From: Phycicoccus sp. M110.8
GTDB taxonomy: Bacteria; Actinomycetota; Actinomycetes; Actinomycetales; Dermatophilaceae
Direction of reading: 5' to 3'
DNA length: 64,000 bases
NCBI RefSeq assembly: GCF_032464895.1
Contig: NZ_JAWDIC010000001.1
Coordinates: forward strand, 2,294,001 to 2,358,000
Numbering within the stretch: position 1 is the first letter of the stretch; the number at the start of each line of letters is the position of its first letter. Positions 1 to 64,000 of this stretch are shown piece after piece. The translations under genes and the position numbers were made by a program. A model generated the notes under the pieces. It was not told where the DNA came from. It worked only from the letters and a program-made list of their open reading frames with translations, and searched no databases.

Positions 1-227
1 GTGAGCCCACGACGGCTGCGGGCCGCCACGACCTGGTGGAGCACGGCGAAGGCGTCCGCCGAGGCGTCGAGGTCGAACTCGCCGCTGCCGACCACGGCGC
101 GCAGGGCGTCCGAGGACACCACCTCGGGGCGCCGGTAGTGCGCGGCCGCCCAGGTCGACTTGCCCGAGCCGGTCGGGCCGACGAGGACGACCAGGGCCGG
201 GTCGGGGAGCCCCGCGGGCCCGGTCAG
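1..227 (-). CDS. P-loop kinase-like ATPase, partial (N-terminal part)
   Basis: The reading frame on the minus strand runs off the left edge, so only about 75 N-terminal residues are seen. They contain a strong Walker A motif, GPTGSGKST, at about 154-180, followed by a segment reading PEVVSSDALR. This is the layout of zeta-toxin or polynucleotide-kinase-like P-loop kinases (COG4639 type). The substrate cannot be told. No ATG, GTG or TTG is available near the front. A CTG overlapping the TGA of the upstream VOC gene (CTGA at 227-224) is the only candidate near the junction, so the start is uncertain. The gene lies last in an apparent operon of epoxide hydrolase, VOC protein and this kinase. Confidence 0.6.
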   Translation of the reverse strand, partial: MTGPAGLPDPALVVLVGPTGSGKSTWAAAHYRRPEVVSSDALRAVVGSGEFDLDASADAFAVLHQVVAARSRRGL

Positions 228-613
228 CCCTGCCCCTTCGGGCGGGTGCCGACGAGGCCGACCAGGTTGCCCTCGCTGTCCCGGACGAACGCCATCTCCT
301 CGTCGGTGTCGGCCGGCCCGAGGGTGTCGTCGTCGTGGCTGAAGATGACGTGCGGCTCGCCCTCCACCGGCACGCCGTCGGCGCGCAGCCGCTCGACGGC
401 CGACCGGACGTCCTCGACCCGCACGTAGATCAGCGCCGACGGGGCACCGGCCTCCAGCAGCAGCCGGGTGCCGTCGCCGAGGGAGAAGAACAGCAGCCCG
501 GGCGGGTCGAAGCGGGCGAGGGGAGGGCTGCCGAGCAGGCGCTCGTAGAACGCGGCCGCGCGGTCGAGGTCCGTGGCGCGCTGGGCCACCTGCGCGAGCT
601 TCGGGTCAGGCAT
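224..613 (-). CDS. VOC (glyoxalase/bleomycin resistance) family protein
   Basis: A 129-residue single VOC-fold protein. It begins MPDPKLAQVAQRATDLDRAA, the usual first beta strand and helix, and ends with the EGNLVGLVG strand typical of VOC domains. The family includes metal-dependent lyases, dioxygenases and resistance proteins, and nothing here fixes the substrate. The ATG at 613 lies inside the last codons of the epoxide hydrolase gene (overlap of 8 bases), so the two are probably translationally coupled. A longer upstream frame exists but only shadows the hydrolase gene. Confidence 0.85.
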   Translation of the reverse strand: MPDPKLAQVAQRATDLDRAAAFYERLLGSPPLARFDPPGLLFFSLGDGTRLLLEAGAPSALIYVRVEDVRSAVERLRADGVPVEGEPHVIFSHDDDTLGPADTDEEMAFVRDSEGNLVGLVGTRPKGQG

Positions 614-1517
614 CCTGCGGAGCACCTCCTGCTCGCGAGAGTACCGCCGCGGCGACCTCCTGCGCCCGGGTCTCGGGCAGCCAGTGGCCGGCGTCGAGCT
701 CGACGAACCGGTAGTCCGACGCCACCCAGTCGCCACTGGCCTCAGCGGCTCGCCGGCCCAGCGCCGGGTCGTGCGAGCCCCACAGGTACGTCGTCGGCAC
801 GGTGATCCGGTGGCCGCCGAGGCCTGGGTCGGGCACTTCCGCCCGGTCGCGGGATGCCTTGCGGCGCAACGGGTTCGGCAGGCCGGACAGGGTCGAGGCC
901 CCGAGCGGCAGGGCGCGGTACCAGGCCAGGCCCCCACCGGCGGCGCCCGGCTCGCGGAAGCGCGCGGCATACCTGCGCGCGTCCTCCGGCGGCAGGCCGC
1001 TGCGCCTCAGCACCCCCTCCAGCCGGCCGGCGAGCACCAGCTCGGGCAGCACCGGCAGCTGGAACGCGGCCATGTACCAGCTGTGCGAGGCCTGGTCGAG
1101 GTGGCGCAGCGCGGCGGCGAACGCCCGGTGGTGCGGCGTCGACAGGACGGTGAGCGACGCGAACCGCTCCGGGTGCCGCTCGGCCGCCGCCCACGCGACC
1201 GCACCGCCCCAGTCGTGCCCCACCAGGTGCACCCGCTGGACCCCGCACGCGTCGACCGCTGCGACGACGTCGGCCACGAGCTCGCCCATCCGGTATGCCG
1301 CACGGCCGCGCGGGCGGGCGCGCGGGGAGTACCCGCGCTGGTCGAACGCCACGACGCGCAGGCCGCCGGCCGTGAGCAGCGGGGTCACCCGCGACCAGGC
1401 GTGGCGGTCCTGCGGCCACCCGTGAAGCAGCAGCGCGACCGGTGGGTCGGCCGCCCCGTCGTCGGGGCCGTCGTCGCTGACGTCGAAGGTCAGCCCGTTC
1501 CTGCTGAGCTCGCGCAT
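606..1517 (-). CDS. Epoxide hydrolase-like alpha/beta hydrolase
   Basis: 303 residues. The oxyanion motif HGWP lies at residues 32-35 and the nucleophile elbow GHDWGG puts an aspartate at 102, as in epoxide hydrolases and haloalkane dehalogenases rather than serine esterases. A WYMAAFQLP segment near residue 147 resembles the cap-domain tyrosine region of epoxide hydrolases. The acid loop GSHDP and the final GHW histidine are present. It probably hydrolyses an epoxide or related xenobiotic in the cytoplasm. It is first in a three-gene minus-strand unit with a VOC protein and a kinase. A TAGGTT box sits 6 bases before the ATG, suggesting leaderless transcription. Confidence 0.85.
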   Translation of the reverse strand: MRELSRNGLTFDVSDDGPDDGAADPPVALLLHGWPQDRHAWSRVTPLLTAGGLRVVAFDQRGYSPRARPRGRAAYRMGELVADVVAAVDACGVQRVHLVGHDWGGAVAWAAAERHPERFASLTVLSTPHHRAFAAALRHLDQASHSWYMAAFQLPVLPELVLAGRLEGVLRRSGLPPEDARRYAARFREPGAAGGGLAWYRALPLGASTLSGLPNPLRRKASRDRAEVPDPGLGGHRITVPTTYLWGSHDPALGRRAAEASGDWVASDYRFVELDAGHWLPETRAQEVAAAVLSRAGGAPQDA

Positions 1518-1523
1518 GCCGGC

Positions 1524-1529
1524 AACCTA
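1524..1529 (-). promoter_or_regulatory. -10 box of leaderless promoter, hydrolase gene
   Basis: TAGGTT on the minus strand, 6 bases (GCCGGC) before the ATG at 1517, with no Shine-Dalgarno in between. This matches the TANNNT-N6/7-RTG layout of leaderless genes known in actinobacteria. Confidence 0.6.
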
Positions 1530-1560
1530 GCCCGGCCCGCGAGCCGTCGCGCGGCTGCGG

Positions 1561-1566
1561 GACAAT
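1561..1566 (+). promoter_or_regulatory. Probable -10 box of leaderless promoter, MFS gene
   Basis: GACAAT ends 7 bases before the GTG at 1574. The ATG at 1565 overlaps this box and would need a longer leader, so GTG 1574 is preferred. The box is a weaker match than most in this window because its first base is G. Confidence 0.45.
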
Positions 1567-1573
1567 GGCGGCC

Positions 1574-2917
1574 GTGACCAGCCGCGACCACCAGTACCCC
1601 ATGGGCGGTGGCCGGGCCTGGGTGGTCTACGGCAGCGCCGTCGCGCTCTACGTCCTCGCCGTCTTCAACCGCAGCTCGCTCGGCGTCGCCGGGCTGCTGG
1701 CGAGCGACCGCTTCCACATCGCCGCCACCCAGCTGTCGGTCTTCACGATGGTGCAGCTGTTCGTCTACGCCGCCATGCAGATCCCGGTGGGTGCCCTGCT
1801 CGACCGGTTCGGGCCCAAGCGGCTGCTGCTCACCGGCATGGGGCTGATGACGGTGGCGCAGCTGGCGTTCGCGTTCGCCGACTCCTTCGCCGCGGGCATC
1901 GGGGCGAGGGTGCTGCTCGGGATGGGCGACTCCATGGTGTTCGTCCCCCTCCTGCGCATCGTGGCCCTGTGGTTCCCCCCGATGCGGATCCCGATGGTCT
2001 CGCAGCTGACCGGCCTCCTGGGGCAGCTGGGCGCGCTCGTCGCCGCCTCACCTCTCGTCTACGCGCTGCACCAGTGGGGCTGGACCCCCTCGTACCTGAC
2101 CGCGGCGGGCGCCGGGGTGCTGCTGGGGGTGGTGGCGCTGGTGCTCGTCCGCGACTCCCCGAACCCCGACCACGAGCTCGACCGCATCAAGGTGCGCGCG
2201 ATCGCCCGCAGCCTCCGGGCGGCCTGGCGCGCCCCGGGCACCCGCCTCGGCCTGTGGTCGCACTTCTCCGCCCAGTTCGGGGCGACGGTGTTCGCGCTGC
2301 TGTGGGGCTACCCGTTCCTCGTTGCGGGACAAGGACTCTCGCCCGAGACGGCGGGCACGCTGCTCATGCTCATGACGGTCACCACGGTCGTCACCAGCCC
2401 GCTCATCGGGGGCTTCGTGACGCGGTACCCGTTCTCCCGCTCGACCCTGATCCTGGGCATCGTGCTGCTCATCATGACCGTGTGGGCGGTCGTGCTCCTG
2501 TGGCCGGGCCGGGCGCCACTGCCGCTGCTGGTCGTGCTCGTCGTCGTCACGGCCGTCGGTGGCCCCGGATCGCTGGTCGGCTTCGACCTCGCCCGCACCT
2601 TCAACCCGCCCACCCGGCTGGGCAGCGCCACCGGGATCGTCAACGTCGGCGGGTTCCTCGCGTCGCTGTCGACGGTGACCCTCATCGGCATCGTGCTCGA
2701 CCGGGTCGCGCCCGGCGGCCCGGAGACGTACACCGTCGACACCTTCCGCGCGGCGATGGCCGTGCAGTACCTCGTGTGGGGCGTCGGCGTCGCCCAGATC
2801 CTGCGCTACCGGCGGCGTGCCCGGCGCCACCTGCGGGACAGCGACCCCCAGGCGTATGCCGCGCTGCGGGCCGGGAAGCCGGTCCAACCGGCCGATCCGG
2901 GCCTCCCACCTGCGTAA
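1574..2917 (+). CDS. MFS transporter
   Basis: About 447 residues with twelve likely membrane helices. The loop after helix 2 carries the MFS signature region DRFGPKRLLLTG. The protein begins close to the first helix (VVYGSAVALYVLAVF) and ends in a basic cytoplasmic tail, RYRRRARRHLRD. Overall it looks like the anion:cation symporter type of MFS, but the substrate is unknown. It is divergent from the epoxide hydrolase unit, with under 60 bases between the start codons. The start is set at GTG 1574 because of the -10-like box just upstream; ATG 1565 is the in-frame alternative, three codons longer. Confidence 0.85.
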   Translation: MTSRDHQYPMGGGRAWVVYGSAVALYVLAVFNRSSLGVAGLLASDRFHIAATQLSVFTMVQLFVYAAMQIPVGALLDRFGPKRLLLTGMGLMTVAQLAFAFADSFAAGIGARVLLGMGDSMVFVPLLRIVALWFPPMRIPMVSQLTGLLGQLGALVAASPLVYALHQWGWTPSYLTAAGAGVLLGVVALVLVRDSPNPDHELDRIKVRAIARSLRAAWRAPGTRLGLWSHFSAQFGATVFALLWGYPFLVAGQGLSPETAGTLLMLMTVTTVVTSPLIGGFVTRYPFSRSTLILGIVLLIMTVWAVVLLWPGRAPLPLLVVLVVVTAVGGPGSLVGFDLARTFNPPTRLGSATGIVNVGGFLASLSTVTLIGIVLDRVAPGGPETYTVDTFRAAMAVQYLVWGVGVAQILRYRRRARRHLRDSDPQAYAALRAGKPVQPADPGLPPA

Positions 2918-2925
2918 ACGCCGAT

Positions 2926-2944
2926 TTCGTGACCAATTCGTGAC
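2926..2944 (+). promoter_or_regulatory. Direct repeat resembling an MtrA box
   Basis: TTCGTGAC occurs twice with an 11-base period (2926-2933 and 2937-2944). On the minus strand it reads GTCAC-N6-GTCAC, the direct-repeat form described for the response regulator MtrA. It lies about 200 bases upstream of an NlpC/P60 hydrolase gene, a known class of MtrA target. The assignment is inferred. Confidence 0.45.
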
Positions 2945-2951
2945 GGTTGTT

Positions 2952-2963
2952 GGACACGTGTCC
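2952..2963. promoter_or_regulatory. Perfect 12-bp palindrome, possible operator
   Basis: GGACACGTGTCC is a perfect palindrome lying between the two MtrA-like repeats upstream of the NlpC/P60 gene. It could bind a dimeric regulator. No specific factor is recognised. Confidence 0.35.
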
Positions 2964-3009
2964 GAACGACCCGGTCCACCTGCTGAAAAACATCCGTGTC
3001 ATTCGCCGA

Positions 3010-3025
3010 GTCACACGGTTGTCAT
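3010..3025 (+). promoter_or_regulatory. Second direct repeat resembling an MtrA box
   Basis: GTCAC-ACGGTT-GTCAT: two half sites with the same 11-base period as the repeat at 2926-2944 but in the opposite orientation. It lies 67 bases before the -10-like TAGTCT at 3092. Confidence 0.45.
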
Positions 3026-3091
3026 TTCGTCCGGGGGCCCGGGAGCAGTGGGATTCGTGTGACGAATGGGTTTCGAGTGAAAAGGCGGTCG

Positions 3092-3097
3092 TAGTCT
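3092..3097 (+). promoter_or_regulatory. Candidate -10 box for the NlpC/P60 gene
   Basis: TAGTCT, followed by a leader of about 40 bases with GAGAGG before the GTG at 3144. No convincing -35 is seen, which would fit an activated promoter. Confidence 0.4.
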
Positions 3098-3143
3098 CGT
3101 CCGGCTGACCCCAGTGAAGCACCGTGACGAGAGAGGCATCTCC

Positions 3144-4523
3144 GTGCCAGGCACCACCTCCCCCCGACGCGCACTGCGCGTGGGCGCCGCGATGTCCCTG
3201 GTCGGCGCCCTCGGCCTCGGCACCGCCTGGACGGCGAGTGCCGACCCCGGCCCCGTCTACCCCTCGAAGTCCCAGGTCGACAAGGCGAAGGCCAGGGTCT
3301 CGAGCACCGCCGGCGAGGTGTCCGCCCTCGACGCCAGGTACGCGGCCGCCAGCGCCCAGCTCAGCCAGGTCCAGGACGACGCGAGCGCCGCCGCCGAGGC
3401 GTACAACGGCGCCCGGCTTGCCCTCGACCAGGCGACGGCCGAGGCCAGCGCCGCCGCCAAGCGCGCCGCCGACGCCCAGTCCCAGGCCGACGCGGCGAGC
3501 CTGGAGGTCCGTCGCTACGCGTCCTCCGTGTACCAGTCGGGCGGCAGCCTCGGCGAGCTCGACGCATACCTCTCCAGCACCGGCCCCCAGGACCTGGTCG
3601 ACCGCGCCACCGCCATCGAGGCGGTCAGCGACGCCCGCAGCCGGGCGCTGCAGAAGGCGGCCGCGACCTCGCTCGTCGCCCAGACCATGCGGGCCCAGGC
3701 CGCCACCGCACGCGACCAGCAGGCCCGGGCGGCGACCTCCGCGCAGCAGGCGCGGGACGCCGCGCAGGCCCGTGCCGACCAGGCGACCGCCGAGGCGAGC
3801 CGGATCCAGCACGAGCAGCAGGCCCTGACGGTCCAGCTCGCCACCCTGCGCAAGACGTCCGTCGCCCTGGAGAAGCAGCGCCAGGACGGCCTCGCCGCCG
3901 CGGCCGCAGCCCGGGCCGCAGCGGCGGCCGCCGCCGAGCAGGCCCGCCTGGCGGCCCAGCGCGCCCAGCAGGCCCGCGACGCCGCGGCCCGCCGGGCGGC
4001 GCAGGCCGCCGCCAAGGCAGCGGCCCAGGAGGCGGCCCGCCAGAAGGCTGCCGCCGAGGCGGCCCAGAAGGCCGCCGAGCAGCAGGCCTCCCAGCCGAGC
4101 CGGCCCAGTCGGCCCACGCCGCCTGCGCCGCAGCCGGCCGACCCCCCGCCGCCGCCCCCGAGCAGCGGCGGCGTCGGAGCGGTCATCGCCTACGCGCAGG
4201 CACAGCTGGGCAAGCCCTACGGGTGGGGTGCCGCGGGTCCGGACTCCTTCGACTGCTCCGGGCTGACGATGATGGCCTGGCGCCAGGCCGGGGTGTACCT
4301 GTCGCACTACACCGGCGCGCAGTGGGCCGAGACCAGCCGGGTCGCGATCAGCGACCTGCGCCCGGGCGACCTGGTCTTCTACGGCTCGGACGGCCCGAGC
4401 AGCCACCACATGGGCCTGTACGTCGGCAACGGCCAGATGATCGAGGCGCCGCACACCGGCGCGGTCGTCCGGTACGCCTCCATCTACCGCAGCGACCTGC
4501 TGCCCTACGGCGGCCGCCCCTGA
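3144..4523 (+). CDS. RipA-like NlpC/P60 peptidoglycan hydrolase
   Basis: About 459 residues, exported. The order is signal peptide (basic start, then GAAMSLVGALGLGTAWTASA), a long alanine- and glutamine-rich coiled coil, a low-complexity P/S linker, and a C-terminal NlpC/P60 domain. The catalytic cysteine is in DSFDCSGL and the histidine in SSHHMGLYVG, with a further polar residue in APHTG. By family it cleaves the D-Glu to meso-DAP peptide bond in peptidoglycan during cell separation. GTG 3144 is chosen because GAGAGG lies 7 bases upstream; a GTG at 3114 is in frame but lacks a ribosome site. Possible MtrA boxes lie upstream. No ydaO riboswitch was recognised. Confidence 0.9.
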   Translation: MPGTTSPRRALRVGAAMSLVGALGLGTAWTASADPGPVYPSKSQVDKAKARVSSTAGEVSALDARYAAASAQLSQVQDDASAAAEAYNGARLALDQATAEASAAAKRAADAQSQADAASLEVRRYASSVYQSGGSLGELDAYLSSTGPQDLVDRATAIEAVSDARSRALQKAAATSLVAQTMRAQAATARDQQARAATSAQQARDAAQARADQATAEASRIQHEQQALTVQLATLRKTSVALEKQRQDGLAAAAAARAAAAAAAEQARLAAQRAQQARDAAARRAAQAAAKAAAQEAARQKAAAEAAQKAAEQQASQPSRPSRPTPPAPQPADPPPPPPSSGGVGAVIAYAQAQLGKPYGWGAAGPDSFDCSGLTMMAWRQAGVYLSHYTGAQWAETSRVAISDLRPGDLVFYGSDGPSSHHMGLYVGNGQMIEAPHTGAVVRYASIYRSDLLPYGGRP

Positions 4524-4543
4524 CGGGCCCCACCACGGCTCAC

Positions 4544-4612
4544 GCAAAACGGCGGTTGCTTGACATCCCGCGGGTCACGATCCCGCGGGTCGTCGAGCAA
4601 CCGCCGTTTTGC
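4544..4612. terminator. Large inverted repeat, bidirectional terminator
   Basis: Perfect 17-bp arms (4544-4560 and 4596-4612), beginning GCAAAACGGCGG on the left, enclose 35 bases that hold two copies of ATCCCGCGGGT. Each strand ends its hairpin with a run of four T. It sits exactly between the convergent NlpC/P60 and ppa genes. Confidence 0.65.
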
Positions 4613-4628
4613 GGTGGCTGCGGACCGC

Positions 4629-5180
4629 TCAGTCCGTGACGGGACGGGCCTCGCTCTGGGCGGTGTGCCCGGGCAGCGTCCAGCGGGCGGTGGTGAAGCC
4701 GGCGTCGGTCGCGCGCTTCATCGCCTCGCGGACGCACTGCTCGGCCGCCTCGCGACCGGCCCAGTGCGCGCCCTCGACCGACTTGCCCGGCTCGAGGTCC
4801 TTGTAGGTCTCGAAGAAGTGCTGGATCTCCAGGCGGTCGAACTCGTTGATGTGCTCGAGCTCGGTGATGTGCGCCTGGCGCGGGTCACCGGCCGGGACGC
4901 ACAGGATCTTGTCGTCGCCGCCGGCCTCGTCCCGCATGTGGAACATGCCGATCGGCCTGGCGCGCACGAGGCAGCCGGGCCACGTCGGCTCCTCGAGGAG
5001 CACCAGCGCGTCGAGCGGGTCGCTGTCCTCGCCGAGGGAGTCCTCGACGTAGCCGTAGTCGGCCGGGTAGCGGGTGGACGTGAACAGCAGCCGGTCCAGG
5101 CGGATGCGGCCCGTCGCGTGGTCGACCTCGTACTTGTTGCGAGCTCCCTGCGGGATCTCGATGGTGACGTCGAACTCCAC
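4629..5180 (-). CDS. ppa: Inorganic pyrophosphatase (family I)
   Basis: Hydrolyses pyrophosphate to two phosphates in the cytoplasm, driving biosynthetic reactions. It has the family I start [19 protein letters not shown], the metal-binding segment [11 protein letters not shown], and [14 protein letters not shown] near the end. GTG 5180 is chosen: AGGAAAGGGG lies just upstream, and the resulting protein of about 183 residues begins like known actinobacterial enzymes. An ATG at 5207 would place the ribosome site inside the coding region. It is convergent with the NlpC/P60 gene and divergent from dacB. Confidence 0.95.
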
Positions 5181-5220
5181 GACGCTGGCCCCTTTCCTCT
5201 TTGCCACCAGGTGGATGACC

Positions 5221-5226
5221 TAGGCT
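5221..5226 (+). promoter_or_regulatory. Candidate -10 box for dacB
   Basis: TAGGCT, about 49 bases before the GTG at 5275. A transcript from here would carry the AAGGGGG ribosome site. Confidence 0.4.
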
Positions 5227-5274
5227 CGCGCCCAAGTGTTCCGCATGGTGCAAGTCGAGAGCCAAGGGGGTCGA

Positions 5275-6708
5275 GTGCGGCGGGTCCTGGCAGCTCTCGC
5301 GGCTGTGCTCGTCCTGCTCGTGGGCTACGCGACGCTCGACGTGTTCGACGTCGTGCCCGGCGTCCTCACCCGGGACCGGCCCACACCCGTGCCGACGGCC
5401 ACGACCCCGGCGCCGACCGGACCCGCGGTCACCGTCCCGACCGTCGACGCCGCGGCGCAGCCGCTCCCGCCGGCCTCGGCCGACGCCCCCATCCCGGCCG
5501 CGACCGGCGTCGCCCGCACCGTGGCCGCAGCCGTGGCCGACCCGGGGCTCGGCGGTCGACCCGGGGTCGTCGTCCGCGACGCCTTCACCGGGCAGACGCT
5601 GTACGCCAAGGACGCCGACCGGGCGCGGGTCCCCGCCTCGACGGCCAAGCTCCTCACCGCCCTGGCGGTCTCCACGACGCTGGACACCAGGGCGACGATG
5701 GCGACCCGGGTCGTGCAGGGGGCCACGCCGCAGGACCTCGTGCTCGTGGCCGGCGGCGACACCATGCTCGCGAGGGGCAAGGGAGATCCCGCCGCGGTGG
5801 AGGGCCGGGCCGGGCTGGCCGACCTCGCCGAGCAGGTGGCCGCGGCGCTGCAGCCCAGTGGCACCACCAGCGTCACGCTGCGCCTCGACACCTCCTACGC
5901 CCGAGGGGCCCGCTGGGCGCCGGGCTGGAGCCAGGCGGACGTCAGGGCCGGGTTCACCGGTGGGGTGAGCATGATCGGCCTGGCCGGCCAGCGGGCCGTC
6001 CCGTACAAGCCCGCGCCGCGGGACCCGGAGGCCGCGACCGCCGCGGCGTTCGTGGCCGCCCTCGCCAAGGTCGGCCTGACGGCGAAGCTCGCCCCCGAGT
6101 CGACGTGGGCGACGCCCGTGCCCGAGGGCGCCGGTGAGCTGGCCCTGGTCGAGTCGGCCCCCATCGGCGACGTCCTCGCGCTCGCCCTCGGCGACAGCGA
6201 CAACGCGCTCACCGAGGGCCTCGCGCGGCAGGCCGCGGTCAAGGCCGGGAGCCCGGCGACCTTTGCCGCCGCCGTCGCGTTCGTCCGCAAGACCGTCACC
6301 GACCTCGGGGTCGACCTCAGCGGCGTGACGCTCAAGGACACCTGCGGCCTCACCTCGGGCCAGGCGATTCCTCCCCGGGTGATCTCCGACGTCCTGCAGC
6401 GCGGAGCCGACGGCTCGGTGCCGGGGATGCAGGACGTCGTGGCCCAGCTGCCGGTCGCCGGGCTCACCGGCACCCTGCACGACCGGTTCACGACGAGGAC
6501 GACCCACGTGGTCGCCGGCCTGGCCCGGGCCAAGACCGGCACCCTCACCGGGGCGAGCGCGATCGCCGGCACCGTCATCGACGCCGACGGCCGCGTGCTG
6601 TCGTACGTCGTGCTCGCCGACGGGCTGCCCGGCGGCGTCGGAACGCTGGAGGCGCGAGCCGCGTTGGACCGCTTCGTGGCGCGGCTGGCCACCTGCGGCT
6701 GTCGCTGA
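5275..6708 (+). CDS. dacB: D-alanyl-D-alanine carboxypeptidase/endopeptidase (PBP4 type)
   Basis: A low-molecular-weight penicillin-binding protein that trims or cleaves peptidoglycan peptides outside the membrane. The protein of about 477 residues starts with a membrane helix (VLAALAAVLVLLVGYATL), then a proline/threonine-rich linker, then the S13 peptidase domain. All three active-site motifs are visible: STAK at 122-125, SDN at 308-310 and KTG at 420-422. GTG 5275 is chosen because AAGGGGG lies 4 bases upstream; a longer frame from ATG 5236 lacks such a site. It precedes a DUF2342 gene and tilS, an order shared with other actinobacteria. Confidence 0.92.
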   Translation: MRRVLAALAAVLVLLVGYATLDVFDVVPGVLTRDRPTPVPTATTPAPTGPAVTVPTVDAAAQPLPPASADAPIPAATGVARTVAAAVADPGLGGRPGVVVRDAFTGQTLYAKDADRARVPASTAKLLTALAVSTTLDTRATMATRVVQGATPQDLVLVAGGDTMLARGKGDPAAVEGRAGLADLAEQVAAALQPSGTTSVTLRLDTSYARGARWAPGWSQADVRAGFTGGVSMIGLAGQRAVPYKPAPRDPEAATAAAFVAALAKVGLTAKLAPESTWATPVPEGAGELALVESAPIGDVLALALGDSDNALTEGLARQAAVKAGSPATFAAAVAFVRKTVTDLGVDLSGVTLKDTCGLTSGQAIPPRVISDVLQRGADGSVPGMQDVVAQLPVAGLTGTLHDRFTTRTTHVVAGLARAKTGTLTGASAIAGTVIDADGRVLSYVVLADGLPGGVGTLEARAALDRFVARLATCGCR

Positions 6709-6759
6709 GCAGACGCGCGGCCGCCGCGGAGCGCACCGGCCGGGTGGCGCACCCACGAC

Positions 6760-6765
6760 TACGGT
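6760..6765 (+). promoter_or_regulatory. -10 box of leaderless promoter, DUF2342 gene
   Basis: TACGGT followed by 6 bases (GAGGGG) and the ATG at 6772. GAGGGG is too close to the start to act as a normal ribosome site. Confidence 0.55.
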
Positions 6766-6771
6766 GAGGGG

Positions 6772-7833
6772 ATGGACGTGCAGACACCGACGACGCGGTA
6801 CGTCGACTGGGAGTTCGCCAAGGCGACCGGTCGGCGGCTCGTGGCCGCAGGCCCCCGGGTCACGCCCGGCGAGGCCGCGGACGTCGTCGCCTCCGTGCGC
6901 GCCAGCGCCGCCCGCGCGCAGGGCCCCGTGGCCGAGACCGCGCGGCTGCACGCCCCCGGTGACGCCCCGGCACCGGTCGTGGTCGACCGCTCGACGTGGA
7001 TCAGCCTCAACGCCGACTCGATGGCCGCGCTCATGGACCCGGTGATGGTCAAGATCGCCGCCTCGCAGAAGCGCACGCCGGGGGAGACCGCCCGGGCCAT
7101 CACCGGCAAGGTCAGCGGGGGCGAGGCAGGAGCGCTGCTCGCCTTCATGGCGGGCAAGGTGCTCGGCCAGTACGACCTCGCCCCCGACGGCACCCCCGCG
7201 CTCATGCTCGTCGCGCCCAACATCGTCCAGGTCGAGCGCGAGCTCGGCCTCGACCCGCACGACTTCCGGCTCTGGGTCTGCATGCACGAGGAGACCCACC
7301 GCGTGCAGTTCACCGCCGTGCCGTGGCTGCGCGACCACATGGTCGAGCGGGTGCGCTCGCTGGCCGTCGACCTCGTGCCCGACCCCGAGTCGCTGCAGGA
7401 GACCCTGTCGCGGCTGGCCTCCTCGCTGCCCGACGCCGTGCGGGCCGGCGGCACGGGCCTGGTCGACCTCGTCGCCACGCCGGAGCAGCGCCGCGCGCTG
7501 GCGGAGGTCACCGCGGTCATGTCGCTGCTCGAGGGGCACGCCGACGTCGTCATGGACGAGGTCGGCCCCCAGGTCATCCCGTCGGTCGCGCACATCCGCA
7601 GCCGCTTCGACGCCCGGCGCAAGGGCGCAGGCGCCGTCGACAAGCTCCTGCGCCGCCTGCTCGGACTCGAGGCGAAGATGCGCCAGTACCGCGACGGCGC
7701 GGCCTTCGTCCGTGGGGTCGTCGACTCGGTCGGGGTCGAGGGCTTCAACCGGATCTGGGAGTCCCCCGAGACGCTCCCGCGTCCGGAGGAGATCGACGAG
7801 CCGGCCGCATGGGTCGCCCGCGTCCACGCCTGA
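6772..7833 (+). CDS. Zinc-dependent metalloprotease-like protein (DUF2342)
   Basis: 353 residues matching the actinobacterial DUF2342 family, sometimes annotated as an F420-biosynthesis-associated hydrolase. A zinc-binding HEETH motif lies at 172-176, and an EGHADVVMDE segment downstream can supply a third ligand. The region is mostly helical with no signal peptide, so it is probably cytoplasmic. Its substrate is not known to me. It lies between dacB and tilS with an 8-base gap to tilS, the conserved arrangement in this phylum, which suggests a housekeeping role. Confidence 0.85.
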   Translation: MDVQTPTTRYVDWEFAKATGRRLVAAGPRVTPGEAADVVASVRASAARAQGPVAETARLHAPGDAPAPVVVDRSTWISLNADSMAALMDPVMVKIAASQKRTPGETARAITGKVSGGEAGALLAFMAGKVLGQYDLAPDGTPALMLVAPNIVQVERELGLDPHDFRLWVCMHEETHRVQFTAVPWLRDHMVERVRSLAVDLVPDPESLQETLSRLASSLPDAVRAGGTGLVDLVATPEQRRALAEVTAVMSLLEGHADVVMDEVGPQVIPSVAHIRSRFDARRKGAGAVDKLLRRLLGLEAKMRQYRDGAAFVRGVVDSVGVEGFNRIWESPETLPRPEEIDEPAAWVARVHA

Positions 7834-7840
7834 CCGCGTC

Positions 7841-8821
7841 GTGAGCGGCCCGCACCCGGCCACCGCCGCGGTCCGCCTCGCCGTCCGGGGGGTGCTCGCC
7901 GAGTGCGACCCGGGCGACGTCGTCCTGGCAGCGGTGAGCGGCGGGGCGGACTCCCTCGCCCTCGCCGCGGCGCTCGCGTTCGAGGCGCCGAGGCTGGGCG
8001 TGCGCGGGGGAGCGGTCGTCGTCGACCACGCCCTGCAGCCGGGCTCCGCGGAGGTGGCGCGGCAGGCCGCGGCAGCCTGCGAGGCCCTCGGGCTGGCCCC
8101 GGTCTCGTGGGTGCGGGTGGAGGTCCCCCGCGGCCGCGAGGGCGTGGAGGCCGCCGCCCGCGCGGCCCGGTACGACGCCCTCGCCAAGGCCGCGGCGCGG
8201 GAGGGCGCGCGGCTGGTGCTGCTCGGCCACACCCTGGACGACCAGGCGGAGCAGGTGCTCCTCGGCCTCACCCGCGGTGCCGGCGCCCGTTCCCTCGCCG
8301 GTATGCCGCGTGCCCGCGGCCTCCTGCGACGTCCCCTCCTGGGCGTGACGCGGGAGCAGACCCGGGCGTCCTGCGGCGCCGAGGGGCTGCGGTGGTGGGA
8401 GGACCCGATGAACGCCGACCCGGCATACACCCGGGTGCGCGCGCGGCGCGCCCTCGTGGACCTCGAGCGGGACCTGGGACCGGGGGTGGCCGCCGCGCTG
8501 GCGCGGTCGGCCGACCAGCTGCGCGAGGACGCCGACCTGCTCGACGGCCTCGCCGACGAGGCCGTGGCGCGGTTGGGCCCCGGCCCGTGGGACGTCGCCG
8601 CGCTCGCCGCCCTCGCCCGGCCCGTGCGCACGCGCGTGTGGCGGCGCCTGCTCCTGGCCGCCGGTGCCCCGGCCGGCCAGCTCGGCAGCCGGCACACCGA
8701 CGCGTGCGACGCGCTGGTCACCGACTGGCACGGGCAGGGCCCCCTGAGCGCGCCCGGACCGCTGCAGGTCACCCGATCCGGTGGTCGGGTATCCATCGCC
8801 GCGCCGGCTCCGGTTGAATAG
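7841..8821 (+). CDS. tilS: tRNA(Ile)-lysidine synthetase
   Basis: Attaches lysine to the wobble cytidine of the tRNA-Ile that reads AUA, using ATP. The PP-loop motif SGGADS lies at residues 33-38, followed by VVDHALQPGS and LGHTLDDQAEQVL, both diagnostic of TilS N-type ATPases. About 326 residues. GTG 7841 is used; a longer frame exists only by overlapping DUF2342. The gene matters for the ATA codons seen in this window: the few I noticed all sit inside the GGCATAC motif. It ends with TAG, rare here. A short gap leads to hpt. Confidence 0.93.
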   Translation: MSGPHPATAAVRLAVRGVLAECDPGDVVLAAVSGGADSLALAAALAFEAPRLGVRGGAVVVDHALQPGSAEVARQAAAACEALGLAPVSWVRVEVPRGREGVEAAARAARYDALAKAAAREGARLVLLGHTLDDQAEQVLLGLTRGAGARSLAGMPRARGLLRRPLLGVTREQTRASCGAEGLRWWEDPMNADPAYTRVRARRALVDLERDLGPGVAAALARSADQLREDADLLDGLADEAVARLGPGPWDVAALAALARPVRTRVWRRLLLAAGAPAGQLGSRHTDACDALVTDWHGQGPLSAPGPLQVTRSGGRVSIAAPAPVE

Positions 8822-8885
8822 GCCGGGCATCCCCGCACGACATCCCGCACGACACCCGCGTCGCTGACACCCCAGGAGAAGAGCC

Positions 8886-9437
8886 GTGGACGCTGCCCAC
8901 ATGGGAGCAGATCTGGAGAAGGTCCTCATCACCGAGGAGGAGATCCAGGCCCGGCTCGAGGAGCTGGCCGCGGAGATCTGGGCCGAGTACCAGGACAAGG
9001 ACCTGCTCCTCGTGGGGGTGCTCAAGGGCGCCGTCATGGTGATGGCCGACCTGTCCCGCGCGCTGCCCGGGACCGCCCCCGTCGACTGGATGGCCGTCTC
9101 GTCCTACGGCTCGGGCACCAAGTCCTCCGGCGTCGTGCGGATCCTCAAGGACCTCGACACCGACATCTCGGGCAAGCACGTCCTCATCGTCGAGGACATC
9201 GTCGACTCCGGCCTGACCCTGTCGTGGATCCGCTCGAACCTCGAGTCCCGCTCGCCGGCCTCGGTGGAGATCTGCACCCTGCTGCGCAAGCCCGACGCGG
9301 CCAAGGTGGAGATCGACGTCAAGTGGGTGGGCTTCGACATCCCCAACGAGTTCGTCGTCGGCTACGGCCTCGACTACGCCGAGCAGTACCGCAACCTGCG
9401 GGTCGTGGGGACCCTCGCCCCGCACGTGTACGCCTGA
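8886..9437 (+). CDS. hpt: Hypoxanthine(-guanine) phosphoribosyltransferase
   Basis: Purine salvage: transfers phosphoribose from PRPP to hypoxanthine or guanine. 183 residues. The PRPP-binding loop [14 protein letters not shown] lies at about 99-112, the flexible loop carries [11 protein letters not shown], and [20 protein letters not shown] is the C-terminal substrate site. GTG 8886 has AGGAGAAG just upstream; an ATG 15 bases later is the alternative. It follows tilS and precedes ftsH, as in many actinobacteria. Confidence 0.95.
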
Positions 9438-9493
9438 GGCGAACGCACCGTGGACGCGTGCCGGACGTCGGAACACCGCCGCCATCCAGGTCG

Positions 9494-9522
9494 TTGACCA
9501 GCACGAACCACGGGGGTACCGC
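9494..9522 (+). promoter_or_regulatory. Weak candidate promoter for ftsH
   Basis: TTGACC at 9494-9499 and TACCGC at 9517-9522 are spaced 17 bases apart in the 177-base gap before ftsH. The -10 is poor, and TAGTAC at 9524 is an alternative. The rest of the gap holds the unusual ribosome site described separately. Confidence 0.3.
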
Positions 9523-9581
9523 GTAGTACCGTCGTGGTGACGCCGCGCCCAGCAGGGTGACGGCACGAAGCGTGACCGAGC

Positions 9582-9617
9582 AGGAGGCACGGGGCCGCCG
9601 GCCCCGCTACACACATG
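9582..9617 (+). promoter_or_regulatory. Split ribosome binding site of ftsH with GC hairpin spacer
   Basis: AGGAGG at 9582-9587 is 27 bases from the ATG at 9615, too far for normal use. Between them is a perfect hairpin, CGGGGCC-GCC-GGCCCCG (9590-9606). If it folds, the effective spacing becomes about 10 bases. No other ribosome site lies closer to the ATG. Confidence 0.55.
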
Positions 9618-11714
9618 GACTTCAAGCGCATCCTTCGAGCCCCGTTGTTCTGGGTCGTGGCCGTCGTCGCGATCACCCTGACGGTGTTCAGCTTCAGCGA
9701 TGCGGGTGGCTACACCCGGATCGACACCTCGGCCGCGCAGCAGCTCATCTCCGACAAGAAGGTCGAGCGCGTCGTCGTCACCAACAACGAGGTCGTCGAC
9801 ATCGACCTCAAGAAGGGGCAGACCTACTCCGACGGCAAGAACGTCAAGGACGCGACCAAGGTCCGCACCCAGTACGTCGACGCCGCCGGCCCCGGCATCA
9901 TCCAGCTGCTCAAGGACAACCCGCCGCCCGGCGGCGTCGACCAGCAGATCAAGGACACCAACCCGGTCCTGGCCCTGCTCGGGTCGCTGCTGCCGATCAT
10001 CATCCTGCTGGCGATCTTCTGGTTCCTCATGAACCAGATGCAGGGCGGCGGCTCGCGCGTCATGCAGTTCGGCAAGTCCCGCGCCAAGCTCGCGACCAAG
10101 GACACGCCCAAGGTCACCTTCGCCGACGTCGCAGGCGTCGACGAGGCGGTCGAGGAGCTCCACGAGATCAAGGAGTTCCTGTCCGAGCCCGCCAAGTTCC
10201 TCGCGGTCGGCGCCAAGATCCCCAAGGGCGTCCTGCTCTACGGGCCGCCCGGCACCGGCAAGACCCTGCTCGCCCGCGCGGTCGCCGGTGAGGCCGGCGT
10301 CCCGTTCTACTCGATCTCAGGCTCGGACTTCGTCGAGATGTTCGTCGGTGTCGGCGCCTCCCGCGTCCGCGACCTGTTCGAGCAGGCCAAGGCCAACGCC
10401 CCTGCCATCGTCTTCGTCGACGAGATCGACGCCGTCGGCCGCCACCGCGGCGCCGGCCTCGGCGGTGGCCACGACGAGCGCGAGCAGACGCTCAACCAGC
10501 TGCTCGTCGAGATGGACGGCTTCGACGTCAAGACCAACGTCATCCTCATCGCGGCGACCAACCGCCCCGACATCCTCGACCCGGCGCTGCTGCGCCCGGG
10601 CCGGTTCGACCGCCAGATCGCGGTCGAGGCGCCCGACATGATCGGCCGCCACCGGATCCTCGAGGTGCACGCCCAGGGCAAGCCGATGGCCACCGGCGTC
10701 GACCTGCTCGCCGTCGCCCGTCGCACCCCCGGCTTCACCGGTGCCGACCTGGCCAACGTCCTCAACGAGGCCGCCCTGCTCACGGCGCGCAGCGACAAGA
10801 AGCTCATCGACGACCACGCCCTCGACGAGGCCATCGACCGCGTCATCGCCGGTCCGCAGAAGCGCACCCGGATCATGTCCGCCAAGGAGCGCAAGATCAC
10901 GGCGTACCACGAGGGTGGACACGCCCTCGTCGCCGCGGCGATGAACCACCTCGACCCGGTCACCAAGGTGACGATCCTGCCGCGCGGCCGGGCCCTCGGG
11001 TACACGATGGTCATGCCGACCGACGACAAGTACTCCACCACCCGCAACGAGATCCTCGACCAGCTCGCGTACGCCCTCGGTGGCCGCGTCGCCGAGGAGG
11101 TCGTGTTCCACGACCCGACCACCGGTGCGGCCAACGACATCGAGAAGGCCACCGGCATGGCCCGCAAGATGGTCACCGAGTACGGCATGAGCGAGCGGAT
11201 CGGCGCGATCAAGCTGGGCCAGAGCCAGGGCGAGGTCTTCCTCGGCCGCGACATGGGCCACGAGCGCGACTACTCCGAGGAGATCGCCAGCGTCGTCGAC
11301 GAGGAGGTGCGCAAGCTCATCGAGAACGCGCACGACGAAGCGTGGCACGTCATCAACGACAACCGCGACATCCTCGACCACCTGGTGCTGGAGCTGCTCG
11401 AGCACGAGACGCTCAACGCCAAGGAGCTCGCCGAGCTGTTCCAGCCGGTGCGCAAGCGCCCGCTGCGCCCGACCTGGCTGTCCAGCGAGACCCGGTTCCT
11501 GTCGGACCAGCCGCCCGTGCTGACCCCGGCCGAGCGGGCCGCGCAGAACGGCAGCGGTGGCCTCGAGTCCGCCGGCAGCGACCGGCACACGGCCGCCGCG
11601 ATCGACCGGGCCGCCGAGGCCGGGGCGGTCAAGTCGGCCGAGGAGCACCCGCCCACGCAGATCATCGAGACGCCCGGCAACGACCCGGTCGACCCGGGTC
11701 CCGGGCAGCACTGA
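9615..11714 (+). CDS. ftsH: ATP-dependent zinc metalloprotease FtsH
   Basis: Membrane-anchored AAA protease that extracts and degrades membrane and regulatory proteins. 699 residues. Helix 1 lies at about 9-27, an external domain follows, helix 2 at about 116-137, the Walker A motif GPPGTGKT at about 210-217, and the zinc site HEGGH at 432-436. The C-terminal tail after about residue 610 is acidic and low-complexity and ends in PVDPGPGQH, typical of actinobacterial FtsH. It heads the folate operon, with folE 12 bases downstream. Its ribosome site is unusual (see 9582-9617). Confidence 0.97.
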
Positions 11715-11726
11715 GGCGCCGGTCCG

Positions 11727-12320
11727 ATGTCCCCAGACACGCCACGGCACGTGGTCGACCAGGCCCGTGCCGAGGCCGCGGTCCGCGAGCTGCTCATCGC
11801 CATCGGTGAGGACCCGGACCGCGAGGGCCTCGTGGAGACCCCCGCTCGGGTCGCGCGCGCGTACGGCGAGTTCTTCGCCGGCCTCGCGCTCGACCCGGCG
11901 GCGGTCCTGAGCAAGACCTTCGAGATCGAGCACGAGGAGATGATCCTCGTGCGCGACATCGAGGTGTACTCCATGTGCGAGCACCACCTCGTGCCGTTCC
12001 ACGGGGTCGCCCACGTCGGGTACATCCCGGCCAAGGACGGCCGCGTCACCGGCCTGTCCAAGCTGGCGCGCCTCGTGGAGATGTACGCCCGGCGTCCCCA
12101 GGTGCAGGAGCGGCTCACCACCCAGGTGGCCGACGCCCTCGTCACCTACCTCGGCGCCCAGGGCGTCATCGTCGTCGTCGAGTGCGAGCACCTGTGCATG
12201 TCGATGCGCGGCATCCGCAAGCCCGGCTCCCGCACCATCACGTCGGCCGTGCGTGGCCAGCTGCGCGACCCCGCCACGCGGGCAGAGGCGATGTCGCTCC
12301 TGCTCGGGGGCAAGCGGTGA
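11727..12320 (+). CDS. folE: GTP cyclohydrolase I
   Basis: First enzyme of folate synthesis: converts GTP to 7,8-dihydroneopterin triphosphate. 197 residues. The zinc site is visible as MCEHHLVP (Cys84, His87) and [11 protein letters not shown] (Cys157). The segment [23 protein letters not shown] is the usual core helix. It is the second gene of the ftsH-fol operon and its TGA overlaps the GTG of the next gene. Confidence 0.97.
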
Positions 12321-14059
12321 GCGGTCGCGAGAGCACCCACACCACCACCCCCCGGCTCCCCGGCTTCCTCAGCGCCAGCAAGGCCCCGGCCCTCCTGGGC
12401 AACCTCACGTACCTCATCGGGCTGCTCGACCTGCTCACCGGGCTGCTGCACAGCTGGCGGCACCGGCTGCTCGAGCTGACCGAGGTGCTGCCCGGGGCCC
12501 TGTCCGACGCCGCCGCTGCCGCGACCGTCGTGTCGGGCGTCCTGCTGCTCGTCCTCGGGCACTCGCTCAAGCGGCGCAAGCGGCGGGCGTGGCGTGCCGC
12601 GGTCGCCCTCCTCGGGATCTCGGTCGTGCTGCACGCTGCCAAGGTCGAGCCGGTCTCCACCCTGGTCTCGCTGGGGGCGCTGGCGCTGCTCGTGCGCAAC
12701 CGGCGCGAGTTCTTCGCCCTCGGTGACCCGAGCACCCGGTGGCGCGCGGTCCGCGCCTTCCTCGTCCTGGGGACCGTGTCGTTCCTGGCCGGGACCGTCG
12801 CGATCTGGATGAACCGCCGCCACATCGTGGGCGGCTTCCCGTCCTTCCCCGACCTCGTGCGCGAGCTGCTCTACGGAGCCGTCGGGGTCAGCGGGCCGCT
12901 GCAGTTCACCCACTCCCGCGCCGAGGACATCGTCGGGTCCCTGCTGCTCGCCCTCGGCCTCATGACCGCGTTCACGACGGTCTACCTCGCGCTGCGCCCG
13001 GCGGAGCCGCGCCCCGAGCTCACCGACGACGACGACGCCCGGCTGCGCCTGCTCATGCAGCGGCACGCCGACTCCCTCGCGTACTTCAACACCCGGCGCG
13101 ACAAGTCCGTCGTCTGGTCGCCCACCGGCAAGGCCGGGGTCGCCTACCGCGTCGTCAGCGGCGTCATGCTCGCCAGCGGCGACCCGCTCGGCGACCCGGA
13201 GGCGTGGCCCGGCGCGATCGAGGCCTTCCTCGAGGAGGCGCGCAGCCACGCGTGGACCCCCGCGGTCCTCGGCTGCTCCGAGCAGGCCGGCACCGTGTGG
13301 GTCCGCGAGACCGGCTTCACGGCCCTCGAGCTCGGCGACGAGGCCGTCGTCGACACGACCACGTTCACCCTCCAGGGCCGGCCCATGCGCAACGTGCGCC
13401 AGATGGTGGGCCGGATCGAGCGCGCCGGGTATGCCGTGGACGTCACCCGGGTGCGCGACGTGGACCCGGCGGTGCGCGACGAGGCGATGAAGGACGCGTC
13501 GGCCTGGCGGTCCTCGGACACCGAGCGCGGCTTCTCGATGGCGCTCGGCCGGCTCGTCGACCCTGCCGCCGACCCGGAGTGCGTGTTCGTGACCGCCCGG
13601 CACGACGGGGTCGTGCGCGCGTTCCTGCAGTTCGTCCCGTGGGGCGACGACGGCATGTCCCTCGACGTCATGCGGCGCGACTCGACCGCCGAGGCCGGGG
13701 TCAACGAGCTCATGATCGCCACCGCCCTGCAGCGGGCGCCCGAGCTCGGCGTGCGCCGGGTGTCGCTCAACTTCGCCGCCTTCCGCTCGGCCCTCGAGCG
13801 GGGGGAGCGGCTCGGTGCCGGGCCGGTGCTGCGGCTGTGGCGGCGGGTGCTGCTCTTCGCCTCGCGCTGGCTGCAGATCGAGAGCCTGTACCGGTTCAAC
13901 GCCAAGTTCCAGCCGCAGTGGCAGCCCCGGTTCCTCGTCTACCCGGCCGCGGGCGACCTGCCCCGGGTCGCGCTCGCCTCGCTCGAGGCCGAGGCGTTCC
14001 TCGTCTGGCCCAAGCTGGGGCGCCTCAACGGCGCCCGCGAGGCCGTGGGGGCCAGGTGA
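12317..14059 (+). CDS. MprF/LysX-like membrane protein with DUF2156 lysyltransferase domain
   Basis: About 580 residues. The N-terminal third holds several membrane helices ([47 protein letters not shown]). The C-terminal part is a DUF2156 domain of two GNAT-like folds, as in phosphatidylglycerol lysyltransferases. By family it would transfer an amino acid from aminoacyl-tRNA to a membrane lipid, lowering surface charge and cationic peptide sensitivity. Unlike mycobacterial LysX there is no lysyl-tRNA synthetase domain; lysS lies separately at 25.7 kb. Its GTG overlaps the folE stop and its stop overlaps the folP start (GTGA both times), so it sits inside the folate operon for no obvious metabolic reason. 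Confidence 0.8.
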
Positions 14060-14910
14060 GCGCCACGGGCGGGAGCTGGCCGCTGCACCGCGCCGACGGC
14101 CTGCCGGTCGTCATGGGCGTGGTCAACGTGACGCCCGACTCCTTCAGCGACGGTGGCCAGTGGTTCGAGCCGGAGGCGGCAGTCGCCCACGGCCACGAGC
14201 TGCTCGCGCAGGGTGCCGACGTGCTCGACGTCGGTGGCGAGTCGACCCGGCCCGGCGCGCAGCGGCCCTCGGTCGAGGAGGAGCTGCGCCGGGTGCTGCC
14301 GGTCGTGCAGGCCCTCGCCCGGGACGGTGCGGTGGTCTCGGTCGACACCATGCGGGCGCAGGTCGCGGCCGCCGCGCTCGAGGCCGGTGCGGCCCTGGTC
14401 AACGACGTCAGCGGGGGGCTGGCCGACGACGGCATGGCCGCCGTCGTCGCGGACGCGGGTGCGCCGTTCGTCGTCATGCACTGGCGCGGCCACAGCGCGG
14501 GGATGCAGTCGCGCGCGGTCTACGGGGACGTGGTCGGCGAGGTCCGGGACGAGCTGCTCGCCCGGGTCGAGGCACTGACGGCGCGGGGCGTCAGGGACGA
14601 CCGGCTCGTCCTCGACCCCGGCTTCGGCTTCGCCAAGCTGGCGTCGCACAACTGGACCCTGCTCGCGCGGCTCGATGAGCTCCTCGGGCTGGGCCATCCC
14701 GTGCTCGTCGGGACGTCGCGCAAGACGTTCCTGGGCCGGCTCGGCGTGCCCGAGGGCGACCCACCGCGCGAACCGCTGGACCGCGACGTGGCGACCGCCG
14801 CCACGTCCATGCACGCAGCCCGGCTGGGCGCGTGGGGGGTGCGCGTCCACCACGTGCCGTCCACCCTCGACGCGATGCGCATCGCCCGGGCCATCGAGGA
14901 GGCACGATGA
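14056..14910 (+). CDS. folP: Dihydropteroate synthase
   Basis: Condenses dihydropterin pyrophosphate with para-aminobenzoate; the sulfonamide target. About 284 residues. It has the signature MGVVNVTPDSFSDGG, then LDVGGESTRPGA, NDVSGG, DPGFGFAK and a final GTSRKTFLG substrate loop. GTG 14056 overlaps the stop of the preceding gene. Its TGA overlaps the ATG of a 21-codon mini-ORF. Confidence 0.96.
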   Translation: MSATGGSWPLHRADGLPVVMGVVNVTPDSFSDGGQWFEPEAAVAHGHELLAQGADVLDVGGESTRPGAQRPSVEEELRRVLPVVQALARDGAVVSVDTMRAQVAAAALEAGAALVNDVSGGLADDGMAAVVADAGAPFVVMHWRGHSAGMQSRAVYGDVVGEVRDELLARVEALTARGVRDDRLVLDPGFGFAKLASHNWTLLARLDELLGLGHPVLVGTSRKTFLGRLGVPEGDPPREPLDRDVATAATSMHAARLGAWGVRVHHVPSTLDAMRIARAIEEAR

Positions 14911-14972
14911 GCACCACCCCACGACGTTCTCCGCTCCCTCGCCGCTCCGACACCTCGCGGGGACCCCGATGA
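14907..14972 (+). CDS. 21-codon mini-ORF linking folP to folB-folK
   Basis: A short frame encoding MSTTPRRSPLPRRSDTSRGP plus a final arginine. Its ATG overlaps the folP stop (ATGA, 14907-14910) and its TGA overlaps the folBK start (ATGA, 14969-14972). It therefore fills the whole gap between the two genes. It may act only to carry ribosomes from folP to folBK by repeated stop-start coupling. It is basic and proline-rich, with no recognised domain. It may also be chance. Confidence 0.4.
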   Translation: MSTTPRRSPLPRRSDTSRGPR

Positions 14973-15853
14973 GCGACCAGATCGTCCTCAAGGGGATCTC
15001 GGCGCGGGGGCACCACGGCGTGCTCGACTTCGAGAAGCGGGACGGGCAGGTCTTCGTCGTCGACGTGACGATGGACGTCGACCTCGCGCCCGCCGGGTCG
15101 AGCGACGACCTCGCCGACACCGTGAACTACGCCGAGGTCGCCGCCGACGTCGTGGCCCTCGTCGAGGGCGAGCCGCTGGACCTCATCGAGGCGCTCGCGG
15201 CCCGCATCGCCGACCGCGTCCTGGCCCGCCCGCTCGTCGAGGCGGTCGAGGTGACCGTGCACAAGCCCGAGGCCCCGGTGGGGGTGCCGTTCACCGACGT
15301 GCAGGTGGTGGTCAGCCGCGAGCGGTGCACCCCGGTCGTGGTCGCCCTCGGCTCCAACGTCGGCGACTCGGTCGAGACTCTGCAGGACGCCGCGGTCGCC
15401 CTGCACGGCCTGCTCGACGTGACGGCCGTGTCCCGCCTCGTCGAGACCGACCCGGTCGGCGGCCCCGAGCAGCCGGCATACCTCAACGCGGTCGTCACGG
15501 GCACCACGCACCTCGCCCCCTCCAGCCTGCTCGCCGGCCTGCACGACATCGAGCGCGAGCACGGGCGCACCCGCGAGGTGCGCTGGGGCCCACGGACGCT
15601 CGACCTCGACCTCGTGCAGTACGGCGACCCGGTGTTCGACACCGACGTCGTCATGGACACCGCCACCCTGACCCTCCCGCACCCCCGGGCGCACGAGCGG
15701 GCGTTCGTGCTCGTGCCGTGGCTGCAGGCCGACCCCGAGGCGGTCCTGCGGGTCGAGGGACAGGTGCGCCGCGTGGGCGACGTGGTGGCCGGTCTCGACA
15801 CCTCGGGCGTGCGCCCCGGGCCGGACGTCGACCTCCTGGAGGGCCCGTGGTGA
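14969..15853 (+). CDS. folBK: Fused dihydroneopterin aldolase / HPPK (FolB-FolK)
   Basis: One 294-residue frame carries two folate enzymes. Residues 1 to about 118 are dihydroneopterin aldolase (VLKGISARGHHGVLDFEK, later VTVHKPEAPVG). From about 121 the protein is 6-hydroxymethyl-7,8-dihydropterin pyrophosphokinase (VVALGSNVGDS, GPRTLDLDLVQYGD, LPHPRAHERAFVLVPW). They catalyse consecutive steps before FolP, so the fusion may channel the pterin. In Mycobacterium and Streptomyces these are separate genes, to my knowledge. The sequence reads through with no stop at the junction. Confidence 0.94.
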   Translation: MSDQIVLKGISARGHHGVLDFEKRDGQVFVVDVTMDVDLAPAGSSDDLADTVNYAEVAADVVALVEGEPLDLIEALAARIADRVLARPLVEAVEVTVHKPEAPVGVPFTDVQVVVSRERCTPVVVALGSNVGDSVETLQDAAVALHGLLDVTAVSRLVETDPVGGPEQPAYLNAVVTGTTHLAPSSLLAGLHDIEREHGRTREVRWGPRTLDLDLVQYGDPVFDTDVVMDTATLTLPHPRAHERAFVLVPWLQADPEAVLRVEGQVRRVGDVVAGLDTSGVRPGPDVDLLEGPW

Positions 15854-16335
15854 ACTCGGGCACGGGGCTGCGCTGGTCGCAGCTCGTGGCGATCGCGCTC
15901 GTCGTCGGGCTCGTGTCGTTCGTCGGGTGGCGGGTCTACCTCGGGCGCGGGCACCTGCTCTCCGCCCCCTCGTGGGTGTCGGCGGTGCTGCTCGTCCTCA
16001 TGGCGGTCCTCGTTCTGGCCGCCGGGCTCCCGGTGCGCAGGTTCCTGCGCGGCCGGGCGACCAAGCCGCTGAGCCCGATCCGTGCCGCGCGCACGCTGGT
16101 GCTGGCGCAGGCCGCGGGGCTCACCGGGTCGGCCGTCCTCGGCTGGTACGCGGGCCTGGTCCCGCACGCGATCGCCGACGTCGACCTGCCGGGCTACCGC
16201 GACGCGCTCTGGCGGCTGCTCACGGTCTGCGTGGCGGCCGCCCTGCTCGCGGTCGCGGGCATGCTGACGCAGCGCATGTGCCGCATCGACGACGGGGGCG
16301 AGGGCCCCCGCCGCGAGGGCCGCGACGACGCCTGA
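15850..16335 (+). CDS. DUF3180 membrane protein
   Basis: 161 residues with four predicted membrane helices (QLVAIALVVGLVSFVGW, VSAVLLVLMAVLVLAAGL, ARTLVLAQAAGLTGSAVLGW, LWRLLTVCVAAALLAVAGM) and a charged C-terminus. This small family regularly follows folK in actinobacteria; function unknown. The GTG at 15850 overlaps the folBK stop (GTGA). It is the last gene of the operon; the 100 bases that follow hold no clear terminator. Confidence 0.85.
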   Translation: MNSGTGLRWSQLVAIALVVGLVSFVGWRVYLGRGHLLSAPSWVSAVLLVLMAVLVLAAGLPVRRFLRGRATKPLSPIRAARTLVLAQAAGLTGSAVLGWYAGLVPHAIADVDLPGYRDALWRLLTVCVAAALLAVAGMLTQRMCRIDDGGEGPRREGRDDA

Positions 16336-16437
16336 CAGGCCCGGCGCCTCGCCCCACTCCGGGCCACCGGGCCGCGGTGCGGCGGGTGTGGTCCGGGGCT
16401 GTGTGGCCCGCAGTGCGGAAGCGAGGGGCCGCGGGCG

Positions 16438-17610
16438 CTACTTGTCGACGTCGCCGACGACGAAGAACATCGAGCCCAGGATGGCGACCATGTCCGAGAC
16501 GAGGTTGCCGGGCAGCACCTCGCCGAGCACCGACACGTTGTTGAACGACGCCGAGCGCAGCTTGAGCCGCCAGGGCGTCTTCTCGCCGCGCGAGACCAGG
16601 TAGTAGCCGTTGAAGCCGAGCGGGTTCTCGGTGGCGGTGTAGAGGTCGCCCTCGGGGACCTTGAGCACCTTGGGCAGCCGGACGTTGACCGGGCCCCGGG
16701 GGAGCGACCGCAGCCGGTCGAGGCACGCCTCGGCCAGGTCGAGGCTGACGTGCACCTGCTCGAGCAGCACCTCCAGCCGCGCCAGGCAGTCGCCGTCGGT
16801 GCGGGTCACGACCCGGCCGGGCCCGCCCTCGGCGAACAGCTCGGCATACGCGAGGTAGGGCTCGTCGCGGCGCAGGTCCACGTCGACGCCGGACGCCCGC
16901 GCGATGGGCCCCGAGACGCCGTATGCCGCGATGGTCTCCGGGGCCAGGACGCCCACCCCGCGCGTGCGCGCTTCGAGGATCTCGTTGCCCACGAGCATCG
17001 ACTCGAGGTCGGGCAGTCGGCGGCGGACCGCCGCCACGGCACGGTCGACCCGGTCGAGCCACCCAGCGGGCAGGTCCTCCTTGAGGCCGCCCACGCGGTT
17101 GAACATGTAGTGCATCCGGCCGCCGGACGCCTCCTCCATGACCGCCTGCAGCTCCTCGCGCTCGCGGAACGCGTAGAAGATCGGGGTGATCGCGCCGAGC
17201 TCGAGCGGGTAGGAGCCGAGGAACATCAGGTGGTTGAGCACCCGGTTGAGCTCGGCGAGCAGGGTGCGCGCCCAGACCGCGCGCTCGGGGACCTCCATGC
17301 CGAGCATCCGCTCGACGCCGAGGACCACGCCGAGCTCGTTGGCGAACGCCGAGAGCCAGTCGTGCCGGTTCGCGAGCACCACGATCTGCCGGTAGTCGCG
17401 CACCTCGAACAGCTTCTCGGCGCCGCGGTGCATGTACCCGACGATCGGGTCGGCACTGACGATGCGCTCGCCGTCGACGACGATCCGCAGCCGCAGCACC
17501 CCGTGGGTCGCCGGGTGCTGCGGGCCGATGTTGAGCACCATGTCGGCGGTGGCCAGGCCGCCCGCCCCCATGCCGACGGTGAGCTCGCGCTGGTCGCCGG
17601 TGGTGCTCAT
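16438..17610 (-). CDS. Orphan NADH-quinone oxidoreductase subunit D-like protein
   Basis: 390 residues of the 49-kDa (NuoD/NDUFS2) family. Near the N-terminus it has [15 protein letters not shown], then [11 protein letters not shown], which are quinone-site segments, and it ends with VVGDVDK, close to the normal family terminus. No other nuo gene is nearby. It may be the second NuoD copy known in some actinobacteria and may serve outside a full complex I, which is inference. A MidA-type methyltransferase, the family that modifies this subunit in mitochondria, lies 2 kb away on the same strand. TAGCCT 6 bases before the ATG suggests leaderless transcription. Confidence 0.85.
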
Positions 17611-17616
17611 GCCTGC

Positions 17617-17622
17617 AGGCTA
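17617..17622 (-). promoter_or_regulatory. -10 box of leaderless promoter, orphan nuoD
   Basis: TAGCCT on the minus strand, 6 bases before the ATG at 17610. Its first three bases are the TAG stop codon of the upstream lipoprotein gene. Confidence 0.6.
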
Positions 17623-18177
17623 GCCGGGGCAGCCGGGGATGTTGTCGGCGGCGACCAGGCGGCCCTGGTCGTCGAGCTTGACCAGGACGGTGTTCTCCCG
17701 GTCGGGCAGGCTCGCCAGCGCGGCCGCGTCGGCGGACTTGGTCTGCAGCGGCTGGTCGGCGGCGATGCAGTGGTGGACCAGGATGCGCGCGCCGTCGACC
17801 ACCGGGATCGAGTACGTGAGCTTGTCGTTCTGGTTCTCGTACGGGACCTTGCCGCGGAACGGCTTCGTCGGCACGCCCTGCTGCGCGAGCTTGGCGTCGT
17901 CGAGGCCCTTCCAGGTCCAGCGGTCGAGCTCGATGACCGTCGTGCCGGCCACCGTGCCCACCTTGGTGACGGTGCCGTAGTCGAACGCGCGGCCCTTGAC
18001 GTCGCTGGTGGCCGTGGGTGCCGGGGTCTTCTTCGCCGGGGCCGCCTTGGCGGTGACGGTCGGGGTGACGGTCACGGTCACATCGGCGTTCTTCGGGGAG
18101 CCGCCGCAGCCGGCGAGGGCGAGCGCGGACACGGCGGCGAGGCCGGCGGCCACGCGGGCACGGTGCTGGAAGGTCAT
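17620..18177 (-). CDS. Secreted lipoprotein of unknown function
   Basis: About 185 residues. A signal peptide ends in the lipobox LALAGCGG, giving an exported lipid-anchored protein. A T/V/P/K-rich linker follows (DVTVTVTPTVTAKAAPAKK). The mature part, starting near KGRAFDYGTVTKVG, has two cysteines (VHHCIAAD and IPGCPG) that could pair. No known domain is recognised. The ATG at 18177 has GAAAGGA about 12 bases upstream. Its TAG stop coincides with the -10 box of the downstream nuoD gene. Confidence 0.75.
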   Translation of the reverse strand: MTFQHRARVAAGLAAVSALALAGCGGSPKNADVTVTVTPTVTAKAAPAKKTPAPTATSDVKGRAFDYGTVTKVGTVAGTTVIELDRWTWKGLDDAKLAQQGVPTKPFRGKVPYENQNDKLTYSIPVVDGARILVHHCIAADQPLQTKSADAAALASLPDRENTVLVKLDDQGRLVAADNIPGCPG

Positions 18178-18302
18178 GGGGACTGGGGTCCTTTCGAGGT
18201 TCAGCAGCGGACCAGTCTGCCGTGGGGACCGGCATCGGCCCAAAACGTGCAGGTCGCGGACCCTGCCTGACACGGGCGCACCGGCTGGTGCAGGCTGCTC
18301 CC

Positions 18303-19508
18303 GTGCCCACGAAGTCCTCGCTCGACGCCGCCGACCTGCTCGACCTCGGCGACCCGGCGGTCGTCGCCGACCCGTACCCCGCGATGGCGGCCCTGCGCGA
18401 GCAGGCGCCGATCGCCTGGCACAGCCGGATGGGCACGTGGCTGGCGACGGGCCACGCCGAGGCCGGCGCCGTCCTGCGCGACCGGCGCCTGGGCCGCGTC
18501 TTCGGCCCGCGCACGCCCGAGGACGACTGGGACACCTTCAACTGGCTGCACGCCGACTCGATCCTCGACAGCGAGCCGCCGAAGCACACCCGGTTGCGCC
18601 GGCTCGTGGCCGGCGCCTTCGGCCGCGGCCACGTCCAGCGGCTCGCGCCGCGCATCGAGGAGCTGGCCTCAGGTCTGCTCGCGCAGCTCCCCGACAGCGG
18701 CCCGTTCGACGTGATCGAGGAGTATGCCGAGCCGTTGCCGGTGCTCGTGATCGCCGAGCTGCTCGGCGTGCCGGAGGCCGACCGGCACCACCTGCGGCCG
18801 TGGTCCCAGGCGATCGTGCGCATGTACGAGGTCGACCGCACGGCCGCCGAGGAGCAGGCGGCCCGCGACTCGGCGGCGGCCTTCGCGGCATACGTCGAGG
18901 AGCTGGCGGCCGACCGCGCCCAGGCGCCCGGCGAGGACCTGCTCACCGACCTCGTCCAGGCCCGCGACGGCTCGGACCGCCTCTCCGCCCACGAGCTGGT
19001 GGCGACCGCCGTCCTCCTCCTCAACGCGGGTCACGAGGCGAGCGTCAACGGCTTCGGCAACGGGCTGCACTCGTGGCTGACCGCGCCGGACCGCCCACAC
19101 GTCGACGCACGCGACGACGCGGCGGTCGAGCGGCTCGTCGAGGAGTTCCTGCGGCACGACAGCCCGCTGCACCTGTTCGAGCGGACGGCCAAGGAGCCGG
19201 CGTCGGTCGCGGGCGTCGAGCTCGAGCCCGGGGACAAGGTCGCGGCGCTGCTCGGGGCCGCCAACCGCGACCCGAAGGTCTTCGCCGACCCGGACCGGTT
19301 CGACCCCACGCGCGACCCGAACCCGCACCTGGCGTTCGGCGCCGGCATCCACTTCTGCATCGGGGCGCCGCTGGCCCGGCTCGAGCTCGCCATCTCGCTG
19401 CGCACGCTGCTGGCCCGGCACCCGCGGCTCGAGCTCGTCGAGGCGGTCCAGCGGCCGACGTTCGTGCTGCGCGGGTTCGAGCGGCTGGTCGTCAGCCCCG
19501 CCGGCTGA
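18303..19508 (+). CDS. Cytochrome P450
   Basis: 401 residues, soluble bacterial class. The I-helix reads LLLNAGHEASVNG; the usual acid-threonine pair is replaced by Glu-Ala-Ser, so oxygen activation may rely on the serine. The K-helix ExxR is in EEFLRHDSPLHLFER. The haem loop is FGAGIHFCIGAPLARLE, with the ligand cysteine at about 352. The substrate is unknown, and no ferredoxin or reductase is adjacent. GTG 18303 follows a CAGGCT box by 6 bases. Its 3' end overlaps the convergent methyltransferase gene by 17 bases. Confidence 0.9.
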   Translation: MPTKSSLDAADLLDLGDPAVVADPYPAMAALREQAPIAWHSRMGTWLATGHAEAGAVLRDRRLGRVFGPRTPEDDWDTFNWLHADSILDSEPPKHTRLRRLVAGAFGRGHVQRLAPRIEELASGLLAQLPDSGPFDVIEEYAEPLPVLVIAELLGVPEADRHHLRPWSQAIVRMYEVDRTAAEEQAARDSAAAFAAYVEELAADRAQAPGEDLLTDLVQARDGSDRLSAHELVATAVLLLNAGHEASVNGFGNGLHSWLTAPDRPHVDARDDAAVERLVEEFLRHDSPLHLFERTAKEPASVAGVELEPGDKVAALLGAANRDPKVFADPDRFDPTRDPNPHLAFGAGIHFCIGAPLARLELAISLRTLLARHPRLELVEAVQRPTFVLRGFERLVVSPAG

Positions 19509-20454
19509 ACGCCCAGAGGAAGTCGCCGAAGCCGCCGCGGGCGGTGAGCTGGGCGGCGGCGCTCGACTCCTGCAGCGACTGCAGGTAGCCGGCCGGGTCG
19601 GTGCGGGCCAGCTCGACGGGCGGGGTCCGGCCGTCGACGCCGAGCCGGGCCAGTGCGGTGCGCTGGTCGACGAGCTCGTCGTGCACCAGCGAGTCCATGG
19701 CGACGTGCGCGGTGAGATCGCAGGTCCCGTCCGGCACGGGCTCGACCAGGTGCCCGCTCCGGTATGCCACGAGCGTGCCGTGCGCGGGTCGCGTGGCAGC
19801 CGTGTGGCCGTAGTCGACGGCCACCACCAGGCCGGTCGTGACCCGCCCGAGCAGCCCGGCCCAGGCGCGGTCGCGGGGCAGGCCCACCTCCACCCGGTCG
19901 CCGGTCGCGGTGGCCGGCCAGTGCTGCTGCGCCCAGGCCAGCTGCTCCCCGGACAGGGGCTCGCCCCACGACTCGACCCCCGTGACCGGGTCGACGAGCC
20001 GCTCGCGCAGGCATCCGCGGTCGTCGACCTCCGCGACGGTGCACGGGACGACGTCGAGCCACTCGTGCGCCACGACGAGGACGTCCCGCAGGTCGTCCAG
20101 CTCGTCGGGCAGTGCGGGGCCGCCGGGGGAGACGAGCCACTCCACCTCGTGCGGGAGCCGGTCCGGCCGGGGCCCCACGTCGACCCCGGTGAGCCGCAAC
20201 GACGGTGCCGAGGGCTGCTCGCCGTGCCGCACGGCACACAGGTGCGTGAGCAGCTCACCGCCGCCACAGCCCACGTCGACGACACCGGTGAGCCCGTGCT
20301 CGTCGGCCAGCCGCAGCAGGGCCCGGGCCAGGACGCGGCCCGTGGGGCCGTGCGTCGCGGTCGTGAAGTGGGCGGCCGGGCCGCCGCGGGCACGGTAGAA
20401 ACCGTCGGGTCCGTAGAGCGCGTCCTGCCACGCGAGGGACCAGGGCTTCGGCAC
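19492..20454 (-). CDS. MidA/NDUFAF7-type SAM-dependent methyltransferase
   Basis: 320 residues. The N-terminal LYGPDGFYRARGGPAAHFTT segment matches the start of the MidA (COG1565) family. The SAM loop is VVDVGCGGGELL, then AHEWLDVVP corresponds to the family NEFFDALP motif, and VVAVDYGH to the conserved IDYG. In mitochondria the homologue NDUFAF7 dimethylates an arginine of the 49-kDa complex I subunit. Here an orphan NuoD lies nearby on the same strand, so a matched enzyme-substrate pair is plausible (inference). The start is GTG 20454, 6 bases after TAGGTT. Confidence 0.82.
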   Translation of the reverse strand: MPKPWSLAWQDALYGPDGFYRARGGPAAHFTTATHGPTGRVLARALLRLADEHGLTGVVDVGCGGGELLTHLCAVRHGEQPSAPSLRLTGVDVGPRPDRLPHEVEWLVSPGGPALPDELDDLRDVLVVAHEWLDVVPCTVAEVDDRGCLRERLVDPVTGVESWGEPLSGEQLAWAQQHWPATATGDRVEVGLPRDRAWAGLLGRVTTGLVVAVDYGHTAATRPAHGTLVAYRSGHLVEPVPDGTCDLTAHVAMDSLVHDELVDQRTALARLGVDGRTPPVELARTDPAGYLQSLQESSAAAQLTARGGFGDFLWAFSRRG

Positions 20455-20460
20455 GGCCCC

Positions 20461-20466
20461 AACCTA
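20461..20466 (-). promoter_or_regulatory. -10 box of leaderless promoter, MidA-like gene
   Basis: TAGGTT on the minus strand, 6 bases (GGGGCC) before the GTG at 20454. Confidence 0.6.
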
Positions 20467-20514
20467 CGGGCCGGCGCGCTGGCTGTGTCCCTCGCGGCTG
20501 ACACTGTCCCGCGC

Positions 20515-20548
20515 CGCTGACCGGGCCCCTGCTCGCTGACCGGGCCCC
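20515..20548 (+). repeat. Two direct copies of a 15-mer before the DUF2520 gene
   Basis: CGCTGACCGGGCCCC occurs at 20515-20529 and 20534-20548 (19-base period), in the gap between divergent genes. A degenerate third GGCTGAC lies upstream. Possibly regulatory, possibly slippage. Confidence 0.5.
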
Positions 20549-20573
20549 GGCCCGCGGGCCCTGCCGGCGGGGA

Positions 20574-20579
20574 TAGGTT
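20574..20579 (+). promoter_or_regulatory. -10 box of leaderless promoter, DUF2520 gene
   Basis: TAGGTT followed by 7 bases (GGGGCGC) and the GTG at 20587. Confidence 0.6.
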
Positions 20580-20586
20580 GGGGCGC

Positions 20587-21483
20587 GTGACCAGCAGCGA
20601 CGAGCGCCCGGCCCGCCTCACGGTCGGTGTCGTCGGCGCCGGCCGCGTCGGCTCGGTGCTCGGAGCCGCGCTCGCGCGCGCGGGTCACCACGTCGTGGCC
20701 GTGTCGGCGGTCAGCGAGGCGTCGCTCGCGCGGGCCGCCGAGCTGCTGCCCGGCGTCCCGGTCCTGCCCCCGGACGAGGTGGTGCGCAGGTCCGAGCTCG
20801 TCGTCCTCGCGGTCCCCGACGACGCGCTCGCCGACCTGGTCGCCGGCCTGGCCGCGACGGACGCCTGGCGGCCGGGCCAGCTCGTGGTGCACACCTCGGG
20901 GCGGCACGGCCTGGAGGTGTTCGGGCCGGCCGGGCAGGCGGTCCTCGGGATGGCGCTGCACCCGGCAATGACGTTCACCGGCACCGCGCTCGACCTCGAC
21001 CGGCTCGTCGACTGCTGCTTCGGCATCACCGCCCCCGAGCCGCTGCGCGCGGTCGCGGAGGCGCTGGTGGTGGAGGTCGGGTCCGAGCCGGTGTGGATCG
21101 ACGAGGCCGCCCGGCCGATGTACCACGCTGCCCTCGCCCACGGGGCCAACCACCTCGTCACCCTGGTCTCGCAGGCGCTGCAGGCACTGCGGGCGGCCGG
21201 CGTGGAGGCGCCCGACCGGATGCTCGGGCCGCTCGTGGAGGCGGCGCTGGACAACACGCTGCGCCGTGGTGACGCCGCTCTCACCGGGCCGGTGGCCCGC
21301 GGCGACGCCGGTACGGTGGCCGAGCACCTGAGACAGCTGCGAACCCTGACCCCCGACGTCCGTCCCACCTACGTCGCGCTCGCGCGGGCCACCGCCGAGC
21401 GCGCCCTGGCGTCCGGACGGCTACGACCCCACGCGGCGGAGCCCCTGCTGGAGATCCTCGCGCGCGACGAGGAGCGCCCATGA
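20587..21483 (+). CDS. Rossmann-fold DUF2520 protein of the pantothenate operon
   Basis: About 298 residues. An N-terminal NAD(P)-binding fold (VGVVGAGRVGSVLGAALARAGH) is followed by a helical DUF2520 domain (GMALHPAMTFTG, YHAALAHGANHLVTL). It resembles ketopantoate reductase and P5C reductase folds and sits directly upstream of panC with an ATGA overlap. It is sometimes proposed to supply ketopantoate reductase activity; that is not proven by sequence. GTG 20587 is preferred to TTG 20578 because of the leaderless -10 box. Confidence 0.85.
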   Translation: MTSSDERPARLTVGVVGAGRVGSVLGAALARAGHHVVAVSAVSEASLARAAELLPGVPVLPPDEVVRRSELVVLAVPDDALADLVAGLAATDAWRPGQLVVHTSGRHGLEVFGPAGQAVLGMALHPAMTFTGTALDLDRLVDCCFGITAPEPLRAVAEALVVEVGSEPVWIDEAARPMYHAALAHGANHLVTLVSQALQALRAAGVEAPDRMLGPLVEAALDNTLRRGDAALTGPVARGDAGTVAEHLRQLRTLTPDVRPTYVALARATAERALASGRLRPHAAEPLLEILARDEERP

Positions 21484-22457
21484 GCACGCACGACACCGTC
21501 CCTGCGGGCGCCGACACGGGGTTCACCTCCCCTGTCGGTGGTGCCGGCGAGACCCTCGCCTCCCCCGTCGTGGCGAGGACGCGGGACGAGCTGCGCGCCG
21601 CCCGGTCGGCGCTGGGCGACGGTGACGTCGCCGTGGTCATGACGATGGGCGCCCTGCACGACGGCCACGCCACCCTGATCCGCCTGGCCCGCCAGGAGGC
21701 GGCGCACGTCATCGTCACGATCTTCCTCAACCCGCTGCAGTTCGGGCCCAAGGAGGACCTCTCGCGCTACCCGCGGACCTTCGACGCCGACATGGAGATC
21801 TGCCGCAGCGCCGGGGTCGACCTGGTCTTCGCCCCCACGCCCGATGTCGTCTACCAGGACGGCGACCCGGGCGTGCGCATCTCGGCCGGCCCGCTCGGCA
21901 CCGTCCTCGAGGGGCAGGCGCGGCCGGGCCACTTCGACGGGATGCTGACCGTCGTCGCCAAGCTGTTCCACCTCACCGCGGCGGACAGCGCGTACTTCGG
22001 GCAGAAGGACGCCCAGCAGCTGCTGCTGATCCGGCGGATGGTGCGTGACCTCGACTTCCCCGTGCGGGTCGTCTCGGTGCCGACGGTGCGCGAGCCCGAC
22101 GGCCTGGCCATGAGCAGCCGCAACGCCTACCTCACCGAGACCGACCGCGAGGTCGCCCTCTGCCTGTCCAGGGCGCTGAAGGCCGGGGCCGCTGCTGCGC
22201 CGGAGGGCCCGTCTGCGGTGCGGCGCGCGGCCCGGGCGGTGCTCGTGCGCGAGCCGCTGGCCCTCATCGACTACCTCGTCCTGGTCCACCCGACGACACT
22301 GGAGGACGTCCCGGAGTGGTACCGCGGCGAGGCGCTCCTGGCGGTCGCCGGACGGGTCGGCACCACACGGCTCATCGACAACCTGCCCATCTCCGTCGGC
22401 CCGGGTGGGGGCGCGCTCGACGTCTTCTCCGACGTCGACTCGGCCACACCGGCCTGA
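21480..22457 (+). CDS. panC: Pantothenate synthetase
   Basis: Joins pantoate and beta-alanine with ATP. 325 residues, with an extra N-terminal stretch of about 30 residues before [12 protein letters not shown]. The active site segments [43 protein letters not shown] and [13 protein letters not shown] are intact. The ATG overlaps the DUF2520 stop, and panD, which makes beta-alanine, follows after 35 bases. Confidence 0.96.
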
Positions 22458-22492
22458 CGGCGGCAACGCCCGGCACCTCCCGAGGACCAGAC

Positions 22493-22921
22493 ATGCAGCG
22501 CTTCATGCTCTACGCCAAGATCCACCGCGCGACCGTCACGCAGGCCGACCTGCACTACGTCGGGTCGCTCACCATCGACCGCGACCTCATGGACGCGGCC
22601 GGGCTGCTCCCGGGGGAGCAGGTGGACGTGGTCGACGTCGACAACGGCAACCGGCTCACCACCTACGCGATCGAGGGGGAGCGGGGCTCGGGCATCGTGT
22701 GCATCAACGGCGCTGCTGCCCGGCTGATCTCGCCCGGGGACACCGTCATCATCATCGCGTATGCCGCGATGGACGACGCCGAGGCGCGGACCTTCGAGCC
22801 GCAGGTGGTCTTCGTGGACCGGCAGAACCGCATCGTCGAGGTCGGCCACGACGCCGGCGACGTGCCGGACGGGTTCGGGCTGCACACGTCGGCCGTCACG
22901 CACCGCGGCCATGACGCCTGA
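22493..22921 (+). CDS. panD: Aspartate 1-decarboxylase
   Basis: Makes beta-alanine for pantothenate. The 142-residue proenzyme self-cleaves to form a pyruvoyl group; the Gly24-Ser25 site is visible in [25 protein letters not shown]-type and [18 protein letters not shown] segments follow as expected. GAGGA lies about 8 bases before the ATG. The last codons overlap the nadB start. Confidence 0.95.
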
Positions 22922-24728
22922 GGCGGGCGACGTGCCGGGCGAGGTCGTGGCAGGCGTGCCGGGCGACGTCAAGGCAGGCGTGCCGAGCGACCTGGCCGCG
23001 GACGTGCCGGGCCCCCCTGCCCCGGCCGGGCCGCACGGCATACTCACCGTCCCCGGCCGGCTGCGCGCCCCGCAGCCGGGCTGGACCGCCCAGGCCGACG
23101 TCATCGTCGTCGGCTCGGGCATCGCCGGGCTCACGGCCGCGCTGCGGCTGCGCCAGCGGGTCGACCACGTCCTGCTGGTCACCAAGACGGTGCTCTCGGA
23201 GGGCTCGACGCAGTGGGCGCAGGGCGGCATCGCGGCCGCCCTCGACCCGGCCGACTCCCCGGAGGAGCACCTGCACGACACCCTCGTCGCCGGGGTCGGG
23301 ATCTGCGACGTGGAGGCCGTGCGCGCCCTCGTGACCGAGGGCCCGCAGCGGGTGCGCGAGCTCGTGGCGCTCGGCGCCGAGTTCGACCTCGACGAGGCGG
23401 GTGAGCTCAAGCTGACCCGCGAGGGCGGCCACCACCGCGACCGCATCGCCCACGCGGGCGGCGACGCCACCGGCAAGGAGATCTCGCGGGCGCTCATCGC
23501 CGCGCTGCACCAGGTCAAGGACGACCCGGGCATCGAGGTCATCGAGCACGCGCTCGTCCTCGACCTCCTGCTCGACGCGACCGGCCGCGCGTGCGGCGTC
23601 ACCCTGCACGTCATCGGCGAGGGCCAGCGCGACGGCGTCGGAGCCGCCCGTGCGCGGGCCGTCGTCCTCGCCACCGGCGGCCTGGGCCAGGTGTATGCCG
23701 CGACGACGAACCCCTCGGTGGCCACCGGCGACGGCCTCGCCGCCGCCCTGCGGGCCGGTGCCGCCGTGGCCGACGTCGAGTTCGTGCAGTTCCACCCGAC
23801 GGTGCTGTGGCTGGGGCCGGGTGCCAGCGGGCAGCAGCCGCTCATCTCCGAGGCCGTGCGCGGCGAGGGTGCCGTCCTCGTCGACCGCGCCGGCGTGCGC
23901 TTCATGCAGGGGCTGCACCCGCTGGCCGACCTGGCCCCGCGTGACGTGGTGGCCCGGGCCATCGTGCAGCGCATGCGCGAGACCGGCAGCGACCACGTCT
24001 ACCTCGACGCCCGCCACCTCGGGCGCGAGTTCCTCGAGCGACGGTTCCCCTCGATCGTCGCCCGGTGCCGCGAGCTCGGCTTCGACCCGGCCACCGACCT
24101 GCTGCCCGTCGCACCCGCCCAGCACTACGCCTCGGGTGGCGTGCGCACGGACCTGCACGGCCGCACGTCGGTCGAGGGCCTGTACGCCTGCGGCGAGGTC
24201 TCCTGCACCGGTGTGCACGGTGCCAACCGTCTCGCGTCCAACTCCCTGCTCGAGGGGCTGGTCTTCGCCTCGCGCATCGCCGACGACCTCACCGCGCGGC
24301 TCGCGGCGGGCGAGCTGCCGCCGGTGCCTCCCGGGCAGGCCGGTCGGCCCCCCGGCGCCCCCGCCCTGCTCGACGAGACGGCTCGCGTCCGGCTGCAGAC
24401 GGCCATGACGACGGGTGCCGGCGCCGTGCGGACCGCCGACTCGCTCGCCTCCACCACCGCGGACCTGGCCCGGCTGGCCGAGGAGTCCCTGCAGGACGGG
24501 CCCGCCGAGCCGGGGCCGCAGTCCTGGGAGACGACCAACCTGCTCCACGTCGGTCAGCTGCTCGCCACCGTCGCGGCCCTGCGCGAGGAGACCCGCGGCG
24601 GCCACGTGCGCGGCGACTTCCCCGACCTCGACGACGCCCGCTGGCGCGGCCACACCGTGGCCTCCCGCGGACGGGACGGCGTCGTGACCACCACCTACGA
24701 ACCCGTCCAGACGGAGGCACCCGCGTGA
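22911..24728 (+). CDS. nadB: L-aspartate oxidase
   Basis: Oxidises aspartate to iminoaspartate for NAD synthesis; FAD enzyme. About 605 residues. After an odd N-terminal extension of about 55 residues built of V-P-G-[DE]-V-like repeats, the FAD fold begins with [18 protein letters not shown]. The active site [19 protein letters not shown] and the C-terminal [28 protein letters not shown] are intact. Its ATG 22911 overlaps panD by 11 bases, and GTGA joins it to nadC. No nadA is present here. Confidence 0.93.
22928..23012 (+). repeat. Degenerate 24-bp repeats encoding the NadB N-terminal extension
   Basis: GCGACGTGCCGGGCGA-like units occur about four times with a 24-base period, encoding [24 protein letters not shown] and VPGPP. 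They lie upstream of the conserved FAD domain. Confidence 0.55.
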
Positions 24729-25612
24729 CCGACCTGCAGTTCCCCCGCGAGGCCGCGCTCGCGGTCGTCCGCACCGCGCTCGAGGAGGACCTCGGCCCGC
24801 AGGGCGTCGACGTCACGACCGACGCCACCATCCCCGCCGACCAGGTGAGCACCGCGCACCTCGTCGCCCGCGCCGACGGCGTCCTGGCCGGCACGCCGGT
24901 GGTCGCGCTCGTGTTCGAGGAGGTCGCCCGCCGCCTCGGCGCCGACCCGCTCGAGGTCGACTGCCCGCACGAGGACGGCGACCTCGTCGGCGCCGGCGAC
25001 GTCGTCGCGGTGCTGCGCGGCTCGACCCGGGTCCTGCTCGTCGGCGAGCGGACCATGCTCAACATCGTGTGCCGGATGTCCGGTGTCGCCAGCCACACGT
25101 GGGACTGGGCCCAGCGGCTCGAGGGCACCGGCGCCACCGTCCTCGACACCCGCAAGACCACGCCCGGCCTGCGCGCGCTGGAGAAGTACTCCGTCCGCGC
25201 CGGTGGCGGCACGAACAAGCGGATGGGCCTGTTCGACGTGGCGATGATCAAGGACAACCACAAGCTCGCCGCGGGCTCGCTGTCCAAGGCGTATGCCGCG
25301 GTGCGCGCCACCCACCCGGACGTCCCGGTGCAGGTGGAGGTCACCACCGTGGCCGAGGCGGTCGAGGCCGTGACGGCGGGTGCGCGGTTCCTGCTGTGCG
25401 ACAACATGACGCCCGCACTGCTGCGCGAGACGGTCGAGGCGGTCCGTGCCACGGGCGAGCAGGTCGAGCTCGAGGCCACCGGCGGACTGACGCTGGGGGA
25501 GGCGCGCGAGTACGCCGAGACCGGGGTCGACTACCTGTCGGTGGGCGGGCTCACGCACTCCAGCCCGATCCTCGACCTCGCCCTCGACCTCGTCGACGAG
25601 TCCCGGGACTGA
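24725..25612 (+). CDS. nadC: Nicotinate-nucleotide pyrophosphorylase (carboxylating)
   Basis: Converts quinolinate and PRPP to nicotinate mononucleotide. About 295 residues. Signature segments are TVLDTRKTTPGLRALEKYSVRAGGGTNKR split across the PRPP site, MIKDNHK, and the C-terminal VELEATGGLTLGEAREYAETGVDYLSVGGLTHS in pieces. GTG 24725 overlaps the nadB stop. It ends the pan-nad run; no coaX follows, unlike several relatives. Confidence 0.95.
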   Translation: MTDLQFPREAALAVVRTALEEDLGPQGVDVTTDATIPADQVSTAHLVARADGVLAGTPVVALVFEEVARRLGADPLEVDCPHEDGDLVGAGDVVAVLRGSTRVLLVGERTMLNIVCRMSGVASHTWDWAQRLEGTGATVLDTRKTTPGLRALEKYSVRAGGGTNKRMGLFDVAMIKDNHKLAAGSLSKAYAAVRATHPDVPVQVEVTTVAEAVEAVTAGARFLLCDNMTPALLRETVEAVRATGEQVELEATGGLTLGEAREYAETGVDYLSVGGLTHSSPILDLALDLVDESRD

Positions 25613-25650
25613 CCCCGACCCGCGGATGAGGGCGGCGCAGGAGCGCTGGG

Positions 25651-25656
25651 TACCCT
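25651..25656 (+). promoter_or_regulatory. -10 box of leaderless promoter, lysS
   Basis: TACCCT followed by 6 bases (TTGCGG) and the GTG at 25663. Confidence 0.6.
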
Positions 25657-25662
25657 TTGCGG

Positions 25663-27180
25663 GTGACCTCGACCCCCGGCCAGACGACCGTCGCCACCCC
25701 CGAGACCGACCTTCCCGAGCAGATGAAGGTCCGGCGGGACAAGCGCGACCGCCTGCTCGCCGAGGGCCGCGACGCCTACCCGGTGTGGGTCGACCGCACG
25801 CACACGCTCGGCGAGGTCCGCGAGCAGTGGGGCCACCTCGAGGCCGGCGAGGAGACCGACGACCTGGTCGGCGTCGCCGGTCGCGTCATCTTCATCCGCA
25901 ACACCGGCAAGCTGGCGTTCGCGACGCTCCAGGAGGGCGTCGGGACGCGCCTGCAGGTGATGCTCAGCCTGGCCGAGGTCGGCGAGGAGTCGCTCGCCGC
26001 GTGGAAGGCCGACGTCGACCTCGGCGACCACGTCTTCGTCGAGGGCCGGGTCATCTCCTCCAAGCGCGGCGAGCTGTCGGTCATGGCGAAGACCTGGCAG
26101 ATGGCCTCCAAGGCGCTGCGCCCGCTGCCGGTGCTGCACCACGACCTGTCCGAGGAGGCGCGGGTCCGCCAGCGGTACGCCGACCTCATCGTGCGCCAGG
26201 AGTCCCGCGACATGGTGCGAACCAAGGCCCGCGCGCTGTCGGCGATCCGCGGTGTCCTCGACGGGCAGGGCTACCTCGAGGTCGAGACGCCGATCATCCA
26301 GCTGGTCCACGGCGGCGCTGCGGCGCGGCCGTTCCGCACCCACATGAACGCCTTCGACCAGGACATGACGCTGCGCATCGCCCTGGAGCTCAACCTCAAG
26401 AAGGCCGTCGTCGGCGGCGTCGACCGCGTCTACGAGATGGGCCGCATCTTCCGCAACGAGGGCGTCGACGCGACCCACAGCCCCGAGTTCACGATGCTGG
26501 AGGCCTACCAGGCGTACGGCGACCAGACCACCATCGGCGCGCTCATGCGCGACCTCTACCTCGGCGTCGCCGACGCGCTCGGCTCGCGCACGGTCCAGAC
26601 CGAGCGCGGCACGGTCGACCTCGACGCCGAGTGGCGCTGGCTGCCGGTCTATGACGCGGTCAGCGAGGTCCTCGGCGAGACCGTCACCCTCGAGACCGAC
26701 CTGGAGACGCTGAGCGGGTATGCCGCGAAGCACGACGTCGCGATCGACCCGGCCTGGGACAAGGACAAGGTCTTCCTCGAGCTGCTCGGCGAGCTCGTCG
26801 AGCCGACGCTGCTGCAGCCGACCTTCCTCTGCGACTACCCGGCGGTGGCGCAGCCGCTCGCCCGTCCCCACCGGTCCAAGCCGGGCCTCATCGAGGCGTG
26901 GGACCTCATCATCGCGGGCGTCGAGCGGGGCACGGGCTTCTCCGAGCTCGTCGACCCCGTCGTGCAGCGCGAGGTCCTCACCGCCCAGTCGATCAAGGCA
27001 GCGGGCGGCGACCACGAGGCGATGCAGCTCGACGAGGACTTCCTGCGCGCGCTGGAGTACGGCGCGCCGCCGATGGGCGGCCTGGGCCTGGGCATCGACC
27101 GGATGATCATGCTGTTCACCGGCGCGAACATCCGCGAGACGATCCTGTTCCCGCACCTGAAGCCCGAGGTGTCGCGGTGA
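25663..27180 (+). CDS. lysS: Lysyl-tRNA synthetase (class II)
   Basis: Charges tRNA-Lys. About 505 residues. An N-terminal OB-fold (VGVAGRVIFIRNTGKLAFATL) precedes the class II core: motif 2 RIFRNEGVDATHSPEFTMLE and motif 3 GLGLGIDRMIML. An in-frame TTG at 25657 is possible, but GTG 25663 fits the leaderless -10 box. It is separate from the DUF2156 lysyltransferase at 12.3 kb. A 66-residue membrane protein is coupled to its stop (GTGA). Confidence 0.96.
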   Translation: MTSTPGQTTVATPETDLPEQMKVRRDKRDRLLAEGRDAYPVWVDRTHTLGEVREQWGHLEAGEETDDLVGVAGRVIFIRNTGKLAFATLQEGVGTRLQVMLSLAEVGEESLAAWKADVDLGDHVFVEGRVISSKRGELSVMAKTWQMASKALRPLPVLHHDLSEEARVRQRYADLIVRQESRDMVRTKARALSAIRGVLDGQGYLEVETPIIQLVHGGAAARPFRTHMNAFDQDMTLRIALELNLKKAVVGGVDRVYEMGRIFRNEGVDATHSPEFTMLEAYQAYGDQTTIGALMRDLYLGVADALGSRTVQTERGTVDLDAEWRWLPVYDAVSEVLGETVTLETDLETLSGYAAKHDVAIDPAWDKDKVFLELLGELVEPTLLQPTFLCDYPAVAQPLARPHRSKPGLIEAWDLIIAGVERGTGFSELVDPVVQREVLTAQSIKAAGGDHEAMQLDEDFLRALEYGAPPMGGLGLGIDRMIMLFTGANIRETILFPHLKPEVSR

Positions 27181-27377
27181 GCGGGGTCTGGCCCTACATC
27201 GCGGCGATCATCCCGTCGGCCGGTGTCGGATTCCTTTTCTGGGTCGTCGTCAAGAACATGATCGAGGGCGACCGCAAGGAACGCCTCGCGCATTCCCAGT
27301 GGGACCGCGAGCACGAAAAGGAACAATCTCGGGAAAAGGCGGCGGAGAATTCCCCGGCCCCGAAGGAAAATGACTGA
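27177..27377 (+). CDS. Small single-pass membrane protein
   Basis: 66 residues. One membrane helix (YIAAIIPSAGVGFLFWVVV) is followed by a highly charged cytoplasmic tail rich in K and E (DRKERLAHSQWDREHEKEQ). Small proteins of this kind follow lysS in many actinobacteria; function unknown to me. The GTG at 27177 overlaps the lysS stop. Confidence 0.75.
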   Translation: MSGVWPYIAAIIPSAGVGFLFWVVVKNMIEGDRKERLAHSQWDREHEKEQSREKAAENSPAPKEND

Positions 27378-27395
27378 GAAAGGCCCCGGAATTCG

Positions 27396-27422
27396 CCACC
27401 CCGCTTTTGCGGTGGTCCTTTT
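27396..27422 (+). terminator. Hairpin terminator after the lysS unit
   Basis: CCACC-CCGC-TTTT-GCGG-TGG forms a stem with a small bulge and is followed by TCCTTTT. It lies in a locally AT-richer gap before lsr2 and overlaps the candidate lsr2 -35. Confidence 0.5.
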
Positions 27423-27434
27423 CCCGGCTATCTT
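27407..27434 (+). promoter_or_regulatory. Candidate promoter of lsr2
   Basis: TTGCGG (27407-27412), a 16-base spacer and TATCTT (27429-27434). The surrounding gap contains several T-rich runs, unusual for this genome. Confidence 0.45.
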
Positions 27435-27474
27435 CCTCTCGTAAGGATTTCCTTTTCCCCTGAGAGGAACCCAG

Positions 27475-27807
27475 ATGGCCCAGCGTGTGAACATCGTCCT
27501 CGAGGACGACCTCGACGGCAGCGAGGCCGACGAGACGGTGTCGTTCGCCCTCGACGGCACGACCTACGAGATCGACCTCAGTGCCGCGAACGCGGCCAAG
27601 CTGCGCGACGCCCTCGCGCCCTACGTCGGTCACGCCCGCCGCGCGTCGGGCCGCCGGGCCCCCGCCCGCTCCACCTCGGGCCGGTCCGCAGGCGCCAAGC
27701 GCGACCTCGCCGACGTCCGCGAGTGGGCGCGCGCGAACGGCCACCAGGTGAGCGACCGCGGCCGCATCTCCGCCGAGATCCAGGCGGCCTACGACAAGGC
27801 GCACTGA
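27475..27807 (+). CDS. lsr2: Lsr2 nucleoid-associated protein / xenogeneic silencer
   Basis: 110 residues. The N-terminal dimerisation domain (VNIVLEDDLDGSEADETVSFALDGTTYEIDL in pieces) is joined by a basic linker (RRASGRRAPARS) to the DNA-binding domain with VREWARANGHQVSDRGR and the minor-groove hook RGRI. Lsr2 binds AT-rich DNA and silences foreign genes. A clear promoter and an AT-rich leader lie upstream, a possible site of self-binding. Confidence 0.95.
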   Translation: MAQRVNIVLEDDLDGSEADETVSFALDGTTYEIDLSAANAAKLRDALAPYVGHARRASGRRAPARSTSGRSAGAKRDLADVREWARANGHQVSDRGRISAEIQAAYDKAH

Positions 27808-28478
27808 CCGCCATCTCCGCCCGTTCCCTCGTCGACCGGCTCCGGCCGGTCCTGACCTACCCCACCCTGCGCGCGGCAGGCCCGGACGACCCGGACCTGC
27901 CGTGGCGCTGGGCGGACGTCCTCGCCGGCCAACGGATCGGCGAGGACCCCACCGGGCCGTGGCGCTCGGCGCTGTCCGCGTCGACGGCCCGCCAGTACGC
28001 CGCTGCCACCCCGCCCGCGATGCCGGCGGCGTTCGTCCTGCAGTGGCTGCTCGAGGTCGCCGCGGTGCCCGCCGCCCACGCGGCCGTGCACACCGCCCAC
28101 GTGCTCGACCCGCTGCGGGCCGGGCTCAGCTTCGCGCTCGAGCCGCGGCAGCTCTACCCCGTCGTGGTCCAGCTCCGGGAGGCCCCGGTGACGCCGATGC
28201 TGCTCGACGAGCGGCTCGAGGCGGCGCACGCGGCATACCTCTCGGCGGCGACCGAGCTCGCACTCACGTACCGGCCGGGCGTGCACCTCGGGACGCACCA
28301 GCGGCTGGAGATGGTGCGCGACGTCTGGGCGATGGCGGTGGCGCGGGCCTGCGGGCAGGCGCCGCCGCAGCGCGGGTCCTGCTGCTACCTCTACGTGCTG
28401 CCGGGGACGCACGAGTGCACCGGCTGTCCCCGGCTGCGCCGGCGGCCGCCGTCACCGCACCGGCGCTCGGGCGGCTAG
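27804..28478 (+). CDS. FhuF-like ferric reductase, (2Fe-2S) protein
   Basis: About 224 residues. The C-terminus carries RGSCCYLYVLPGTHECTGCP, the CC-x10-C-x2-C iron-sulfur pattern of FhuF-type siderophore-iron reductases. The remainder (PRQLYPVVVQL, TYRPGVHLGTHQRLE) is consistent with the family. No ATG or GTG lies near the expected start. The CTG overlapping the lsr2 stop (CTGA, 27804-27807) gives a sensible N-terminus, LTAISARSLVDRLRP. A GTG at 27723 would overlap lsr2 by 85 bases. It ends with TAG and overlaps the convergent polymerase gene by 4 bases. Confidence 0.75.
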   Translation: MTAISARSLVDRLRPVLTYPTLRAAGPDDPDLPWRWADVLAGQRIGEDPTGPWRSALSASTARQYAAATPPAMPAAFVLQWLLEVAAVPAAHAAVHTAHVLDPLRAGLSFALEPRQLYPVVVQLREAPVTPMLLDERLEAAHAAYLSAATELALTYRPGVHLGTHQRLEMVRDVWAMAVARACGQAPPQRGSCCYLYVLPGTHECTGCPRLRRRPPSPHRRSGG

Positions 28479-29350
28479 GCCAGCAGGTCCTCGATCAGGT
28501 CGCCCTCGGAGTCCAGCCGCTCCAGGACCTCCTCGAGGTCGAGCTGCTCGAACCGGCCACCCTCGGCGCCCCGCTCGACCTCGTCCCAGGTGCGCGGCGC
28601 GGCCACCGTGGGGGCGTCCTTTCCCCGCAGCGAGTACGGGCAGATGGTCGTCTTGGCAGCGACGTTCTGGCTCCAGTCCAGGAAGACCTTGCCCGGCCGC
28701 AGCGACTTGGTCATCTTCCAGACGATGAGGTCGGGGTGCTTCTTCGTCAGCTCCTGCGCGAGCTGCTGGGCCAGGTCGCGCGTCTGGTCCGACGACAGGT
28801 CGCCGGGCATGGTCGCGTAGAGCTGCATCCCCTTGCTGCCGCTGGTCACCGGGTAGAGGTCGAGGCCGAGCTCACCCAGCCGGTCACGCACCAGGAGGGC
28901 GACCTGCGCGCACTCCTCCAGGCCGGCCGGGGCACCGGGGTCGAGGTCGACGACCAGCCGGTCCGGGTGCAGCCGCTTCCCGTCGGCGTCGACGCGCCAT
29001 TGCGGCACGTGCAGCTCGATGGAGTTGAGGTTGACGAGGTAGGTCAGGTGCGACAGGTCCTGCACCATCGGGTACGTCACGTCGTCGACCTGCACGCGTG
29101 GCAGCCACGACGGCGCGCCCGAGGGCAGGTTCTTCTCGAAGAAGCTCTGGTCGGACGTCCCGTGGGGCCAGCGGACGCGCGTCACCGGGCGGCCGGCCAG
29201 GTGCGGCAGGATCACGTCGGCGACCTGGGCGTAGTAGTTGAGCACCTCGCCCTTGGTCGTCTCGGTGTGCGGGTAGAGCAGCTTGTCCAGGCTCGTGAGC
29301 TTCAGCCGCCTCCCCGCCACCTCGACGCGGGTCACCTCGCCCTCAGGCAC
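28475..29350 (-). CDS. LigD-type NHEJ polymerase/primase domain protein
   Basis: 291 residues, a stand-alone polymerase domain (PolDom) of the archaeo-eukaryotic primase superfamily. The catalytic acids are in VVDLDPGA (Asp135 and Asp137), and SGSKGMQLYA and DWSQN are conserved segments. It would fill or extend broken ends during non-homologous end joining. Its ATG overlaps the ligase gene end by 8 bases. No phosphoesterase domain is attached, unlike mycobacterial LigD. Confidence 0.9.
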   Translation of the reverse strand: MPEGEVTRVEVAGRRLKLTSLDKLLYPHTETTKGEVLNYYAQVADVILPHLAGRPVTRVRWPHGTSDQSFFEKNLPSGAPSWLPRVQVDDVTYPMVQDLSHLTYLVNLNSIELHVPQWRVDADGKRLHPDRLVVDLDPGAPAGLEECAQVALLVRDRLGELGLDLYPVTSGSKGMQLYATMPGDLSSDQTRDLAQQLAQELTKKHPDLIVWKMTKSLRPGKVFLDWSQNVAAKTTICPYSLRGKDAPTVAAPRTWDEVERGAEGGRFEQLDLEEVLERLDSEGDLIEDLLA

Positions 29351-30287
29351 CGTCCACCTCCTGCAGGTCCGCGGGCGTGAGGTCGGGGCGCACCCCGAGG
29401 TATGCCGGCTGGCGCAGCCGGCCGTCCCGCGTCACCTCGAGGGCGCGCACCTCCACGACGAGGCGCGGCTCGACCCACGTGGTGCCGACCGCGTCGACCC
29501 GGGGCACGGGCGTGGAGAACGGCGAGTGCGGGATCGTCCCGGTGCCGATCTCCTCGGCCAGGAGCGTGGCTGCGCGGCCGGCGATGCCGCTGCCGACACG
29601 GCCGAGGAAGGCCCAGCCGCCGGCGCCGTCGGGGGTGCCCACGAGGATCGCCCCGAGCCGGCCGGAGTCGTTGGTCTGCTCCGGTCGCCACCCGCCGACG
29701 ACGACGGAGTGGGTGGCCCGGTGCGGCGACTTCAGCCAGTCCGCGGAGCGCCGCCCGGGCAGGTAGGGGGAGGAGCGGCGCTTGCTCACGACGCCCTCGA
29801 GCCCCTGCTCCAGCGTCGCGTCGAACAGCTCCTGCCCGTCGTCGTAGACCGGGGGCACCTGCCAGTGCCGGCCGTCGAGGTCGAGCCGCTCGAGCAGCTC
29901 GCGCCGGGCCGACAGGGGCTGGCCCGTGAGGTCGGAGCCGTAGAGCCGCAGCAGGTCGAACACCATGAAGGTGACCGGTCGCGTCGCTGCCAGCCGCTCC
30001 GCCTTGCGCCGGTCGCGCACGTGCATCCGCTCGGCGAGGGCGCCGAAGGACGGGCGGCCACCGTCGAGGGCGACGACCTCGCCGTCGAGCAGCATGTCGT
30101 CGTAGAGGTCGGCGAGCCCCGCGAGCTCGGGGAAGCTCGCCGTCGCGTCGTTCCCCGCCCGCGAGGTGAGCGTCAGCCGGCCGTCGCGGACGTCGGCGAG
30201 AACGCGCATGCCGTCCCACTTCACCTCGTGCAGCCAGTCCTCCCCCGTGGGGAGGGCCGTGGCCGGCGTGGCCAGCATGGGACGCAT
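29343..30287 (-). CDS. ATP-dependent DNA ligase (NHEJ type)
   Basis: 314 residues. The nucleotidyl lysine is Lys23 in EVKWDGMR (motif I), followed by SRAGND, LDGEVVALD (motif III), VSKRRSSPYLPG and WLKSPH. The C-terminal part forms an OB fold (VVVGGWRPEQ, WVEPRLVVEVRALEVT). It corresponds to the ligase domain of LigD or to LigC. It lies upstream of PolDom and divergent from ku, so the three act as a split NHEJ set. Confidence 0.92.
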   Translation of the reverse strand: MRPMLATPATALPTGEDWLHEVKWDGMRVLADVRDGRLTLTSRAGNDATASFPELAGLADLYDDMLLDGEVVALDGGRPSFGALAERMHVRDRRKAERLAATRPVTFMVFDLLRLYGSDLTGQPLSARRELLERLDLDGRHWQVPPVYDDGQELFDATLEQGLEGVVSKRRSSPYLPGRRSADWLKSPHRATHSVVVGGWRPEQTNDSGRLGAILVGTPDGAGGWAFLGRVGSGIAGRAATLLAEEIGTGTIPHSPFSTPVPRVDAVGTTWVEPRLVVEVRALEVTRDGRLRQPAYLGVRPDLTPADLQEVDGA

Positions 30288-30370
30288 CCGGTCATTCTGT
30301 CAGCGCACTCCGCGCGGGACGTGGAAAAGGGACGTGGCGCCGCCACGCGGCATACGCGAAGATCGTCGGT

Positions 30371-31321
30371 ATGCGAGCCATCTGGAAGGGCGCGGTGTCG
30401 TTCGGGCTGGTCAACGTGCCCATCCGGCTGTACTCCGCCACCGAGAACCACGACGTGCAGTTCCGCCAGGTGCACCGCGAGGACGGCGGGCGGATCAAGT
30501 ACCAGCGGATCTGCTCGATCGACGGCGAGGTCGTGTCCTACGACGACATCGCCAAGGGGTACGAGACCGAGGACGGCGAGATGGTCGTCCTCACCGACGA
30601 GGACTTCAAGGACCTGCCGGCGACCAGCAGCAAGGAGATCTCGGTCGAGAAGTTCGTGCCGGCCGAGCAGATCGACCCGATGCTCTTCGACAAGTCGTAC
30701 TACCTCGAGCCGGACAAGGCGGCGACCAAGCCCTACGTCCTGCTGCGCGACGCGCTCGAGCGCGAGAACCGCATGGCCGTGGTCACCGTCTCGATCCGCA
30801 CCCGCATGACGATGGCGGTGCTGCGGGTGCACGAGGGCGTCATCGTCATGCAGACGATGTTGTGGCCGGACGAGATCCGCAAGCCCGACTTCGCCACCCT
30901 CGACGACGACCAGAAGGCCACCAAGCAGGAGCTCGCGATGGCGGACCTGCTCATCGAGCAGCTGGCCGGCGACTACGAGCCGGACGAGTACGAGGACGAC
31001 TACGCGGCGGCGCTGCAGGCACTGGTCAAGGCCAAGGTCGAGGGCGGCGAGGTGCAGTTCACGCCGGAGTCCAAGGACGAGTCCGGCGAGGTGGTCGACC
31101 TGCTCGCCGCGCTCAAGCGGTCCGTCGACAAGGCCAAGGCGTCCCGCGGCGAGGCGCCCGCCCCGCAGAAGGCGGCCGCAAAGAAGACCGGCGCGTCGGG
31201 CGCGACTGCGAAGAAGGCGACCGCCACCAAGGCTGCCGCGAAGTCGACCGCGGCGAAGAAGACCGCGTCGAAGAGCGCGTCGAAGACGGCCGCCAAGAAG
31301 ACCGCGAAGAAGGCCAGCTGA
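30371..31321 (+). CDS. ku: Non-homologous end-joining protein Ku
   Basis: 316 residues. The typical start MRAIWKGAVSFGLVNVPIRL and the core ring domain are present to about residue 260. After that comes a long lysine-alanine tail (AAAKKTGASGATAKKATATK and onward), which binds DNA and is known to help Ku thread onto ends. It recruits the ligase and polymerase encoded divergently. The ATG lies inside a GGTATGC element; a matching GGCATAC is 13 bases upstream, forming an inverted pair. Confidence 0.96.
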   Translation: MRAIWKGAVSFGLVNVPIRLYSATENHDVQFRQVHREDGGRIKYQRICSIDGEVVSYDDIAKGYETEDGEMVVLTDEDFKDLPATSSKEISVEKFVPAEQIDPMLFDKSYYLEPDKAATKPYVLLRDALERENRMAVVTVSIRTRMTMAVLRVHEGVIVMQTMLWPDEIRKPDFATLDDDQKATKQELAMADLLIEQLAGDYEPDEYEDDYAAALQALVKAKVEGGEVQFTPESKDESGEVVDLLAALKRSVDKAKASRGEAPAPQKAAAKKTGASGATAKKATATKAAAKSTAAKKTASKSASKTAAKKTAKKAS

Positions 31322-31732
31322 GTGAGTGCGATGCCCACCGACGACGACCTGTCCGTCGTCGAGGACTGCGAACGCGCCCTGCTCACCGGGTCGGTGCGCG
31401 GTGACCGGCTCAGCGCCGGGCTCCTGCTGCACCCGGAGTTCCGCGAGGTCGGGCAGTCGGGCACCGTCTGGGACCGCGACTCGATCCTCGACCTGATGGA
31501 GGCCGAGGCCCATGCGGGCCCGGTCGCCATCCGTGCCGAGGACCTCGTGCCGACGGCACTGGCGCCGGACGTGGTGCTGCTGACCTACGTCTCGGTCTCC
31601 GCGCACGGGCGCGCCCACCGGTCGTCGGTGTGGGTGCGCCGGGACGGCCGCTGGCAGCTGCTGCACCACCAGGGCACGCCCGTCCCGCCCTCGGCCGCAC
31701 CTGCCCCGGGACCCGGCACGCGAGACGAGTGA
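31322..31732 (+). CDS. NTF2-like (DUF4440/SnoaL-type) protein
   Basis: 136 residues. The pattern VVEDCERALLTGSVRGDRLSA, then LLHPEFREVGQSG, and HRSSVWVRRDGRWQLLHHQGTP is that of DUF4440 NTF2-like proteins, small cone-shaped folds with varied roles. GTG 31322 directly follows the ku stop; ATG 31331 is an alternative. The tail is proline-rich. Nothing ties it to DNA repair except position. Confidence 0.75.
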   Translation: MSAMPTDDDLSVVEDCERALLTGSVRGDRLSAGLLLHPEFREVGQSGTVWDRDSILDLMEAEAHAGPVAIRAEDLVPTALAPDVVLLTYVSVSAHGRAHRSSVWVRRDGRWQLLHHQGTPVPPSAAPAPGPGTRDE

Positions 31733-31733
31733 C

Positions 31734-31778
31734 GCGCACTGTGCGTTCCCCCGACCACCGGGGCAACGCACAGTGCGC
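31734..31778. terminator. Inverted repeat after the ku unit
   Basis: Perfect 14-bp arms GCGCACTGTGCGTT (31734-31747) and its complement (31765-31778), with an inner CCCC/GGGG pair. It starts 2 bases after the NTF2-like stop. There is no T-run, so a factor-assisted or structural role is possible. Confidence 0.5.
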
Positions 31779-31839
31779 AAGGCCGGTGGCCCAGCCCCGG
31801 CCCACCGCCGACCGGCCGGTGTGCCCGAGAATGGGACAC

Positions 31840-32667
31840 ATGCCCGAAGGCCACACGCTCCACGCCCTCGCGCGTGACCTCGACCGCGCCTTCGCCGGCA
31901 CCCGCCCGGAGGCCACCAGCCCGCAGGGCCGGTTCGCCGCCGGTGCCGAGCTGCTGTCCGGACGCGAGCTCGTGCACGCCACCTCGTGGGGCAAGCACCT
32001 CTTCGTGGAGTTCGAGGGCGACGCCTGGCTGCACGTGCACCTCGGCCTGATCGGGAAGTTCTCCGTGGACGGCCACGAGTACGCCGGCGCCACGCCCGTC
32101 ACCGGCCAGGTGCGGCTGCGGCTGCAGACCGACGAGCACGTCGCTGACCTGCGCGGCCCGAACCTCTGCGCCGTCATCACGCCCGAGCAGGTGGAGGCTG
32201 TCACCTCCCGGCTCGGCCCCGACCCCCTGCGGCCCGAGCCCGACCCGGACATCGCCTGGCGCCGGATCAGCCGCAGCGGCAAGTCGATCGCCGAGCTGCT
32301 CATGGACCAGTCGGTGCTCGCCGGGGTCGGCAACGTCTACCGTTGCGAGGTCCTGTTCCGCCAGCGGGTGGACCCCTTCCGGCCGGGCCGGGAGATCCGC
32401 CGCACCACCTGGGACGCCATCTGGCGCGACCTCGTCGACCTGCTCCCCATGGGCGTGGCGACCGGTCGCATCGTGACGGTCGAGAAGCAGGTCGAGCAGG
32501 TCAGGGCCGAGCTGGCGGGTGGGTCCGCGACGCCGCTCCTCGAGCGCACCTCCTACGTCTACCGCCGCCAGGGCGAGCCGTGCCGCGTCTGCGGCTCACG
32601 GGTCCGGACGCAGGTCGTGGCCGGCCGGAACCTCTTCTGGTGCGGCCGCTGCCAGCGTCGTCGCTGA
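31840..32667 (+). CDS. nei: Fpg/Nei-family DNA glycosylase (endonuclease VIII-like)
   Basis: Removes oxidised bases and nicks the strand. 275 residues. The start MPEGHT puts the catalytic Pro2-Glu3 at the N-terminus, and PEGHT rather than PELPE marks a Nei-type enzyme. SWGKHLFVEF carries the conserved lysine. The C-terminal zinc finger is CRVCGSRVRTQVVAGRNLFW then CGRC. GAGAAT 7 bases before the ATG could be a weak leaderless -10 box. Confidence 0.92.
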   Translation: MPEGHTLHALARDLDRAFAGTRPEATSPQGRFAAGAELLSGRELVHATSWGKHLFVEFEGDAWLHVHLGLIGKFSVDGHEYAGATPVTGQVRLRLQTDEHVADLRGPNLCAVITPEQVEAVTSRLGPDPLRPEPDPDIAWRRISRSGKSIAELLMDQSVLAGVGNVYRCEVLFRQRVDPFRPGREIRRTTWDAIWRDLVDLLPMGVATGRIVTVEKQVEQVRAELAGGSATPLLERTSYVYRRQGEPCRVCGSRVRTQVVAGRNLFWCGRCQRRR

Positions 32668-32686
32668 CCCCACCGCAGCTGCCACC

Positions 32687-33814
32687 TCACTGGGGGTGGG
32701 TGACCCACCTGCCCCCGAGGGCGAGGCCGAGCACCAGCACGAGGGCGGCGAGGGCCGCGAAGCCGACGCTGATGTCGACGGTGCGCTCCTGGCGGTCCAC
32801 CTGCGCCGGCAGGTCCTTCAGGACGTCCTGCAGCTGGCCGGCGTCCTCCGCCTTGAAGTAGCGCCCACCGGTGGTGTCGGCGACGTTCTTGAGCGCGGCC
32901 TCGTCGACGACGAGGAAGTTGCGCCCGCCGGGACCGATCGCCCCGCCGAAGCCGCCCCCGAATCCCCCGGGCGGCCCGTCGAGCGCGCCCCCACCGAGCT
33001 GCTGGCGGGTGCAGACCATCTGGGTGGGCTGGGTCGTGCCGAAGCCGATGGGGAAGACCCGCACGCCCCGCTGGGCCGCCTGCTGGGCCGCGGCGGCAGG
33101 CGTGACGCCGCGGGTGTTCGCCCCGTCGGTGAGCAGCACGACGATCTCCGGCGCGGTGCGCACGCCGCTGGGCGGTCCCGGCGTCGGCGACCCGGGCGCC
33201 GGCTCGGTGGGCACCGGCTGGGCGGGATCGGTCTGCGGCATCGCGGCGGTCGGGTCGGACGGCGCGACCTCGGGGTTGATCTCGGAGATGGCGTCGATGG
33301 ACTTGAGGATGGCCGAGCCGATGGCGGTGCCGCGCCCGGTGGTGAGCGCGTCGACCGCCTGGCGCAGCTGGTCGTGGTCGGTCGTGGGCGCGACCGCGAG
33401 CTCGGAGAACCCCGAGAAGACGACGAGCCCGATCCGCAGGTCGCCGTCCTGCCGGTCGATGAACTGGCGCACCGCCTGCTGGGCGGCCGTGAGCCGGTTG
33501 GGCTGCACGTCGGTGGAGCACATCGACCCCGAGACGTCGATGGCGAGGATGACCGCCGAGCTCGACACCGGCACCTGCGCCCTGACCTGGGGCCGCGCCC
33601 CGGCGACCGCCAGGAGGGTCAGCGCGGCCAGCACGAGGGCCACCGGCACGTGCCGACGCCACCGGCGCTGCCGCGGGAGCGCCGCGCGCAGGAGGGAGAC
33701 GCTGGAGAACCGGATCGCCTGGCGCCGGCGTCGGCGCAGCTGCCACACGTATGCCGCGGCGAGCGCCGGCACCGCCAGGAGTGCCAGCAGTGCGTATGGG
33801 AGCCCGAAGCGCAT
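32687..33814 (-). CDS. VWA-domain membrane protein, second copy (BatA/B-like)
   Basis: About 375 residues. Two N-terminal membrane helices (ALLALLAVPALAAAYVW, VPVALVLAALTLLAVAGA) precede a von Willebrand A domain with the metal site DVSGSM. A glycine-rich loop (GGALDGPPGGFGGGFGGAIG) interrupts it, and a third helix closes the C-terminus (FAALAALVLVLGLALGG). It is last in a MoxR-DUF58-VWA-VWA unit and begins one base after the preceding stop. Such clusters are thought to act as a chaperone-like system for extracytoplasmic or metalloprotein assembly. Confidence 0.85.
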   Translation of the reverse strand: MRFGLPYALLALLAVPALAAAYVWQLRRRRRQAIRFSSVSLLRAALPRQRRWRRHVPVALVLAALTLLAVAGARPQVRAQVPVSSSAVILAIDVSGSMCSTDVQPNRLTAAQQAVRQFIDRQDGDLRIGLVVFSGFSELAVAPTTDHDQLRQAVDALTTGRGTAIGSAILKSIDAISEINPEVAPSDPTAAMPQTDPAQPVPTEPAPGSPTPGPPSGVRTAPEIVVLLTDGANTRGVTPAAAAQQAAQRGVRVFPIGFGTTQPTQMVCTRQQLGGGALDGPPGGFGGGFGGAIGPGGRNFLVVDEAALKNVADTTGGRYFKAEDAGQLQDVLKDLPAQVDRQERTVDISVGFAALAALVLVLGLALGGRWVTHPQ

Positions 33815-33815
33815 G

Positions 33816-34799
33816 TCAGACCACCCGTCCCGACCGCAGGATCGACAGGGCGGCACCGGCGAGCAGCAGGACGGCAGCAGCAGCCGCGAACCACGAGGTG
33901 ACCTCGCGCTTCTCGCTGCGCGCCGTCCAGGCGAGGTGGATCGAGTCGTAGACCTTGGCCAGCGCGGCGGCGTCCGTGGCCGACCGGTACTGCCCGTCGG
34001 TCCGCTGGGCGATCTGCTGCAGGGTGGCCTCGTCGAGGGCGGTCGAGATGGAGAAGCCGTCGACCTGCAGGACCGTTCCCTGGGGGCTGCCGAGCCCCAC
34101 CGGGTAGACGCGCACCCCGGCTGCGGATGCGAGGTCGGCGGCCGCGAGCGGGTCCGGCGGGGTGGTGTTCTCGCCGTCCGACAGCAGCACCATGACCGCC
34201 GACCCGTAGTAGCCGACGTCGACACCGTCGAGCGAGCCGCTGTCGTCCTGCGGCACCGTGATCGGCTTGCCCGCGATGGCCCCGAGCGCGGCGACGATGC
34301 CCTGCCCCAGCGACGTCCCGCCCTGGGGGCTCAGCCGGTCGATCGCGGCCAGCACCATGGTCCGGTCGTCCGTGGGCTGCTGGGCCACGACCGCGCTGTC
34401 GCCGAACGCGACGACCCCCAGGCGGATGCCGGCGGGCTGGCGGCGCACGAACGAGGCCGCGGCGGCCTTGGCCGCCTCCAGGCGGGTGGGCGTGACGTCC
34501 TTGGCCCCCATGCTCGTCGAGACGTCGAAGGCCAGGACGACCGTGCCCTCCCGGTGCGGCTCGGTGATCGTCGCCTCCGGCCGGGCCAGCGACAGCAGCA
34601 GCAGCGTCAGCGCCGCGAGCATCAGGGCCGCCGGCACGTGCCGCCCGCGGCCCGGCTGCGAGGACTCCGGCACGACGAGTCCCTGGGCGGCCAGGCGCGC
34701 CCGGCCCGCGGCGCGACGACGCTCCTGGCCCCGGTACGCCACGACGAGGACGGGGACCACGAGGAGGGCCAGCAGGGCGAGCGGCCAGACGAACGTCAT
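33816..34799 (-). CDS. VWA-domain membrane protein, first copy (BatA-like)
   Basis: 327 residues with the layout helix-helix-VWA-helix. Helices are VWPLALLALLVVPVLVVAY and ALMLAALTLLLLSLA; the metal site is DVSTSM, with GGTSLGQG and LLSDGENT completing it; the last helix is FAAAAAVLLLAGAALSIL. It pairs with the next VWA protein. Its ATG overlaps the DUF58 stop (ATGA). Confidence 0.87.
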   Translation of the reverse strand: MTFVWPLALLALLVVPVLVVAYRGQERRRAAGRARLAAQGLVVPESSQPGRGRHVPAALMLAALTLLLLSLARPEATITEPHREGTVVLAFDVSTSMGAKDVTPTRLEAAKAAAASFVRRQPAGIRLGVVAFGDSAVVAQQPTDDRTMVLAAIDRLSPQGGTSLGQGIVAALGAIAGKPITVPQDDSGSLDGVDVGYYGSAVMVLLSDGENTTPPDPLAAADLASAAGVRVYPVGLGSPQGTVLQVDGFSISTALDEATLQQIAQRTDGQYRSATDAAALAKVYDSIHLAWTARSEKREVTSWFAAAAAVLLLAGAALSILRSGRVV

Positions 34800-35692
34800 C
34801 CGCGCCTCCGGCGGCGCAGCTCGGAGATCCTGGCGAGGGAGCGCACGAGGTCGTCGTCGGTGGCCACCCGGTGCAGGTCGGTGCCCGCCCGGCGTGCCGT
34901 CGCGACCAGCTCCTCCTGGCGCTCCCCGGCCGCCGCGGCCAGGCGCTCGCGGAAGACGGGGTCGCTCGTGTCGACGAAGATCTGCTCCCCGGTCTCGGCG
35001 TCCTCGACATAGACCATGCCCACCGACGGCAGGTCGGTCTCGCGGGGGTCGGCCACCTGCAGGGCCACGACGTCGTGGCGGCGGGTGAGCAGCGACAGCG
35101 GCCGTTCCCACCCCGGCTGGCTGATGAAGTCGGAGACCACCACGACCAGCGAGCGCCGCCGGGCCACCCCGAGGCCGGCGTGGAGCAGCACTCCGAGGTC
35201 GGTGGTCGTGCGGTCGGCCGGCTCGCGCGGCGGCTCGAGCAGCGCCCGGGAGATGCGCAGCACCTGGTTGCGCCCCGAGCCCGGTGGGATGGTCCGGACT
35301 CCGTCGTCCAGCAGCAGCGCGCCGATCCGGTTGCCGCCGCGGGCCAGCAGGTAGGCGAGGGTGGTGGCGACCTCGGCGGTGACGAGCGACTTCTGCCGGT
35401 CCACGGGGCCGAACGACATCGAGGCGGACCGGTCGAGCAGCAGCCACGCAGTGACTTCACGGTCCTCGACGTACTCGCGGACGTACGGGGTGTCCATCCG
35501 CGCCGTGACGTTCCAGTCGATGTGCCGCAGGTCGTCCCCGGCCTCGTACTCGCGCAGGTCGGTGAAGTCCAGGCCGCTGCCCCGGAACAGCGTGCGGTAG
35601 TCGCCCTGCAGCCGCCCGTCGAGGCGGCGCACGACCCGCCACTGCAGCCGGCGCAGCAGGCTCTCCGGGGTCAGCGTGGCTGCGGCGTCCAC
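34796..35692 (-). CDS. DUF58 domain protein
   Basis: About 298 residues. The family signature GSGLDFTDLREYEAGDDLRH and IDWNVTARMDTPYVREY is clear, followed by a VWA-like half with LLLDRSASM. It is a soluble partner of MoxR ATPases. GTG 35692 lies within the 3' end of moxR (overlap of 22 bases), giving translational coupling. Confidence 0.9.
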   Translation of the reverse strand: MDAAATLTPESLLRRLQWRVVRRLDGRLQGDYRTLFRGSGLDFTDLREYEAGDDLRHIDWNVTARMDTPYVREYVEDREVTAWLLLDRSASMSFGPVDRQKSLVTAEVATTLAYLLARGGNRIGALLLDDGVRTIPPGSGRNQVLRISRALLEPPREPADRTTTDLGVLLHAGLGVARRRSLVVVVSDFISQPGWERPLSLLTRRHDVVALQVADPRETDLPSVGMVYVEDAETGEQIFVDTSDPVFRERLAAAAGERQEELVATARRAGTDLHRVATDDDLVRSLARISELRRRRRG

Positions 35693-36705
35693 GGTGCCTC
35701 GCTGGTGTGGTGGCGGCGGTCGCGCAGCGGCACGTCCGGCATACCGACCGCGTCGAGGACCGGCCCGAGCAGGTCGTCCGCGGAGATGCCCTCGGCGAGC
35801 GCCTCGTACGACAGGACCAGCCGGTGGCGCATCACGTCGCGGGCGAGGTCGCGCACGTCCTGCGGGCGGGCGAAGTCGCGCCCGCGCAGGAACGCCAGGG
35901 CCTTGCCGGCCAGCACCAGGTTGATCGACGCGCGCGGGCTCGCGCCGAAGGAGATGAACCGCGCCAGCTCGCCCAGGCCCACCTCGGCCGGTGCACGGGT
36001 CGCGCTCGCGAGCCGCACGGCGTACTCGATCACCGCGGGGTCGACGTAGACCCGGTCGGTGCGGCGCTGGTACTCGATGAGCTGCTCGGTCGTCAGCACC
36101 TGCTGGGCCTTCTCGAACGTCGTCGTCATCCGCTCGACGACGACGAACTCCTCTGCGGCAGTGGGGTACCCGATGAGGACCTTGAGCATGAACCGGTCGA
36201 CCTGCGCCTCCGGCAGGGCGTACGTGCCCTCGGACTCGATCGGGTTCTGGGTCGCCATGACGAGGAACGGGTCGGGCGCCTGGTAGGTCTCGCGCCCGAT
36301 GGTCACCTGGCGCTCCTGCATCACCTCGAGCAGCGCGCTCTGCACCTTCGCCGGCGCCCGGTTGATCTCGTCGGCGAGGACGAGGTTGGCGAACACCGGG
36401 CCGAGCGAGACCTGGAAGTCGCCCTCCTTCTGGTTCCAGATGCGCGTGCCGACGACGTCGGCGGGCACGAGGTCCGGCGTGAACTGGATCCGCTGGAACT
36501 GGCCGCCGACGGCCTGCGCGAGCGTCTTGACCGCCATCGTCTTGGCCAGGCCGGGCACGCCCTCGACGAGCAGGTGCCCCCGGGCGAGGAGCGCGACGAG
36601 CATCCGCTCGAGCAGCTGGTCCTGCCCGACGATCGTCTTCTTCACCTCGTAGAGCGCCTGCTCGAGCGGGTGCTGCCGGCCGGGCTCGGGTCGGTGCGGG
36701 TCCAT
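35671..36705 (-). CDS. MoxR-family AAA+ ATPase
   Basis: 344 residues. Walker A is GVPGLAKT, Walker B LADEINRAP, sensor 1 ATQNPIESEGTY, and the C-terminal lid contains FGASPRASINLVLAGKALAF. It is the first gene of the MoxR-DUF58-VWA-VWA unit and likely powers its chaperone-like action. GGAGGAG lies 8 bases before the ATG. About 60 bases separate it from the HtrA-like protease upstream. Confidence 0.92.
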   Translation of the reverse strand: MDPHRPEPGRQHPLEQALYEVKKTIVGQDQLLERMLVALLARGHLLVEGVPGLAKTMAVKTLAQAVGGQFQRIQFTPDLVPADVVGTRIWNQKEGDFQVSLGPVFANLVLADEINRAPAKVQSALLEVMQERQVTIGRETYQAPDPFLVMATQNPIESEGTYALPEAQVDRFMLKVLIGYPTAAEEFVVVERMTTTFEKAQQVLTTEQLIEYQRRTDRVYVDPAVIEYAVRLASATRAPAEVGLGELARFISFGASPRASINLVLAGKALAFLRGRDFARPQDVRDLARDVMRHRLVLSYEALAEGISADDLLGPVLDAVGMPDVPLRDRRHHTSEAPWTPQPR

Positions 36706-36764
36706 GCGGTGCTCCTCCGGGTTTCCGACGGGGTCGTCGCGGTCGTGCGGACTGGGAAGTGTGG

Positions 36765-37628
36765 TCACTGCGGCGGGGCTCCGGCGGCGCCGCCGGCGGT
36801 GGCGATGGGCACCGCGAAGCCGATGCCGACGAAGAAGCTCTGGCGCGAGGGGTTGGCCAGGCCGGTGACGACACCGACGACCTGCCCGTCCCGGTCGAGC
36901 AGAGGGCCACCGGAGTTGCCGGGGTTGACGGCGGCGTCGAACTGGATGAGGTCCTTGAGGGTCCGGCCCTGCTCGACCTCGACGGTGCGACCCGTCGCCG
37001 AGACCACGCCCGCCGACAGGGAGTGGGTGAGCCCCAGCGGGTTCCCGAGGGCGAAGACCGGGTCGCCGACCTGCACCCCGCCGCCGAGGACCGCCGGGAC
37101 GAGCACCTGCGGCAGCCGGCTCGGCAGGAGCACGGCGATGTCGGAGGCCGCGTCCTGCTTCTCGACCGTGGCCGGCGAGCGGGTGCCGTCGGCGAAGGTC
37201 ACCTCGATGCTCGACGCCTTGGCGACCACGTGCAGAGCAGTGAGCACCGTGCCGTCCTGGGCGATGACGGTGCCCGCCCCGGTGGAGGTGCCGCCCGCGA
37301 GCCTCCCCTCGACCGTGACGAGGGACGGCCGGGCGGTGTCGTATGCCGTGGCCGCGTCGGGGGGTGCCTGCCGCGCCTTCTTCTCGGCGTCGGCGATGCC
37401 GTTGCGCACCGCCGCGTTGACGTCGGCCCTGGTCAGCGGCGGCGTGCCCGGACCGCGGGTGAGCGCCCACGTGCCGACGGCCAGGAGGGCGACGAGGAGC
37501 ACGACGGTGGCCACGAGGGCGCGGCCGCGGAGGCGGGGCAGCCGGTCGCGCCAGGGGCGGCGTGCGGGGTCGTCGACCGTCTCCCCCCTGGGCTCCCGGT
37601 CGACCGCAGGGAGCCCCAGCCGGTCCAC
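36765..37628 (-). CDS. Membrane-anchored HtrA-like serine protease without PDZ domain
   Basis: 287 residues. One N-terminal helix (ALVATVVLLVALLAVGTWAL) anchors an extracytoplasmic trypsin-like domain. The triad is visible: His133 in LTALHVVA, Asp163 in AASDIAVL and Ser239 in PGNSGGPL. The protein ends soon after the protease domain, so the PDZ domains of typical HtrA are absent. The start is GTG 37628, 7 bases after TACGCT. It lies just upstream of the MoxR unit and may share its envelope role. Confidence 0.88.
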   Translation of the reverse strand: MDRLGLPAVDREPRGETVDDPARRPWRDRLPRLRGRALVATVVLLVALLAVGTWALTRGPGTPPLTRADVNAAVRNGIADAEKKARQAPPDAATAYDTARPSLVTVEGRLAGGTSTGAGTVIAQDGTVLTALHVVAKASSIEVTFADGTRSPATVEKQDAASDIAVLLPSRLPQVLVPAVLGGGVQVGDPVFALGNPLGLTHSLSAGVVSATGRTVEVEQGRTLKDLIQFDAAVNPGNSGGPLLDRDGQVVGVVTGLANPSRQSFFVGIGFAVPIATAGGAAGAPPQ

Positions 37629-37635
37629 CCTTGCG

Positions 37636-37641
37636 AGCGTA
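37636..37641 (-). promoter_or_regulatory. -10 box of leaderless promoter, HtrA-like gene
   Basis: TACGCT on the minus strand, 7 bases (CGCAAGG) before the GTG at 37628. Confidence 0.6.
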
Positions 37642-37699
37642 CGTCCGAACGTCCCGGCGCGACACGGGTGCAGCGGTTTCACCGGAAGTTCTCAGGGTT

Positions 37700-37709
37700 G
37701 GGGGGGGGG
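37700..37709 (+). repeat. Homopolymer run of ten G
   Basis: Ten consecutive G in the gap between the divergent protease and paaK genes, about 75 bases before the paaK ATG. Confidence 0.8.
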
Positions 37710-37783
37710 GCGGCCGGCCACGGGGCCACGGTCGCGGGCACGCGGCATACCGGCGGGGGAGGAGCCGGTGCGAGGATGCGGCC

Positions 37784-39064
37784 ATGGACACCGTCGTCTC
37801 CACCGTCGAAGAGCTGCGCGCCCTCCAGCTGGACCGGCTGCGCTGGAGCCTTGCCCACGCGTACGAGAACGTCCCGCACTACCGCAAGGCCTTCGACGAC
37901 GCCGGCGTGCACCCGGACGACCTGCGCGAGCTGTCGGACCTCGCCCGCTTCCCCTTCACCGCCAAGGCGGACCTGCGCGACAACTACCCGTTCGGCATGT
38001 TCGCGGTCCCACGGGAGCAGGTCGTGCGCGTCCACGCCTCCAGCGGCACCACGGGACGCCCCACGGTGGTCGGCTACACCAAGGACGACATCGACACCTG
38101 GGCGGACGTCATGGCCCGCTCGATCGAGTCGGCCGGGGGCCGGCCGGGTGACGTGCTGCACGTCGTCTACGGCTACGGGCTGTTCACCGGTGGGCTCGGC
38201 GCGCACTACGGTGCCGAGCGGCTCGGCTGCACGGTGGTGCCCATCAGCGGCGGCATGACCGAGCGGCAGGTCCAACTCATCGTCGACTTCCGGCCGCGCG
38301 TGATCATGGTGACCCCGTCGTACTTCCTCGCGATCCTCGACGAGATGGAGGCGCAGGGGATCGACCCCAAGGACACCTCGCTCGAGATCGGCATCTTCGG
38401 GGCCGAGCCGTGGACCGAGGCGATGCGCGAGGAGGTGCAGCGCCGCTCGAACATCCGGGCCGTCGACATCTACGGCCTGTCCGAGGTCATGGGCCCCGGC
38501 GTCTCGCAGGAGTCCGGCGAGACGCAGGACGGGCTGCACATCTGGGAGGACCACTTCTACCCGGAGGTGGTCGACCCGATCACCGGTGAGGTCCTGCCCG
38601 ACGGCGAGGAGGGCGAGCTCGTCTTCACCTCGCTCACCAAGCAGGCGATGCCGGTCGTGCGCTACCGCACCCGCGACCTCACGACGCTGCTGCCCGGCAC
38701 CGCGCACCCGCAGTTCCGCCGCATGGCCAAGATCACCGGCCGCACCGACGACATGATGATCGTGCGCGGGGTCAACGTGTTCCCGTCGCAGGTCGAGGAG
38801 CACCTGCTCACGATCGAGGGGCTGACGCCGCACTACCTGTGCGTCCTCACCCGCCCGGGCCGGATGGACGAGCTCACGGTCCAGGTCGAGGCCGCGTCCG
38901 CGTCGTCGACGCCGGAGCAGCGTGCCGGTATGGCGCGCGACCTCGCCGCCCGAATCAAGCACCGGATCGGGGTGACCGTGCGGGTCGAGGTGCTCGACCC
39001 GCACAGCCTCGAGCGGTCGCTCGGCAAGGCCAAGCGGATCAGCGACCAGCGCCACCTGCGCTGA
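37784..39064 (+). CDS. paaK: Phenylacetate-CoA ligase
   Basis: Activates phenylacetate with CoA and ATP. 426 residues. The AMP-binding loop HASSGTTGRPTVVGYT, the aryl site YGYGLFTGGLGAHYGAE, and the C-terminal GRTDDMMIVRGVNVFPSQVEE are all typical. The rest of the phenylacetate pathway is not in the window, so the ligase may work with distant genes. The ATG at 37784 has no ribosome site; GAGGAT lies 6 bases before it. Confidence 0.92.
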   Translation: MDTVVSTVEELRALQLDRLRWSLAHAYENVPHYRKAFDDAGVHPDDLRELSDLARFPFTAKADLRDNYPFGMFAVPREQVVRVHASSGTTGRPTVVGYTKDDIDTWADVMARSIESAGGRPGDVLHVVYGYGLFTGGLGAHYGAERLGCTVVPISGGMTERQVQLIVDFRPRVIMVTPSYFLAILDEMEAQGIDPKDTSLEIGIFGAEPWTEAMREEVQRRSNIRAVDIYGLSEVMGPGVSQESGETQDGLHIWEDHFYPEVVDPITGEVLPDGEEGELVFTSLTKQAMPVVRYRTRDLTTLLPGTAHPQFRRMAKITGRTDDMMIVRGVNVFPSQVEEHLLTIEGLTPHYLCVLTRPGRMDELTVQVEAASASSTPEQRAGMARDLAARIKHRIGVTVRVEVLDPHSLERSLGKAKRISDQRHLR

Positions 39065-39069
39065 CTGAC

Positions 39070-39120
39070 CGGCCCGCCCGGCCCGCCCGGCCCTGGTTCG
39101 GGGCCCGGCGGGCGGGCCGC
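39070..39120 (+). terminator. GC-rich hairpin after paaK
   Basis: Repeated CGGCCCGCC units on the left can pair with GGCGGGCGGGCCG on the right around a TGGTTCG loop. No T-run follows. It is probably a terminator or a transcript stabiliser. Confidence 0.45.
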
Positions 39121-39142
39121 TGTGACCGCTCGGTGCGGGCGT

Positions 39143-39157
39143 TCGCCGTGGGCGGAC
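39143..39157 (-). repeat. Inverted copy of the 39.75-kb repeat
   Basis: TCGCCGTGGGCGGAC is the exact reverse complement of GTCCGCCCACGGCGA, which recurs downstream at 39755 and 39781. The pair flanks the unknown gene at 39203-39715. Confidence 0.75.
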
Positions 39158-39186
39158 GCGCCAGCACTTCCGTATGCCGTGTCGAT

Positions 39187-39203
39187 GAGTAATTCTTATT
39201 ACA
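39187..39203. promoter_or_regulatory. AT-rich inverted repeat at an unknown gene's start
   Basis: GTAAT-TCTT-ATTAC is an inverted repeat just before the ATG at 39203. It is one of the most AT-rich stretches in the window and may hold both a -10 box and an operator. Confidence 0.4.
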
Positions 39204-39715
39204 TGACCACACGCACTACTGCCGAGGCGTGGCTGGCCGGCCGCCTCCCGCAGGACTGGTTCACCGGCCCCGTCGAGGTCAGCCGCGACCGCGACGAGCT
39301 CATCCTCTGGGGCGACCTCGCCGTCCCCGAGCTGCCCGACGACGCCGACGAGGCCGACCGCGAGGTTGCGGCCCGCGCCCGCGCCAAGACCTTCCGCGAG
39401 GAGACCCGCGAGCGCCGCGTCGAGATCGCCCGCGAGCTCGAGCACCTCTCCGGCCGCAAAGTCAGCTGGGGTGTCCGCGTCGGCGGCCACGACGTGCTGT
39501 TCACCCACCTCGCCGCGCCGGTGATGACCCGGCTGCGCCAGCCCGAGCGCAGGGTCCTCGACACCCTGGTCGACGCCGGGGTCGCACGCTCGCGGGCGGA
39601 TGCGCTCGCCTGGTGCGTCAAGCTGGTCGGCGAGAAGTCGGACGCGTGGCTCGGAGAGCTGCGGGCGGCGATGGAGCACGTCGAGGAGGTCCGTCGCAAG
39701 GGCCCCGGCGACTGA
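39203..39715 (+). CDS. Protein of unknown function flanked by inverted repeats
   Basis: About 170 residues from ATG 39203; an in-frame ATG at 39185 adds six residues (MSNSYY). I do not recognise the family. The middle is acidic then strongly charged (DEADREVAARARAKTFREET), and the C-terminal segment RRVLDTLVDAGVARSRADAL resembles a ribbon-helix-helix-like region, which is only an impression. There is no signal or membrane helix. The promoter is unusually AT-rich, and matching inverted 15-mers lie on both sides of the gene, which suggests acquisition as a small cassette. Confidence 0.65.
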   Translation: MTTRTTAEAWLAGRLPQDWFTGPVEVSRDRDELILWGDLAVPELPDDADEADREVAARARAKTFREETRERRVEIARELEHLSGRKVSWGVRVGGHDVLFTHLAAPVMTRLRQPERRVLDTLVDAGVARSRADALAWCVKLVGEKSDAWLGELRAAMEHVEEVRRKGPGD

Positions 39716-39727
39716 CGACGGCGCTCT

Positions 39728-39821
39728 CGTCCGCCCGGGGCGGCGTGGCCTCTTGTCCGCCCACGGCGACGGAGCCCTGTGTCCGCCCACGGCGACGGAG
39801 CCCTTTGTCCGCCCACGGCGG
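39728..39821 (+). repeat. 26-bp tandem repeats before clpC
   Basis: TGTCCGCCCACGGCGACGG-type units start at 39754, 39780 and 39806, with a degenerate fourth at 39728, all in a 26-base register. They occupy the front of the 309-base gap between the unknown gene and clpC. The remainder (39822-40024) holds the clpC promoter and nothing else recognised. Confidence 0.8.
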
Positions 39822-39986
39822 AATTGAGCCGACCCGACTCAGGGCCGGGAACAGGGTGGCGAACCGCCGCGTTGCGCACGGTGAGCCACCTGACCGGCCC
39901 GCAGGACGGACGTGGGAGGGGTGGCCCGTTCGTCCCGATCCCGTATCGGTCGCCGAATGGGACGCGCCACGGTCAGGCAGCACGGA

Positions 39987-39992
39987 TAGCAT
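39987..39992 (+). promoter_or_regulatory. Candidate -10 box for clpC
   Basis: TAGCAT, about 33 bases before the ATG at 40025; AGGAG lies in the leader. No clear -35 or ClgR site was found. Confidence 0.4.
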
Positions 39993-40024
39993 CGAGATGA
40001 TCTCGATAGGCAGGAGCAGAAGAG

Positions 40025-42547
40025 ATGTTTGAACGGTTCACCGATCGGGCCCGGAGGGTGGTCGTGCTCGCGCAGGAAGAGGCGCGCATGCTCAACCACA
40101 ACTACATCGGGACCGAGCACATCCTGCTCGGCCTCATCCACGAGGGTGAGGGTGTCGCCTCCAAGGCCCTTGAGAGCCTTGGCATCTCGCTGGAGTCGGT
40201 CCGCGAGCAGGTCCAGGAGATCATCGGCCAGGGGCAGCAGGCCCCGAGCGGCCACATCCCCTTCACGCCGCGTGCGAAGAAGGTCCTCGAGCTGAGCCTG
40301 CGCGAGGCGCTGCAGCTCGGCCACAACTACATCGGCACCGAGCACATCCTGCTCGGGCTCATCCGCGAGGGCGAGGGCGTCGCCGCCCAGGTCCTCGTCA
40401 AGCTGGGCGCGGACCTCAACCGCGTGCGCCAGCAGGTCATCCAGCTCATCTCCGGCTACCAGGGCAAGGAGGGTGGCGCGACCGCCGGCGTCGGCGCAGG
40501 CGTCCAGCAGGAGGGCACTCCCGCCGGTTCGCTGGTGCTCGACCAGTTCGGCCGCAACCTCACCATGGCCGCCCGCGAGGGCAAGCTCGACCCGGTCATC
40601 GGGCGCGAGAAGGAGATCGAGCGGGTCATGCAGGTGCTGTCCCGCCGCACCAAGAACAACCCCGTCCTCATCGGCGAGCCCGGTGTCGGCAAGACGGCGG
40701 TCGTCGAGGGCCTGGCCCAGGACATCGTCAAGGGCGAGGTGCCCGAGACCCTCAAGGACAAGCAGCTTTACACCCTCGACCTCGGCGCGCTCGTCGCCGG
40801 CAGCCGCTACCGCGGTGACTTCGAGGAGCGGCTGAAGAAGGTCCTCAAGGAGATCCGCACCCGTGGCGACATCATCCTGTTCATCGACGAGATCCACACC
40901 CTCGTGGGTGCGGGTGCCGCCGAGGGCGCGATCGACGCCGCCAGCATCCTCAAGCCGATGCTGGCCCGGGGTGAGCTCCAGACCATCGGTGCGACCACCC
41001 TCGACGAGTACCGCAAGCACATCGAGAAGGACTCGGCGCTCGAGCGCCGCTTCCAGCCGATCCAGGTTGCCGAGCCCACGCTGAGCCACGCGATCGAGAT
41101 CCTCAAGGGCCTGCGCGACCGCTACGAGGCGCACCACCGCGTGTCCATCACGGACGCCGCGCTGGTCTCCGCGGCCAACCTCGCCGACCGGTACATCAAC
41201 GACCGGTTCCTGCCGGACAAGGCCATCGACCTCATCGACGAGGCGGGCGCGCGACTGCGCATCCGCCGGATGACCGCACCGCCGGACCTGCGCGAGTTCG
41301 ACGAGAAGATCGCCTCGGTGCGGCTCGAGAAGGAGTCGGCCATCGACGGGCAGGACTTCGAGAAGGCCGCGCGCCTGCGCGACGACGAGAAGAAGCTGCT
41401 CGCCCAGAAGGCCGAGCGTGAGTCGCAGTGGAAGTCCGGCGACATGGACGTCGTGGCCGAGGTCGACGAGGAGCTCATCGCCGAGGTCCTGGCTGCCAGC
41501 ACCGGCATCCCGGTCTTCAAGCTCACCGAGGAGGAGTCCTCGCGGCTGCTCCACATGGAGGACGAGCTGCACAAGCGCATCGTCGGCATGGATGACGCCA
41601 TCAAGGCGCTGTCCCAGGCGATCCGCCGCACCCGCGCCGGCCTGAAGGACCCGCGTCGTCCCGGTGGCTCGTTCATCTTCGCCGGCCCGACCGGTGTCGG
41701 TAAGACCGAGCTGGCCAAGACGCTCGCCGAGTTCCTCTTCGGCGACGAGGACAGCCTGATCCAGCTCGACATGAGCGAGTTCTCCGAGAAGCACACCGTC
41801 TCGCGGCTGTTCGGCTCGCCTCCCGGCTACGTCGGGTACGAGGAGGGCGGCCAGCTCACCGAGAAGGTGCGGCGCAAGCCGTTCTCGGTCGTGCTCTTCG
41901 ACGAGGTCGAGAAGGCCCACCCGGACATCTTCAACAGCCTGCTGCAGGTGCTCGAGGACGGCCGCCTCACCGACTCCCAGGGTCGGATGGTCGACTTCAA
42001 GAACACCGTGATCATCATGACCACGAACCTCGGCACCCGTGACATCGCCAAGGGCGTCTCGCTCGGCTTCTCCGCCGGGCCGGACTCCCGCAGCGACTAC
42101 GAGCGGATGAAGAACAAGGTGCAGGACGAGCTCAAGCAGCACTTCCGCCCCGAGTTCCTCAACCGGGTCGACGACACGATCGTCTTCCCGCAGCTCACGC
42201 AGGCCGAGATCGTCGCCATCGTGGACCTCGAGATCGCCAAGCTCGACAAGCGGCTCAAGGACAAGGACATGGGCATCGAGCTCACCATCGACGCCAAGAA
42301 CCTCCTGGCGAAGAAGGGCTACGACCCGGTCCTCGGCGCCCGTCCGCTGCGTCGCACGATCCAGCGCGAGATCGAGGACGTGCTCTCCGAGAAGATCCTC
42401 TACGGCGAGCTCAAGGCCGGCGAGCTGGTCCTGGTCAAGACCGAGGGCGAGGGCAAGGCGGAGACGTTCACCTTCACCGGCACCCCGCACCCCGGCAGCC
42501 TCGACCTCCCGGTCGTGGAGACCGTGGGCGACGCCGCCGAGGGCTGA
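40025..42547 (+). CDS. clpC: ATP-dependent Clp protease ATPase subunit ClpC
   Basis: Unfoldase that feeds the ClpP protease. 840 residues. Two Clp-N repeats (about 1-150) are followed by AAA domain 1 with Walker A GEPGVGKT (about 218), a UVR/middle segment ([20 protein letters not shown]), and AAA domain 2 with Walker A GPTGVGKT (about 555). The ClpP loop region near [11 protein letters not shown] is present. In relatives clpC follows lsr2 closely; here about 12 kb of repair and envelope genes lie between. A double hairpin follows the stop. Confidence 0.97.
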
Positions 42548-42562
42548 GCCGAGACCTCCCAG

Positions 42563-42598
42563 CCGGTATGCCGCGTGGGCGACCACGCGGCATACCGG
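42563..42598. repeat. Perfect 16-bp inverted repeat carrying GGTATGCC in both arms
   Basis: CCGGTATGCCGCGTGG, a GCGA loop, then the exact complement. It contains one copy of the window-wide GTATGCC motif on each arm and lies 15 bases after the clpC stop. Confidence 0.85.
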
Positions 42599-42609
42599 AA
42601 CCGCACGAA

Positions 42610-42642
42610 GGGGCGGCACCCCGAACGGGTGCCGCCCCTTTC
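42610..42642 (+). terminator. Rho-independent terminator of clpC
   Basis: GGGGCGGCACCC-CGAAC-GGGTGCCGCCCC, a perfect 12-bp stem followed by TTTCGT. Confidence 0.85.
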
Positions 42643-42732
42643 GTCGTCGTGGCGGCGGTCAGGCCAGCCGCTGGTCGGGCGACACGGGCGGCGGTCCGGA
42701 CCCTCGTGGTCCGGGCCGCCGTGGTGTCCCCC

Positions 42733-42738
42733 TACTCT
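42733..42738 (+). promoter_or_regulatory. -10 box of leaderless promoter, LCP gene
   Basis: TACTCT followed by 7 bases (GGTGACC) and the GTG at 42746. Confidence 0.6.
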
Positions 42739-42745
42739 GGTGACC

Positions 42746-43921
42746 GTGCGTTTCGAGAACCTTCCCCGTCGTTCCGTGGTCCTGGGCGGTGCCGCAGCCT
42801 CACTGGTGCTGGCCGCCTGCTCCAAGGCGAAGCCCAAGCCAGCCCCGTCGAGTACTTCCTCGACGACGACGACACCGACGACCCCCCTAGCCAAGCCCCG
42901 TGTGAGCGGTGCCGGCCTGCCGGCGGACCTGCTGACCGTGCTGACCTCCCTCTACCTCGGTGGCTCCGTACCCGCCTCGGGCGCCGTCGCCGCCGCATTG
43001 GGCAAGCGCAAGCCGGTCGCCCAGCCGCCGAAGGTCGTGGGCACGACGGGGGCGTGGAAGGGCACGCCCATCGCCACCGTCACCTCCGGCAAGGACGTCA
43101 CCCTGCTGGTCAAGGGCGGCAAGGGCTGGACCGTCGCCGGCGGCTGGTGGCCGTCGCTGGCGGTGGTACGTCCCCCGATGAAGGTCATGAAGGTTCTCGC
43201 TATCGGGTCCGACGCGCGCAACCCGCAGCCGGTGACCAAGTGCCGCGGCGATGCGATCCACATCATCGGCGTTGACCCCGCCAGGGGAGTCGGGGGCATC
43301 GTGGGCATCCCGCGGGACTCGTGGGTCCCGCTGGCCGGCGGCGGCAGCGCAAAGATCAACGCCGCCCTCGTCTTCGGCGGCGTGTCCGGGATGGTGCACT
43401 CGGTAGAGCATGTGTCGGGAGTCGCGATCGACGGCTACGTCATCACCGGATTCAAGGGATTCCGCGGCATGGTCTCCAGTCTCGGCGGCATCGTGGTGAG
43501 CTATCCTCGAGCGCTCAGGAGCAACGACGGCTACCAGATTCTGAGGGCCGGGACAAACCGGCTCGACGCCAAGCACGCCCTGGGCTTCGCCCGCGAGCGA
43601 AAGCACCTGCCGAACGGTGACTTCGGCCGGTCGGCCAACCAGGGCCTGCTCATCAAAGCGGGGGTGGCGATGGCACAGCGGGCAGGCATCGCCGGCCTGG
43701 CCGGTCTCCTGTCGAAGATGGGCCCGTGGCTGCAGACGAATCTGTCGGTCGAAGAGGTCCTCAACCTGTCGGCGAGCCTGTACCTCTCGCCGGCAGCGAA
43801 GATCCCCAACAAGGTCGTCCCCGGTGACGTCGGCACCCGCGACGGCCAGTCGGTCGTCCTGCTGGGCGGCGGGGCCAGGTCGGTCTTCGCCGACATGCGG
43901 GACGGCCACCTCCGTGCCTGA
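42746..43921 (+). CDS. LytR-CpsA-Psr (LCP) family lipoprotein
   Basis: About 391 residues. The start MRFENLPRRSVVLGGAAASL has a twin-arginine-like pair and ends in a lipobox, VLAACSK, then a Ser/Thr-rich linker. The LCP core is seen as VLAIGSDARNP, CRGDAIHIIGVDPARG, GIVGIPRDSWV and KINAAL. LCP enzymes attach secondary polymers to peptidoglycan. The C-terminal region after about 300 is an added helical part. Its base composition in places (GCAAAGATC, CATGTGTCG) is slightly less GC-rich than its neighbours. Its stop overlaps the next gene by 8 bases. Confidence 0.85.
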   Translation: MRFENLPRRSVVLGGAAASLVLAACSKAKPKPAPSSTSSTTTTPTTPLAKPRVSGAGLPADLLTVLTSLYLGGSVPASGAVAAALGKRKPVAQPPKVVGTTGAWKGTPIATVTSGKDVTLLVKGGKGWTVAGGWWPSLAVVRPPMKVMKVLAIGSDARNPQPVTKCRGDAIHIIGVDPARGVGGIVGIPRDSWVPLAGGGSAKINAALVFGGVSGMVHSVEHVSGVAIDGYVITGFKGFRGMVSSLGGIVVSYPRALRSNDGYQILRAGTNRLDAKHALGFARERKHLPNGDFGRSANQGLLIKAGVAMAQRAGIAGLAGLLSKMGPWLQTNLSVEEVLNLSASLYLSPAAKIPNKVVPGDVGTRDGQSVVLLGGGARSVFADMRDGHLRA

Positions 43922-44414
43922 CGTCCTCGTCCGGCCGGCACGCGCGGCGGACATCCGGACGATCCGGGAGATCGTCCGGCCCCTTGCCGAGTCCCGGGTG
44001 CTCGTCTCCAAGGACGCGGTGACGTACTACGAGGCGCTGCAGGAGTTCCGCGTCGCCGAGCTCGACGGGATCGTCGTGGGCTGTGGTGCCCTGCACGTCA
44101 TGTGGGAGGACCTCGCCGAGATCCGCACGCTGGCCGTCCGACCCGAGGCCAAGGGATCGGGGGTCGGTGGCCGGCTGCTCGACGCGCTGGTCGAGGACGC
44201 GAGGGCGCTGGGGCTGAGCCGGTTGTTCTGCCTCACCTTCGAGGTCGACTTCTTCGCCCGCCACGGGTTCGAGGTGATCGAGGGCCAGGCCGTGGACCCC
44301 GCGGTGTATGCCGAGCTCGTGCGCTCCTACGACGAGGGGGTGGCCGAGTTCCTCGACCTCGAGCGGGTCAAGCCCAACACCCTCGGCAACACCCGCATGC
44401 TGCGGACCCTCTGA
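43914..44414 (+). CDS. argA: Short-type N-acetylglutamate synthase (ArgA-like GNAT)
   Basis: About 166 residues. The segment VRPARAADIRTIREIVRPLA, then GALHVMWEDLAEIRTLAVRP and RLFCLTFEVDFFARHGFEV match the short GNAT-only ArgA of actinobacteria, which makes N-acetylglutamate for arginine synthesis. The acetyl-CoA loop is KGSGVGGRLL. GTG 43914 is inside the end of the LCP gene. Confidence 0.82.
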   Translation: MPDVLVRPARAADIRTIREIVRPLAESRVLVSKDAVTYYEALQEFRVAELDGIVVGCGALHVMWEDLAEIRTLAVRPEAKGSGVGGRLLDALVEDARALGLSRLFCLTFEVDFFARHGFEVIEGQAVDPAVYAELVRSYDEGVAEFLDLERVKPNTLGNTRMLRTL

Positions 44415-44451
44415 ACCGCGTCATCGGCCCCGCCCGACCTCCTCGGCGCCC

Positions 44452-44487
44452 TAGGGTGGCGGCGTGGCCGGGGGACGGCCGCAGTGA
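44452..44487 (+). promoter_or_regulatory. Promoter with leaderless 7-codon leader ORF
   Basis: TAGGGT (44452-44457), 6 bases, then GTG at 44464 opening MAGGRPQ-stop (44464-44487). The main gene follows with its own AGGAGGGG and ATG at 44503. Leaderless translation of the small ORF would end 15 bases before that ATG. Confidence 0.4.
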
Positions 44488-44502
44488 CAGGAGGGGATCG
44501 GG

Positions 44503-44958
44503 ATGTTCCGGAGCGCGGAGGAGAAAGAGTCGGAGCGCCAGGCCCGCGAGGCCGCACGAGCCCGCGAGGAGCAGGAGGCGCAGCAGCGGCGGCGGGCGGT
44601 CGAGGCTGAACGCCACCACGCGGCATTCCTCGCCTCGCCCCTAGGCCGCGCGACGGCTGCCCGGGACGCAGGTGACCGGTTCCTCGAGCTGCAGCTCGAG
44701 GTGGGCGCCCGCACGGGTGACGCGTCGTTCGGGCAGGTCACCACGACCGGCTCCGTGGGAAGCTCGGCGCAGGTGCTCGCCGAGGTCGAGGACGTGGGCT
44801 GGCGGCTCGAGCACGCGTCGTACTTCTTCGTCGTGACGAGCCAGACGAGCACGGACCGGGTGTTCCTGTCCGGGGAGAACACCGCCGTCCAGGGGGTGAC
44901 GATGGGCGCCTACCTGTTCCGTCGCTCGCCCACGGCCGCCGGCGGCCCCACGGGGTGA
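44503..44958 (+). CDS. Conserved actinobacterial protein, function unknown
   Basis: 151 residues. The first 45 are a charged helix or coiled coil (EEKESERQAREAARAREEQE). The second half, from LGRATAARDAGDRFLELQLE to YFFVVTSQTSTDRVFLSGEN, forms a compact domain that I have seen in hypothetical proteins but cannot name. There is no signal or membrane segment. AGGAGGGG is well placed before the ATG. Confidence 0.75.
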   Translation: MFRSAEEKESERQAREAARAREEQEAQQRRRAVEAERHHAAFLASPLGRATAARDAGDRFLELQLEVGARTGDASFGQVTTTGSVGSSAQVLAEVEDVGWRLEHASYFFVVTSQTSTDRVFLSGENTAVQGVTMGAYLFRRSPTAAGGPTG

Positions 44959-45035
44959 CGGCGCCCTGGCCCGGCCGCCCGGGACGCGGGAAGCGTGCTG
45001 CAGCCGGCAGGAACCCGCGAGCGGAGGGCGCCGCC

Positions 45036-45452
45036 TCAGTCGCTGTCGCGGTCCTCGTCGACGTACAGGCAGAAGGGGTGGCCGTCGGGGTCCAGCATCA
45101 CCCGGACGTCGTCCTGCGGCTGGTACCCGGCGACGGTCGCCCCGGCGGCCTCGGCGTGCTCCACGGCCGGAGCCAGGTCGCGGACCCCGACATCGAGGTG
45201 CGACATCATCTGCTGCTCGCCGGGACGGCCCGGCCACGTCGGCCGCCGGTAGTCCTCCTCCCGCTGGAACGCGAGGTTGGCCCTGGCACCGGGGACGGGG
45301 ATGGTGCACCACTGCGGGGTGTCGGTGTCGACCGGCCAGCCCAGCAGTTCCTCGTAGAACCGGGCCAGCGCCTGGGGGTCCGGGCTGTCGAGCACGGTGC
45401 CCAGCCGGCCCGTGAGGTGGGGGCGGGGTGCGGGGGTGTGGCGGTCGCTCAC
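45036..45452 (-). CDS. VOC family protein
   Basis: 138 residues. One VOC domain: GRLGTVLDSPDPQALARFYE at the start, MMSHLDVGVRDL in the middle and VMLDPDGHPFCLYVDED at the end, with the usual His and Glu metal positions plausible. Substrate unknown. It is last in the disA-mutY-MFS-VOC unit: its GTG overlaps the MFS stop. AGGAGG is 5 bases upstream, and the spacer itself is a GTATGCC motif. The 77 bases downstream of its stop hold no gene. Confidence 0.85.
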   Translation of the reverse strand: MSDRHTPAPRPHLTGRLGTVLDSPDPQALARFYEELLGWPVDTDTPQWCTIPVPGARANLAFQREEDYRRPTWPGRPGEQQMMSHLDVGVRDLAPAVEHAEAAGATVAGYQPQDDVRVMLDPDGHPFCLYVDEDRDSD

Positions 45453-46939
45453 GGCATACCTCCTGGTGGGTGGGGTCCACCACCGTCCCAGGCGCCGCCG
45501 ACACGGGCCCGTCGCGTTGAGAGGCGGATCCGCACGGTGGCCGCCAGGACCAGGACCAGCAGCCCGCTCACCACGCCGAAGCCGAGCTGCGGCACGAGCG
45601 GCAGCGCGATCCCGATGGCGCCACCGACGACCCAGGCGGTCTGCAGCACCGTCTCGGACCAGGCGAAGACCCGGGTGCGCACCGACTCCTCGATGTCGCG
45701 CTGCACGACCGCGTCGCTGCTGAGCTTGATGAGCTGCCCGGTCAGGCCCGCGCACAGGCCCAGTGCGAGCAGGGTGCCGAGCGAGTAGAAGACCGCGGCA
45801 GCCAGGGCGGCGAGGACCTCGGCGAGGAGGGCCACGGCCACGATGACGTCCGGCCGCCGCCTGCGCAGCGCGTTGCCGACGACGGTGCCCAGGGCGTTGC
45901 CGGCGCCCGCGGCGCCCACGACCAGACCGAGCACGAGGGTCCCGTTGTGGCCCGGGATCGGGTGCTCGCGCATGAGGAAGGCCATGAACAGGGTCAGGAA
46001 CCCCGTGAGCAGCCGTGCGCCGATGGCGGCGCACAGGGCGGCCAGCACCGTCGGCGGGAGGGCGGAGACGCGGGCTCGGGCCCGGCGAAGGAAGCCGCCG
46101 CCGGGCTCGAGGTCCGCCGTGCGTGGCAGGTGCAGGGGCACCGTGTCGGCGATGTCGTGCTCCCCGGCGCTGGAGTCCACCCGGGCCGGCAGCCGGATCG
46201 CCATGACGGTCGCGACGACGTAGATGAGGAACGCCAGCCGCAGCGACCACTCCGGCCCGACCCGGGCGGCCGCACCGGCCAGCCCGCCGCCGATGGCCAT
46301 CCCCGCCACACCGGCGAGGGCGCTGCGGGAGTTGGCGTTGACGAGGCTGAAACCCGCCGGCAGCAGGCGCGGGACGGCGGAGGACCGGGTGACGCCATAG
46401 GCCTTGGACGCCACGAGGCACCCCAGCGCCGCCGGGAAGAGCCAGGCCGAGTGCTCGGCGACGGCCCCGGCGAGCACCCAGCACAGGAACGCGCGCAGGG
46501 CCAGGGTGGTACCGATCGCCCAGCGGCGACCGTGCCGGAAGCGGTCGAGCAGCGGCCCGATGAACGGTGCCAGCAGGACGAACGGCGCCATGGTGAGCGC
46601 CAGGAACTGCGCCACCTGGCCGCGGGCCTCGTCGGTGGGGATCGCGAAGATGGTGCCGGCGAGGGAGACGGTGAGCGCGGCGTCGCCCATGAGGTTGACG
46701 AAGTGCAGCTCGATGAGACGGGCCAGCCCGGTCTCGCCCGCGCCGGCCGACGCGGTGTACGCCCGCGCCCGCTGGGCGCCTGCCCTGCCGCCCCGCCCGG
46801 CCAGGCGTACCCCGGCCACGGTGCCCCGCCCGATGGCGCGACCCGTCCGCGTCGCCCGGTCACGCAGCGATCCGGTCCCCTTCCGGTGGTCCGGCGAGCC
46901 GGGTGGCTGCCGACCCGTCGCGCCAGGCTTCTCGGTCAT
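45449..46939 (-). CDS. MFS transporter of the disA unit
   Basis: 496 residues with about twelve membrane helices after an unusually long basic N-terminus of some 70 residues (DHRKGTGSLRDRATRTGRAI). Helices include LTVSLAGTIFAIPTDEARGQ at the start and LGFGVVSGLLVLVLAATVRI at the end. A mid-loop DLEPGGGFLRRARAR separates the halves. Substrate unknown. Its ATG overlaps the mutY stop and its stop overlaps the VOC start. Confidence 0.82.
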   Translation of the reverse strand: MTEKPGATGRQPPGSPDHRKGTGSLRDRATRTGRAIGRGTVAGVRLAGRGGRAGAQRARAYTASAGAGETGLARLIELHFVNLMGDAALTVSLAGTIFAIPTDEARGQVAQFLALTMAPFVLLAPFIGPLLDRFRHGRRWAIGTTLALRAFLCWVLAGAVAEHSAWLFPAALGCLVASKAYGVTRSSAVPRLLPAGFSLVNANSRSALAGVAGMAIGGGLAGAAARVGPEWSLRLAFLIYVVATVMAIRLPARVDSSAGEHDIADTVPLHLPRTADLEPGGGFLRRARARVSALPPTVLAALCAAIGARLLTGFLTLFMAFLMREHPIPGHNGTLVLGLVVGAAGAGNALGTVVGNALRRRRPDVIVAVALLAEVLAALAAAVFYSLGTLLALGLCAGLTGQLIKLSSDAVVQRDIEESVRTRVFAWSETVLQTAWVVGGAIGIALPLVPQLGFGVVSGLLVLVLAATVRIRLSTRRARVGGAWDGGGPHPPGGMP

Positions 46940-47856
46940 GTCGACGCGCTCCCCCCGGGCAGCGCGAAGAGGTCGTCGTCGAGCGGCTCGACCAGGCCGT
47001 CGGCCACGAGGGAGTCCAGGCAGCGCTCGCGCTGGACCACGTCGTCCGACAGCGCCTCGAGGGCGGACCGGTGGACGGGCTCGGTGCTGTGGCGCAGGGC
47101 GGCGAGCAACCTCCCGCGCAGCTGCCGGTCGGTGCCGTGCCAGGACTGCCCCCGCCGCGCGGGTCCCGCGTGCGGCGGGTGGCCGGCGAGCCGCCAGGCG
47201 CACACGTCCACGAGCGGGCACTGGTCGCACCGGGCCGTCCGCGCGGTGCAGACGAGGGCGCCGAGCTCCATGACGGCCACGCTCCACGTCCGCGCCTCCC
47301 CGGGAGCCACCGGCACGAGCGCCTCGGCGCGCGTGAGCTCGGCCCGGGTGGGCGACGCGGCGGGGTACTCGACGCCCTCCACGGCGCGCGCCAGCACCCG
47401 GCGGACGTTGGTGTCGACCACGGTGGTGCGTTCCCCGAAGGCGAAGGTCGCGACGGCAGCGGCGGTGTACGTGCCCACACCCGGCAGGGTCAGCAGCTCC
47501 GCCTCGGTGCCCGGCACGGCTCCGTCGAAGCGCGACATCATCGCCGCGGCCGCCGCGTGCAGGCGCAGCGCGCGACGGGGGTAGCCCAGCCGGCCCCACT
47601 CCCGCACCGCCTCGCCGGGCGCCACTGCCGCGAGGTCGGCCGGCGTGGGCCACCGCTGCAGCCACTGCTGCCACACGGGCAGGACCCGCACGACCGGGGT
47701 CTGCTGGAGCATGACCTCGGAGACGAAGATGCCCCACGGCGTGGCGTCGTCACGGCGCCAGGGCAGGTCGCGGGCGGCGGAGGCGTACCAGGGCAGGACC
47801 CGGGCGTGCAGCAGCTCTGGAGCGTGCAGCAGCTCGGCAGCCGACGGGCGGCTCAC
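46936..47856 (-). CDS. mutY: A/G-specific adenine DNA glycosylase
   Basis: Removes adenine opposite 8-oxoguanine. About 306 residues. Glu47 in [10 protein letters not shown] and Asp148 in VVDTNVRR are the catalytic residues, with the helix-hairpin-helix at [11 protein letters not shown]. The iron-sulfur cluster pattern C-x6-C-x2-C-x5-C is at 203-219. The C-terminal part is shorter than in E. coli MutY, so the NUDIX-like 8-oxoG reader may be reduced. GTG 47856 overlaps the disA stop. Confidence 0.95.
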
Positions 47857-48929
47857 ACGTAGCGTTCGAGGATGCTCGACTCGGCGAGGCGCGACAGGCC
47901 CTCGCGGACGGCGCGGGCGCGGCCCTCGCCGACGCCCTCGACGTCCATGAGCTCCTCGAGGTTGGCGGCGAGCAGCTTCTGCAGGCTCCCGAAGTGGTCG
48001 ACGAGGCGGTCGACGATGGCGCCGGGGAGGCGCGGCACCTTGCTGAGCAACCGGTAGCCGCACGGGCTGACGGCCGAGTCGAGGGCGTCGCCGCCGATGG
48101 TGAACCCGACCGCCTTGGCGCCGGCGGACAGGTCGAGCAGCTCGGTGGAGGTCAGCGCCTCGAGGGCCTCCATCGCCTCCTCGAGGGTGAGCTCGGCGCG
48201 GGCCTCGGGCAGGTAGTCGCGGATCACGAGCTCGCGGTCGTTGCCGAGGCCACCGGTCAGCTCCTCGAGCTGCAGGGTGAGCAGGCGGCCGTCGACCCCG
48301 AGCTCGACGACGTAGCCGGAGATCTCGTCCTTGATGCGCCGCACCATCTCCAGGCGCTGAAGGACGCTGGCGACGTCGCGCACGGTGACGAGGTCCTCGA
48401 TCTCGAGGGCCGACAGGGTGCCGGTGACCTCGTCGAGGCGGGCCTTGTACCGCTCGAGCGTCTGCAGGGCCTGGTTGGCGCGCGACAGGATCGCGCTGGA
48501 GTCCTCCAGGACGTGGCGGCGGCCGTCGACGTAGAGCGCGACGATCCGCATCGACTGGCTCACCGAGATGACGGGGTAGCCGGTCTGTTTGGCCACGCGC
48601 TCGGCGGTGCGGTGGCGGGTGCCGGACTCGCTCGTCTCGATCGAGGGGTCGGGGACGAGCTGGGTGGCGGCGCGCAGGATCCGCGACGCCTCGCGGTCCA
48701 GGACGATGCCGCCGTCCATCTTGGCCAGCTCGCGCAGGCGCGTCGCCGAGAACTCGACGTCGAGCGGGAAGCCGCCGGTCGACAGGCTCTCGACCATGCG
48801 GTCGTGGCCCAGCACGATCAGGGCGCCGGTGCGCCCGCGCAGGATCCGCTCGAGGCCGTCCCGCAGCTCGGTGCCGGGTGCCACGGCGGCGAGGGTGGCG
48901 CGCAGCGCATCGTCCTCGCGAAGTTCCAC
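47853..48929 (-). CDS. disA: DNA integrity scanning protein / diadenylate cyclase DisA
   Basis: Makes c-di-AMP and scans DNA. 358 residues. The DAC domain (about 1-150) has the metal and substrate motifs MDGGIVLD and [12 protein letters not shown], followed by a helical spine and a C-terminal HhH DNA-binding domain ([19 protein letters not shown]). GTG 48929 has AAGGGG upstream. It lies downstream of radA, whose product controls DisA in other bacteria, and is coupled to mutY by a GTGA overlap. Confidence 0.97.
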
Positions 48930-48966
48930 TCAGGGCCCCTTGTTTTCTGCCGGTCGGTCTGGCGGG

Positions 48967-48972
48967 AGTCTA
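48967..48972 (-). promoter_or_regulatory. Candidate -10 box for disA inside the radA stop
   Basis: TAGACT on the minus strand. Its TAG is the radA stop codon. It would give a leader of about 30 bases with AAGGGG before the disA GTG. Confidence 0.5.
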
Positions 48973-50352
48973 ACCGGGAGGGGACTGCAGTGCGGAGCGC
49001 ACCGCGGAGCGGATGTCGGGGCACTCCACGACGGCCATCCCCTCCGGCGCCGGGCCGTTGCCCGCGGTGCCGGCAGGCACGTAGGCCGTGCGGAACCCCA
49101 GGCGTGCCGCCTCGGCCAGCCGGCGCGGTATGCCGGTGACCGGGCGCAGCTCGCCGGCGAGCCCGAGCTCGCCGAAGGCGACGGCGTCCGGCGGCAGCGG
49201 CTGGTCCTTCACCGCGCTCGCCATCGCGAGCGCGACGGCCAGGTCGGACGCGGGCTCGGTGAGCCGGACGCCCCCGACCGTGGACAGGTAGACGTCGCTG
49301 CCCCCGATCGGGGCGCCCGCGCGCTTGGCGATGACCGCCACGATCATCGCCACCCGGGCGGAGTCCAGGCCGCTGGTCGCCCGGCGGGGCGTGGGGATCT
49401 CGGACTTCGCCACGAGCGCCTGGACCTCGGTCATGAGCGGACGCCGTCCCTCGAGCGTGACGGTGACGCAGGTGCCCGGCACGGAGAGCGTGTTGCGCGA
49501 CAGGAAGAGGCCGCTGGGGTCGGAGAGCCCGACGATGCCCACGTCGGAGAGGTCGAAGCAGCCGACCTCGTCGGTGGGGCCGTAGCGGTTCTTCACCGCA
49601 CGCACCAAGCGCAGCCGGGAGTGCCGGTCGCCCTCGAACTGCACGACGACGTCGACGAGGTGCTCGAGCACCCGTGGGCCGGCGATCGACCCGTCCTTGG
49701 TGACGTGGCCGACGAGCAGGGTGGCGATGCCGCGCGCCTTGGCGACGGCGATGAGCGACGCCGTCACCTCACGCACCTGGGTGACGTTGCCCGCGGCGCC
49801 CTCGACCTCGCCGCTGGCGATGGTCTGGACCGAGTCGACGACGAGCAGGTCCGGCTGCACGGCCTCGACCTGCCCCAGCACGGTGGCCAGGTCGGTCTCG
49901 GAGGCCAGGAAGAGCGAGGAGGCCATCGCCTCGATCCGCTCGGCGCGCATGCGCACCTGCGCGGCCGACTCCTCGCCGGTGACGTAGAGGACGGTGCGCC
50001 CGGTCTCCTGCCGGGCGGCGCGGGCGGCGACGTCGAGCAGGAGGGTGGACTTGCCGATGCCGGGCTCCCCGGCCACGAGGACCACGGCGCCCGGGACGAG
50101 CCCGCCGCCGAGGACCCGGTCGAACTCGCCCACCCCCGTGGGACGCGCTTCCGCCCGGCGGACGTCGACCTGCCCGATCGGCAGCGCGGGACGGTCCACG
50201 CGGGCGGCCGGGGTCGTGCGGGCGCTGACCGCCCCCACCTCGCTCACGCTGCCCCACGCCTGGCACTCGCCGCAGCGGCCGACCCACTTGACCGTGCTCC
50301 AGCCGCACTCGGAGCAGCGGTAGCCGCTCGAGGTCCTCGTCTTCGCCGCCAT
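48970..50352 (-). CDS. radA: DNA repair protein RadA
   Basis: Branch-migration helicase-like protein in recombination. 460 residues. The zinc finger uses Cys13, Cys16, Cys27 and Cys30; Walker A is GEPGIGKST with Lys100; the RadA motif KNRYGPTDE is present, and the C-terminal Lon-like domain follows (GGVRLTEPASDLAVALAMAS). TAGGTT 7 bases before the ATG suggests leaderless transcription. Its neighbour disA is a known functional partner. Confidence 0.97.
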   Translation of the reverse strand: MAAKTRTSSGYRCSECGWSTVKWVGRCGECQAWGSVSEVGAVSARTTPAARVDRPALPIGQVDVRRAEARPTGVGEFDRVLGGGLVPGAVVLVAGEPGIGKSTLLLDVAARAARQETGRTVLYVTGEESAAQVRMRAERIEAMASSLFLASETDLATVLGQVEAVQPDLLVVDSVQTIASGEVEGAAGNVTQVREVTASLIAVAKARGIATLLVGHVTKDGSIAGPRVLEHLVDVVVQFEGDRHSRLRLVRAVKNRYGPTDEVGCFDLSDVGIVGLSDPSGLFLSRNTLSVPGTCVTVTLEGRRPLMTEVQALVAKSEIPTPRRATSGLDSARVAMIVAVIAKRAGAPIGGSDVYLSTVGGVRLTEPASDLAVALAMASAVKDQPLPPDAVAFGELGLAGELRPVTGIPRRLAEAARLGFRTAYVPAGTAGNGPAPEGMAVVECPDIRSAVRSALQSPPG

Positions 50353-50359
50353 GGCCCAG

Positions 50360-50365
50360 AACCTA
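50360..50365 (-). promoter_or_regulatory. -10 box of leaderless promoter, radA
   Basis: TAGGTT on the minus strand, 7 bases (CTGGGCC) before the ATG at 50352. The gap up to 50479 shows nothing else. Confidence 0.6.
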
Positions 50366-50479
50366 CGTGGCAGCGCCGACAGCGCTCCGCAGGCGCTCCC
50401 TCACGGGTCCGAGCGGGCCCGGGCGGGTCCGGGGTGCGGCCCCCGACGGCTGGGCCGTCCTGGCCCGTCCCCGGCTGCC

Positions 50480-50947
50480 TCAGTCGTCCTGGGGCACGAC
50501 GGGCCAGCACACGACCGTGCGGGTCTGCTCGGGCGGCGTGCCCGGTGGGCTCCAGTACTCCTCCCACATGATCCCGTCCTCGACAAGCCGCCGGCCGTGC
50601 GCCAGCACTCCGGCGCGCAGGGCGTCGTACGCCTTGGCCAGCTCGTCGTAGGGCCCCGCGTGGGTGGTGGTCGCGATGTCGCAGCTGGGCAGCTGGCACT
50701 GCTCCACGCCGTCGCCGGGCTGGACCTCGCCCTCGACCACGAAGCCGGACGCGACGTCGAAGACCTCCGGTCCCGTGGTGTAGCAGGACACCGCGGGGCC
50801 GGTCACCGGCGTCCCTGTCCTGGCGAGGTGCTCGGCCACCCTCCCGAACGCCTCACCCGCCTTGGCGCCGATCTCCTCGGCCCGGGCCTGGTAGCAGACG
50901 ACCGCGACGCGGCGACCGCTCTCGCGGGTGAACGTGACGTCGTACAC
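50480..50947 (-). CDS. GyrI-like small-molecule binding domain protein
   Basis: 155 residues. The pattern VTFTRESGRRVAVVCYQARA, then AVSCYTTGPEVFDVASGF and the helix-plus-strand TTTHAGPYDELAKAYDALRA fits the GyrI-like/AraC effector-binding fold. No DNA-binding domain is attached, so it may be a free ligand-binding or enzyme-like member. No operon partner is obvious. Confidence 0.75.
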   Translation of the reverse strand: MYDVTFTRESGRRVAVVCYQARAEEIGAKAGEAFGRVAEHLARTGTPVTGPAVSCYTTGPEVFDVASGFVVEGEVQPGDGVEQCQLPSCDIATTTHAGPYDELAKAYDALRAGVLAHGRRLVEDGIMWEEYWSPPGTPPEQTRTVVCWPVVPQDD

Positions 50948-51017
50948 GGCGACCTCCCTCCGTCCACCTCAACGCTAGGCACGCGTCGGGTGCGGGGGCA
51001 GGGACCATCGACCCGGC

Positions 51018-51446
51018 TCAGCCGGCCTCGACGACCCGTTTCATGCCGTCGAGCATGCCCTGCCAGCTCTGGGAGAACTGCTCGGCCTGCTCCTCGTCGG
51101 TGCACCCGTCCTGGGTGAGGGTGACGACCGTCCCGGTCTCGGACTGCGCCAGCTCGTAGCGGACCGTGTGGTAGTTCTCGGGCCGGTCCTCCTGCCCCAT
51201 GAGCGGGCTGTAGTGCGTGACCTCGAGCAGCCAGCCCGGGTCGGCGCGGAGCACCTCGCCCTTGTCCTGGTAGGGCTTGCCGTCGAGCTCGCCCGACCAC
51301 GTGATCGGGCTGCCGACCTGCCAGTCGGTCTCGACGCGGCTGCCCATCATGTACCGCGCGACCTGGTCGGGGTCGGTCAGCGCCTCCCACACCCGATGCG
51401 CGTCGGCGGCGACCTCGGTCTGCGCCCTGGCGATGGAACCGGTCAT
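51018..51446 (-). CDS. SRPBCC (AHSA1-type) domain protein
   Basis: 142 residues. The Aha1/START-like pattern is clear: VWEALTDPDQVARYMMGSRV near the start, then SPITWSGELDGKPYQDKGEV, and a C-terminal long helix SQSWQGMLDGMKRVVEAG. Such proteins bind hydrophobic ligands in a helix-grip fold. GGAGG lies 7 bases before the ATG. It follows a methyltransferase gene on the same strand after 44 bases. Confidence 0.85.
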   Translation of the reverse strand: MTGSIARAQTEVAADAHRVWEALTDPDQVARYMMGSRVETDWQVGSPITWSGELDGKPYQDKGEVLRADPGWLLEVTHYSPLMGQEDRPENYHTVRYELAQSETGTVVTLTQDGCTDEEQAEQFSQSWQGMLDGMKRVVEAG

Positions 51447-51490
51447 GGCGAACCTCCGTTCGTTGCGGTGCCCCACATCCTGCGCCGGTC

Positions 51491-52189
51491 TCAGAACCGG
51501 CGCCACCACAGGTTGACGGCGTAGTCGACGGACGTCCCCTCGTGCTCGGCGAGGATCCCCTCCGCGGCGGTCTCCGGGAACTCGATCCGCACCACGGCCT
51601 CGAAGTCCTCCCGGCTGTCGTGCTCCCACGTGATCGTGAGCGGGTGTCGCTGCCAGCCCTGGCGGGTCCAGAACCGCTGCACCGCGAGGGCGTCGTACCC
51701 CGGGTAGGCGCGGGCGAACCAGCGCCCGAACGTCGAGCGCGTGGCGTCGTTGTCGATGACGTATGCCGTGCCGCCCGGCCGCAGGACCCGCGCCACCTCG
51801 GCGAGGCCCGGCTCGCACCCGGCGCCGAAGAAGTACGCCCACCGCGCGTGGACGATGTCGACGGAGTCGTCGGGGAGGGGCAGGTCCTGGGCCACACCCT
51901 CCTCGACGCGGACACCCGGCATACCCGAGACCCGTTGGCGCGCAAGGGAGACGAGGGGAGGGTGGGGCTCCACGCCGACCACAGAGGCGCACCCGAGGGC
52001 GAGGAAGCGCGGCAGGTGGTAGCCGCTGCCGCAGCCGACGTCGAGCAGGTCGGCGCCCTCGAACCGGTGGTGCTCGGCCATCGCCGCCTCGACGAGGCCG
52101 GCCCGGTCGACGCCGCGGTTCTCCAGCTCGTAGACGTCCGGGCTGTCCCAGATGTTCGGGCTGCGGGTGGGCTCGTGCTGCTCGGTCAC
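51491..52189 (-). CDS. Class I SAM-dependent methyltransferase
   Basis: 232 residues. The SAM loop is [20 protein letters not shown], followed by VGVEPHPPL and a Methyltransf_11 pattern ([33 protein letters not shown]). The substrate is unknown. Its GTG overlaps the stop of the cysteine-rich protein gene (GTGA), so the two are coupled and may act together. Confidence 0.85.
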
Positions 52190-52989
52190 CGGCGGTTGCG
52201 GGCGGCTTCCTGGGCGGCGAGCGTCGCCGGGTGGACGAGGAGCGGCAACATCTTGCGGGAGTAGGCGTTCCGCGCCGCCTTCACGCTCGCGAGGTGTGCC
52301 TCGCAGCGGAGCTCCAGCTCGGCATACGCGGCCTCGCCCATGAGCTCCACCAGCTCGCCCTTGTTGCTGCGGAAGACCGGCTCGCGACCCACGTGGGCCT
52401 CGGGGTTGCCCGAGCAGTACCAGTCCAGGTCGTGGCCGCCGGGCCCCCAGCCGCGGCGGTCGTACTCGGTGATCGTGACCTCCTGCCACGACGAGCCGTC
52501 GGGCAGCTCGACCGTGCGGTAGGTGCGGCGGATCGGCAGCTGCCAGCAGACGTCGGGCTTGACGGTGTGCGGCTCCTTGCCGGTGAGGACGGCGTGCTGG
52601 TGCAGCGCGCACCCGGCACCGGCGGGGAACCCGGGCCGGTTGAGGAAGATGCAGGCGCCGTCGACGACCTTGGTCTTGAGCGCGCCGTCCTCGAGCTCGG
52701 TCCAGGCGCCCTGCTTGGTGGAGCCGGGGTGGTGCTGCCACTCGTCCTCGCCGAGCTCCCTGGCCACCTTCTTGACCCGCTTGACGTCGTCGTCGTCGGT
52801 GAAGTGCGCGCCGAGGGTGCAGCAGCCGTCGTCGGGCCGGTCGGCGTAGATGCCCTGGCACCCGCTGCCGAAGATGCAGGTCCAGCTCGAGGTGAGCCAG
52901 GTCAGGTCGCAGCGGAAGCGCTGGTTGCCGTCGGCGGGGTCGGGGAACTCCACCCAGATGCGGGCGGTGTCGAGGGGGGTCTCAGCCAC
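52186..52989 (-). CDS. Cysteine-cluster protein of unknown function
   Basis: 267 residues. Nine or more cysteines are arranged as [20 protein letters not shown], then [38 protein letters not shown] and RCEAH, with interspersed histidines. This looks like a metal or Fe-S binding site, as in YkgJ-like or DUF3109-like cysteine-cluster proteins, but I cannot assign the family firmly. There is no signal peptide. GTG 52989 is 6 bases after TAGGGT. Confidence 0.7.
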
Positions 52990-52995
52990 CCGGCC

Positions 52996-53001
52996 ACCCT
53001 A
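52996..53001 (-). promoter_or_regulatory. -10 box of leaderless promoter, cysteine-cluster gene
   Basis: TAGGGT on the minus strand, 6 bases (GGCCGG) before the GTG at 52989. Confidence 0.6.
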
Positions 53002-53014
53002 CGTCCCGCCCTTG

Positions 53015-53518
53015 TCACGCCTGCGGATCCGGCCGGCTGCCGGACTGTCGCACCCGCCGGGCCACCACGGCTGCCAGCGCGAGGAGGAGGACCGCGGCCG
53101 CGAGCCAGTTGAGCCGCGTGAGGTCGGCGACGAGGTCCGTGGCGGCGAAGGGGCGCCGTGGGTCGGGGTCGGCGGGGTCGCCCGGGCTTCCCGCCATGTC
53201 GGCGCCGAGCACCGCGACCACCGCGGCGGGGACCGCGAGGAACAGCAGCCCGAGCCGGCAGCGCGACAGCAGGCCGATGGCGCAGAGCAGCAGCACCGGC
53301 ACCATCGCGGTGAGCAGGACCGCCCCGGACTCGGCGTAGCGGTCACGCGACGGGATGTCGCCGAAGAAGGGCGCCGAGTTGATGCCCGCCGCGAAGACGT
53401 CCCAGGCGAGCAGCAACCAGCCGAGGAGCACCAGCGCGGCGGTCCGGGGCCAGGTCCGGGCGGGCGCGTCCGCCGGCCGGGCGGGGTCGTGGGTCGTGGT
53501 GCCTGCTGCGGAGGGCAT
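53015..53518 (-). CDS. Small integral membrane protein
   Basis: 167 residues with three or four membrane helices: AALVLLGWLLLAWDVFAAGI, GAVLLTAMVPVLLLCAIGLL, GLLFLAVPAAVVAVLGADMA and LNWLAAAVLLLALAAVVA. No family is recognised. It is divergent from ppx with about 65 bases between the starts. Confidence 0.65.
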   Translation of the reverse strand: MPSAAGTTTHDPARPADAPARTWPRTAALVLLGWLLLAWDVFAAGINSAPFFGDIPSRDRYAESGAVLLTAMVPVLLLCAIGLLSRCRLGLLFLAVPAAVVAVLGADMAGSPGDPADPDPRRPFAATDLVADLTRLNWLAAAVLLLALAAVVARRVRQSGSRPDPQA

Positions 53519-53572
53519 CCCCCATGATGACCACCGTCCGGCCGTTCCCGCCTGAGCACGGCTACCCGGGAC

Positions 53573-53578
53573 TACGGT
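53573..53578 (+). promoter_or_regulatory. -10 box of leaderless promoter, ppx
   Basis: TACGGT followed by 6 bases (CGGTCC) and the ATG at 53585. Confidence 0.6.
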
Positions 53579-53584
53579 CGGTCC

Positions 53585-54511
53585 ATGCGCCTCGGAGTGG
53601 TCGACGTCGGGTCCAACACCGTGCACCTGCTCGTCGTCGACGCCCACCGCGGCGCGCAGCCGCTGCCGGCGACGTCGCACAAGATCGAGCTGCGGCTCTC
53701 CGAGCACGTCACCGACGACGGCCACATCGCCGACTCGGGCGAGGAGGCGCTCGCGCGCTTCGTCCGCGACTGCCTCGGCGTGGCGGAGGACCAGGGCGTG
53801 GAAGAGGTGATGGCCTTCGCCACCAGCGCGATCCGCGAGGCACCGAACGGCGAGCAGGTGCTCGAGCGCGTGCGCGCCGACACGGGGATCGACCTGCAGG
53901 TTCTGTCCGGCGAGGACGAGGCGCGGCTGACCTTCCTGGCGGCACGCCGCTGGTTCGGCTGGTCGAGCGGCACCCTCGCGGTCGTCGACATCGGCGGCGG
54001 CTCGCTCGAGCTCGCCGCCGGCATGGACGAGGACCCGGACGCCGCGGTGAGCCTGCCGCTGGGGGCCGGCCGCCTCACGCGGGACCTCCTTCGCGGCGAC
54101 CCGCCCACGCCCGACACGGTCCGCGAGGCGCGCCGCTGGATCCGCCAGCGGCTCGCCGCGTCGGTGCGGCCGATCAGCAAGGTCGGGCCGGTCGACCGCG
54201 CCGTCGGCACCTCCAAGACGATGCGCTCGCTGGCGCGGATCGCGGGTGCGGCCCCCAGCAGCGAGGGCCCGTACGTGCCGCGCTCGCTCGCGCGCGACGA
54301 CGTCACCGAGATCGTCGGCCGGGTCGCGACGATGACGGCGGCACAGCGGGCGCAGCTGCCCGGGGTGTCGCGGGAGCGCTCGCGCCAGCTGCTGGCCGGC
54401 GCGCTCGTGGCCGAGGCGGCCATGGACCTGCTCGACCTCGAGCGGCTCGACATCTGCCCGTGGGCGCTGCGCGAGGGGGTCCTGCTCGACCGCCTCGACG
54501 CCATGCGCTGA
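53585..54511 (+). CDS. ppx: Exopolyphosphatase / pppGpp phosphohydrolase (Ppx/GppA)
   Basis: 308 residues. The ASKHA fold is seen in [19 protein letters not shown] (phosphate 1), [11 protein letters not shown], and [11 protein letters not shown] (phosphate 2). It is the short actinobacterial form without the HD domain. By family it trims polyphosphate or pppGpp. It starts the conserved ppx-isomerase-proC block. Confidence 0.93.
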
Positions 54512-54553
54512 CGCGGCTCCGGCGGCCCCCGGGCCGGTGCGGGAGGCCCTCGG

Positions 54554-54559
54554 TACGCT
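54554..54559 (+). promoter_or_regulatory. -10 box of leaderless promoter, isomerase gene
   Basis: TACGCT followed by 7 bases (CGTGGCC) and the ATG at 54567. Confidence 0.6.
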
Positions 54560-54566
54560 CGTGGCC

Positions 54567-55397
54567 ATGGCCGGAGCGGTGTCGATCCCAGGTGCCACGG
54601 TGGCCCTGTCGACCGCGTCGGTCTACCCCGAGTCCTGCGCGTCGGCGTTCGCCACCGCGGCCCGTCTCGGCTACGACGGCGTCGAGGTCATGGTCTGGAC
54701 CGACCCGGTCTCGCAGGAGGCCGGCGCCCTCGCGGCGCTCTCCGAGCTGCACGGCATACCGGTCGTGTCGGTGCACGCGCCCACGCTGCTGCTCACCCAG
54801 CGGGTGTGGAGCACCGACCCCTGGACCAAGGTGGACCGGTCGATCGAGCTGGCCCAGGACCTCGGGGCGTCGACCGTCGTGCTGCACCCGCCGTTCCGCT
54901 GGCAGAAGGAGTACGCCCGCGACTTCGTGGAGGGGATCGCGCTGCGCGAGCGCGAGAGCGGGGTCGCGCTCGCCGTCGAGAACATGTTCCCGTGGCGCGC
55001 CCGCCAGCGGGAGTTCGAGGCGTACCTGCCGCACTGGGACCCGGTCCTGCAGGCGTACGACAACGTCACCCTCGACCTCTCGCACACGGCGACCGCGGGC
55101 TCGGACGCGATGGCGATGGCCGCCGCCCTGGGGGCCCGGCTGCGGCACGTGCACCTGGCCGACGGGCTCGGCTCCCTCAAGGACGAGCACCTGGTCCCCG
55201 GCCGTGGCGGGCAGCCGTGTGCCGAGTTCCTCGAGCTGCTGGCGACCCGCGGGTTCGCCGGGTCGGTCGTCGTCGAGGTCGGCACCCGGCGCGTGACGCC
55301 CGAGCAGCGCGACGTCGACCTCGCCGAGGCGCTGGCCTTCGCCCGGCTGCACCTGGCGACCGCCAGCCCGGCGCAGGCCCCCGCGAGCCCCCGATGA
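54567..55397 (+). CDS. Sugar phosphate isomerase/epimerase-like TIM barrel
   Basis: 276 residues of the xylose-isomerase-like (AP endonuclease 2) fold. Strand motifs [50 protein letters not shown] and [12 protein letters not shown] place His, Glu and Asp metal ligands as expected. The substrate is unknown. A homologue lies between ppx and proC in Mycobacterium. It ends in a run of 11-bp repeats that resemble the next gene's start. Confidence 0.85.
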
Positions 55398-55425
55398 GCC
55401 CCCGATGAGCCCCCGATGAGCCCGA
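55393..55425 (+). repeat. 11-bp tandem repeats before the TetR gene
   Basis: GATGAGCCCCC is repeated about three times (ATGs at 55394, 55405 and 55416). The same sequence forms the TetR start at 55438 (ATGAGCCCCCG). The first copy contains the isomerase stop. Confidence 0.7.
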
Positions 55426-55437
55426 GGTGATCCCGCG

Positions 55438-56031
55438 ATGAGCCCCCGTGGCCGGCGCCCCGGCGGGGCGGACACCCGGGCGGGCATCGTCGCCGCGGCC
55501 CGGGCGGAGTTCGCCGAGAACGGGTACGACGCCACCTCGCTGCGTGCCGTCGCCCGGCGCGCCGAGGTGGACCCCGCCCTCGTCCACCACTACTTCGGCG
55601 GCAAGCCGCAGCTGTTCGCGGCCGTCATGGACGTCCCGGCCGACCCCGCGGCCCTCGTCGACCGCGTGGTCGCCGGGCCCCGCGAGCAGGTCGGCGAGTC
55701 CCTGGTGCGGACCTTCCTGGCCCTGTGGGACTCCCCGGAGGGCCGACCGCGCTTCCAGGCGCTGATCCGGGCGGCGGTGAGCCACGACGAGGCGACCCGG
55801 ATGCTGCGCGAGTTCCTCACCCGGGAGATCTTCGGCCGGGTCACGAACGCCCTGGCCGCCGACGGTGAGCCGGCGGCCGACCTGGAGCTGCGGGCCGGCC
55901 TCGCCGCCTCCCAGATGATCGGCGTCGCGATGATGCGCTACGTCGTGGAGTTCCCCGCCGTGGTGGCCGCGAGCCACGAGGAGCTGGTGGCCCAGGTGGG
56001 CCCGACCCTCCAGCGGTACCTCGCCCCCTGA
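55438..56031 (+). CDS. TetR-family transcriptional regulator
   Basis: 197 residues. The N-terminal helix-turn-helix is DTRAGIVAAARAEFAENGYD followed by SLRAVARRAEVDPALVHHYF and GGKPQLFAAVM. The C-terminal ligand domain (FRALIRAAVSHDEATRMLRE-like) is of the TetR_C type found in exporter regulators. It sits directly upstream of an ABC exporter whose promoter has a palindrome over the start codon, so it is the likely repressor. Ligand unknown. Confidence 0.9.
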   Translation: MSPRGRRPGGADTRAGIVAAARAEFAENGYDATSLRAVARRAEVDPALVHHYFGGKPQLFAAVMDVPADPAALVDRVVAGPREQVGESLVRTFLALWDSPEGRPRFQALIRAAVSHDEATRMLREFLTREIFGRVTNALAADGEPAADLELRAGLAASQMIGVAMMRYVVEFPAVVAASHEELVAQVGPTLQRYLAP

Positions 56032-56046
56032 CCGCCCGAAAGACCC

Positions 56047-56075
56047 TTGTGCGGGCCCCGCCGTCGGCGTACATT
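56047..56075 (+). promoter_or_regulatory. Promoter of the ABC exporter, leaderless
   Basis: TTGTGC (56047-56052), a 17-base spacer, TACATT (56070-56075), then 7 bases to the ATG at 56083. This is the most complete promoter in the window. Confidence 0.7.
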
Positions 56076-56091
56076 TCAACACATGATGAAA
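56074..56091. promoter_or_regulatory. Probable TetR operator
   Basis: TTTCAACACATGATGAAA is an imperfect 18-bp palindrome (7 of 9 positions paired). It spans the transcription start and the initiation codon of the ABC ATPase gene. Confidence 0.55.
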
Positions 56092-56808
56092 AACGTCATC
56101 GAGATCGACCACCTCCGGGTGGTGCGAGGGGGTCGCACGGTCCTGCCCGACCTGTCGGCGCGCATCCCCGCCGGGCAGGTCATCGGGCTGCTCGGCCCCA
56201 GCGGCAGCGGGAAGTCCACGCTCATCCGGGCGATCGTGGGGGTGCAGGTCGTCGAGGCGGGGGACGTGCGCGTCCTCGGCGAGGTGGCCGGGTCCCCGTC
56301 GCTGCGCCGCCGCGTCGCCTACGTGACCCAGTCGCCGAGCGTGTACGACGACCTCACCGTGCGGGCCAACGTCCGCTACTTCGCCGACGTGCTCGGCGCG
56401 GACCGCTCCACCGTCGAGTCCGCCATCGAGTCGGTCGACCTCATGAGCCACGCCGACGTGCTCGTGGGCCGGCTGAGCGGCGGCCAGCGCTCGCGGGTCT
56501 CGCTCGCGGCGGCCCTGGTCGACGACCCCGAGCTACTGGTCCTCGACGAGCCGACCGTGGGCCTCGACCCGGTGCTCCGACGCGACCTGTGGAACCTCTT
56601 CAAACGCCTTGCGGCGCAAGGCCGCTCGCTCCTCGTCTCCAGCCACGTGATGGACGAGGCCTCCCGCTGCGACCGGCTGCTGCTGCTGCGCGAGGGCGAG
56701 GTGCTCGCCGACGCGACCCTCGAGGAGCTGCTCCACCGCACCGGCGCCGACGACGCCGAGGGCGCGTTCCTCGCCCTCATCGACCGAGCCGAGGAGAACG
56801 CCCGATGA
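56083..56808 (+). CDS. ABC transporter ATP-binding protein
   Basis: 241 residues. Walker A is GPSGSGKST, the signature LSGGQRSRVSLAAAL, Walker B LLVLDEPTVGLDP, and the switch histidine is in SSHVMDEA. It pairs with the ABC-2 permease whose ATG overlaps its stop. It is most like drug or nodulation-type exporters (DrrA/NodI group). Confidence 0.93.
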   Translation: MMKNVIEIDHLRVVRGGRTVLPDLSARIPAGQVIGLLGPSGSGKSTLIRAIVGVQVVEAGDVRVLGEVAGSPSLRRRVAYVTQSPSVYDDLTVRANVRYFADVLGADRSTVESAIESVDLMSHADVLVGRLSGGQRSRVSLAAALVDDPELLVLDEPTVGLDPVLRRDLWNLFKRLAAQGRSLLVSSHVMDEASRCDRLLLLREGEVLADATLEELLHRTGADDAEGAFLALIDRAEENAR

Positions 56809-57539
56809 ACCCCCGCCGCACCGCCGTCACCGCCGGCCGCGTCCTGGCCCAGCTGAGGGCCGACCACCGCACGATCGCGCTGATGCTGGTCGTGCCGCTC
56901 GTCCTCATGGGCCTGCTGGCCTGGGTCTTCAGCGGCACCCCGGTCTTCGACGCGATCGGGGCCGCCCTGCTCGGCGTGTTCCCGTTCATCGTCATGTTCG
57001 TCGTGACGAGCGTGGCCACCCTGCGCGAGCGCACCTCCGGCACGCTCGAGCGGCTGCTCACGACGCCGATGGGCAAGGGCGACTTCATGCTCGGCTACGC
57101 GATCGCGTTCGGCCTGATGGCCGTCGTCCAGGCGCTCGTCACGACCGCGTTCGCCGTCTGGGTCTGCGGCCTCGACGTGGCCGGCTCGTTGTGGCTGCTG
57201 GTCGTCGTGGCGGTGCTCGACGCCGCGCTCGGGACCGCGCTCGGCCTGCTGGCCAGCGGGTTCGCGCGCACCGAGTTCCAGGCGGTGCAGTTCATGCCGG
57301 CGTTCGTGCTGCCGCAGTTCCTGCTGTGCGGCCTGCTCGTGGCGCGCGACCAGCTCCCGGACTTCCTGCGCTGGGTCTCGGACGTGCTGCCGCTGTCGTA
57401 TGCCGTGGACGCGATGAAGTCGGTGACGACCAGCTCCGCGGCAGGCGGCGACGTGGCCTCCGACGCCGGGATCATCGTGCTCTGGGTCGTGGTCGCCCTC
57501 GTCCTCGGCAGCCTCACCCTGCGCCGGCGCACGGCCTGA
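56805..57539 (+). CDS. ABC-2 type transporter permease
   Basis: 244 residues with six membrane helices, from IALMLVVPLVLMGLLAWVFS to GIIVLWVVVALVLGSLTL. The ABC-2 motif TLRERTSGTLERLLTTPM lies before helix 3. With the ATPase upstream it forms an exporter, probably for a drug or lipid. ATGA overlap. Confidence 0.92.
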   Translation: MNPRRTAVTAGRVLAQLRADHRTIALMLVVPLVLMGLLAWVFSGTPVFDAIGAALLGVFPFIVMFVVTSVATLRERTSGTLERLLTTPMGKGDFMLGYAIAFGLMAVVQALVTTAFAVWVCGLDVAGSLWLLVVVAVLDAALGTALGLLASGFARTEFQAVQFMPAFVLPQFLLCGLLVARDQLPDFLRWVSDVLPLSYAVDAMKSVTTSSAAGGDVASDAGIIVLWVVVALVLGSLTLRRRTA

Positions 57540-57571
57540 CGCCCGCGGTCGTGGCGGGGGCCGCCCACCGT

Positions 57572-57577
57572 TAGCCT
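57572..57577 (+). promoter_or_regulatory. Candidate -10 box for proline dehydrogenase
   Basis: TAGCCT, with a leader of about 25 bases carrying GAAAGGA before the GTG at 57609. Confidence 0.4.
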
Positions 57578-57608
57578 TGTCCGCGGCCCCCGCCGCGAAA
57601 GGAACCCC

Positions 57609-58559
57609 GTGGACGCCAGTGACCTGCTGCGCAACAGCCTGCTCCAGCTCTCCAAGAGCGACGCCGTGCGCCGCACCATCGAGAAGGCGCCGGTCAGCCG
57701 CCAGGTCGTGCACCGGTTCATCCCCGGCGACAGCACCGCCGACGTCGTGCGGGCGACCGCCGAGCTGCGGACGACCAACCGGCTGGCCACGATCGACTAC
57801 CTGGGCGAGGACACCACCGACCTCACCCAGGCCATCCGCACGCGCGACGCCTACCTCGAGCTGCTGCGGGCCCTCGCCGACGCCGACCTGTCGCAGCACG
57901 GCATGGGCGAGGTCAGCCTGAAGCTGTCGGCCCTCGGCCAGTACCTGCCCGGCGACGGCCACAAGATCGCCCTCGAGCACGCCCGCGAGATCTGCGAGGC
58001 GGCCTCCGCCGCCGGCACCACGGTGACCCTCGACATGGAGGACCACACCACCACCGACGCGACCCTGGAGACGCTGCGCGAGCTGCGCAGGGACTTCCCG
58101 TGGGTGGGCGCGGTGATCCAGTCCTACCTGCGCCGCAGCGAGGGCGACTGCCGCGACCTGGCCCACGAGGGCAGCCGGGTCCGCCTGTGCAAGGGCGCCT
58201 ACAAGGAGCCGGAGTCCGTGGCGTACCAGTCGGGCGCCGAGGTGGACCAGAGCTACGTGCGCTGCCTCAAGGTGCTCATGGCCGGCGACGGCTACCCCAT
58301 GGTGGCCAGCCACGACCCGCGGCTCATCGAGATCGCCGGGGCCCTCGCGGCCCACCACGAGCGGGACGCCACGAGCTTCGAGTACCAGATGCTCTACGGC
58401 ATCCGGCCCGAGGAGCAGAAGCGGATCGCCGACCGGGGCGACCAGATGCGCGTCTACCTGCCCTACGGCGAGGAGTGGTACGGCTACCTCATGCGTCGTA
58501 TGGCCGAGCGCCCCGCCAACACGGCGTTCTTCCTGCGCGGTCTCGTCACCAGGAACTGA
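57609..58559 (+). CDS. Proline dehydrogenase
   Basis: Oxidises proline to P5C with FAD. 316 residues, the monofunctional PutA-PRODH/PruB type. Barrel motifs GEVSLKLSALGQYL, VTLDMEDHTTTD, VIQSYLRR, VRLCKGAYKEP, YPMVASHDPRL, FEYQMLYGIRPEEQ and VYLPYGEEWYGYLMRRMAER cover the FAD and substrate sites. No P5C dehydrogenase is next to it; instead proC, the reverse step, follows after 37 bases. Confidence 0.95.
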   Translation: MDASDLLRNSLLQLSKSDAVRRTIEKAPVSRQVVHRFIPGDSTADVVRATAELRTTNRLATIDYLGEDTTDLTQAIRTRDAYLELLRALADADLSQHGMGEVSLKLSALGQYLPGDGHKIALEHAREICEAASAAGTTVTLDMEDHTTTDATLETLRELRRDFPWVGAVIQSYLRRSEGDCRDLAHEGSRVRLCKGAYKEPESVAYQSGAEVDQSYVRCLKVLMAGDGYPMVASHDPRLIEIAGALAAHHERDATSFEYQMLYGIRPEEQKRIADRGDQMRVYLPYGEEWYGYLMRRMAERPANTAFFLRGLVTRN

Positions 58560-58596
58560 GGGGCGCCGCCGGGCCACCGGCTGGAAGACTGCCCCC

Positions 58597-59403
58597 ATGT
58601 CCACAGTCGCGATCCTCGGCGCCGGCGTGATGGGGGAGACCCTGCTGTCCGGCCTTGTCCGCTCCGGCCGCAGCGCCGCCGACCTCGTGGTGACGACCCG
58701 TCGCCCGGAGCGCGCCGAGGAGCTCGTCGAGCGCTACGGCGTGCGGGCGATGTCCAACACCGAGGCCGCGGAGGCCGCCGACACCCTCGTCCTCGTCGTC
58801 AAGCCCCAGGACATGGCCGGTCTCGTCGAGGAGATCCGCGACCACGTCCAGCCGGGCAACCTCGTCGTCAGCCTCGCCGCCGGCATACCGACCTCGTTCC
58901 TCGAGAGCCGCCTCCCGGAGGGCGTCGCGGTGGTGCGCGTCATGCCCAACACGCCCGCGCTCGTCGACCAGGGGATGGCCGCGATCAGCGGTGGCCGCAG
59001 CGCCGACGCCCCGCACCTGGCCGAGGCGGCGGAGCTGTTGCGCTCGTGCGGCCGGGTGGTGGAGGTCGCCGAGAAGCACCAGGACGCCGTCACGGCCATC
59101 AGCGGGTCGGGACCGGCCTACATCTTCTACGTCGTCGAGGCGATGATCGAGGCCGGCGTCGTGCTGGGCCTGCCGCGGCCCACCGCCACCGAGCTGGTCG
59201 TCCAGACGCTCTTCGGCGCCGCGACGATGATCCGCGAGACCGGCCAGCACCCCACCGTGCTGCGCGAGCAGGTCACGTCGCCGGGCGGCACGACCGCGGC
59301 GGCGCTGCGCACCCTCGACGACCACAAGGTCAGGGCCGCGTTCATCTCCGCCATGGAGGCCGCGGCCCGCCGCTCCCACGAGCTCGCGAGCGGCCATGAC
59401 TGA
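58597..59403 (+). CDS. proC: Pyrroline-5-carboxylate reductase
   Basis: Final step of proline synthesis. 268 residues. The NADP fold is VAILGAGVMGETLLSGLVRS, then VVRVMPNTPALVDQGMAAIS and the substrate site AISGSGPAYIFYVVEAM, ending with the VTSPGGTTAAALRTL helix. AAGACT 6 bases before the ATG may be a weak leaderless box. It belongs to the conserved ppx-proC-HTH-bS22 block. Confidence 0.95.
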   Translation: MSTVAILGAGVMGETLLSGLVRSGRSAADLVVTTRRPERAEELVERYGVRAMSNTEAAEAADTLVLVVKPQDMAGLVEEIRDHVQPGNLVVSLAAGIPTSFLESRLPEGVAVVRVMPNTPALVDQGMAAISGGRSADAPHLAEAAELLRSCGRVVEVAEKHQDAVTAISGSGPAYIFYVVEAMIEAGVVLGLPRPTATELVVQTLFGAATMIRETGQHPTVLREQVTSPGGTTAAALRTLDDHKVRAAFISAMEAAARRSHELASGHD

Positions 59404-59944
59404 GCCTGCCCGGGACGACCTGCGAGTCGTCCGCGTGGACGACTCGAACTGGCGGACCTACCGGGACGTCCGGCTCGCCATGCTCCAGGATGCGCCCCGG
59501 GCCTTCTGGACGACGTATGCGCAGGCCGCCGCCCGCAGCGACGAGGAGTGGCGCCGCATGGTCGGGCAGTCCCACACCTGGCTCGCCCTCGGTGGCGCCG
59601 AGCCGCTCGGCTCGGTCGCGTGCGTGCGCCTGCCCGAGCAGCCCGAGGACGAGTGCGTGCTCGTCGGCATGTGGGTCGCACCGTCCGCCCGGGGGCGTGG
59701 CGTGGGGGAGCGCCTCGTCCGCACGGTCCTGGAGTCGGCCGCGCAGCGGGGGCTGTCGCGGGTGCTCCTGGAGGTGGCGCACGAGAACGCCCCGGCCCGG
59801 GCCCTCTACGAGCGGATGGGTTTCACGCCGACCGGCCGCACCGGGGAGATGCCGCACGACCCCTCGATCACCGAGCTGGAGATGGAGCTCGTCCTCAGCG
59901 ACGACACGGTGCGCTCTTGGCAAACTCTGGGCAAACCCATCTGA
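59396..59944 (+). CDS. GNAT N-acetyltransferase, first of two
   Basis: 182 residues. The GNAT core is LVGMWVAPSARGRGVGERLV with the acetyl-CoA loop, followed by VLLEVAHENAPARALYERMG. The family acetylates small molecules or proteins; the substrate is unknown. It overlaps proC by 8 bases. It begins like the next GNAT (WRTYRDVRLAML against WETYRSVRLAAL), so the two probably arose by duplication. Confidence 0.88.
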   Translation: MTEPARDDLRVVRVDDSNWRTYRDVRLAMLQDAPRAFWTTYAQAAARSDEEWRRMVGQSHTWLALGGAEPLGSVACVRLPEQPEDECVLVGMWVAPSARGRGVGERLVRTVLESAAQRGLSRVLLEVAHENAPARALYERMGFTPTGRTGEMPHDPSITELEMELVLSDDTVRSWQTLGKPI

Positions 59945-59978
59945 CTTCCCGACCCTCGCGCATGCGAGAGTGGGGCGC

Positions 59979-60506
59979 ATGAGCGAGATCACCGTGCGCG
60001 GGCTGACCGAGGACGAGTGGGAGACCTACCGCTCCGTGCGCCTGGCTGCGTTGGAGGAGTCGCCCGAGGCGTTCGCGGCGACCCTGGCCGAGGAGCAGGG
60101 CTACGACGAGGACCTCTGGCGCCTGCGGATGCGGCGCTCGCAGCGGCTCCTCGCCGAGGACGCCGACGGCAACGCGGTGGGCGTGGCGAGCGTGGGCCAT
60201 GCCGAGGACGCGCCCGAGCGGGTGGCCGAGCTGTTCGGGCTGTGGGTGCGCCCGCAGGCCCGGGGGACCGGGGTCGCGACGCAGCTCGTGCAGGCGGGCG
60301 CCGACACGGCGCGGGCCCAGGGCCGCAGCCACCTCGCCTACTGGGTGGGCACGGACAACGGTGCCGCGGTGGCCTTCGCGAGCGGGTTCGGGTTCCGCCC
60401 CACGGACAGCCGCCGCCCGATGCGGGTCAGCAACGGCGCCGACGAGGACGAGATCGCCATGGTGCTCCCGCTGGGGGACGACCGCGGTGTGCCGACGCTG
60501 GCCTGA
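59979..60506 (+). CDS. GNAT N-acetyltransferase, second of two
   Basis: 175 residues, tandem paralogue of the preceding GNAT. Its acetyl-CoA loop is LFGLWVRPQARGTGVATQLV, followed by LAYWVGTDNGAAVAFASGFG. Substrate unknown. A 34-base gap with a GAGAGT box 7 bases before the ATG hints at a separate weak start. Confidence 0.88.
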   Translation: MSEITVRGLTEDEWETYRSVRLAALEESPEAFAATLAEEQGYDEDLWRLRMRRSQRLLAEDADGNAVGVASVGHAEDAPERVAELFGLWVRPQARGTGVATQLVQAGADTARAQGRSHLAYWVGTDNGAAVAFASGFGFRPTDSRRPMRVSNGADEDEIAMVLPLGDDRGVPTLA

Positions 60507-60522
60507 CGCCCCGGTCCTGCCG

Positions 60523-61188
60523 TCAGGGACGGGACGCGAGCCGCTCGATGAGGGACGTCGGACCGCTCACGATGAGGGTGTCGTGCCCGCTCACCTTGGT
60601 CTCCGGCACGGCATACGTGAAGTCCTGGCCGGGGGACTTGACCCCGACCACGGTCACGCCGTACTTCGAGCGGATCGCGCTCTGCGCCAACGTGAAACCG
60701 ATCGCCTCCTGCGGCGGTCGCATCTTCACGATCGCGAACCCGTCGTCGAACTCGATGTAGTCCATGAGCTTGCCGTTGAGCAGGTGTGCGACCCGGCGGC
60801 CGCTATCGGCCTCGGGCGCGATCACGTGCTGCACGCCGATCCGCTCGAGGATCCGCTGGTGCTCCGGCGTCAGGGCCTTGGCCCAGATGGTGGGGATGCC
60901 GGCGTCGACGAGGTTCATGGCGCACAGGACGCTCGCCTCGACCGAGGAGCCGATGCCCACCACGGCCAGCTTGAAGTTGCGGGCCTTGAGGTTGCCCATC
61001 GCAGCCGGCTGGCTGGCGTCGACCTGGACGATCTTGGCGACCTTCCCGAGGAAGGTCTCGGCGCGGGCGGCGTCGAGCTCGACGGCGACCACCGTGTGCC
61101 CGAGCCGCTGCAGCTCGACCGCCACGGCGCCGCCGAAGCGGCCGAGGCCGATGACCAGGACGTCGTCCTCGTAGAGCTTCTTCGCCAC
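60523..61188 (-). CDS. TrkA/KtrA-type RCK potassium-uptake regulator
   Basis: 221 residues. RCK_N begins VLVIGLGRFGGAVAVELQRL and RCK_C follows (FDDGFAIVKMRPPQEAIGFT, YAVPETKVSGHDTLIV). By family it gates a Trk/Ktr potassium channel in response to nucleotides; RCK_C domains of some members bind c-di-AMP, and the cyclase DisA is encoded at 48 kb. No TrkH/KtrB gene is adjacent, so its channel partner lies elsewhere. The start is GTG 61188, 6 bases after TAGCGT. Confidence 0.9.
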   Translation of the reverse strand: MAKKLYEDDVLVIGLGRFGGAVAVELQRLGHTVVAVELDAARAETFLGKVAKIVQVDASQPAAMGNLKARNFKLAVVGIGSSVEASVLCAMNLVDAGIPTIWAKALTPEHQRILERIGVQHVIAPEADSGRRVAHLLNGKLMDYIEFDDGFAIVKMRPPQEAIGFTLAQSAIRSKYGVTVVGVKSPGQDFTYAVPETKVSGHDTLIVSGPTSLIERLASRP

Positions 61189-61194
61189 GGGGGA

Positions 61195-61200
61195 ACGCTA
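61195..61200 (-). promoter_or_regulatory. -10 box of leaderless promoter, RCK gene
   Basis: TAGCGT on the minus strand, 6 bases (TCCCCC) before the GTG at 61188. Confidence 0.6.
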
Positions 61201-61275
61201 CCGCGTGTTCGCGGCCCGTATGCCGGGCCGTCCGGCCGCGGTGGCCCGGTGGATGCCTGGCCCTGCTGCGGCGGG

Positions 61276-61281
61276 TAGCGT
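61276..61281 (+). promoter_or_regulatory. -10 box of leaderless promoter, deacetylase gene
   Basis: TAGCGT followed by 7 bases (GCGGGCC) and the ATG at 61289. Confidence 0.6.
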
Positions 61282-61288
61282 GCGGGCC

Positions 61289-62485
61289 ATGCCCTCACAG
61301 GTGCGGGTGGTCTGGGACCCCGGGTTCACCGCGTACGACTTCGGTCCGGGGCACCCCATGAACCCCGCGCGCCTCGACCTGACCGCGCGGCTCTGCGACG
61401 CCCTCGGGGTGTTCGACGCCGAGGGCGTCGAGGTCTTCTCGCCGGGGGCGCCCGAGGACGAGCTCCTCCTGACGGTCCACGAGCCCGCCTACGTCGAGGC
61501 GGTCCGCGCCGCGTCCGAGGACCCCCGGGCGGCCGACACCTCGCGCGGCCTGGGGACCGACGACGACCCGGCGTTCCGCGGGATGCACGAGGCGAGCGCG
61601 CGGGTGGTCGAGGGGACGCGCCAGGTGTGCGCCGACGTGTGGGAGGGCAGGGCCGCGCACGGCGTGAACTTCTGCGGCGGGCTGCACCACGCCATGGCAG
61701 GGAACGCCTCGGGGTTCTGCATCTACAACGACATCGCGGTCGGCATCCGCTGGCTGCTCGACCACGGGGCGCAGCGGGTGGCGTACGTCGACGTGGACGT
61801 CCACCACGGCGACGGGGTCCAGAGCGTCTTCTGGGACGACCCGCGCGTGCTGACGATCTCGGTGCACGAGTCCGGCCGGGCGCTGTTTCCCGGCACCGGC
61901 TGGCCGTTCGAGACCGGGGGCGAGGGCGCGGAGGGCTCGGCCGTCAACGTCGCCCTGCCGCCGGGCACCGGTGACTCGGCCTGGTTGCGGGCGCTGCACT
62001 CCACCGCCCTGCCCCTCGTGCGGGCCTTCCGTCCCGACGTGCTCGTCACCCAGCACGGCTGCGACACGCACGTGCAGGACCCGCTCGCCCACATGGCGTT
62101 GTCGGTCGACGCCCAGCGCGGCGCGGCCGACGCCCTGCACCGCCTCGCGCACGAGGTGTGCGGTGGGCGCTGGGTGGCCCTCGGCGGGGGAGGCTACGAG
62201 CTCGTGCACGTGGTGCCGCGCACGTGGACGCACCTCACCGCGATCGCCGCGCACGCGCCCGTGCCGCTCACCGCACCCGTCCCGGAGGACTGGCTGGAGC
62301 ACGTGCGCACGGCATACGGCCGCGAGGGGCCGCGCCGGATGGGTGACCTCGACCCCGCCGAGGGCCCGATCTGGCACCAGCCGTGGGACATGGGCTACAA
62401 CCCGCACAGCGAGGTCGACCGCGCCATCATGGCGACCCGCGAGGCGGTCTTCCCGCTGCACGGCCTCGACCCCTGGTTCGACTGA
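61289..62485 (+). CDS. acuC: AcuC-like histone deacetylase family protein
   Basis: 398 residues. The class I-type deacetylase motifs are present: GPGHPMNPARLDLT, GVNFCGGLHHAMAGNASGFC, the metal site VDVDVHHGDGVQ, ISVHESGRALFPGTG, and QHGCDTHVQDPLAHM with the second aspartate. AcuC-type enzymes deacetylate proteins such as acetyl-CoA synthetase. Two GNAT genes lie close by, an intriguing but unproven link. The last three residues and stop (WFD-stop) are the beginning of a triplicated 81-bp unit. Confidence 0.9.
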   Translation: MPSQVRVVWDPGFTAYDFGPGHPMNPARLDLTARLCDALGVFDAEGVEVFSPGAPEDELLLTVHEPAYVEAVRAASEDPRAADTSRGLGTDDDPAFRGMHEASARVVEGTRQVCADVWEGRAAHGVNFCGGLHHAMAGNASGFCIYNDIAVGIRWLLDHGAQRVAYVDVDVHHGDGVQSVFWDDPRVLTISVHESGRALFPGTGWPFETGGEGAEGSAVNVALPPGTGDSAWLRALHSTALPLVRAFRPDVLVTQHGCDTHVQDPLAHMALSVDAQRGAADALHRLAHEVCGGRWVALGGGGYELVHVVPRTWTHLTAIAAHAPVPLTAPVPEDWLEHVRTAYGREGPRRMGDLDPAEGPIWHQPWDMGYNPHSEVDRAIMATREAVFPLHGLDPWFD

Positions 62486-62726
62486 CGACGACAGTCCGAG
62501 GATCGCAGCGAGCGCCAGCGAGCGAGGACCGGAGGACGGAGGAGTCGGTCGCATTGGTTCGACTGACGACGACAGTCCGAGGATCGCAGCGAGCGCCAGC
62601 GAGCGAGGACCGGAGGACGGAGGAGTCGGTCGCATTGGTTCGACTGACGACGACAGTCCGAGGATCGCAGCGAGCGCCAGCGAGCGAGGACCGGAGGACG
62701 GAGGAGTCGGTCGCATTGGTTCGACT
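62475..62726 (+). repeat. 81-bp perfect tandem repeat, three copies
   Basis: Units start at 62475, 62556 and 62637 and are identical by eye; a 9-base partial fourth starts at 62718. Each begins GGTTCGACTGACGACGAC and is purine-rich towards its end (GCGAGCGAGGACCGGAGGAC). The first copy contains the deacetylase stop codon. The period is a multiple of three, so several frames stay open, but the stop recurs in the gene's own frame and no ribosome site is seen. Confidence 0.95.
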
Positions 62727-62947
62727 AGGCACGGCGTCTGCTGCAGGGGTGGCCGGGGGCGCCGTGGTGTGCGAGTCTCGAAGGAAATCCCGGTCGGGGT
62801 GCGGCGTGTCGGCTGGACTTCGGCAGGGAGTTTCCTGAATGACTTCCCCACTGGTCACATCTGCCCCTACAGTTCACTCTGCACGAGCGTAGAGGTCCGC
62901 CGGAGGGGAAGCCGGCGATGCGAACGTGTGAGAGATCGAGGTGACAC
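62727..62947 (+). promoter_or_regulatory. Non-coding leader and promoter region of the small HTH gene
   Basis: Together with the repeats this forms a gap of about 460 bases without a gene. TACAGT at 62868-62873 is a plausible -10 box; no good -35 is seen. GAGGTGA lies just before the ATG at 62948. Nothing else is recognised. Confidence 0.4.
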
Positions 62948-63148
62948 ATGTCCAACGAGCGACAGCTCGCCGAGGTGCGGTTCCTGACCGTGGCCGAGGT
63001 GGCCTCGATCATGCGCGTGTCGAAGATGACGGTGTACCGCATGGTGCATGCCGGGGAGCTTCCCGCCATCCGCGTGGGCCGGTCCTTCCGGGTTCCGGAG
63101 GACGCCGTGCACAAGTACCTCCGGACGTCGTACGTCGACACCGCGTGA
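62948..63148 (+). CDS. Small MerR/excisionase-type HTH protein
   Basis: 66 residues. The winged HTH reads FLTVAEVASIMRVSKMTVYR then MVHAGELPAIRVGRSFRVPE, as in BldC-like and excisionase-type proteins. It has no effector domain, so it likely acts as a small architectural or regulatory DNA binder. In Mycobacterium the same gene sits between proC and bS22. A hairpin terminator follows. Confidence 0.9.
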   Translation: MSNERQLAEVRFLTVAEVASIMRVSKMTVYRMVHAGELPAIRVGRSFRVPEDAVHKYLRTSYVDTA

Positions 63149-63168
63149 CGATGTGCTGACCGCACGAG

Positions 63169-63210
63169 ACGGGGGCGGGTCGGGCCGGTCGGCCGGGCCC
63201 GCCCCCGTTC
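63169..63210 (+). terminator. Hairpin terminator after the small HTH gene
   Basis: ACGGGGGCGGG (63169-63179) pairs perfectly with CCCGCCCCCGT (63198-63208) and is followed by TTCG. Confidence 0.65.
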
Positions 63211-63228
63211 GTGTGCCGGGCCCCGGGT

Positions 63229-63257
63229 TTGGGCTCCCCGGCCATCGCCGCTAGAGT
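63229..63257 (+). promoter_or_regulatory. Candidate promoter of bS22 gene
   Basis: TTGGGC (63229-63234), a 17-base spacer and TAGAGT (63252-63257). The leader of about 70 bases holds a hairpin, TTGCC-CCGTCC-GGCAA. Confidence 0.4.
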
Positions 63258-63325
63258 GTCGACCACTGTTCGGCGTGGTGCGTTGTTGCCCCGTCCGGCA
63301 ACACGACCACGACCAAGAGGACACC

Positions 63326-63424
63326 ATGGGCTCTGTCATCAAGAAGCGCCGCAAGCGCATGGCGAAGAAGAAGCACCGCAAGCTCCTTCGCAAGACGCGT
63401 CACCAGCGTCGCAACAAGAAGTGA
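63326..63424 (+). CDS. Small ribosomal protein bS22 (AURKAIP1/COX24 domain)
   Basis: 32 residues: MGSVIKKRRKRMAKKKHRKL followed by LRKTRHQRRNKK. More than half are lysine or arginine. This is the tiny actinobacterial small-subunit protein now called bS22, matching the C-terminus of mitochondrial AURKAIP1. AGAGG precedes the ATG. It lies in the conserved HTH-bS22-epimerase order and is easily missed because of its length. Confidence 0.95.
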   Translation: MGSVIKKRRKRMAKKKHRKLLRKTRHQRRNKK

Positions 63425-63429
63425 GAAAC

Positions 63430-63453
63430 GGCCCCCGCCACGGCGGGGGCCTT
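63430..63453 (+). terminator. Rho-independent terminator of bS22 gene
   Basis: GGCCCCCGC pairs with GCGGGGGCC around CACG, followed by TTCTCGTT. Confidence 0.75.
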
Positions 63454-63506
63454 CTCGTTCCCCGGGCTGCGACGGACGTCACCCGGCCGTGTGCCGCCGG
63501 TCTCGG

Positions 63507-63512
63507 TAGGGT
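63507..63512 (+). promoter_or_regulatory. -10 box of leaderless promoter, epimerase gene
   Basis: TAGGGT followed by 7 bases (TTCGTCC) and the GTG at 63520. Confidence 0.6.
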
Positions 63513-63519
63513 TTCGTCC

Positions 63520-64000
63520 GTGGCTGACGTCGTCCTGGTGACCGGGGTCTCCCGCTACCTCGGCGGGCGGTTCGCGCGTGCCCTGACGCAGGACCCGGCC
63601 GTGTCCCGGGTGATCGGCGTGGACGTCATCCCGCCCCCGCACGACATCGGGCGGGCGGAGTTCGTCCGGGCCGACATCCGCAACCCGATGATCGGCAAGA
63701 TCATCGCCCAGGCCGAGGTCGACACGGTCGTGCACATGAACGTCATCGCGACCCCGGTGCACGCCGGTGGGCGGGTCTCCCAGAAGGAGATCAACGTCAT
63801 CGGCACGATGCAGCTGCTGGCCGCCTGCCAGAAGGCGCCGAGCATCAGGCGCCTGGTCGTCAAGTCCTCGGCCGCGGTCTACGGCTCCAGCCCGCGCGAC
63901 CCCGCCATGTTCACCGAGGACATGGGGCCCAAGTCCCTGCCGCGAGCCGGCTTCGGCAAGGACTCCGTCGAGGTCGAGGGGTACGTCCGCGGGTTCTCCC
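63520..64000 (+). CDS. NAD-dependent epimerase/dehydratase, partial
   Basis: The first 160 residues are present; the gene runs off the right edge. The extended SDR fold is seen in VVLVTGVSRYLGGRFARALT (NAD loop), VIGVDVIP, FVRADIRNP and VVKSSAAVYGSS, where the catalytic serine region begins. A galE-like gene follows bS22 in Mycobacterium too. Substrate unknown. Confidence 0.88.
   Translation, partial: MADVVLVTGVSRYLGGRFARALTQDPAVSRVIGVDVIPPPHDIGRAEFVRADIRNPMIGKIIAQAEVDTVVHMNVIATPVHAGGRVSQKEINVIGTMQLLAACQKAPSIRRLVVKSSAAVYGSSPRDPAMFTEDMGPKSLPRAGFGKDSVEVEGYVRGFS

Follow-up and report, generated by a model that had tools for sequence, protein, structure and literature searches.

The octamer GTATGCCG occurs 2,476 times in the genome of Phycicoccus sp. 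M110.8 (1,234 and 1,242 copies on the two strands), against 135 copies (74 and 61) of a reversed control. Its abundance is a trait of one family, the Intrasporangiaceae/Dermatophilaceae, and same-strand copies exclude one another within about 1 kb while opposite-strand copies do not. The word looks like a directional signal, and neither like a codon artefact nor like HIP1. But what kind of machine would read it? From the meanings that the original prediction had listed, a real hyper-iterated word emerges and HIP1 membership does not; the uptake sequence is the option that best fits the anatomy. We tentatively read GTATGCCG as a putative self-DNA signal of the uptake-sequence (DUS/USS) type, read with polarity and feeding homologous recombination, and consider this a real possibility that stops short of being probable. 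Its main rival is a Chi-like signal.

The repeated word in the window and in the genome

In the window, that is, the whole 64-kb stretch of DNA analysed, about 39 heptamers had been counted by eye (21 GTATGCC and 18 GGCATAC). The exact count is identical and spans positions 966-62311. Markov models of order 1, 2 and 3 expect 1.8, 2.2 and 3.2 copies. The phenomenon is larger than first claimed. At order 4 the expectation rises to 16.8 and at order 5 it equals the observed count, because such models include sub-words of the motif itself. The same inflation explains why, under the highest-order models, the motif is not top-ranked among the 7- to 10-mers of the window alone, where among 6-mers only GGCATA led; a third-order model on 384 kb ranks the motif first. 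The base after the heptamer is G in 38 of the 39 copies (the tenth position is G in 33 of 39), and the true unit is therefore the octamer GTATGCCG. The sole copy lacking this G is followed by A (19762..19768, + strand).

Where do the copies lie? Gene calls from a simple GC3-based script, with no annotation, place 33 of the 39 within genes and 6 outside, in both orientations, as had been predicted. Tyr-Ala is encoded by the copies at 2854..2861, 13429..13436, 18722..18729, 22759..22766, 23693..23700 (within nadB), 25291..25298, 26718..26725, 44306..44313 and 57398..57405 on the + strand, and at 965..972, 16842..16849, 52320..52327 and 60609..60616 on the - strand. Ala-Tyr is read at 1293..1300 (on the gene strand), 16921..16928, 29400..29407, 33749..33756, 37341..37348 and 51761..51768 (+) and at 8421..8428, 15474..15481, 18886..18893, 28231..28238 and 62310..62317 (-). 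Gly-Met-Pro accounts for 8301..8308 (+), 35737..35744, 45452..45459 and 51917..51924 (all -). An ATA codon is used in Gly-Ile at 23036..23043 (-) and in Gly-Ile-Pro at 49128..49135 (+), 54752..54759 and 58881..58888 (both -). Copies outside called genes stand at 30348..30355 and 37743..37750 (-) and at 39172..39179 and 61218..61225 (+). The called genes of the window hold four ATA codons, at 23040, 49129, 54756 and 58885, and all four are within the motif, so that the earlier remark on three such codons was correct and understated; 13 of the 18 TAT codons are also within it.

Genome-wide, GTATGCC occurs 1,305 and 1,289 times on the two strands, compared with 153 and 140 for the reversed control. 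In a 384-kb sample of the same genome GTATGCCG is the top 8-mer at order 3 (220 copies vs 11.6 expected, z 61) and still the top 8-mer at order 4 (220 vs 58.5), so the counts do not approach a third- or fourth-order Markov expectation. Strand balance is near even in most stretches of three genomes, with one 20-kb stretch at 6:1. The 12 low-GC bins of 4 kb in the own-genome sample average 1.00 copies, compared with 2.48 in the other bins.

Could coding preferences produce such a word? Genic copies are mostly Tyr-Ala or Ala-Tyr codon pairs, and in the sample both pairs stand far above expectation (TAT-GCC, 104 vs 11.1; GCA-TAC, 66 vs 14.3). Codon-pair preference with no intergenic excess is not what is found, however: copy density in the sample is 0.84/kb outside called genes and 0.53/kb inside. 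In five of eight genomes the word is denser outside called genes than inside, although non-genic density is unreliable in lower-GC genomes (G123) because the GC3-based caller misses genes there. Positional bias of copies within genes is weak. Places where the protein sequence would permit the word are filled in 153 of 274 cases in the own sample, but in 0 of 77 and 1 of 28 in two motif-poor relatives (G127 and G098). Both the non-genic density and this occupancy contradict a codon-pair or composition artefact, which we consider hardly credible.

Conservation, family distribution and dialects

Copies are kept at orthologous positions beyond matched codons. Summed over nine genus mates, GCA is conserved in 29 of 49 cases inside the motif and 27 of 207 outside, and TAT in 34 of 63 inside and 2 of 19 outside; these counts are not independent, because the same own sites are reused across the nine genomes. 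The sums exclude a tenth aligned genome, G083, which uses another dialect and keeps 0 of 8 aligned sites; G009 is absent from them.

At least 400 copies of GTATGCCG are present in 106 of 186 Intrasporangiaceae/Dermatophilaceae genomes, and 22 sampled genomes of other families carry 2-167. In 105 of the 186 the word reaches at least five times the reversed control; the ratio is just 2.5-2.9 in G025, G090, G062 and G066 because the control is also high there. A dialect that differs by one letter, GGATGCCG, is found in some members poor in the motif and reaches 2,099-4,480 copies in 7 of the 186 genomes. Two of these seven (G085 and G086) combine the dialect with about 1,200 copies of GTATGCCG. 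In the motif-poor G180, GGATGCCG is mildly in excess (1,210 genome-wide). In an FtsH tree of 30 genomes the GGATGCCG genomes fall in two separate clades. Eleven motif-poor genomes were sampled for other words. Weaker candidates are GTACGGCG (G127), GTACGCCG (G131), GGCGTACG (G034) and CGATGCGG (G126), whose support, from 80-140 kb samples of GC-rich DNA, is weaker than that of GGATGCCG. No strong word appeared in 80-kb samples of five of the eleven (G180, G207, G067, G087 and G065), a sample size at which a less abundant word could escape.

Inverted pairs and spacing on each strand

Two copies in the window form the hairpin that had been noticed from the start. It lies at 42563..42598 (+ strand), just downstream of a Clp-ATPase ORF ending at 42547, with one copy as left arm (42566..42573, +) and one as right arm (42588..42595, -). 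The stem is a perfect 16 bp with a 4-base loop, and the predicted folding energy is -36.4 kcal/mol (z -7.15). In 28 motif-bearing genomes, hand-picked by the author out of the 186, inverted motif pairs number 1,155 against 239 expected, about five times chance; the excess is missing in some genomes, such as G162 (6 vs 5.4 expected) and G173 (5 vs 4.9).

Copies on the same strand keep their distance. The coefficient of variation (CV) of same-strand spacing in the own genome is 0.59 vs 0.96±0.06 expected under uniform random placement, the null applied to samples that span 100-384 kb in each genome but 80 kb in G202. Over eight genomes, in which word density is 0.44-1.13 per kb, same-strand pairs less than 1 kb apart number 200 vs 341 expected, and opposite-strand pairs 384 vs 342. 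By CV, same-strand spacing is even in five of the eight; G141, G123 and G083 have little or no regularity by this measure, and in G083 uneven stretches disturb the null. Occupancy of permitted places, counted for places at least 2.5 kb from a stretch end, agrees: 56 of 183 (31%) are filled when a same-strand copy lies within 600 bp and 252 of 351 (72%) when the nearest one is beyond 1 kb. Occupancy is also low, 16 of 56, where the nearest opposite-strand copy is more than 2.5 kb off, which we read as motif-poor regions. The original prediction took equal strand use as an argument against a KOPS- or Chi-like polarity. This argument fails, since same-strand copies space out and opposite-strand ones do not; exclusion on the same strand only, despite equal strand counts, is indirect evidence of a signal that has polarity and is used either way round. 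The pattern is as if a DNA reader travelling in one direction must meet the word every kb or so.

Would an evenly distributed binding site, recognised by a nucleoid protein or by one that organises the chromosome, behave like this? The even same-strand spacing by CV in five of eight genomes would suit such a site, as would the presence of the word in both genic and non-genic DNA. However, with a simple site a further copy would be superfluous whichever strand it was on, yet opposite-strand copies do not repel one another, and neither dialects nor loss within a genus are expected of a site essential to architecture. We consider this explanation very unlikely.

The spacing also bears on the HIP1 comparison that the original prediction had drawn. 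A DNA methyltransferase would modify the word, or a word-specific repair enzyme would act on it, and biased mutation or repair would make or keep copies. In the window, two one-letter neighbours fall below second-order expectation, GCATGCC (5 vs 23.4) and GTCTGCC (3 vs 15.8), but GTACGCC is not depleted (27 vs 14.5). A solid non-palindromic octamer is an unusual methyltransferase target, and a mutational process leaves the empty permitted places near a same-strand copy unexplained. HIP1 of cyanobacteria is likewise a hyper-iterated 8-mer in genes and intergenic DNA, and excerpts of PMC4390886 tie it to methyltransferases. HIP1 is, however, a palindrome (GCGATCGC), whereas GTATGCCG is non-palindromic, behaves strand-directionally, has dialects and belongs to a host that is no cyanobacterium. 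Membership in HIP1 is not borne out, and we judge an origin by modification or repair improbable.

Uptake sequence or Chi-like signal

How might an uptake sequence come to look like this? A transformation machine, perhaps a Tad/Flp-type pilus with ComEA/ComEC as in Micrococcus luteus, would favour word-bearing DNA for capture or processing, and this DNA would be recombined into the chromosome. Such biased exchange could drive copies up to about one per kb per strand where the protein sequence permits, and if the machine reads with polarity, an extra same-orientation copy nearby would add nothing. In some lineages the specificity of the reader, presumably a receptor, may change, upon which the genome would drift to a new dialect.

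Several features count for this reading. Like the DUS of Neisseriaceae and the USS of Pasteurellaceae, GTATGCCG is a short non-palindromic word in thousands of copies, equal in the two orientations (1,234 vs 1,242) and also found between genes; it shares with them terminator-like hairpins built from inverted pairs, the occurrence of dialects inside a single family and that of two dialects in one genome. Conservation at orthologous positions and scarcity in low-GC DNA are counted on the same side. Uptake sequences lack orientation bias according to passages of PMC1939737, and excerpts of PMC12616744 and PMC3630211 describe them as often being inverted repeats that serve as terminators, with dialects; the excerpt of PMC3630211 also reports two dialects together in one species. 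Passages of PMC1939737 cite even USS spacing (Karlin 1996), but put inverted repeats at only about 10% of uptake words and argue against a terminator role and strict evenness.

The machinery gives a mixed picture. Transformation that depends on an Flp pilus is reported from actinobacteria (PMC4322843). ComEC is present in 180 of the 186 family genomes, and in the own genome it adjoins an SLBB and helix-hairpin-helix protein of ComEA type. T2SSF-domain proteins are present in 183 of 186, the Pfam family (PF00482) not being specific to Tad pili. ComEC and T2SSF occur in motif-poor genomes too, and therefore neither discriminates. The hosts here, unlike those of DUS and USS, are high-GC actinobacteria, in which type IV N-methyl pilins (PF07963), the known or predicted receptor class of ComP or ComN type, were found in just 4 of the 186 genomes and not in the other 182. 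A further difference is that exclusion is limited to the same strand. Uptake itself is reported to be independent of motif orientation (PMC1939737), which does not predict same-strand-only exclusion and counts against the uptake reading.

A Chi-like signal would account for this exclusion. Meeting the word in one orientation, a helicase-nuclease that moves along the DNA (AdnAB, or RecBCD in genomes that have it) would change over from degrading DNA to recombination; from every DNA end one correctly oriented copy would have to be reached soon, and redundancy would therefore be strand-specific, as the spacing, close pairs and occupancy described above are. Like Chi, GTATGCCG is an iterated 8-mer accompanied by helicase-nuclease genes: the own genome encodes two adjacent proteins with a UvrD helicase and a PD-(D/E)XK nuclease, of AdnA/AdnB type, and relatives of both types are present in 19 of 20 genomes (G021 has one long ORF only). 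These AdnAB-like proteins are, however, present regardless of dialect, and a tree of the AdnB-like ones is not sorted by it. The nuclease domain PF12705 is near universal in the family genomes and does not discriminate by motif.

RecC, present in 89 of the 186 genomes, does not track the word: at least 400 copies are found in 45 of the 89 with RecC and 61 of the 97 without, hence no consistent association. G065 does have RecC without the word while its RecC-negative genus mates have the word, but the counts over all genomes lead us to reject RecC as a driver.

E. coli Chi itself behaves differently. In 400 kb it has 86 copies, split 66:20 between the strands, whereas GTATGCCG is denser and has no orientation bias in strand totals or in most stretches of three genomes. 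Same-strand exclusion is also missing in E. coli Chi, whose spacing CV is 1.04 vs 1.03±0.12 expected on the majority strand and 1.47 vs 0.90±0.17 on the minority strand (17 gaps). Chi of Enterobacteriaceae is well conserved and not rich in dialects as far as excerpts of PMC8022716 describe it, unlike GTATGCCG. Altogether we regard a Chi-like role, suggested by the same sequence patterns, as rather unlikely.

It is conceivable, though we lean against it, that actinobacteria have a system of their own for signalling self-DNA, directional on each strand and different from both DUS and Chi as known, to which the word would belong, with a polar reader, one copy per strand per kb or so, family-wide spread with dialect switching, and exclusion as its signature. 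In one open-access library, the matches listed gave no report of GTATGCCG or GTATGCC as a genomic signal, none was found of an overrepresented actinobacterial uptake sequence, and a word search of PMC2843746 gave no mention of the word. Excerpts of PMC1939737, PMC12616744 and PMC3630211 describe genome-wide uptake words for Neisseriaceae and Pasteurellaceae only, and the five species with known Chi words in the available part of PMC8022716 include no actinobacterium. Carried by more than 100 species of a single actinobacterial family, a word with dialects would bring to light either an uptake-specificity or a Chi-type system in high-GC Gram-positives. Strand-specific exclusion provides a natural contrast for finding the reader, and so do the genera polymorphic for the word, which are g26, g50, g53 and g68.

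An over-represented octamer and its coding context

The heptamer GTATGCC and its complement GGCATAC had been counted by eye at 21 and 18 copies in the window; the exact count is the same, against 1.8 to 3.2 under Markov models of orders 1 to 3. G comes next in 38 of the 39 copies, and therefore the unit is the 8-mer GTATGCCG. Position 10 also favours G, though less strongly (33/39 in the window and 69% of the 233 copies found in 384 kb of the host genome). In that sample, consisting of the window and 16 further stretches, GTATGCCG is the top over-represented 8-mer (220 copies vs 11.6 expected). The whole genome (4.12 Mb, 7 contigs) bears out the abundance, with 2,476 copies (1,234 + 1,242) vs 74 + 61 of the reversed word, used as control.

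Is codon usage producing the word? TAT codons in the host sample lie within TAT-GCC in 104 of 135 cases, where 11.1 such pairs are expected, and 93 of the 104 read G TAT GCC G; the pair GCA-TAC is seen 66 times vs 14.3 expected. The original remark that the three ATA codons noticed all lie in the word extends to all four called in the window. The word is also denser outside than inside called genes in five of eight genomes: 0.84 vs 0.53 per kb in the host and, among relatives, 2.03 vs 0.80 in G190, 2.11 vs 0.70 in G202, 0.72 vs 0.41 in G123 and 0.54 vs 0.42 in G147; it is sparser outside in G141, G004 and G083. Together these observations rule out codon bias as the cause, and the host densities speak against the refuting scenario of a codon-pair preference with no intergenic excess.

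Copies are kept at orthologous places. The comparison with nine genus mates (median ortholog protein identity 79–84%) covered nadB and its surroundings, extending to 40 kb at most. In-gene host copies recur at the aligned place in 11/14 cases in G001, 10/15 in G004 and 9/15 in G005, and in only 1/12 in G010 and 3/15 in G006, both of which have fewer copies; in G083, which uses another dialect, the figure is 0/8. Summed over the nine mates, GCA is retained 29/49 times inside the word vs 27/207 outside, and TAT 34/63 vs 2/19. Fifteen aligned places differ by a single base, 11 of them at the T of the word, a wobble position.

Distribution and dialects in the family

The best full-length named matches of the window NadB are Pedococcus and Phycicoccus species (76–81% identity), with other Intrasporangiaceae close behind and a partial Segeticoccus match at 85%. 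The host thus belongs to this group, the Dermatophilaceae of GTDB. GTATGCC occurs 20 times in 21.7 kb of Pedococcus bigeumensis, 14 times in Terrabacter tumescens and 16 times in Humibacillus xanthopallidus, and is absent from 21.6 kb of Phycicoccus jejuensis. GTATGCCG reaches at least 400 copies in 106 of 186 family genomes (maximum 4,724, G017) and at least five times the reversed control in 105; in G025, G090, G062 and G066 the control is also high and the ratio is 2.5–2.9. All ten genus mates of the host are enriched (625 to 3,986), and in 22 genomes drawn from the order's other families the count is 2 to 167, a ratio of 0.5 to 3.6 to their controls. The word is polymorphic within genera, with 19 copies in G127 vs 3,681 in G128, 37 in G065 vs four genus mates that all exceed 1,200, and 50 in G151 vs 394 to 1,901 across the rest of its genus.

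Do motif-poor genomes use another word? Eleven family members were sampled. G202 is enriched in GGATGCCG, a dialect differing by one letter (73 vs 8.5 expected); weaker candidates appeared in G127, G131, G034 and G126, and no strong alternative in the samples of five (G180, G207, G067, G087, G065). Family-wide, GGATGCCG has 2,099 to 4,480 copies in seven of 186 genomes (G026, G071, G083, G084, G085, G086, G202) and 241 to 1,336 in the others (highest in G011 and G199; 1,210 in G180). Both words coexist in G085 (2,195 GGATGCCG, 1,217 GTATGCCG) and G086 (2,099 and 1,189). In a 30-genome FtsH tree, GGATGCCG falls in two separate clades, each near GTATGCCG genomes, and both deep branches contain GTATGCCG. 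The simplest history, as read from this one gene tree, would be that GTATGCCG is ancient, was lost repeatedly and changed its second base on two or more occasions.

Three other enrichments were seen. G098, from a genus (g62) with 16 sampled species lacking GTATGCCG, has an unrelated iterated 9-mer, CGAAGGGGG (39 vs 2.3 expected in 80 kb, L125–L128), possibly a separate signal. GTACGRCG, a few letters from the motif, is enriched in G127 (L118–L124), frequently with a C two bases downstream; it could represent another dialect or reflect codon usage. In 120 kb of G141 (L112–L117), two longer over-represented words, GGACGCAATA and GAAAGCCTCA, occur 12 and 10 times and resemble a repeat, either interspersed or tandem.

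Copies exclude each other on the same strand

Same-strand spacing in the host is more even than random (CV 0.59 vs null 0.96±0.06), as it is in G190 and G202 (0.63), G004 (0.65) and G147 (0.69); G141 (0.90), G123 (0.85) and G083 (1.17) are not clearly different from random by this measure. Over these eight genomes, same-strand pairs within 1 kb number 200 vs 341 expected, a deficit of the same sign in all eight, and opposite-strand pairs 384 vs 342. Among the control words, three in the host sample (a pair of frequent 8-mers plus GGATGCCG, which is rarer) show the opposite, same-strand clustering; CTCGCGCA in G083 is spaced near randomly, and ATGCCGCG in G190 follows the motif, with which it overlaps.

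Gene context was removed by scoring, in 11 genomes and two codon frames, all places where synonymous codons would let the peptide accommodate the word. Occupancy by distance to the nearest same-strand copy is 24/94 below 300 bp, 32/89 at 300–600, 54/94 at 600–1000, 82/110 at 1000–1500, 89/127 at 1500–2500 and 81/114 beyond; for the nearest opposite-strand copy it is 83/150, 90/130, 70/119, 53/88, 50/85 and 16/56. In two motif-poor relatives the word occupies 0/77 and 1/28 permitted places.

Such strand-specific redundancy would imply a directional reader, as Chi has. In 400 kb of E. coli, Chi shows no same-strand exclusion of this kind and is oriented 66:20. A Chi-type signal is the main rival to an uptake-type one and the less likely of the two. 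In the parts of the literature on uptake sequences and Chi that were covered, no description of same-strand-only exclusion was found for either.

Hairpins, low-GC DNA and the type of signal

Convergent pairs 2–22 bases apart number 25 in the host (chance expectation 7.8), 94 in G001, 202 in G095, and 1,155 vs 239 over 28 hand-picked motif-bearing genomes; several genomes of genus g68 have little or no excess. Among pairs with starts within 45 bases in the eight spacing samples, 15 are convergent, 8 divergent and 3 tandem. The host sample contains three pairs within 30 bp; each forms a convergent hairpin and lies outside called genes, and two follow a same-strand gene at a distance of 21 bp. 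The hairpin noticed in the window is formed by such a pair at 42563-42598, behind a Clp-ATPase gene, with a perfect 16-bp stem (−36.4 kcal/mol, z −7.15).

With low GC as a proxy only for foreign origin, 4-kb bins of the host sample whose GC lies over 3 points under the median hold a mean of 1.00 copies (12 bins) vs 2.48 elsewhere. Five of six other genomes having such bins (1 to 7 each) agree in direction; G202, with one bin, is opposite. L103, a 20-kb host stretch (C1:2200001-2220000) of 67.8% GC, has no copy, encodes an RHS-repeat protein and a TniB-like ATPase, and is likely an acquired island.

Which class of hyper-iterated word is this? A HIP1 paper (PMC4390886) sorts such words into three classes, Chi, uptake sequences and HIP1. 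By our comparison GTATGCCG most resembles uptake sequences, sharing strand balance, hairpin pairs, dialects, mixed-dialect genomes and scarcity in DNA of odd composition. HIP1, to which it had originally been likened, shares the fewest features. The preferred, still tentative reading of GTATGCCG is an uptake-type self signal.

Candidate reader genes

Surveys of ComEC (180/186 family genomes), T2SSF (183/186), PF12705 (186/186), RecC (89/186, no clear relation to the word), type IV N-methyl pilins, ComEA-type and AdnA/AdnB-type proteins did not single out the reader. ComEC adjoins a ComEA-type protein in the host, which also has two neighbouring UvrD-helicase/PD-(D/E)XK proteins of AdnA/AdnB type; AdnA-like and AdnB-like relatives are both found in 19/20 genomes regardless of dialect (the phylogeny covers the AdnB-like protein alone). 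RecC is patchy within genera (G001 alone of g1, G065 alone of g50, G199 alone of g73), which suggests that RecBCD has been gained or lost repeatedly alongside AdnAB. N-methyl pilin matches occur in only four of 186 genomes (G035, G015, G204, G100); the first three also have the strongest T2SSF matches, and these three have perhaps acquired a type IVa pilus or type II system.
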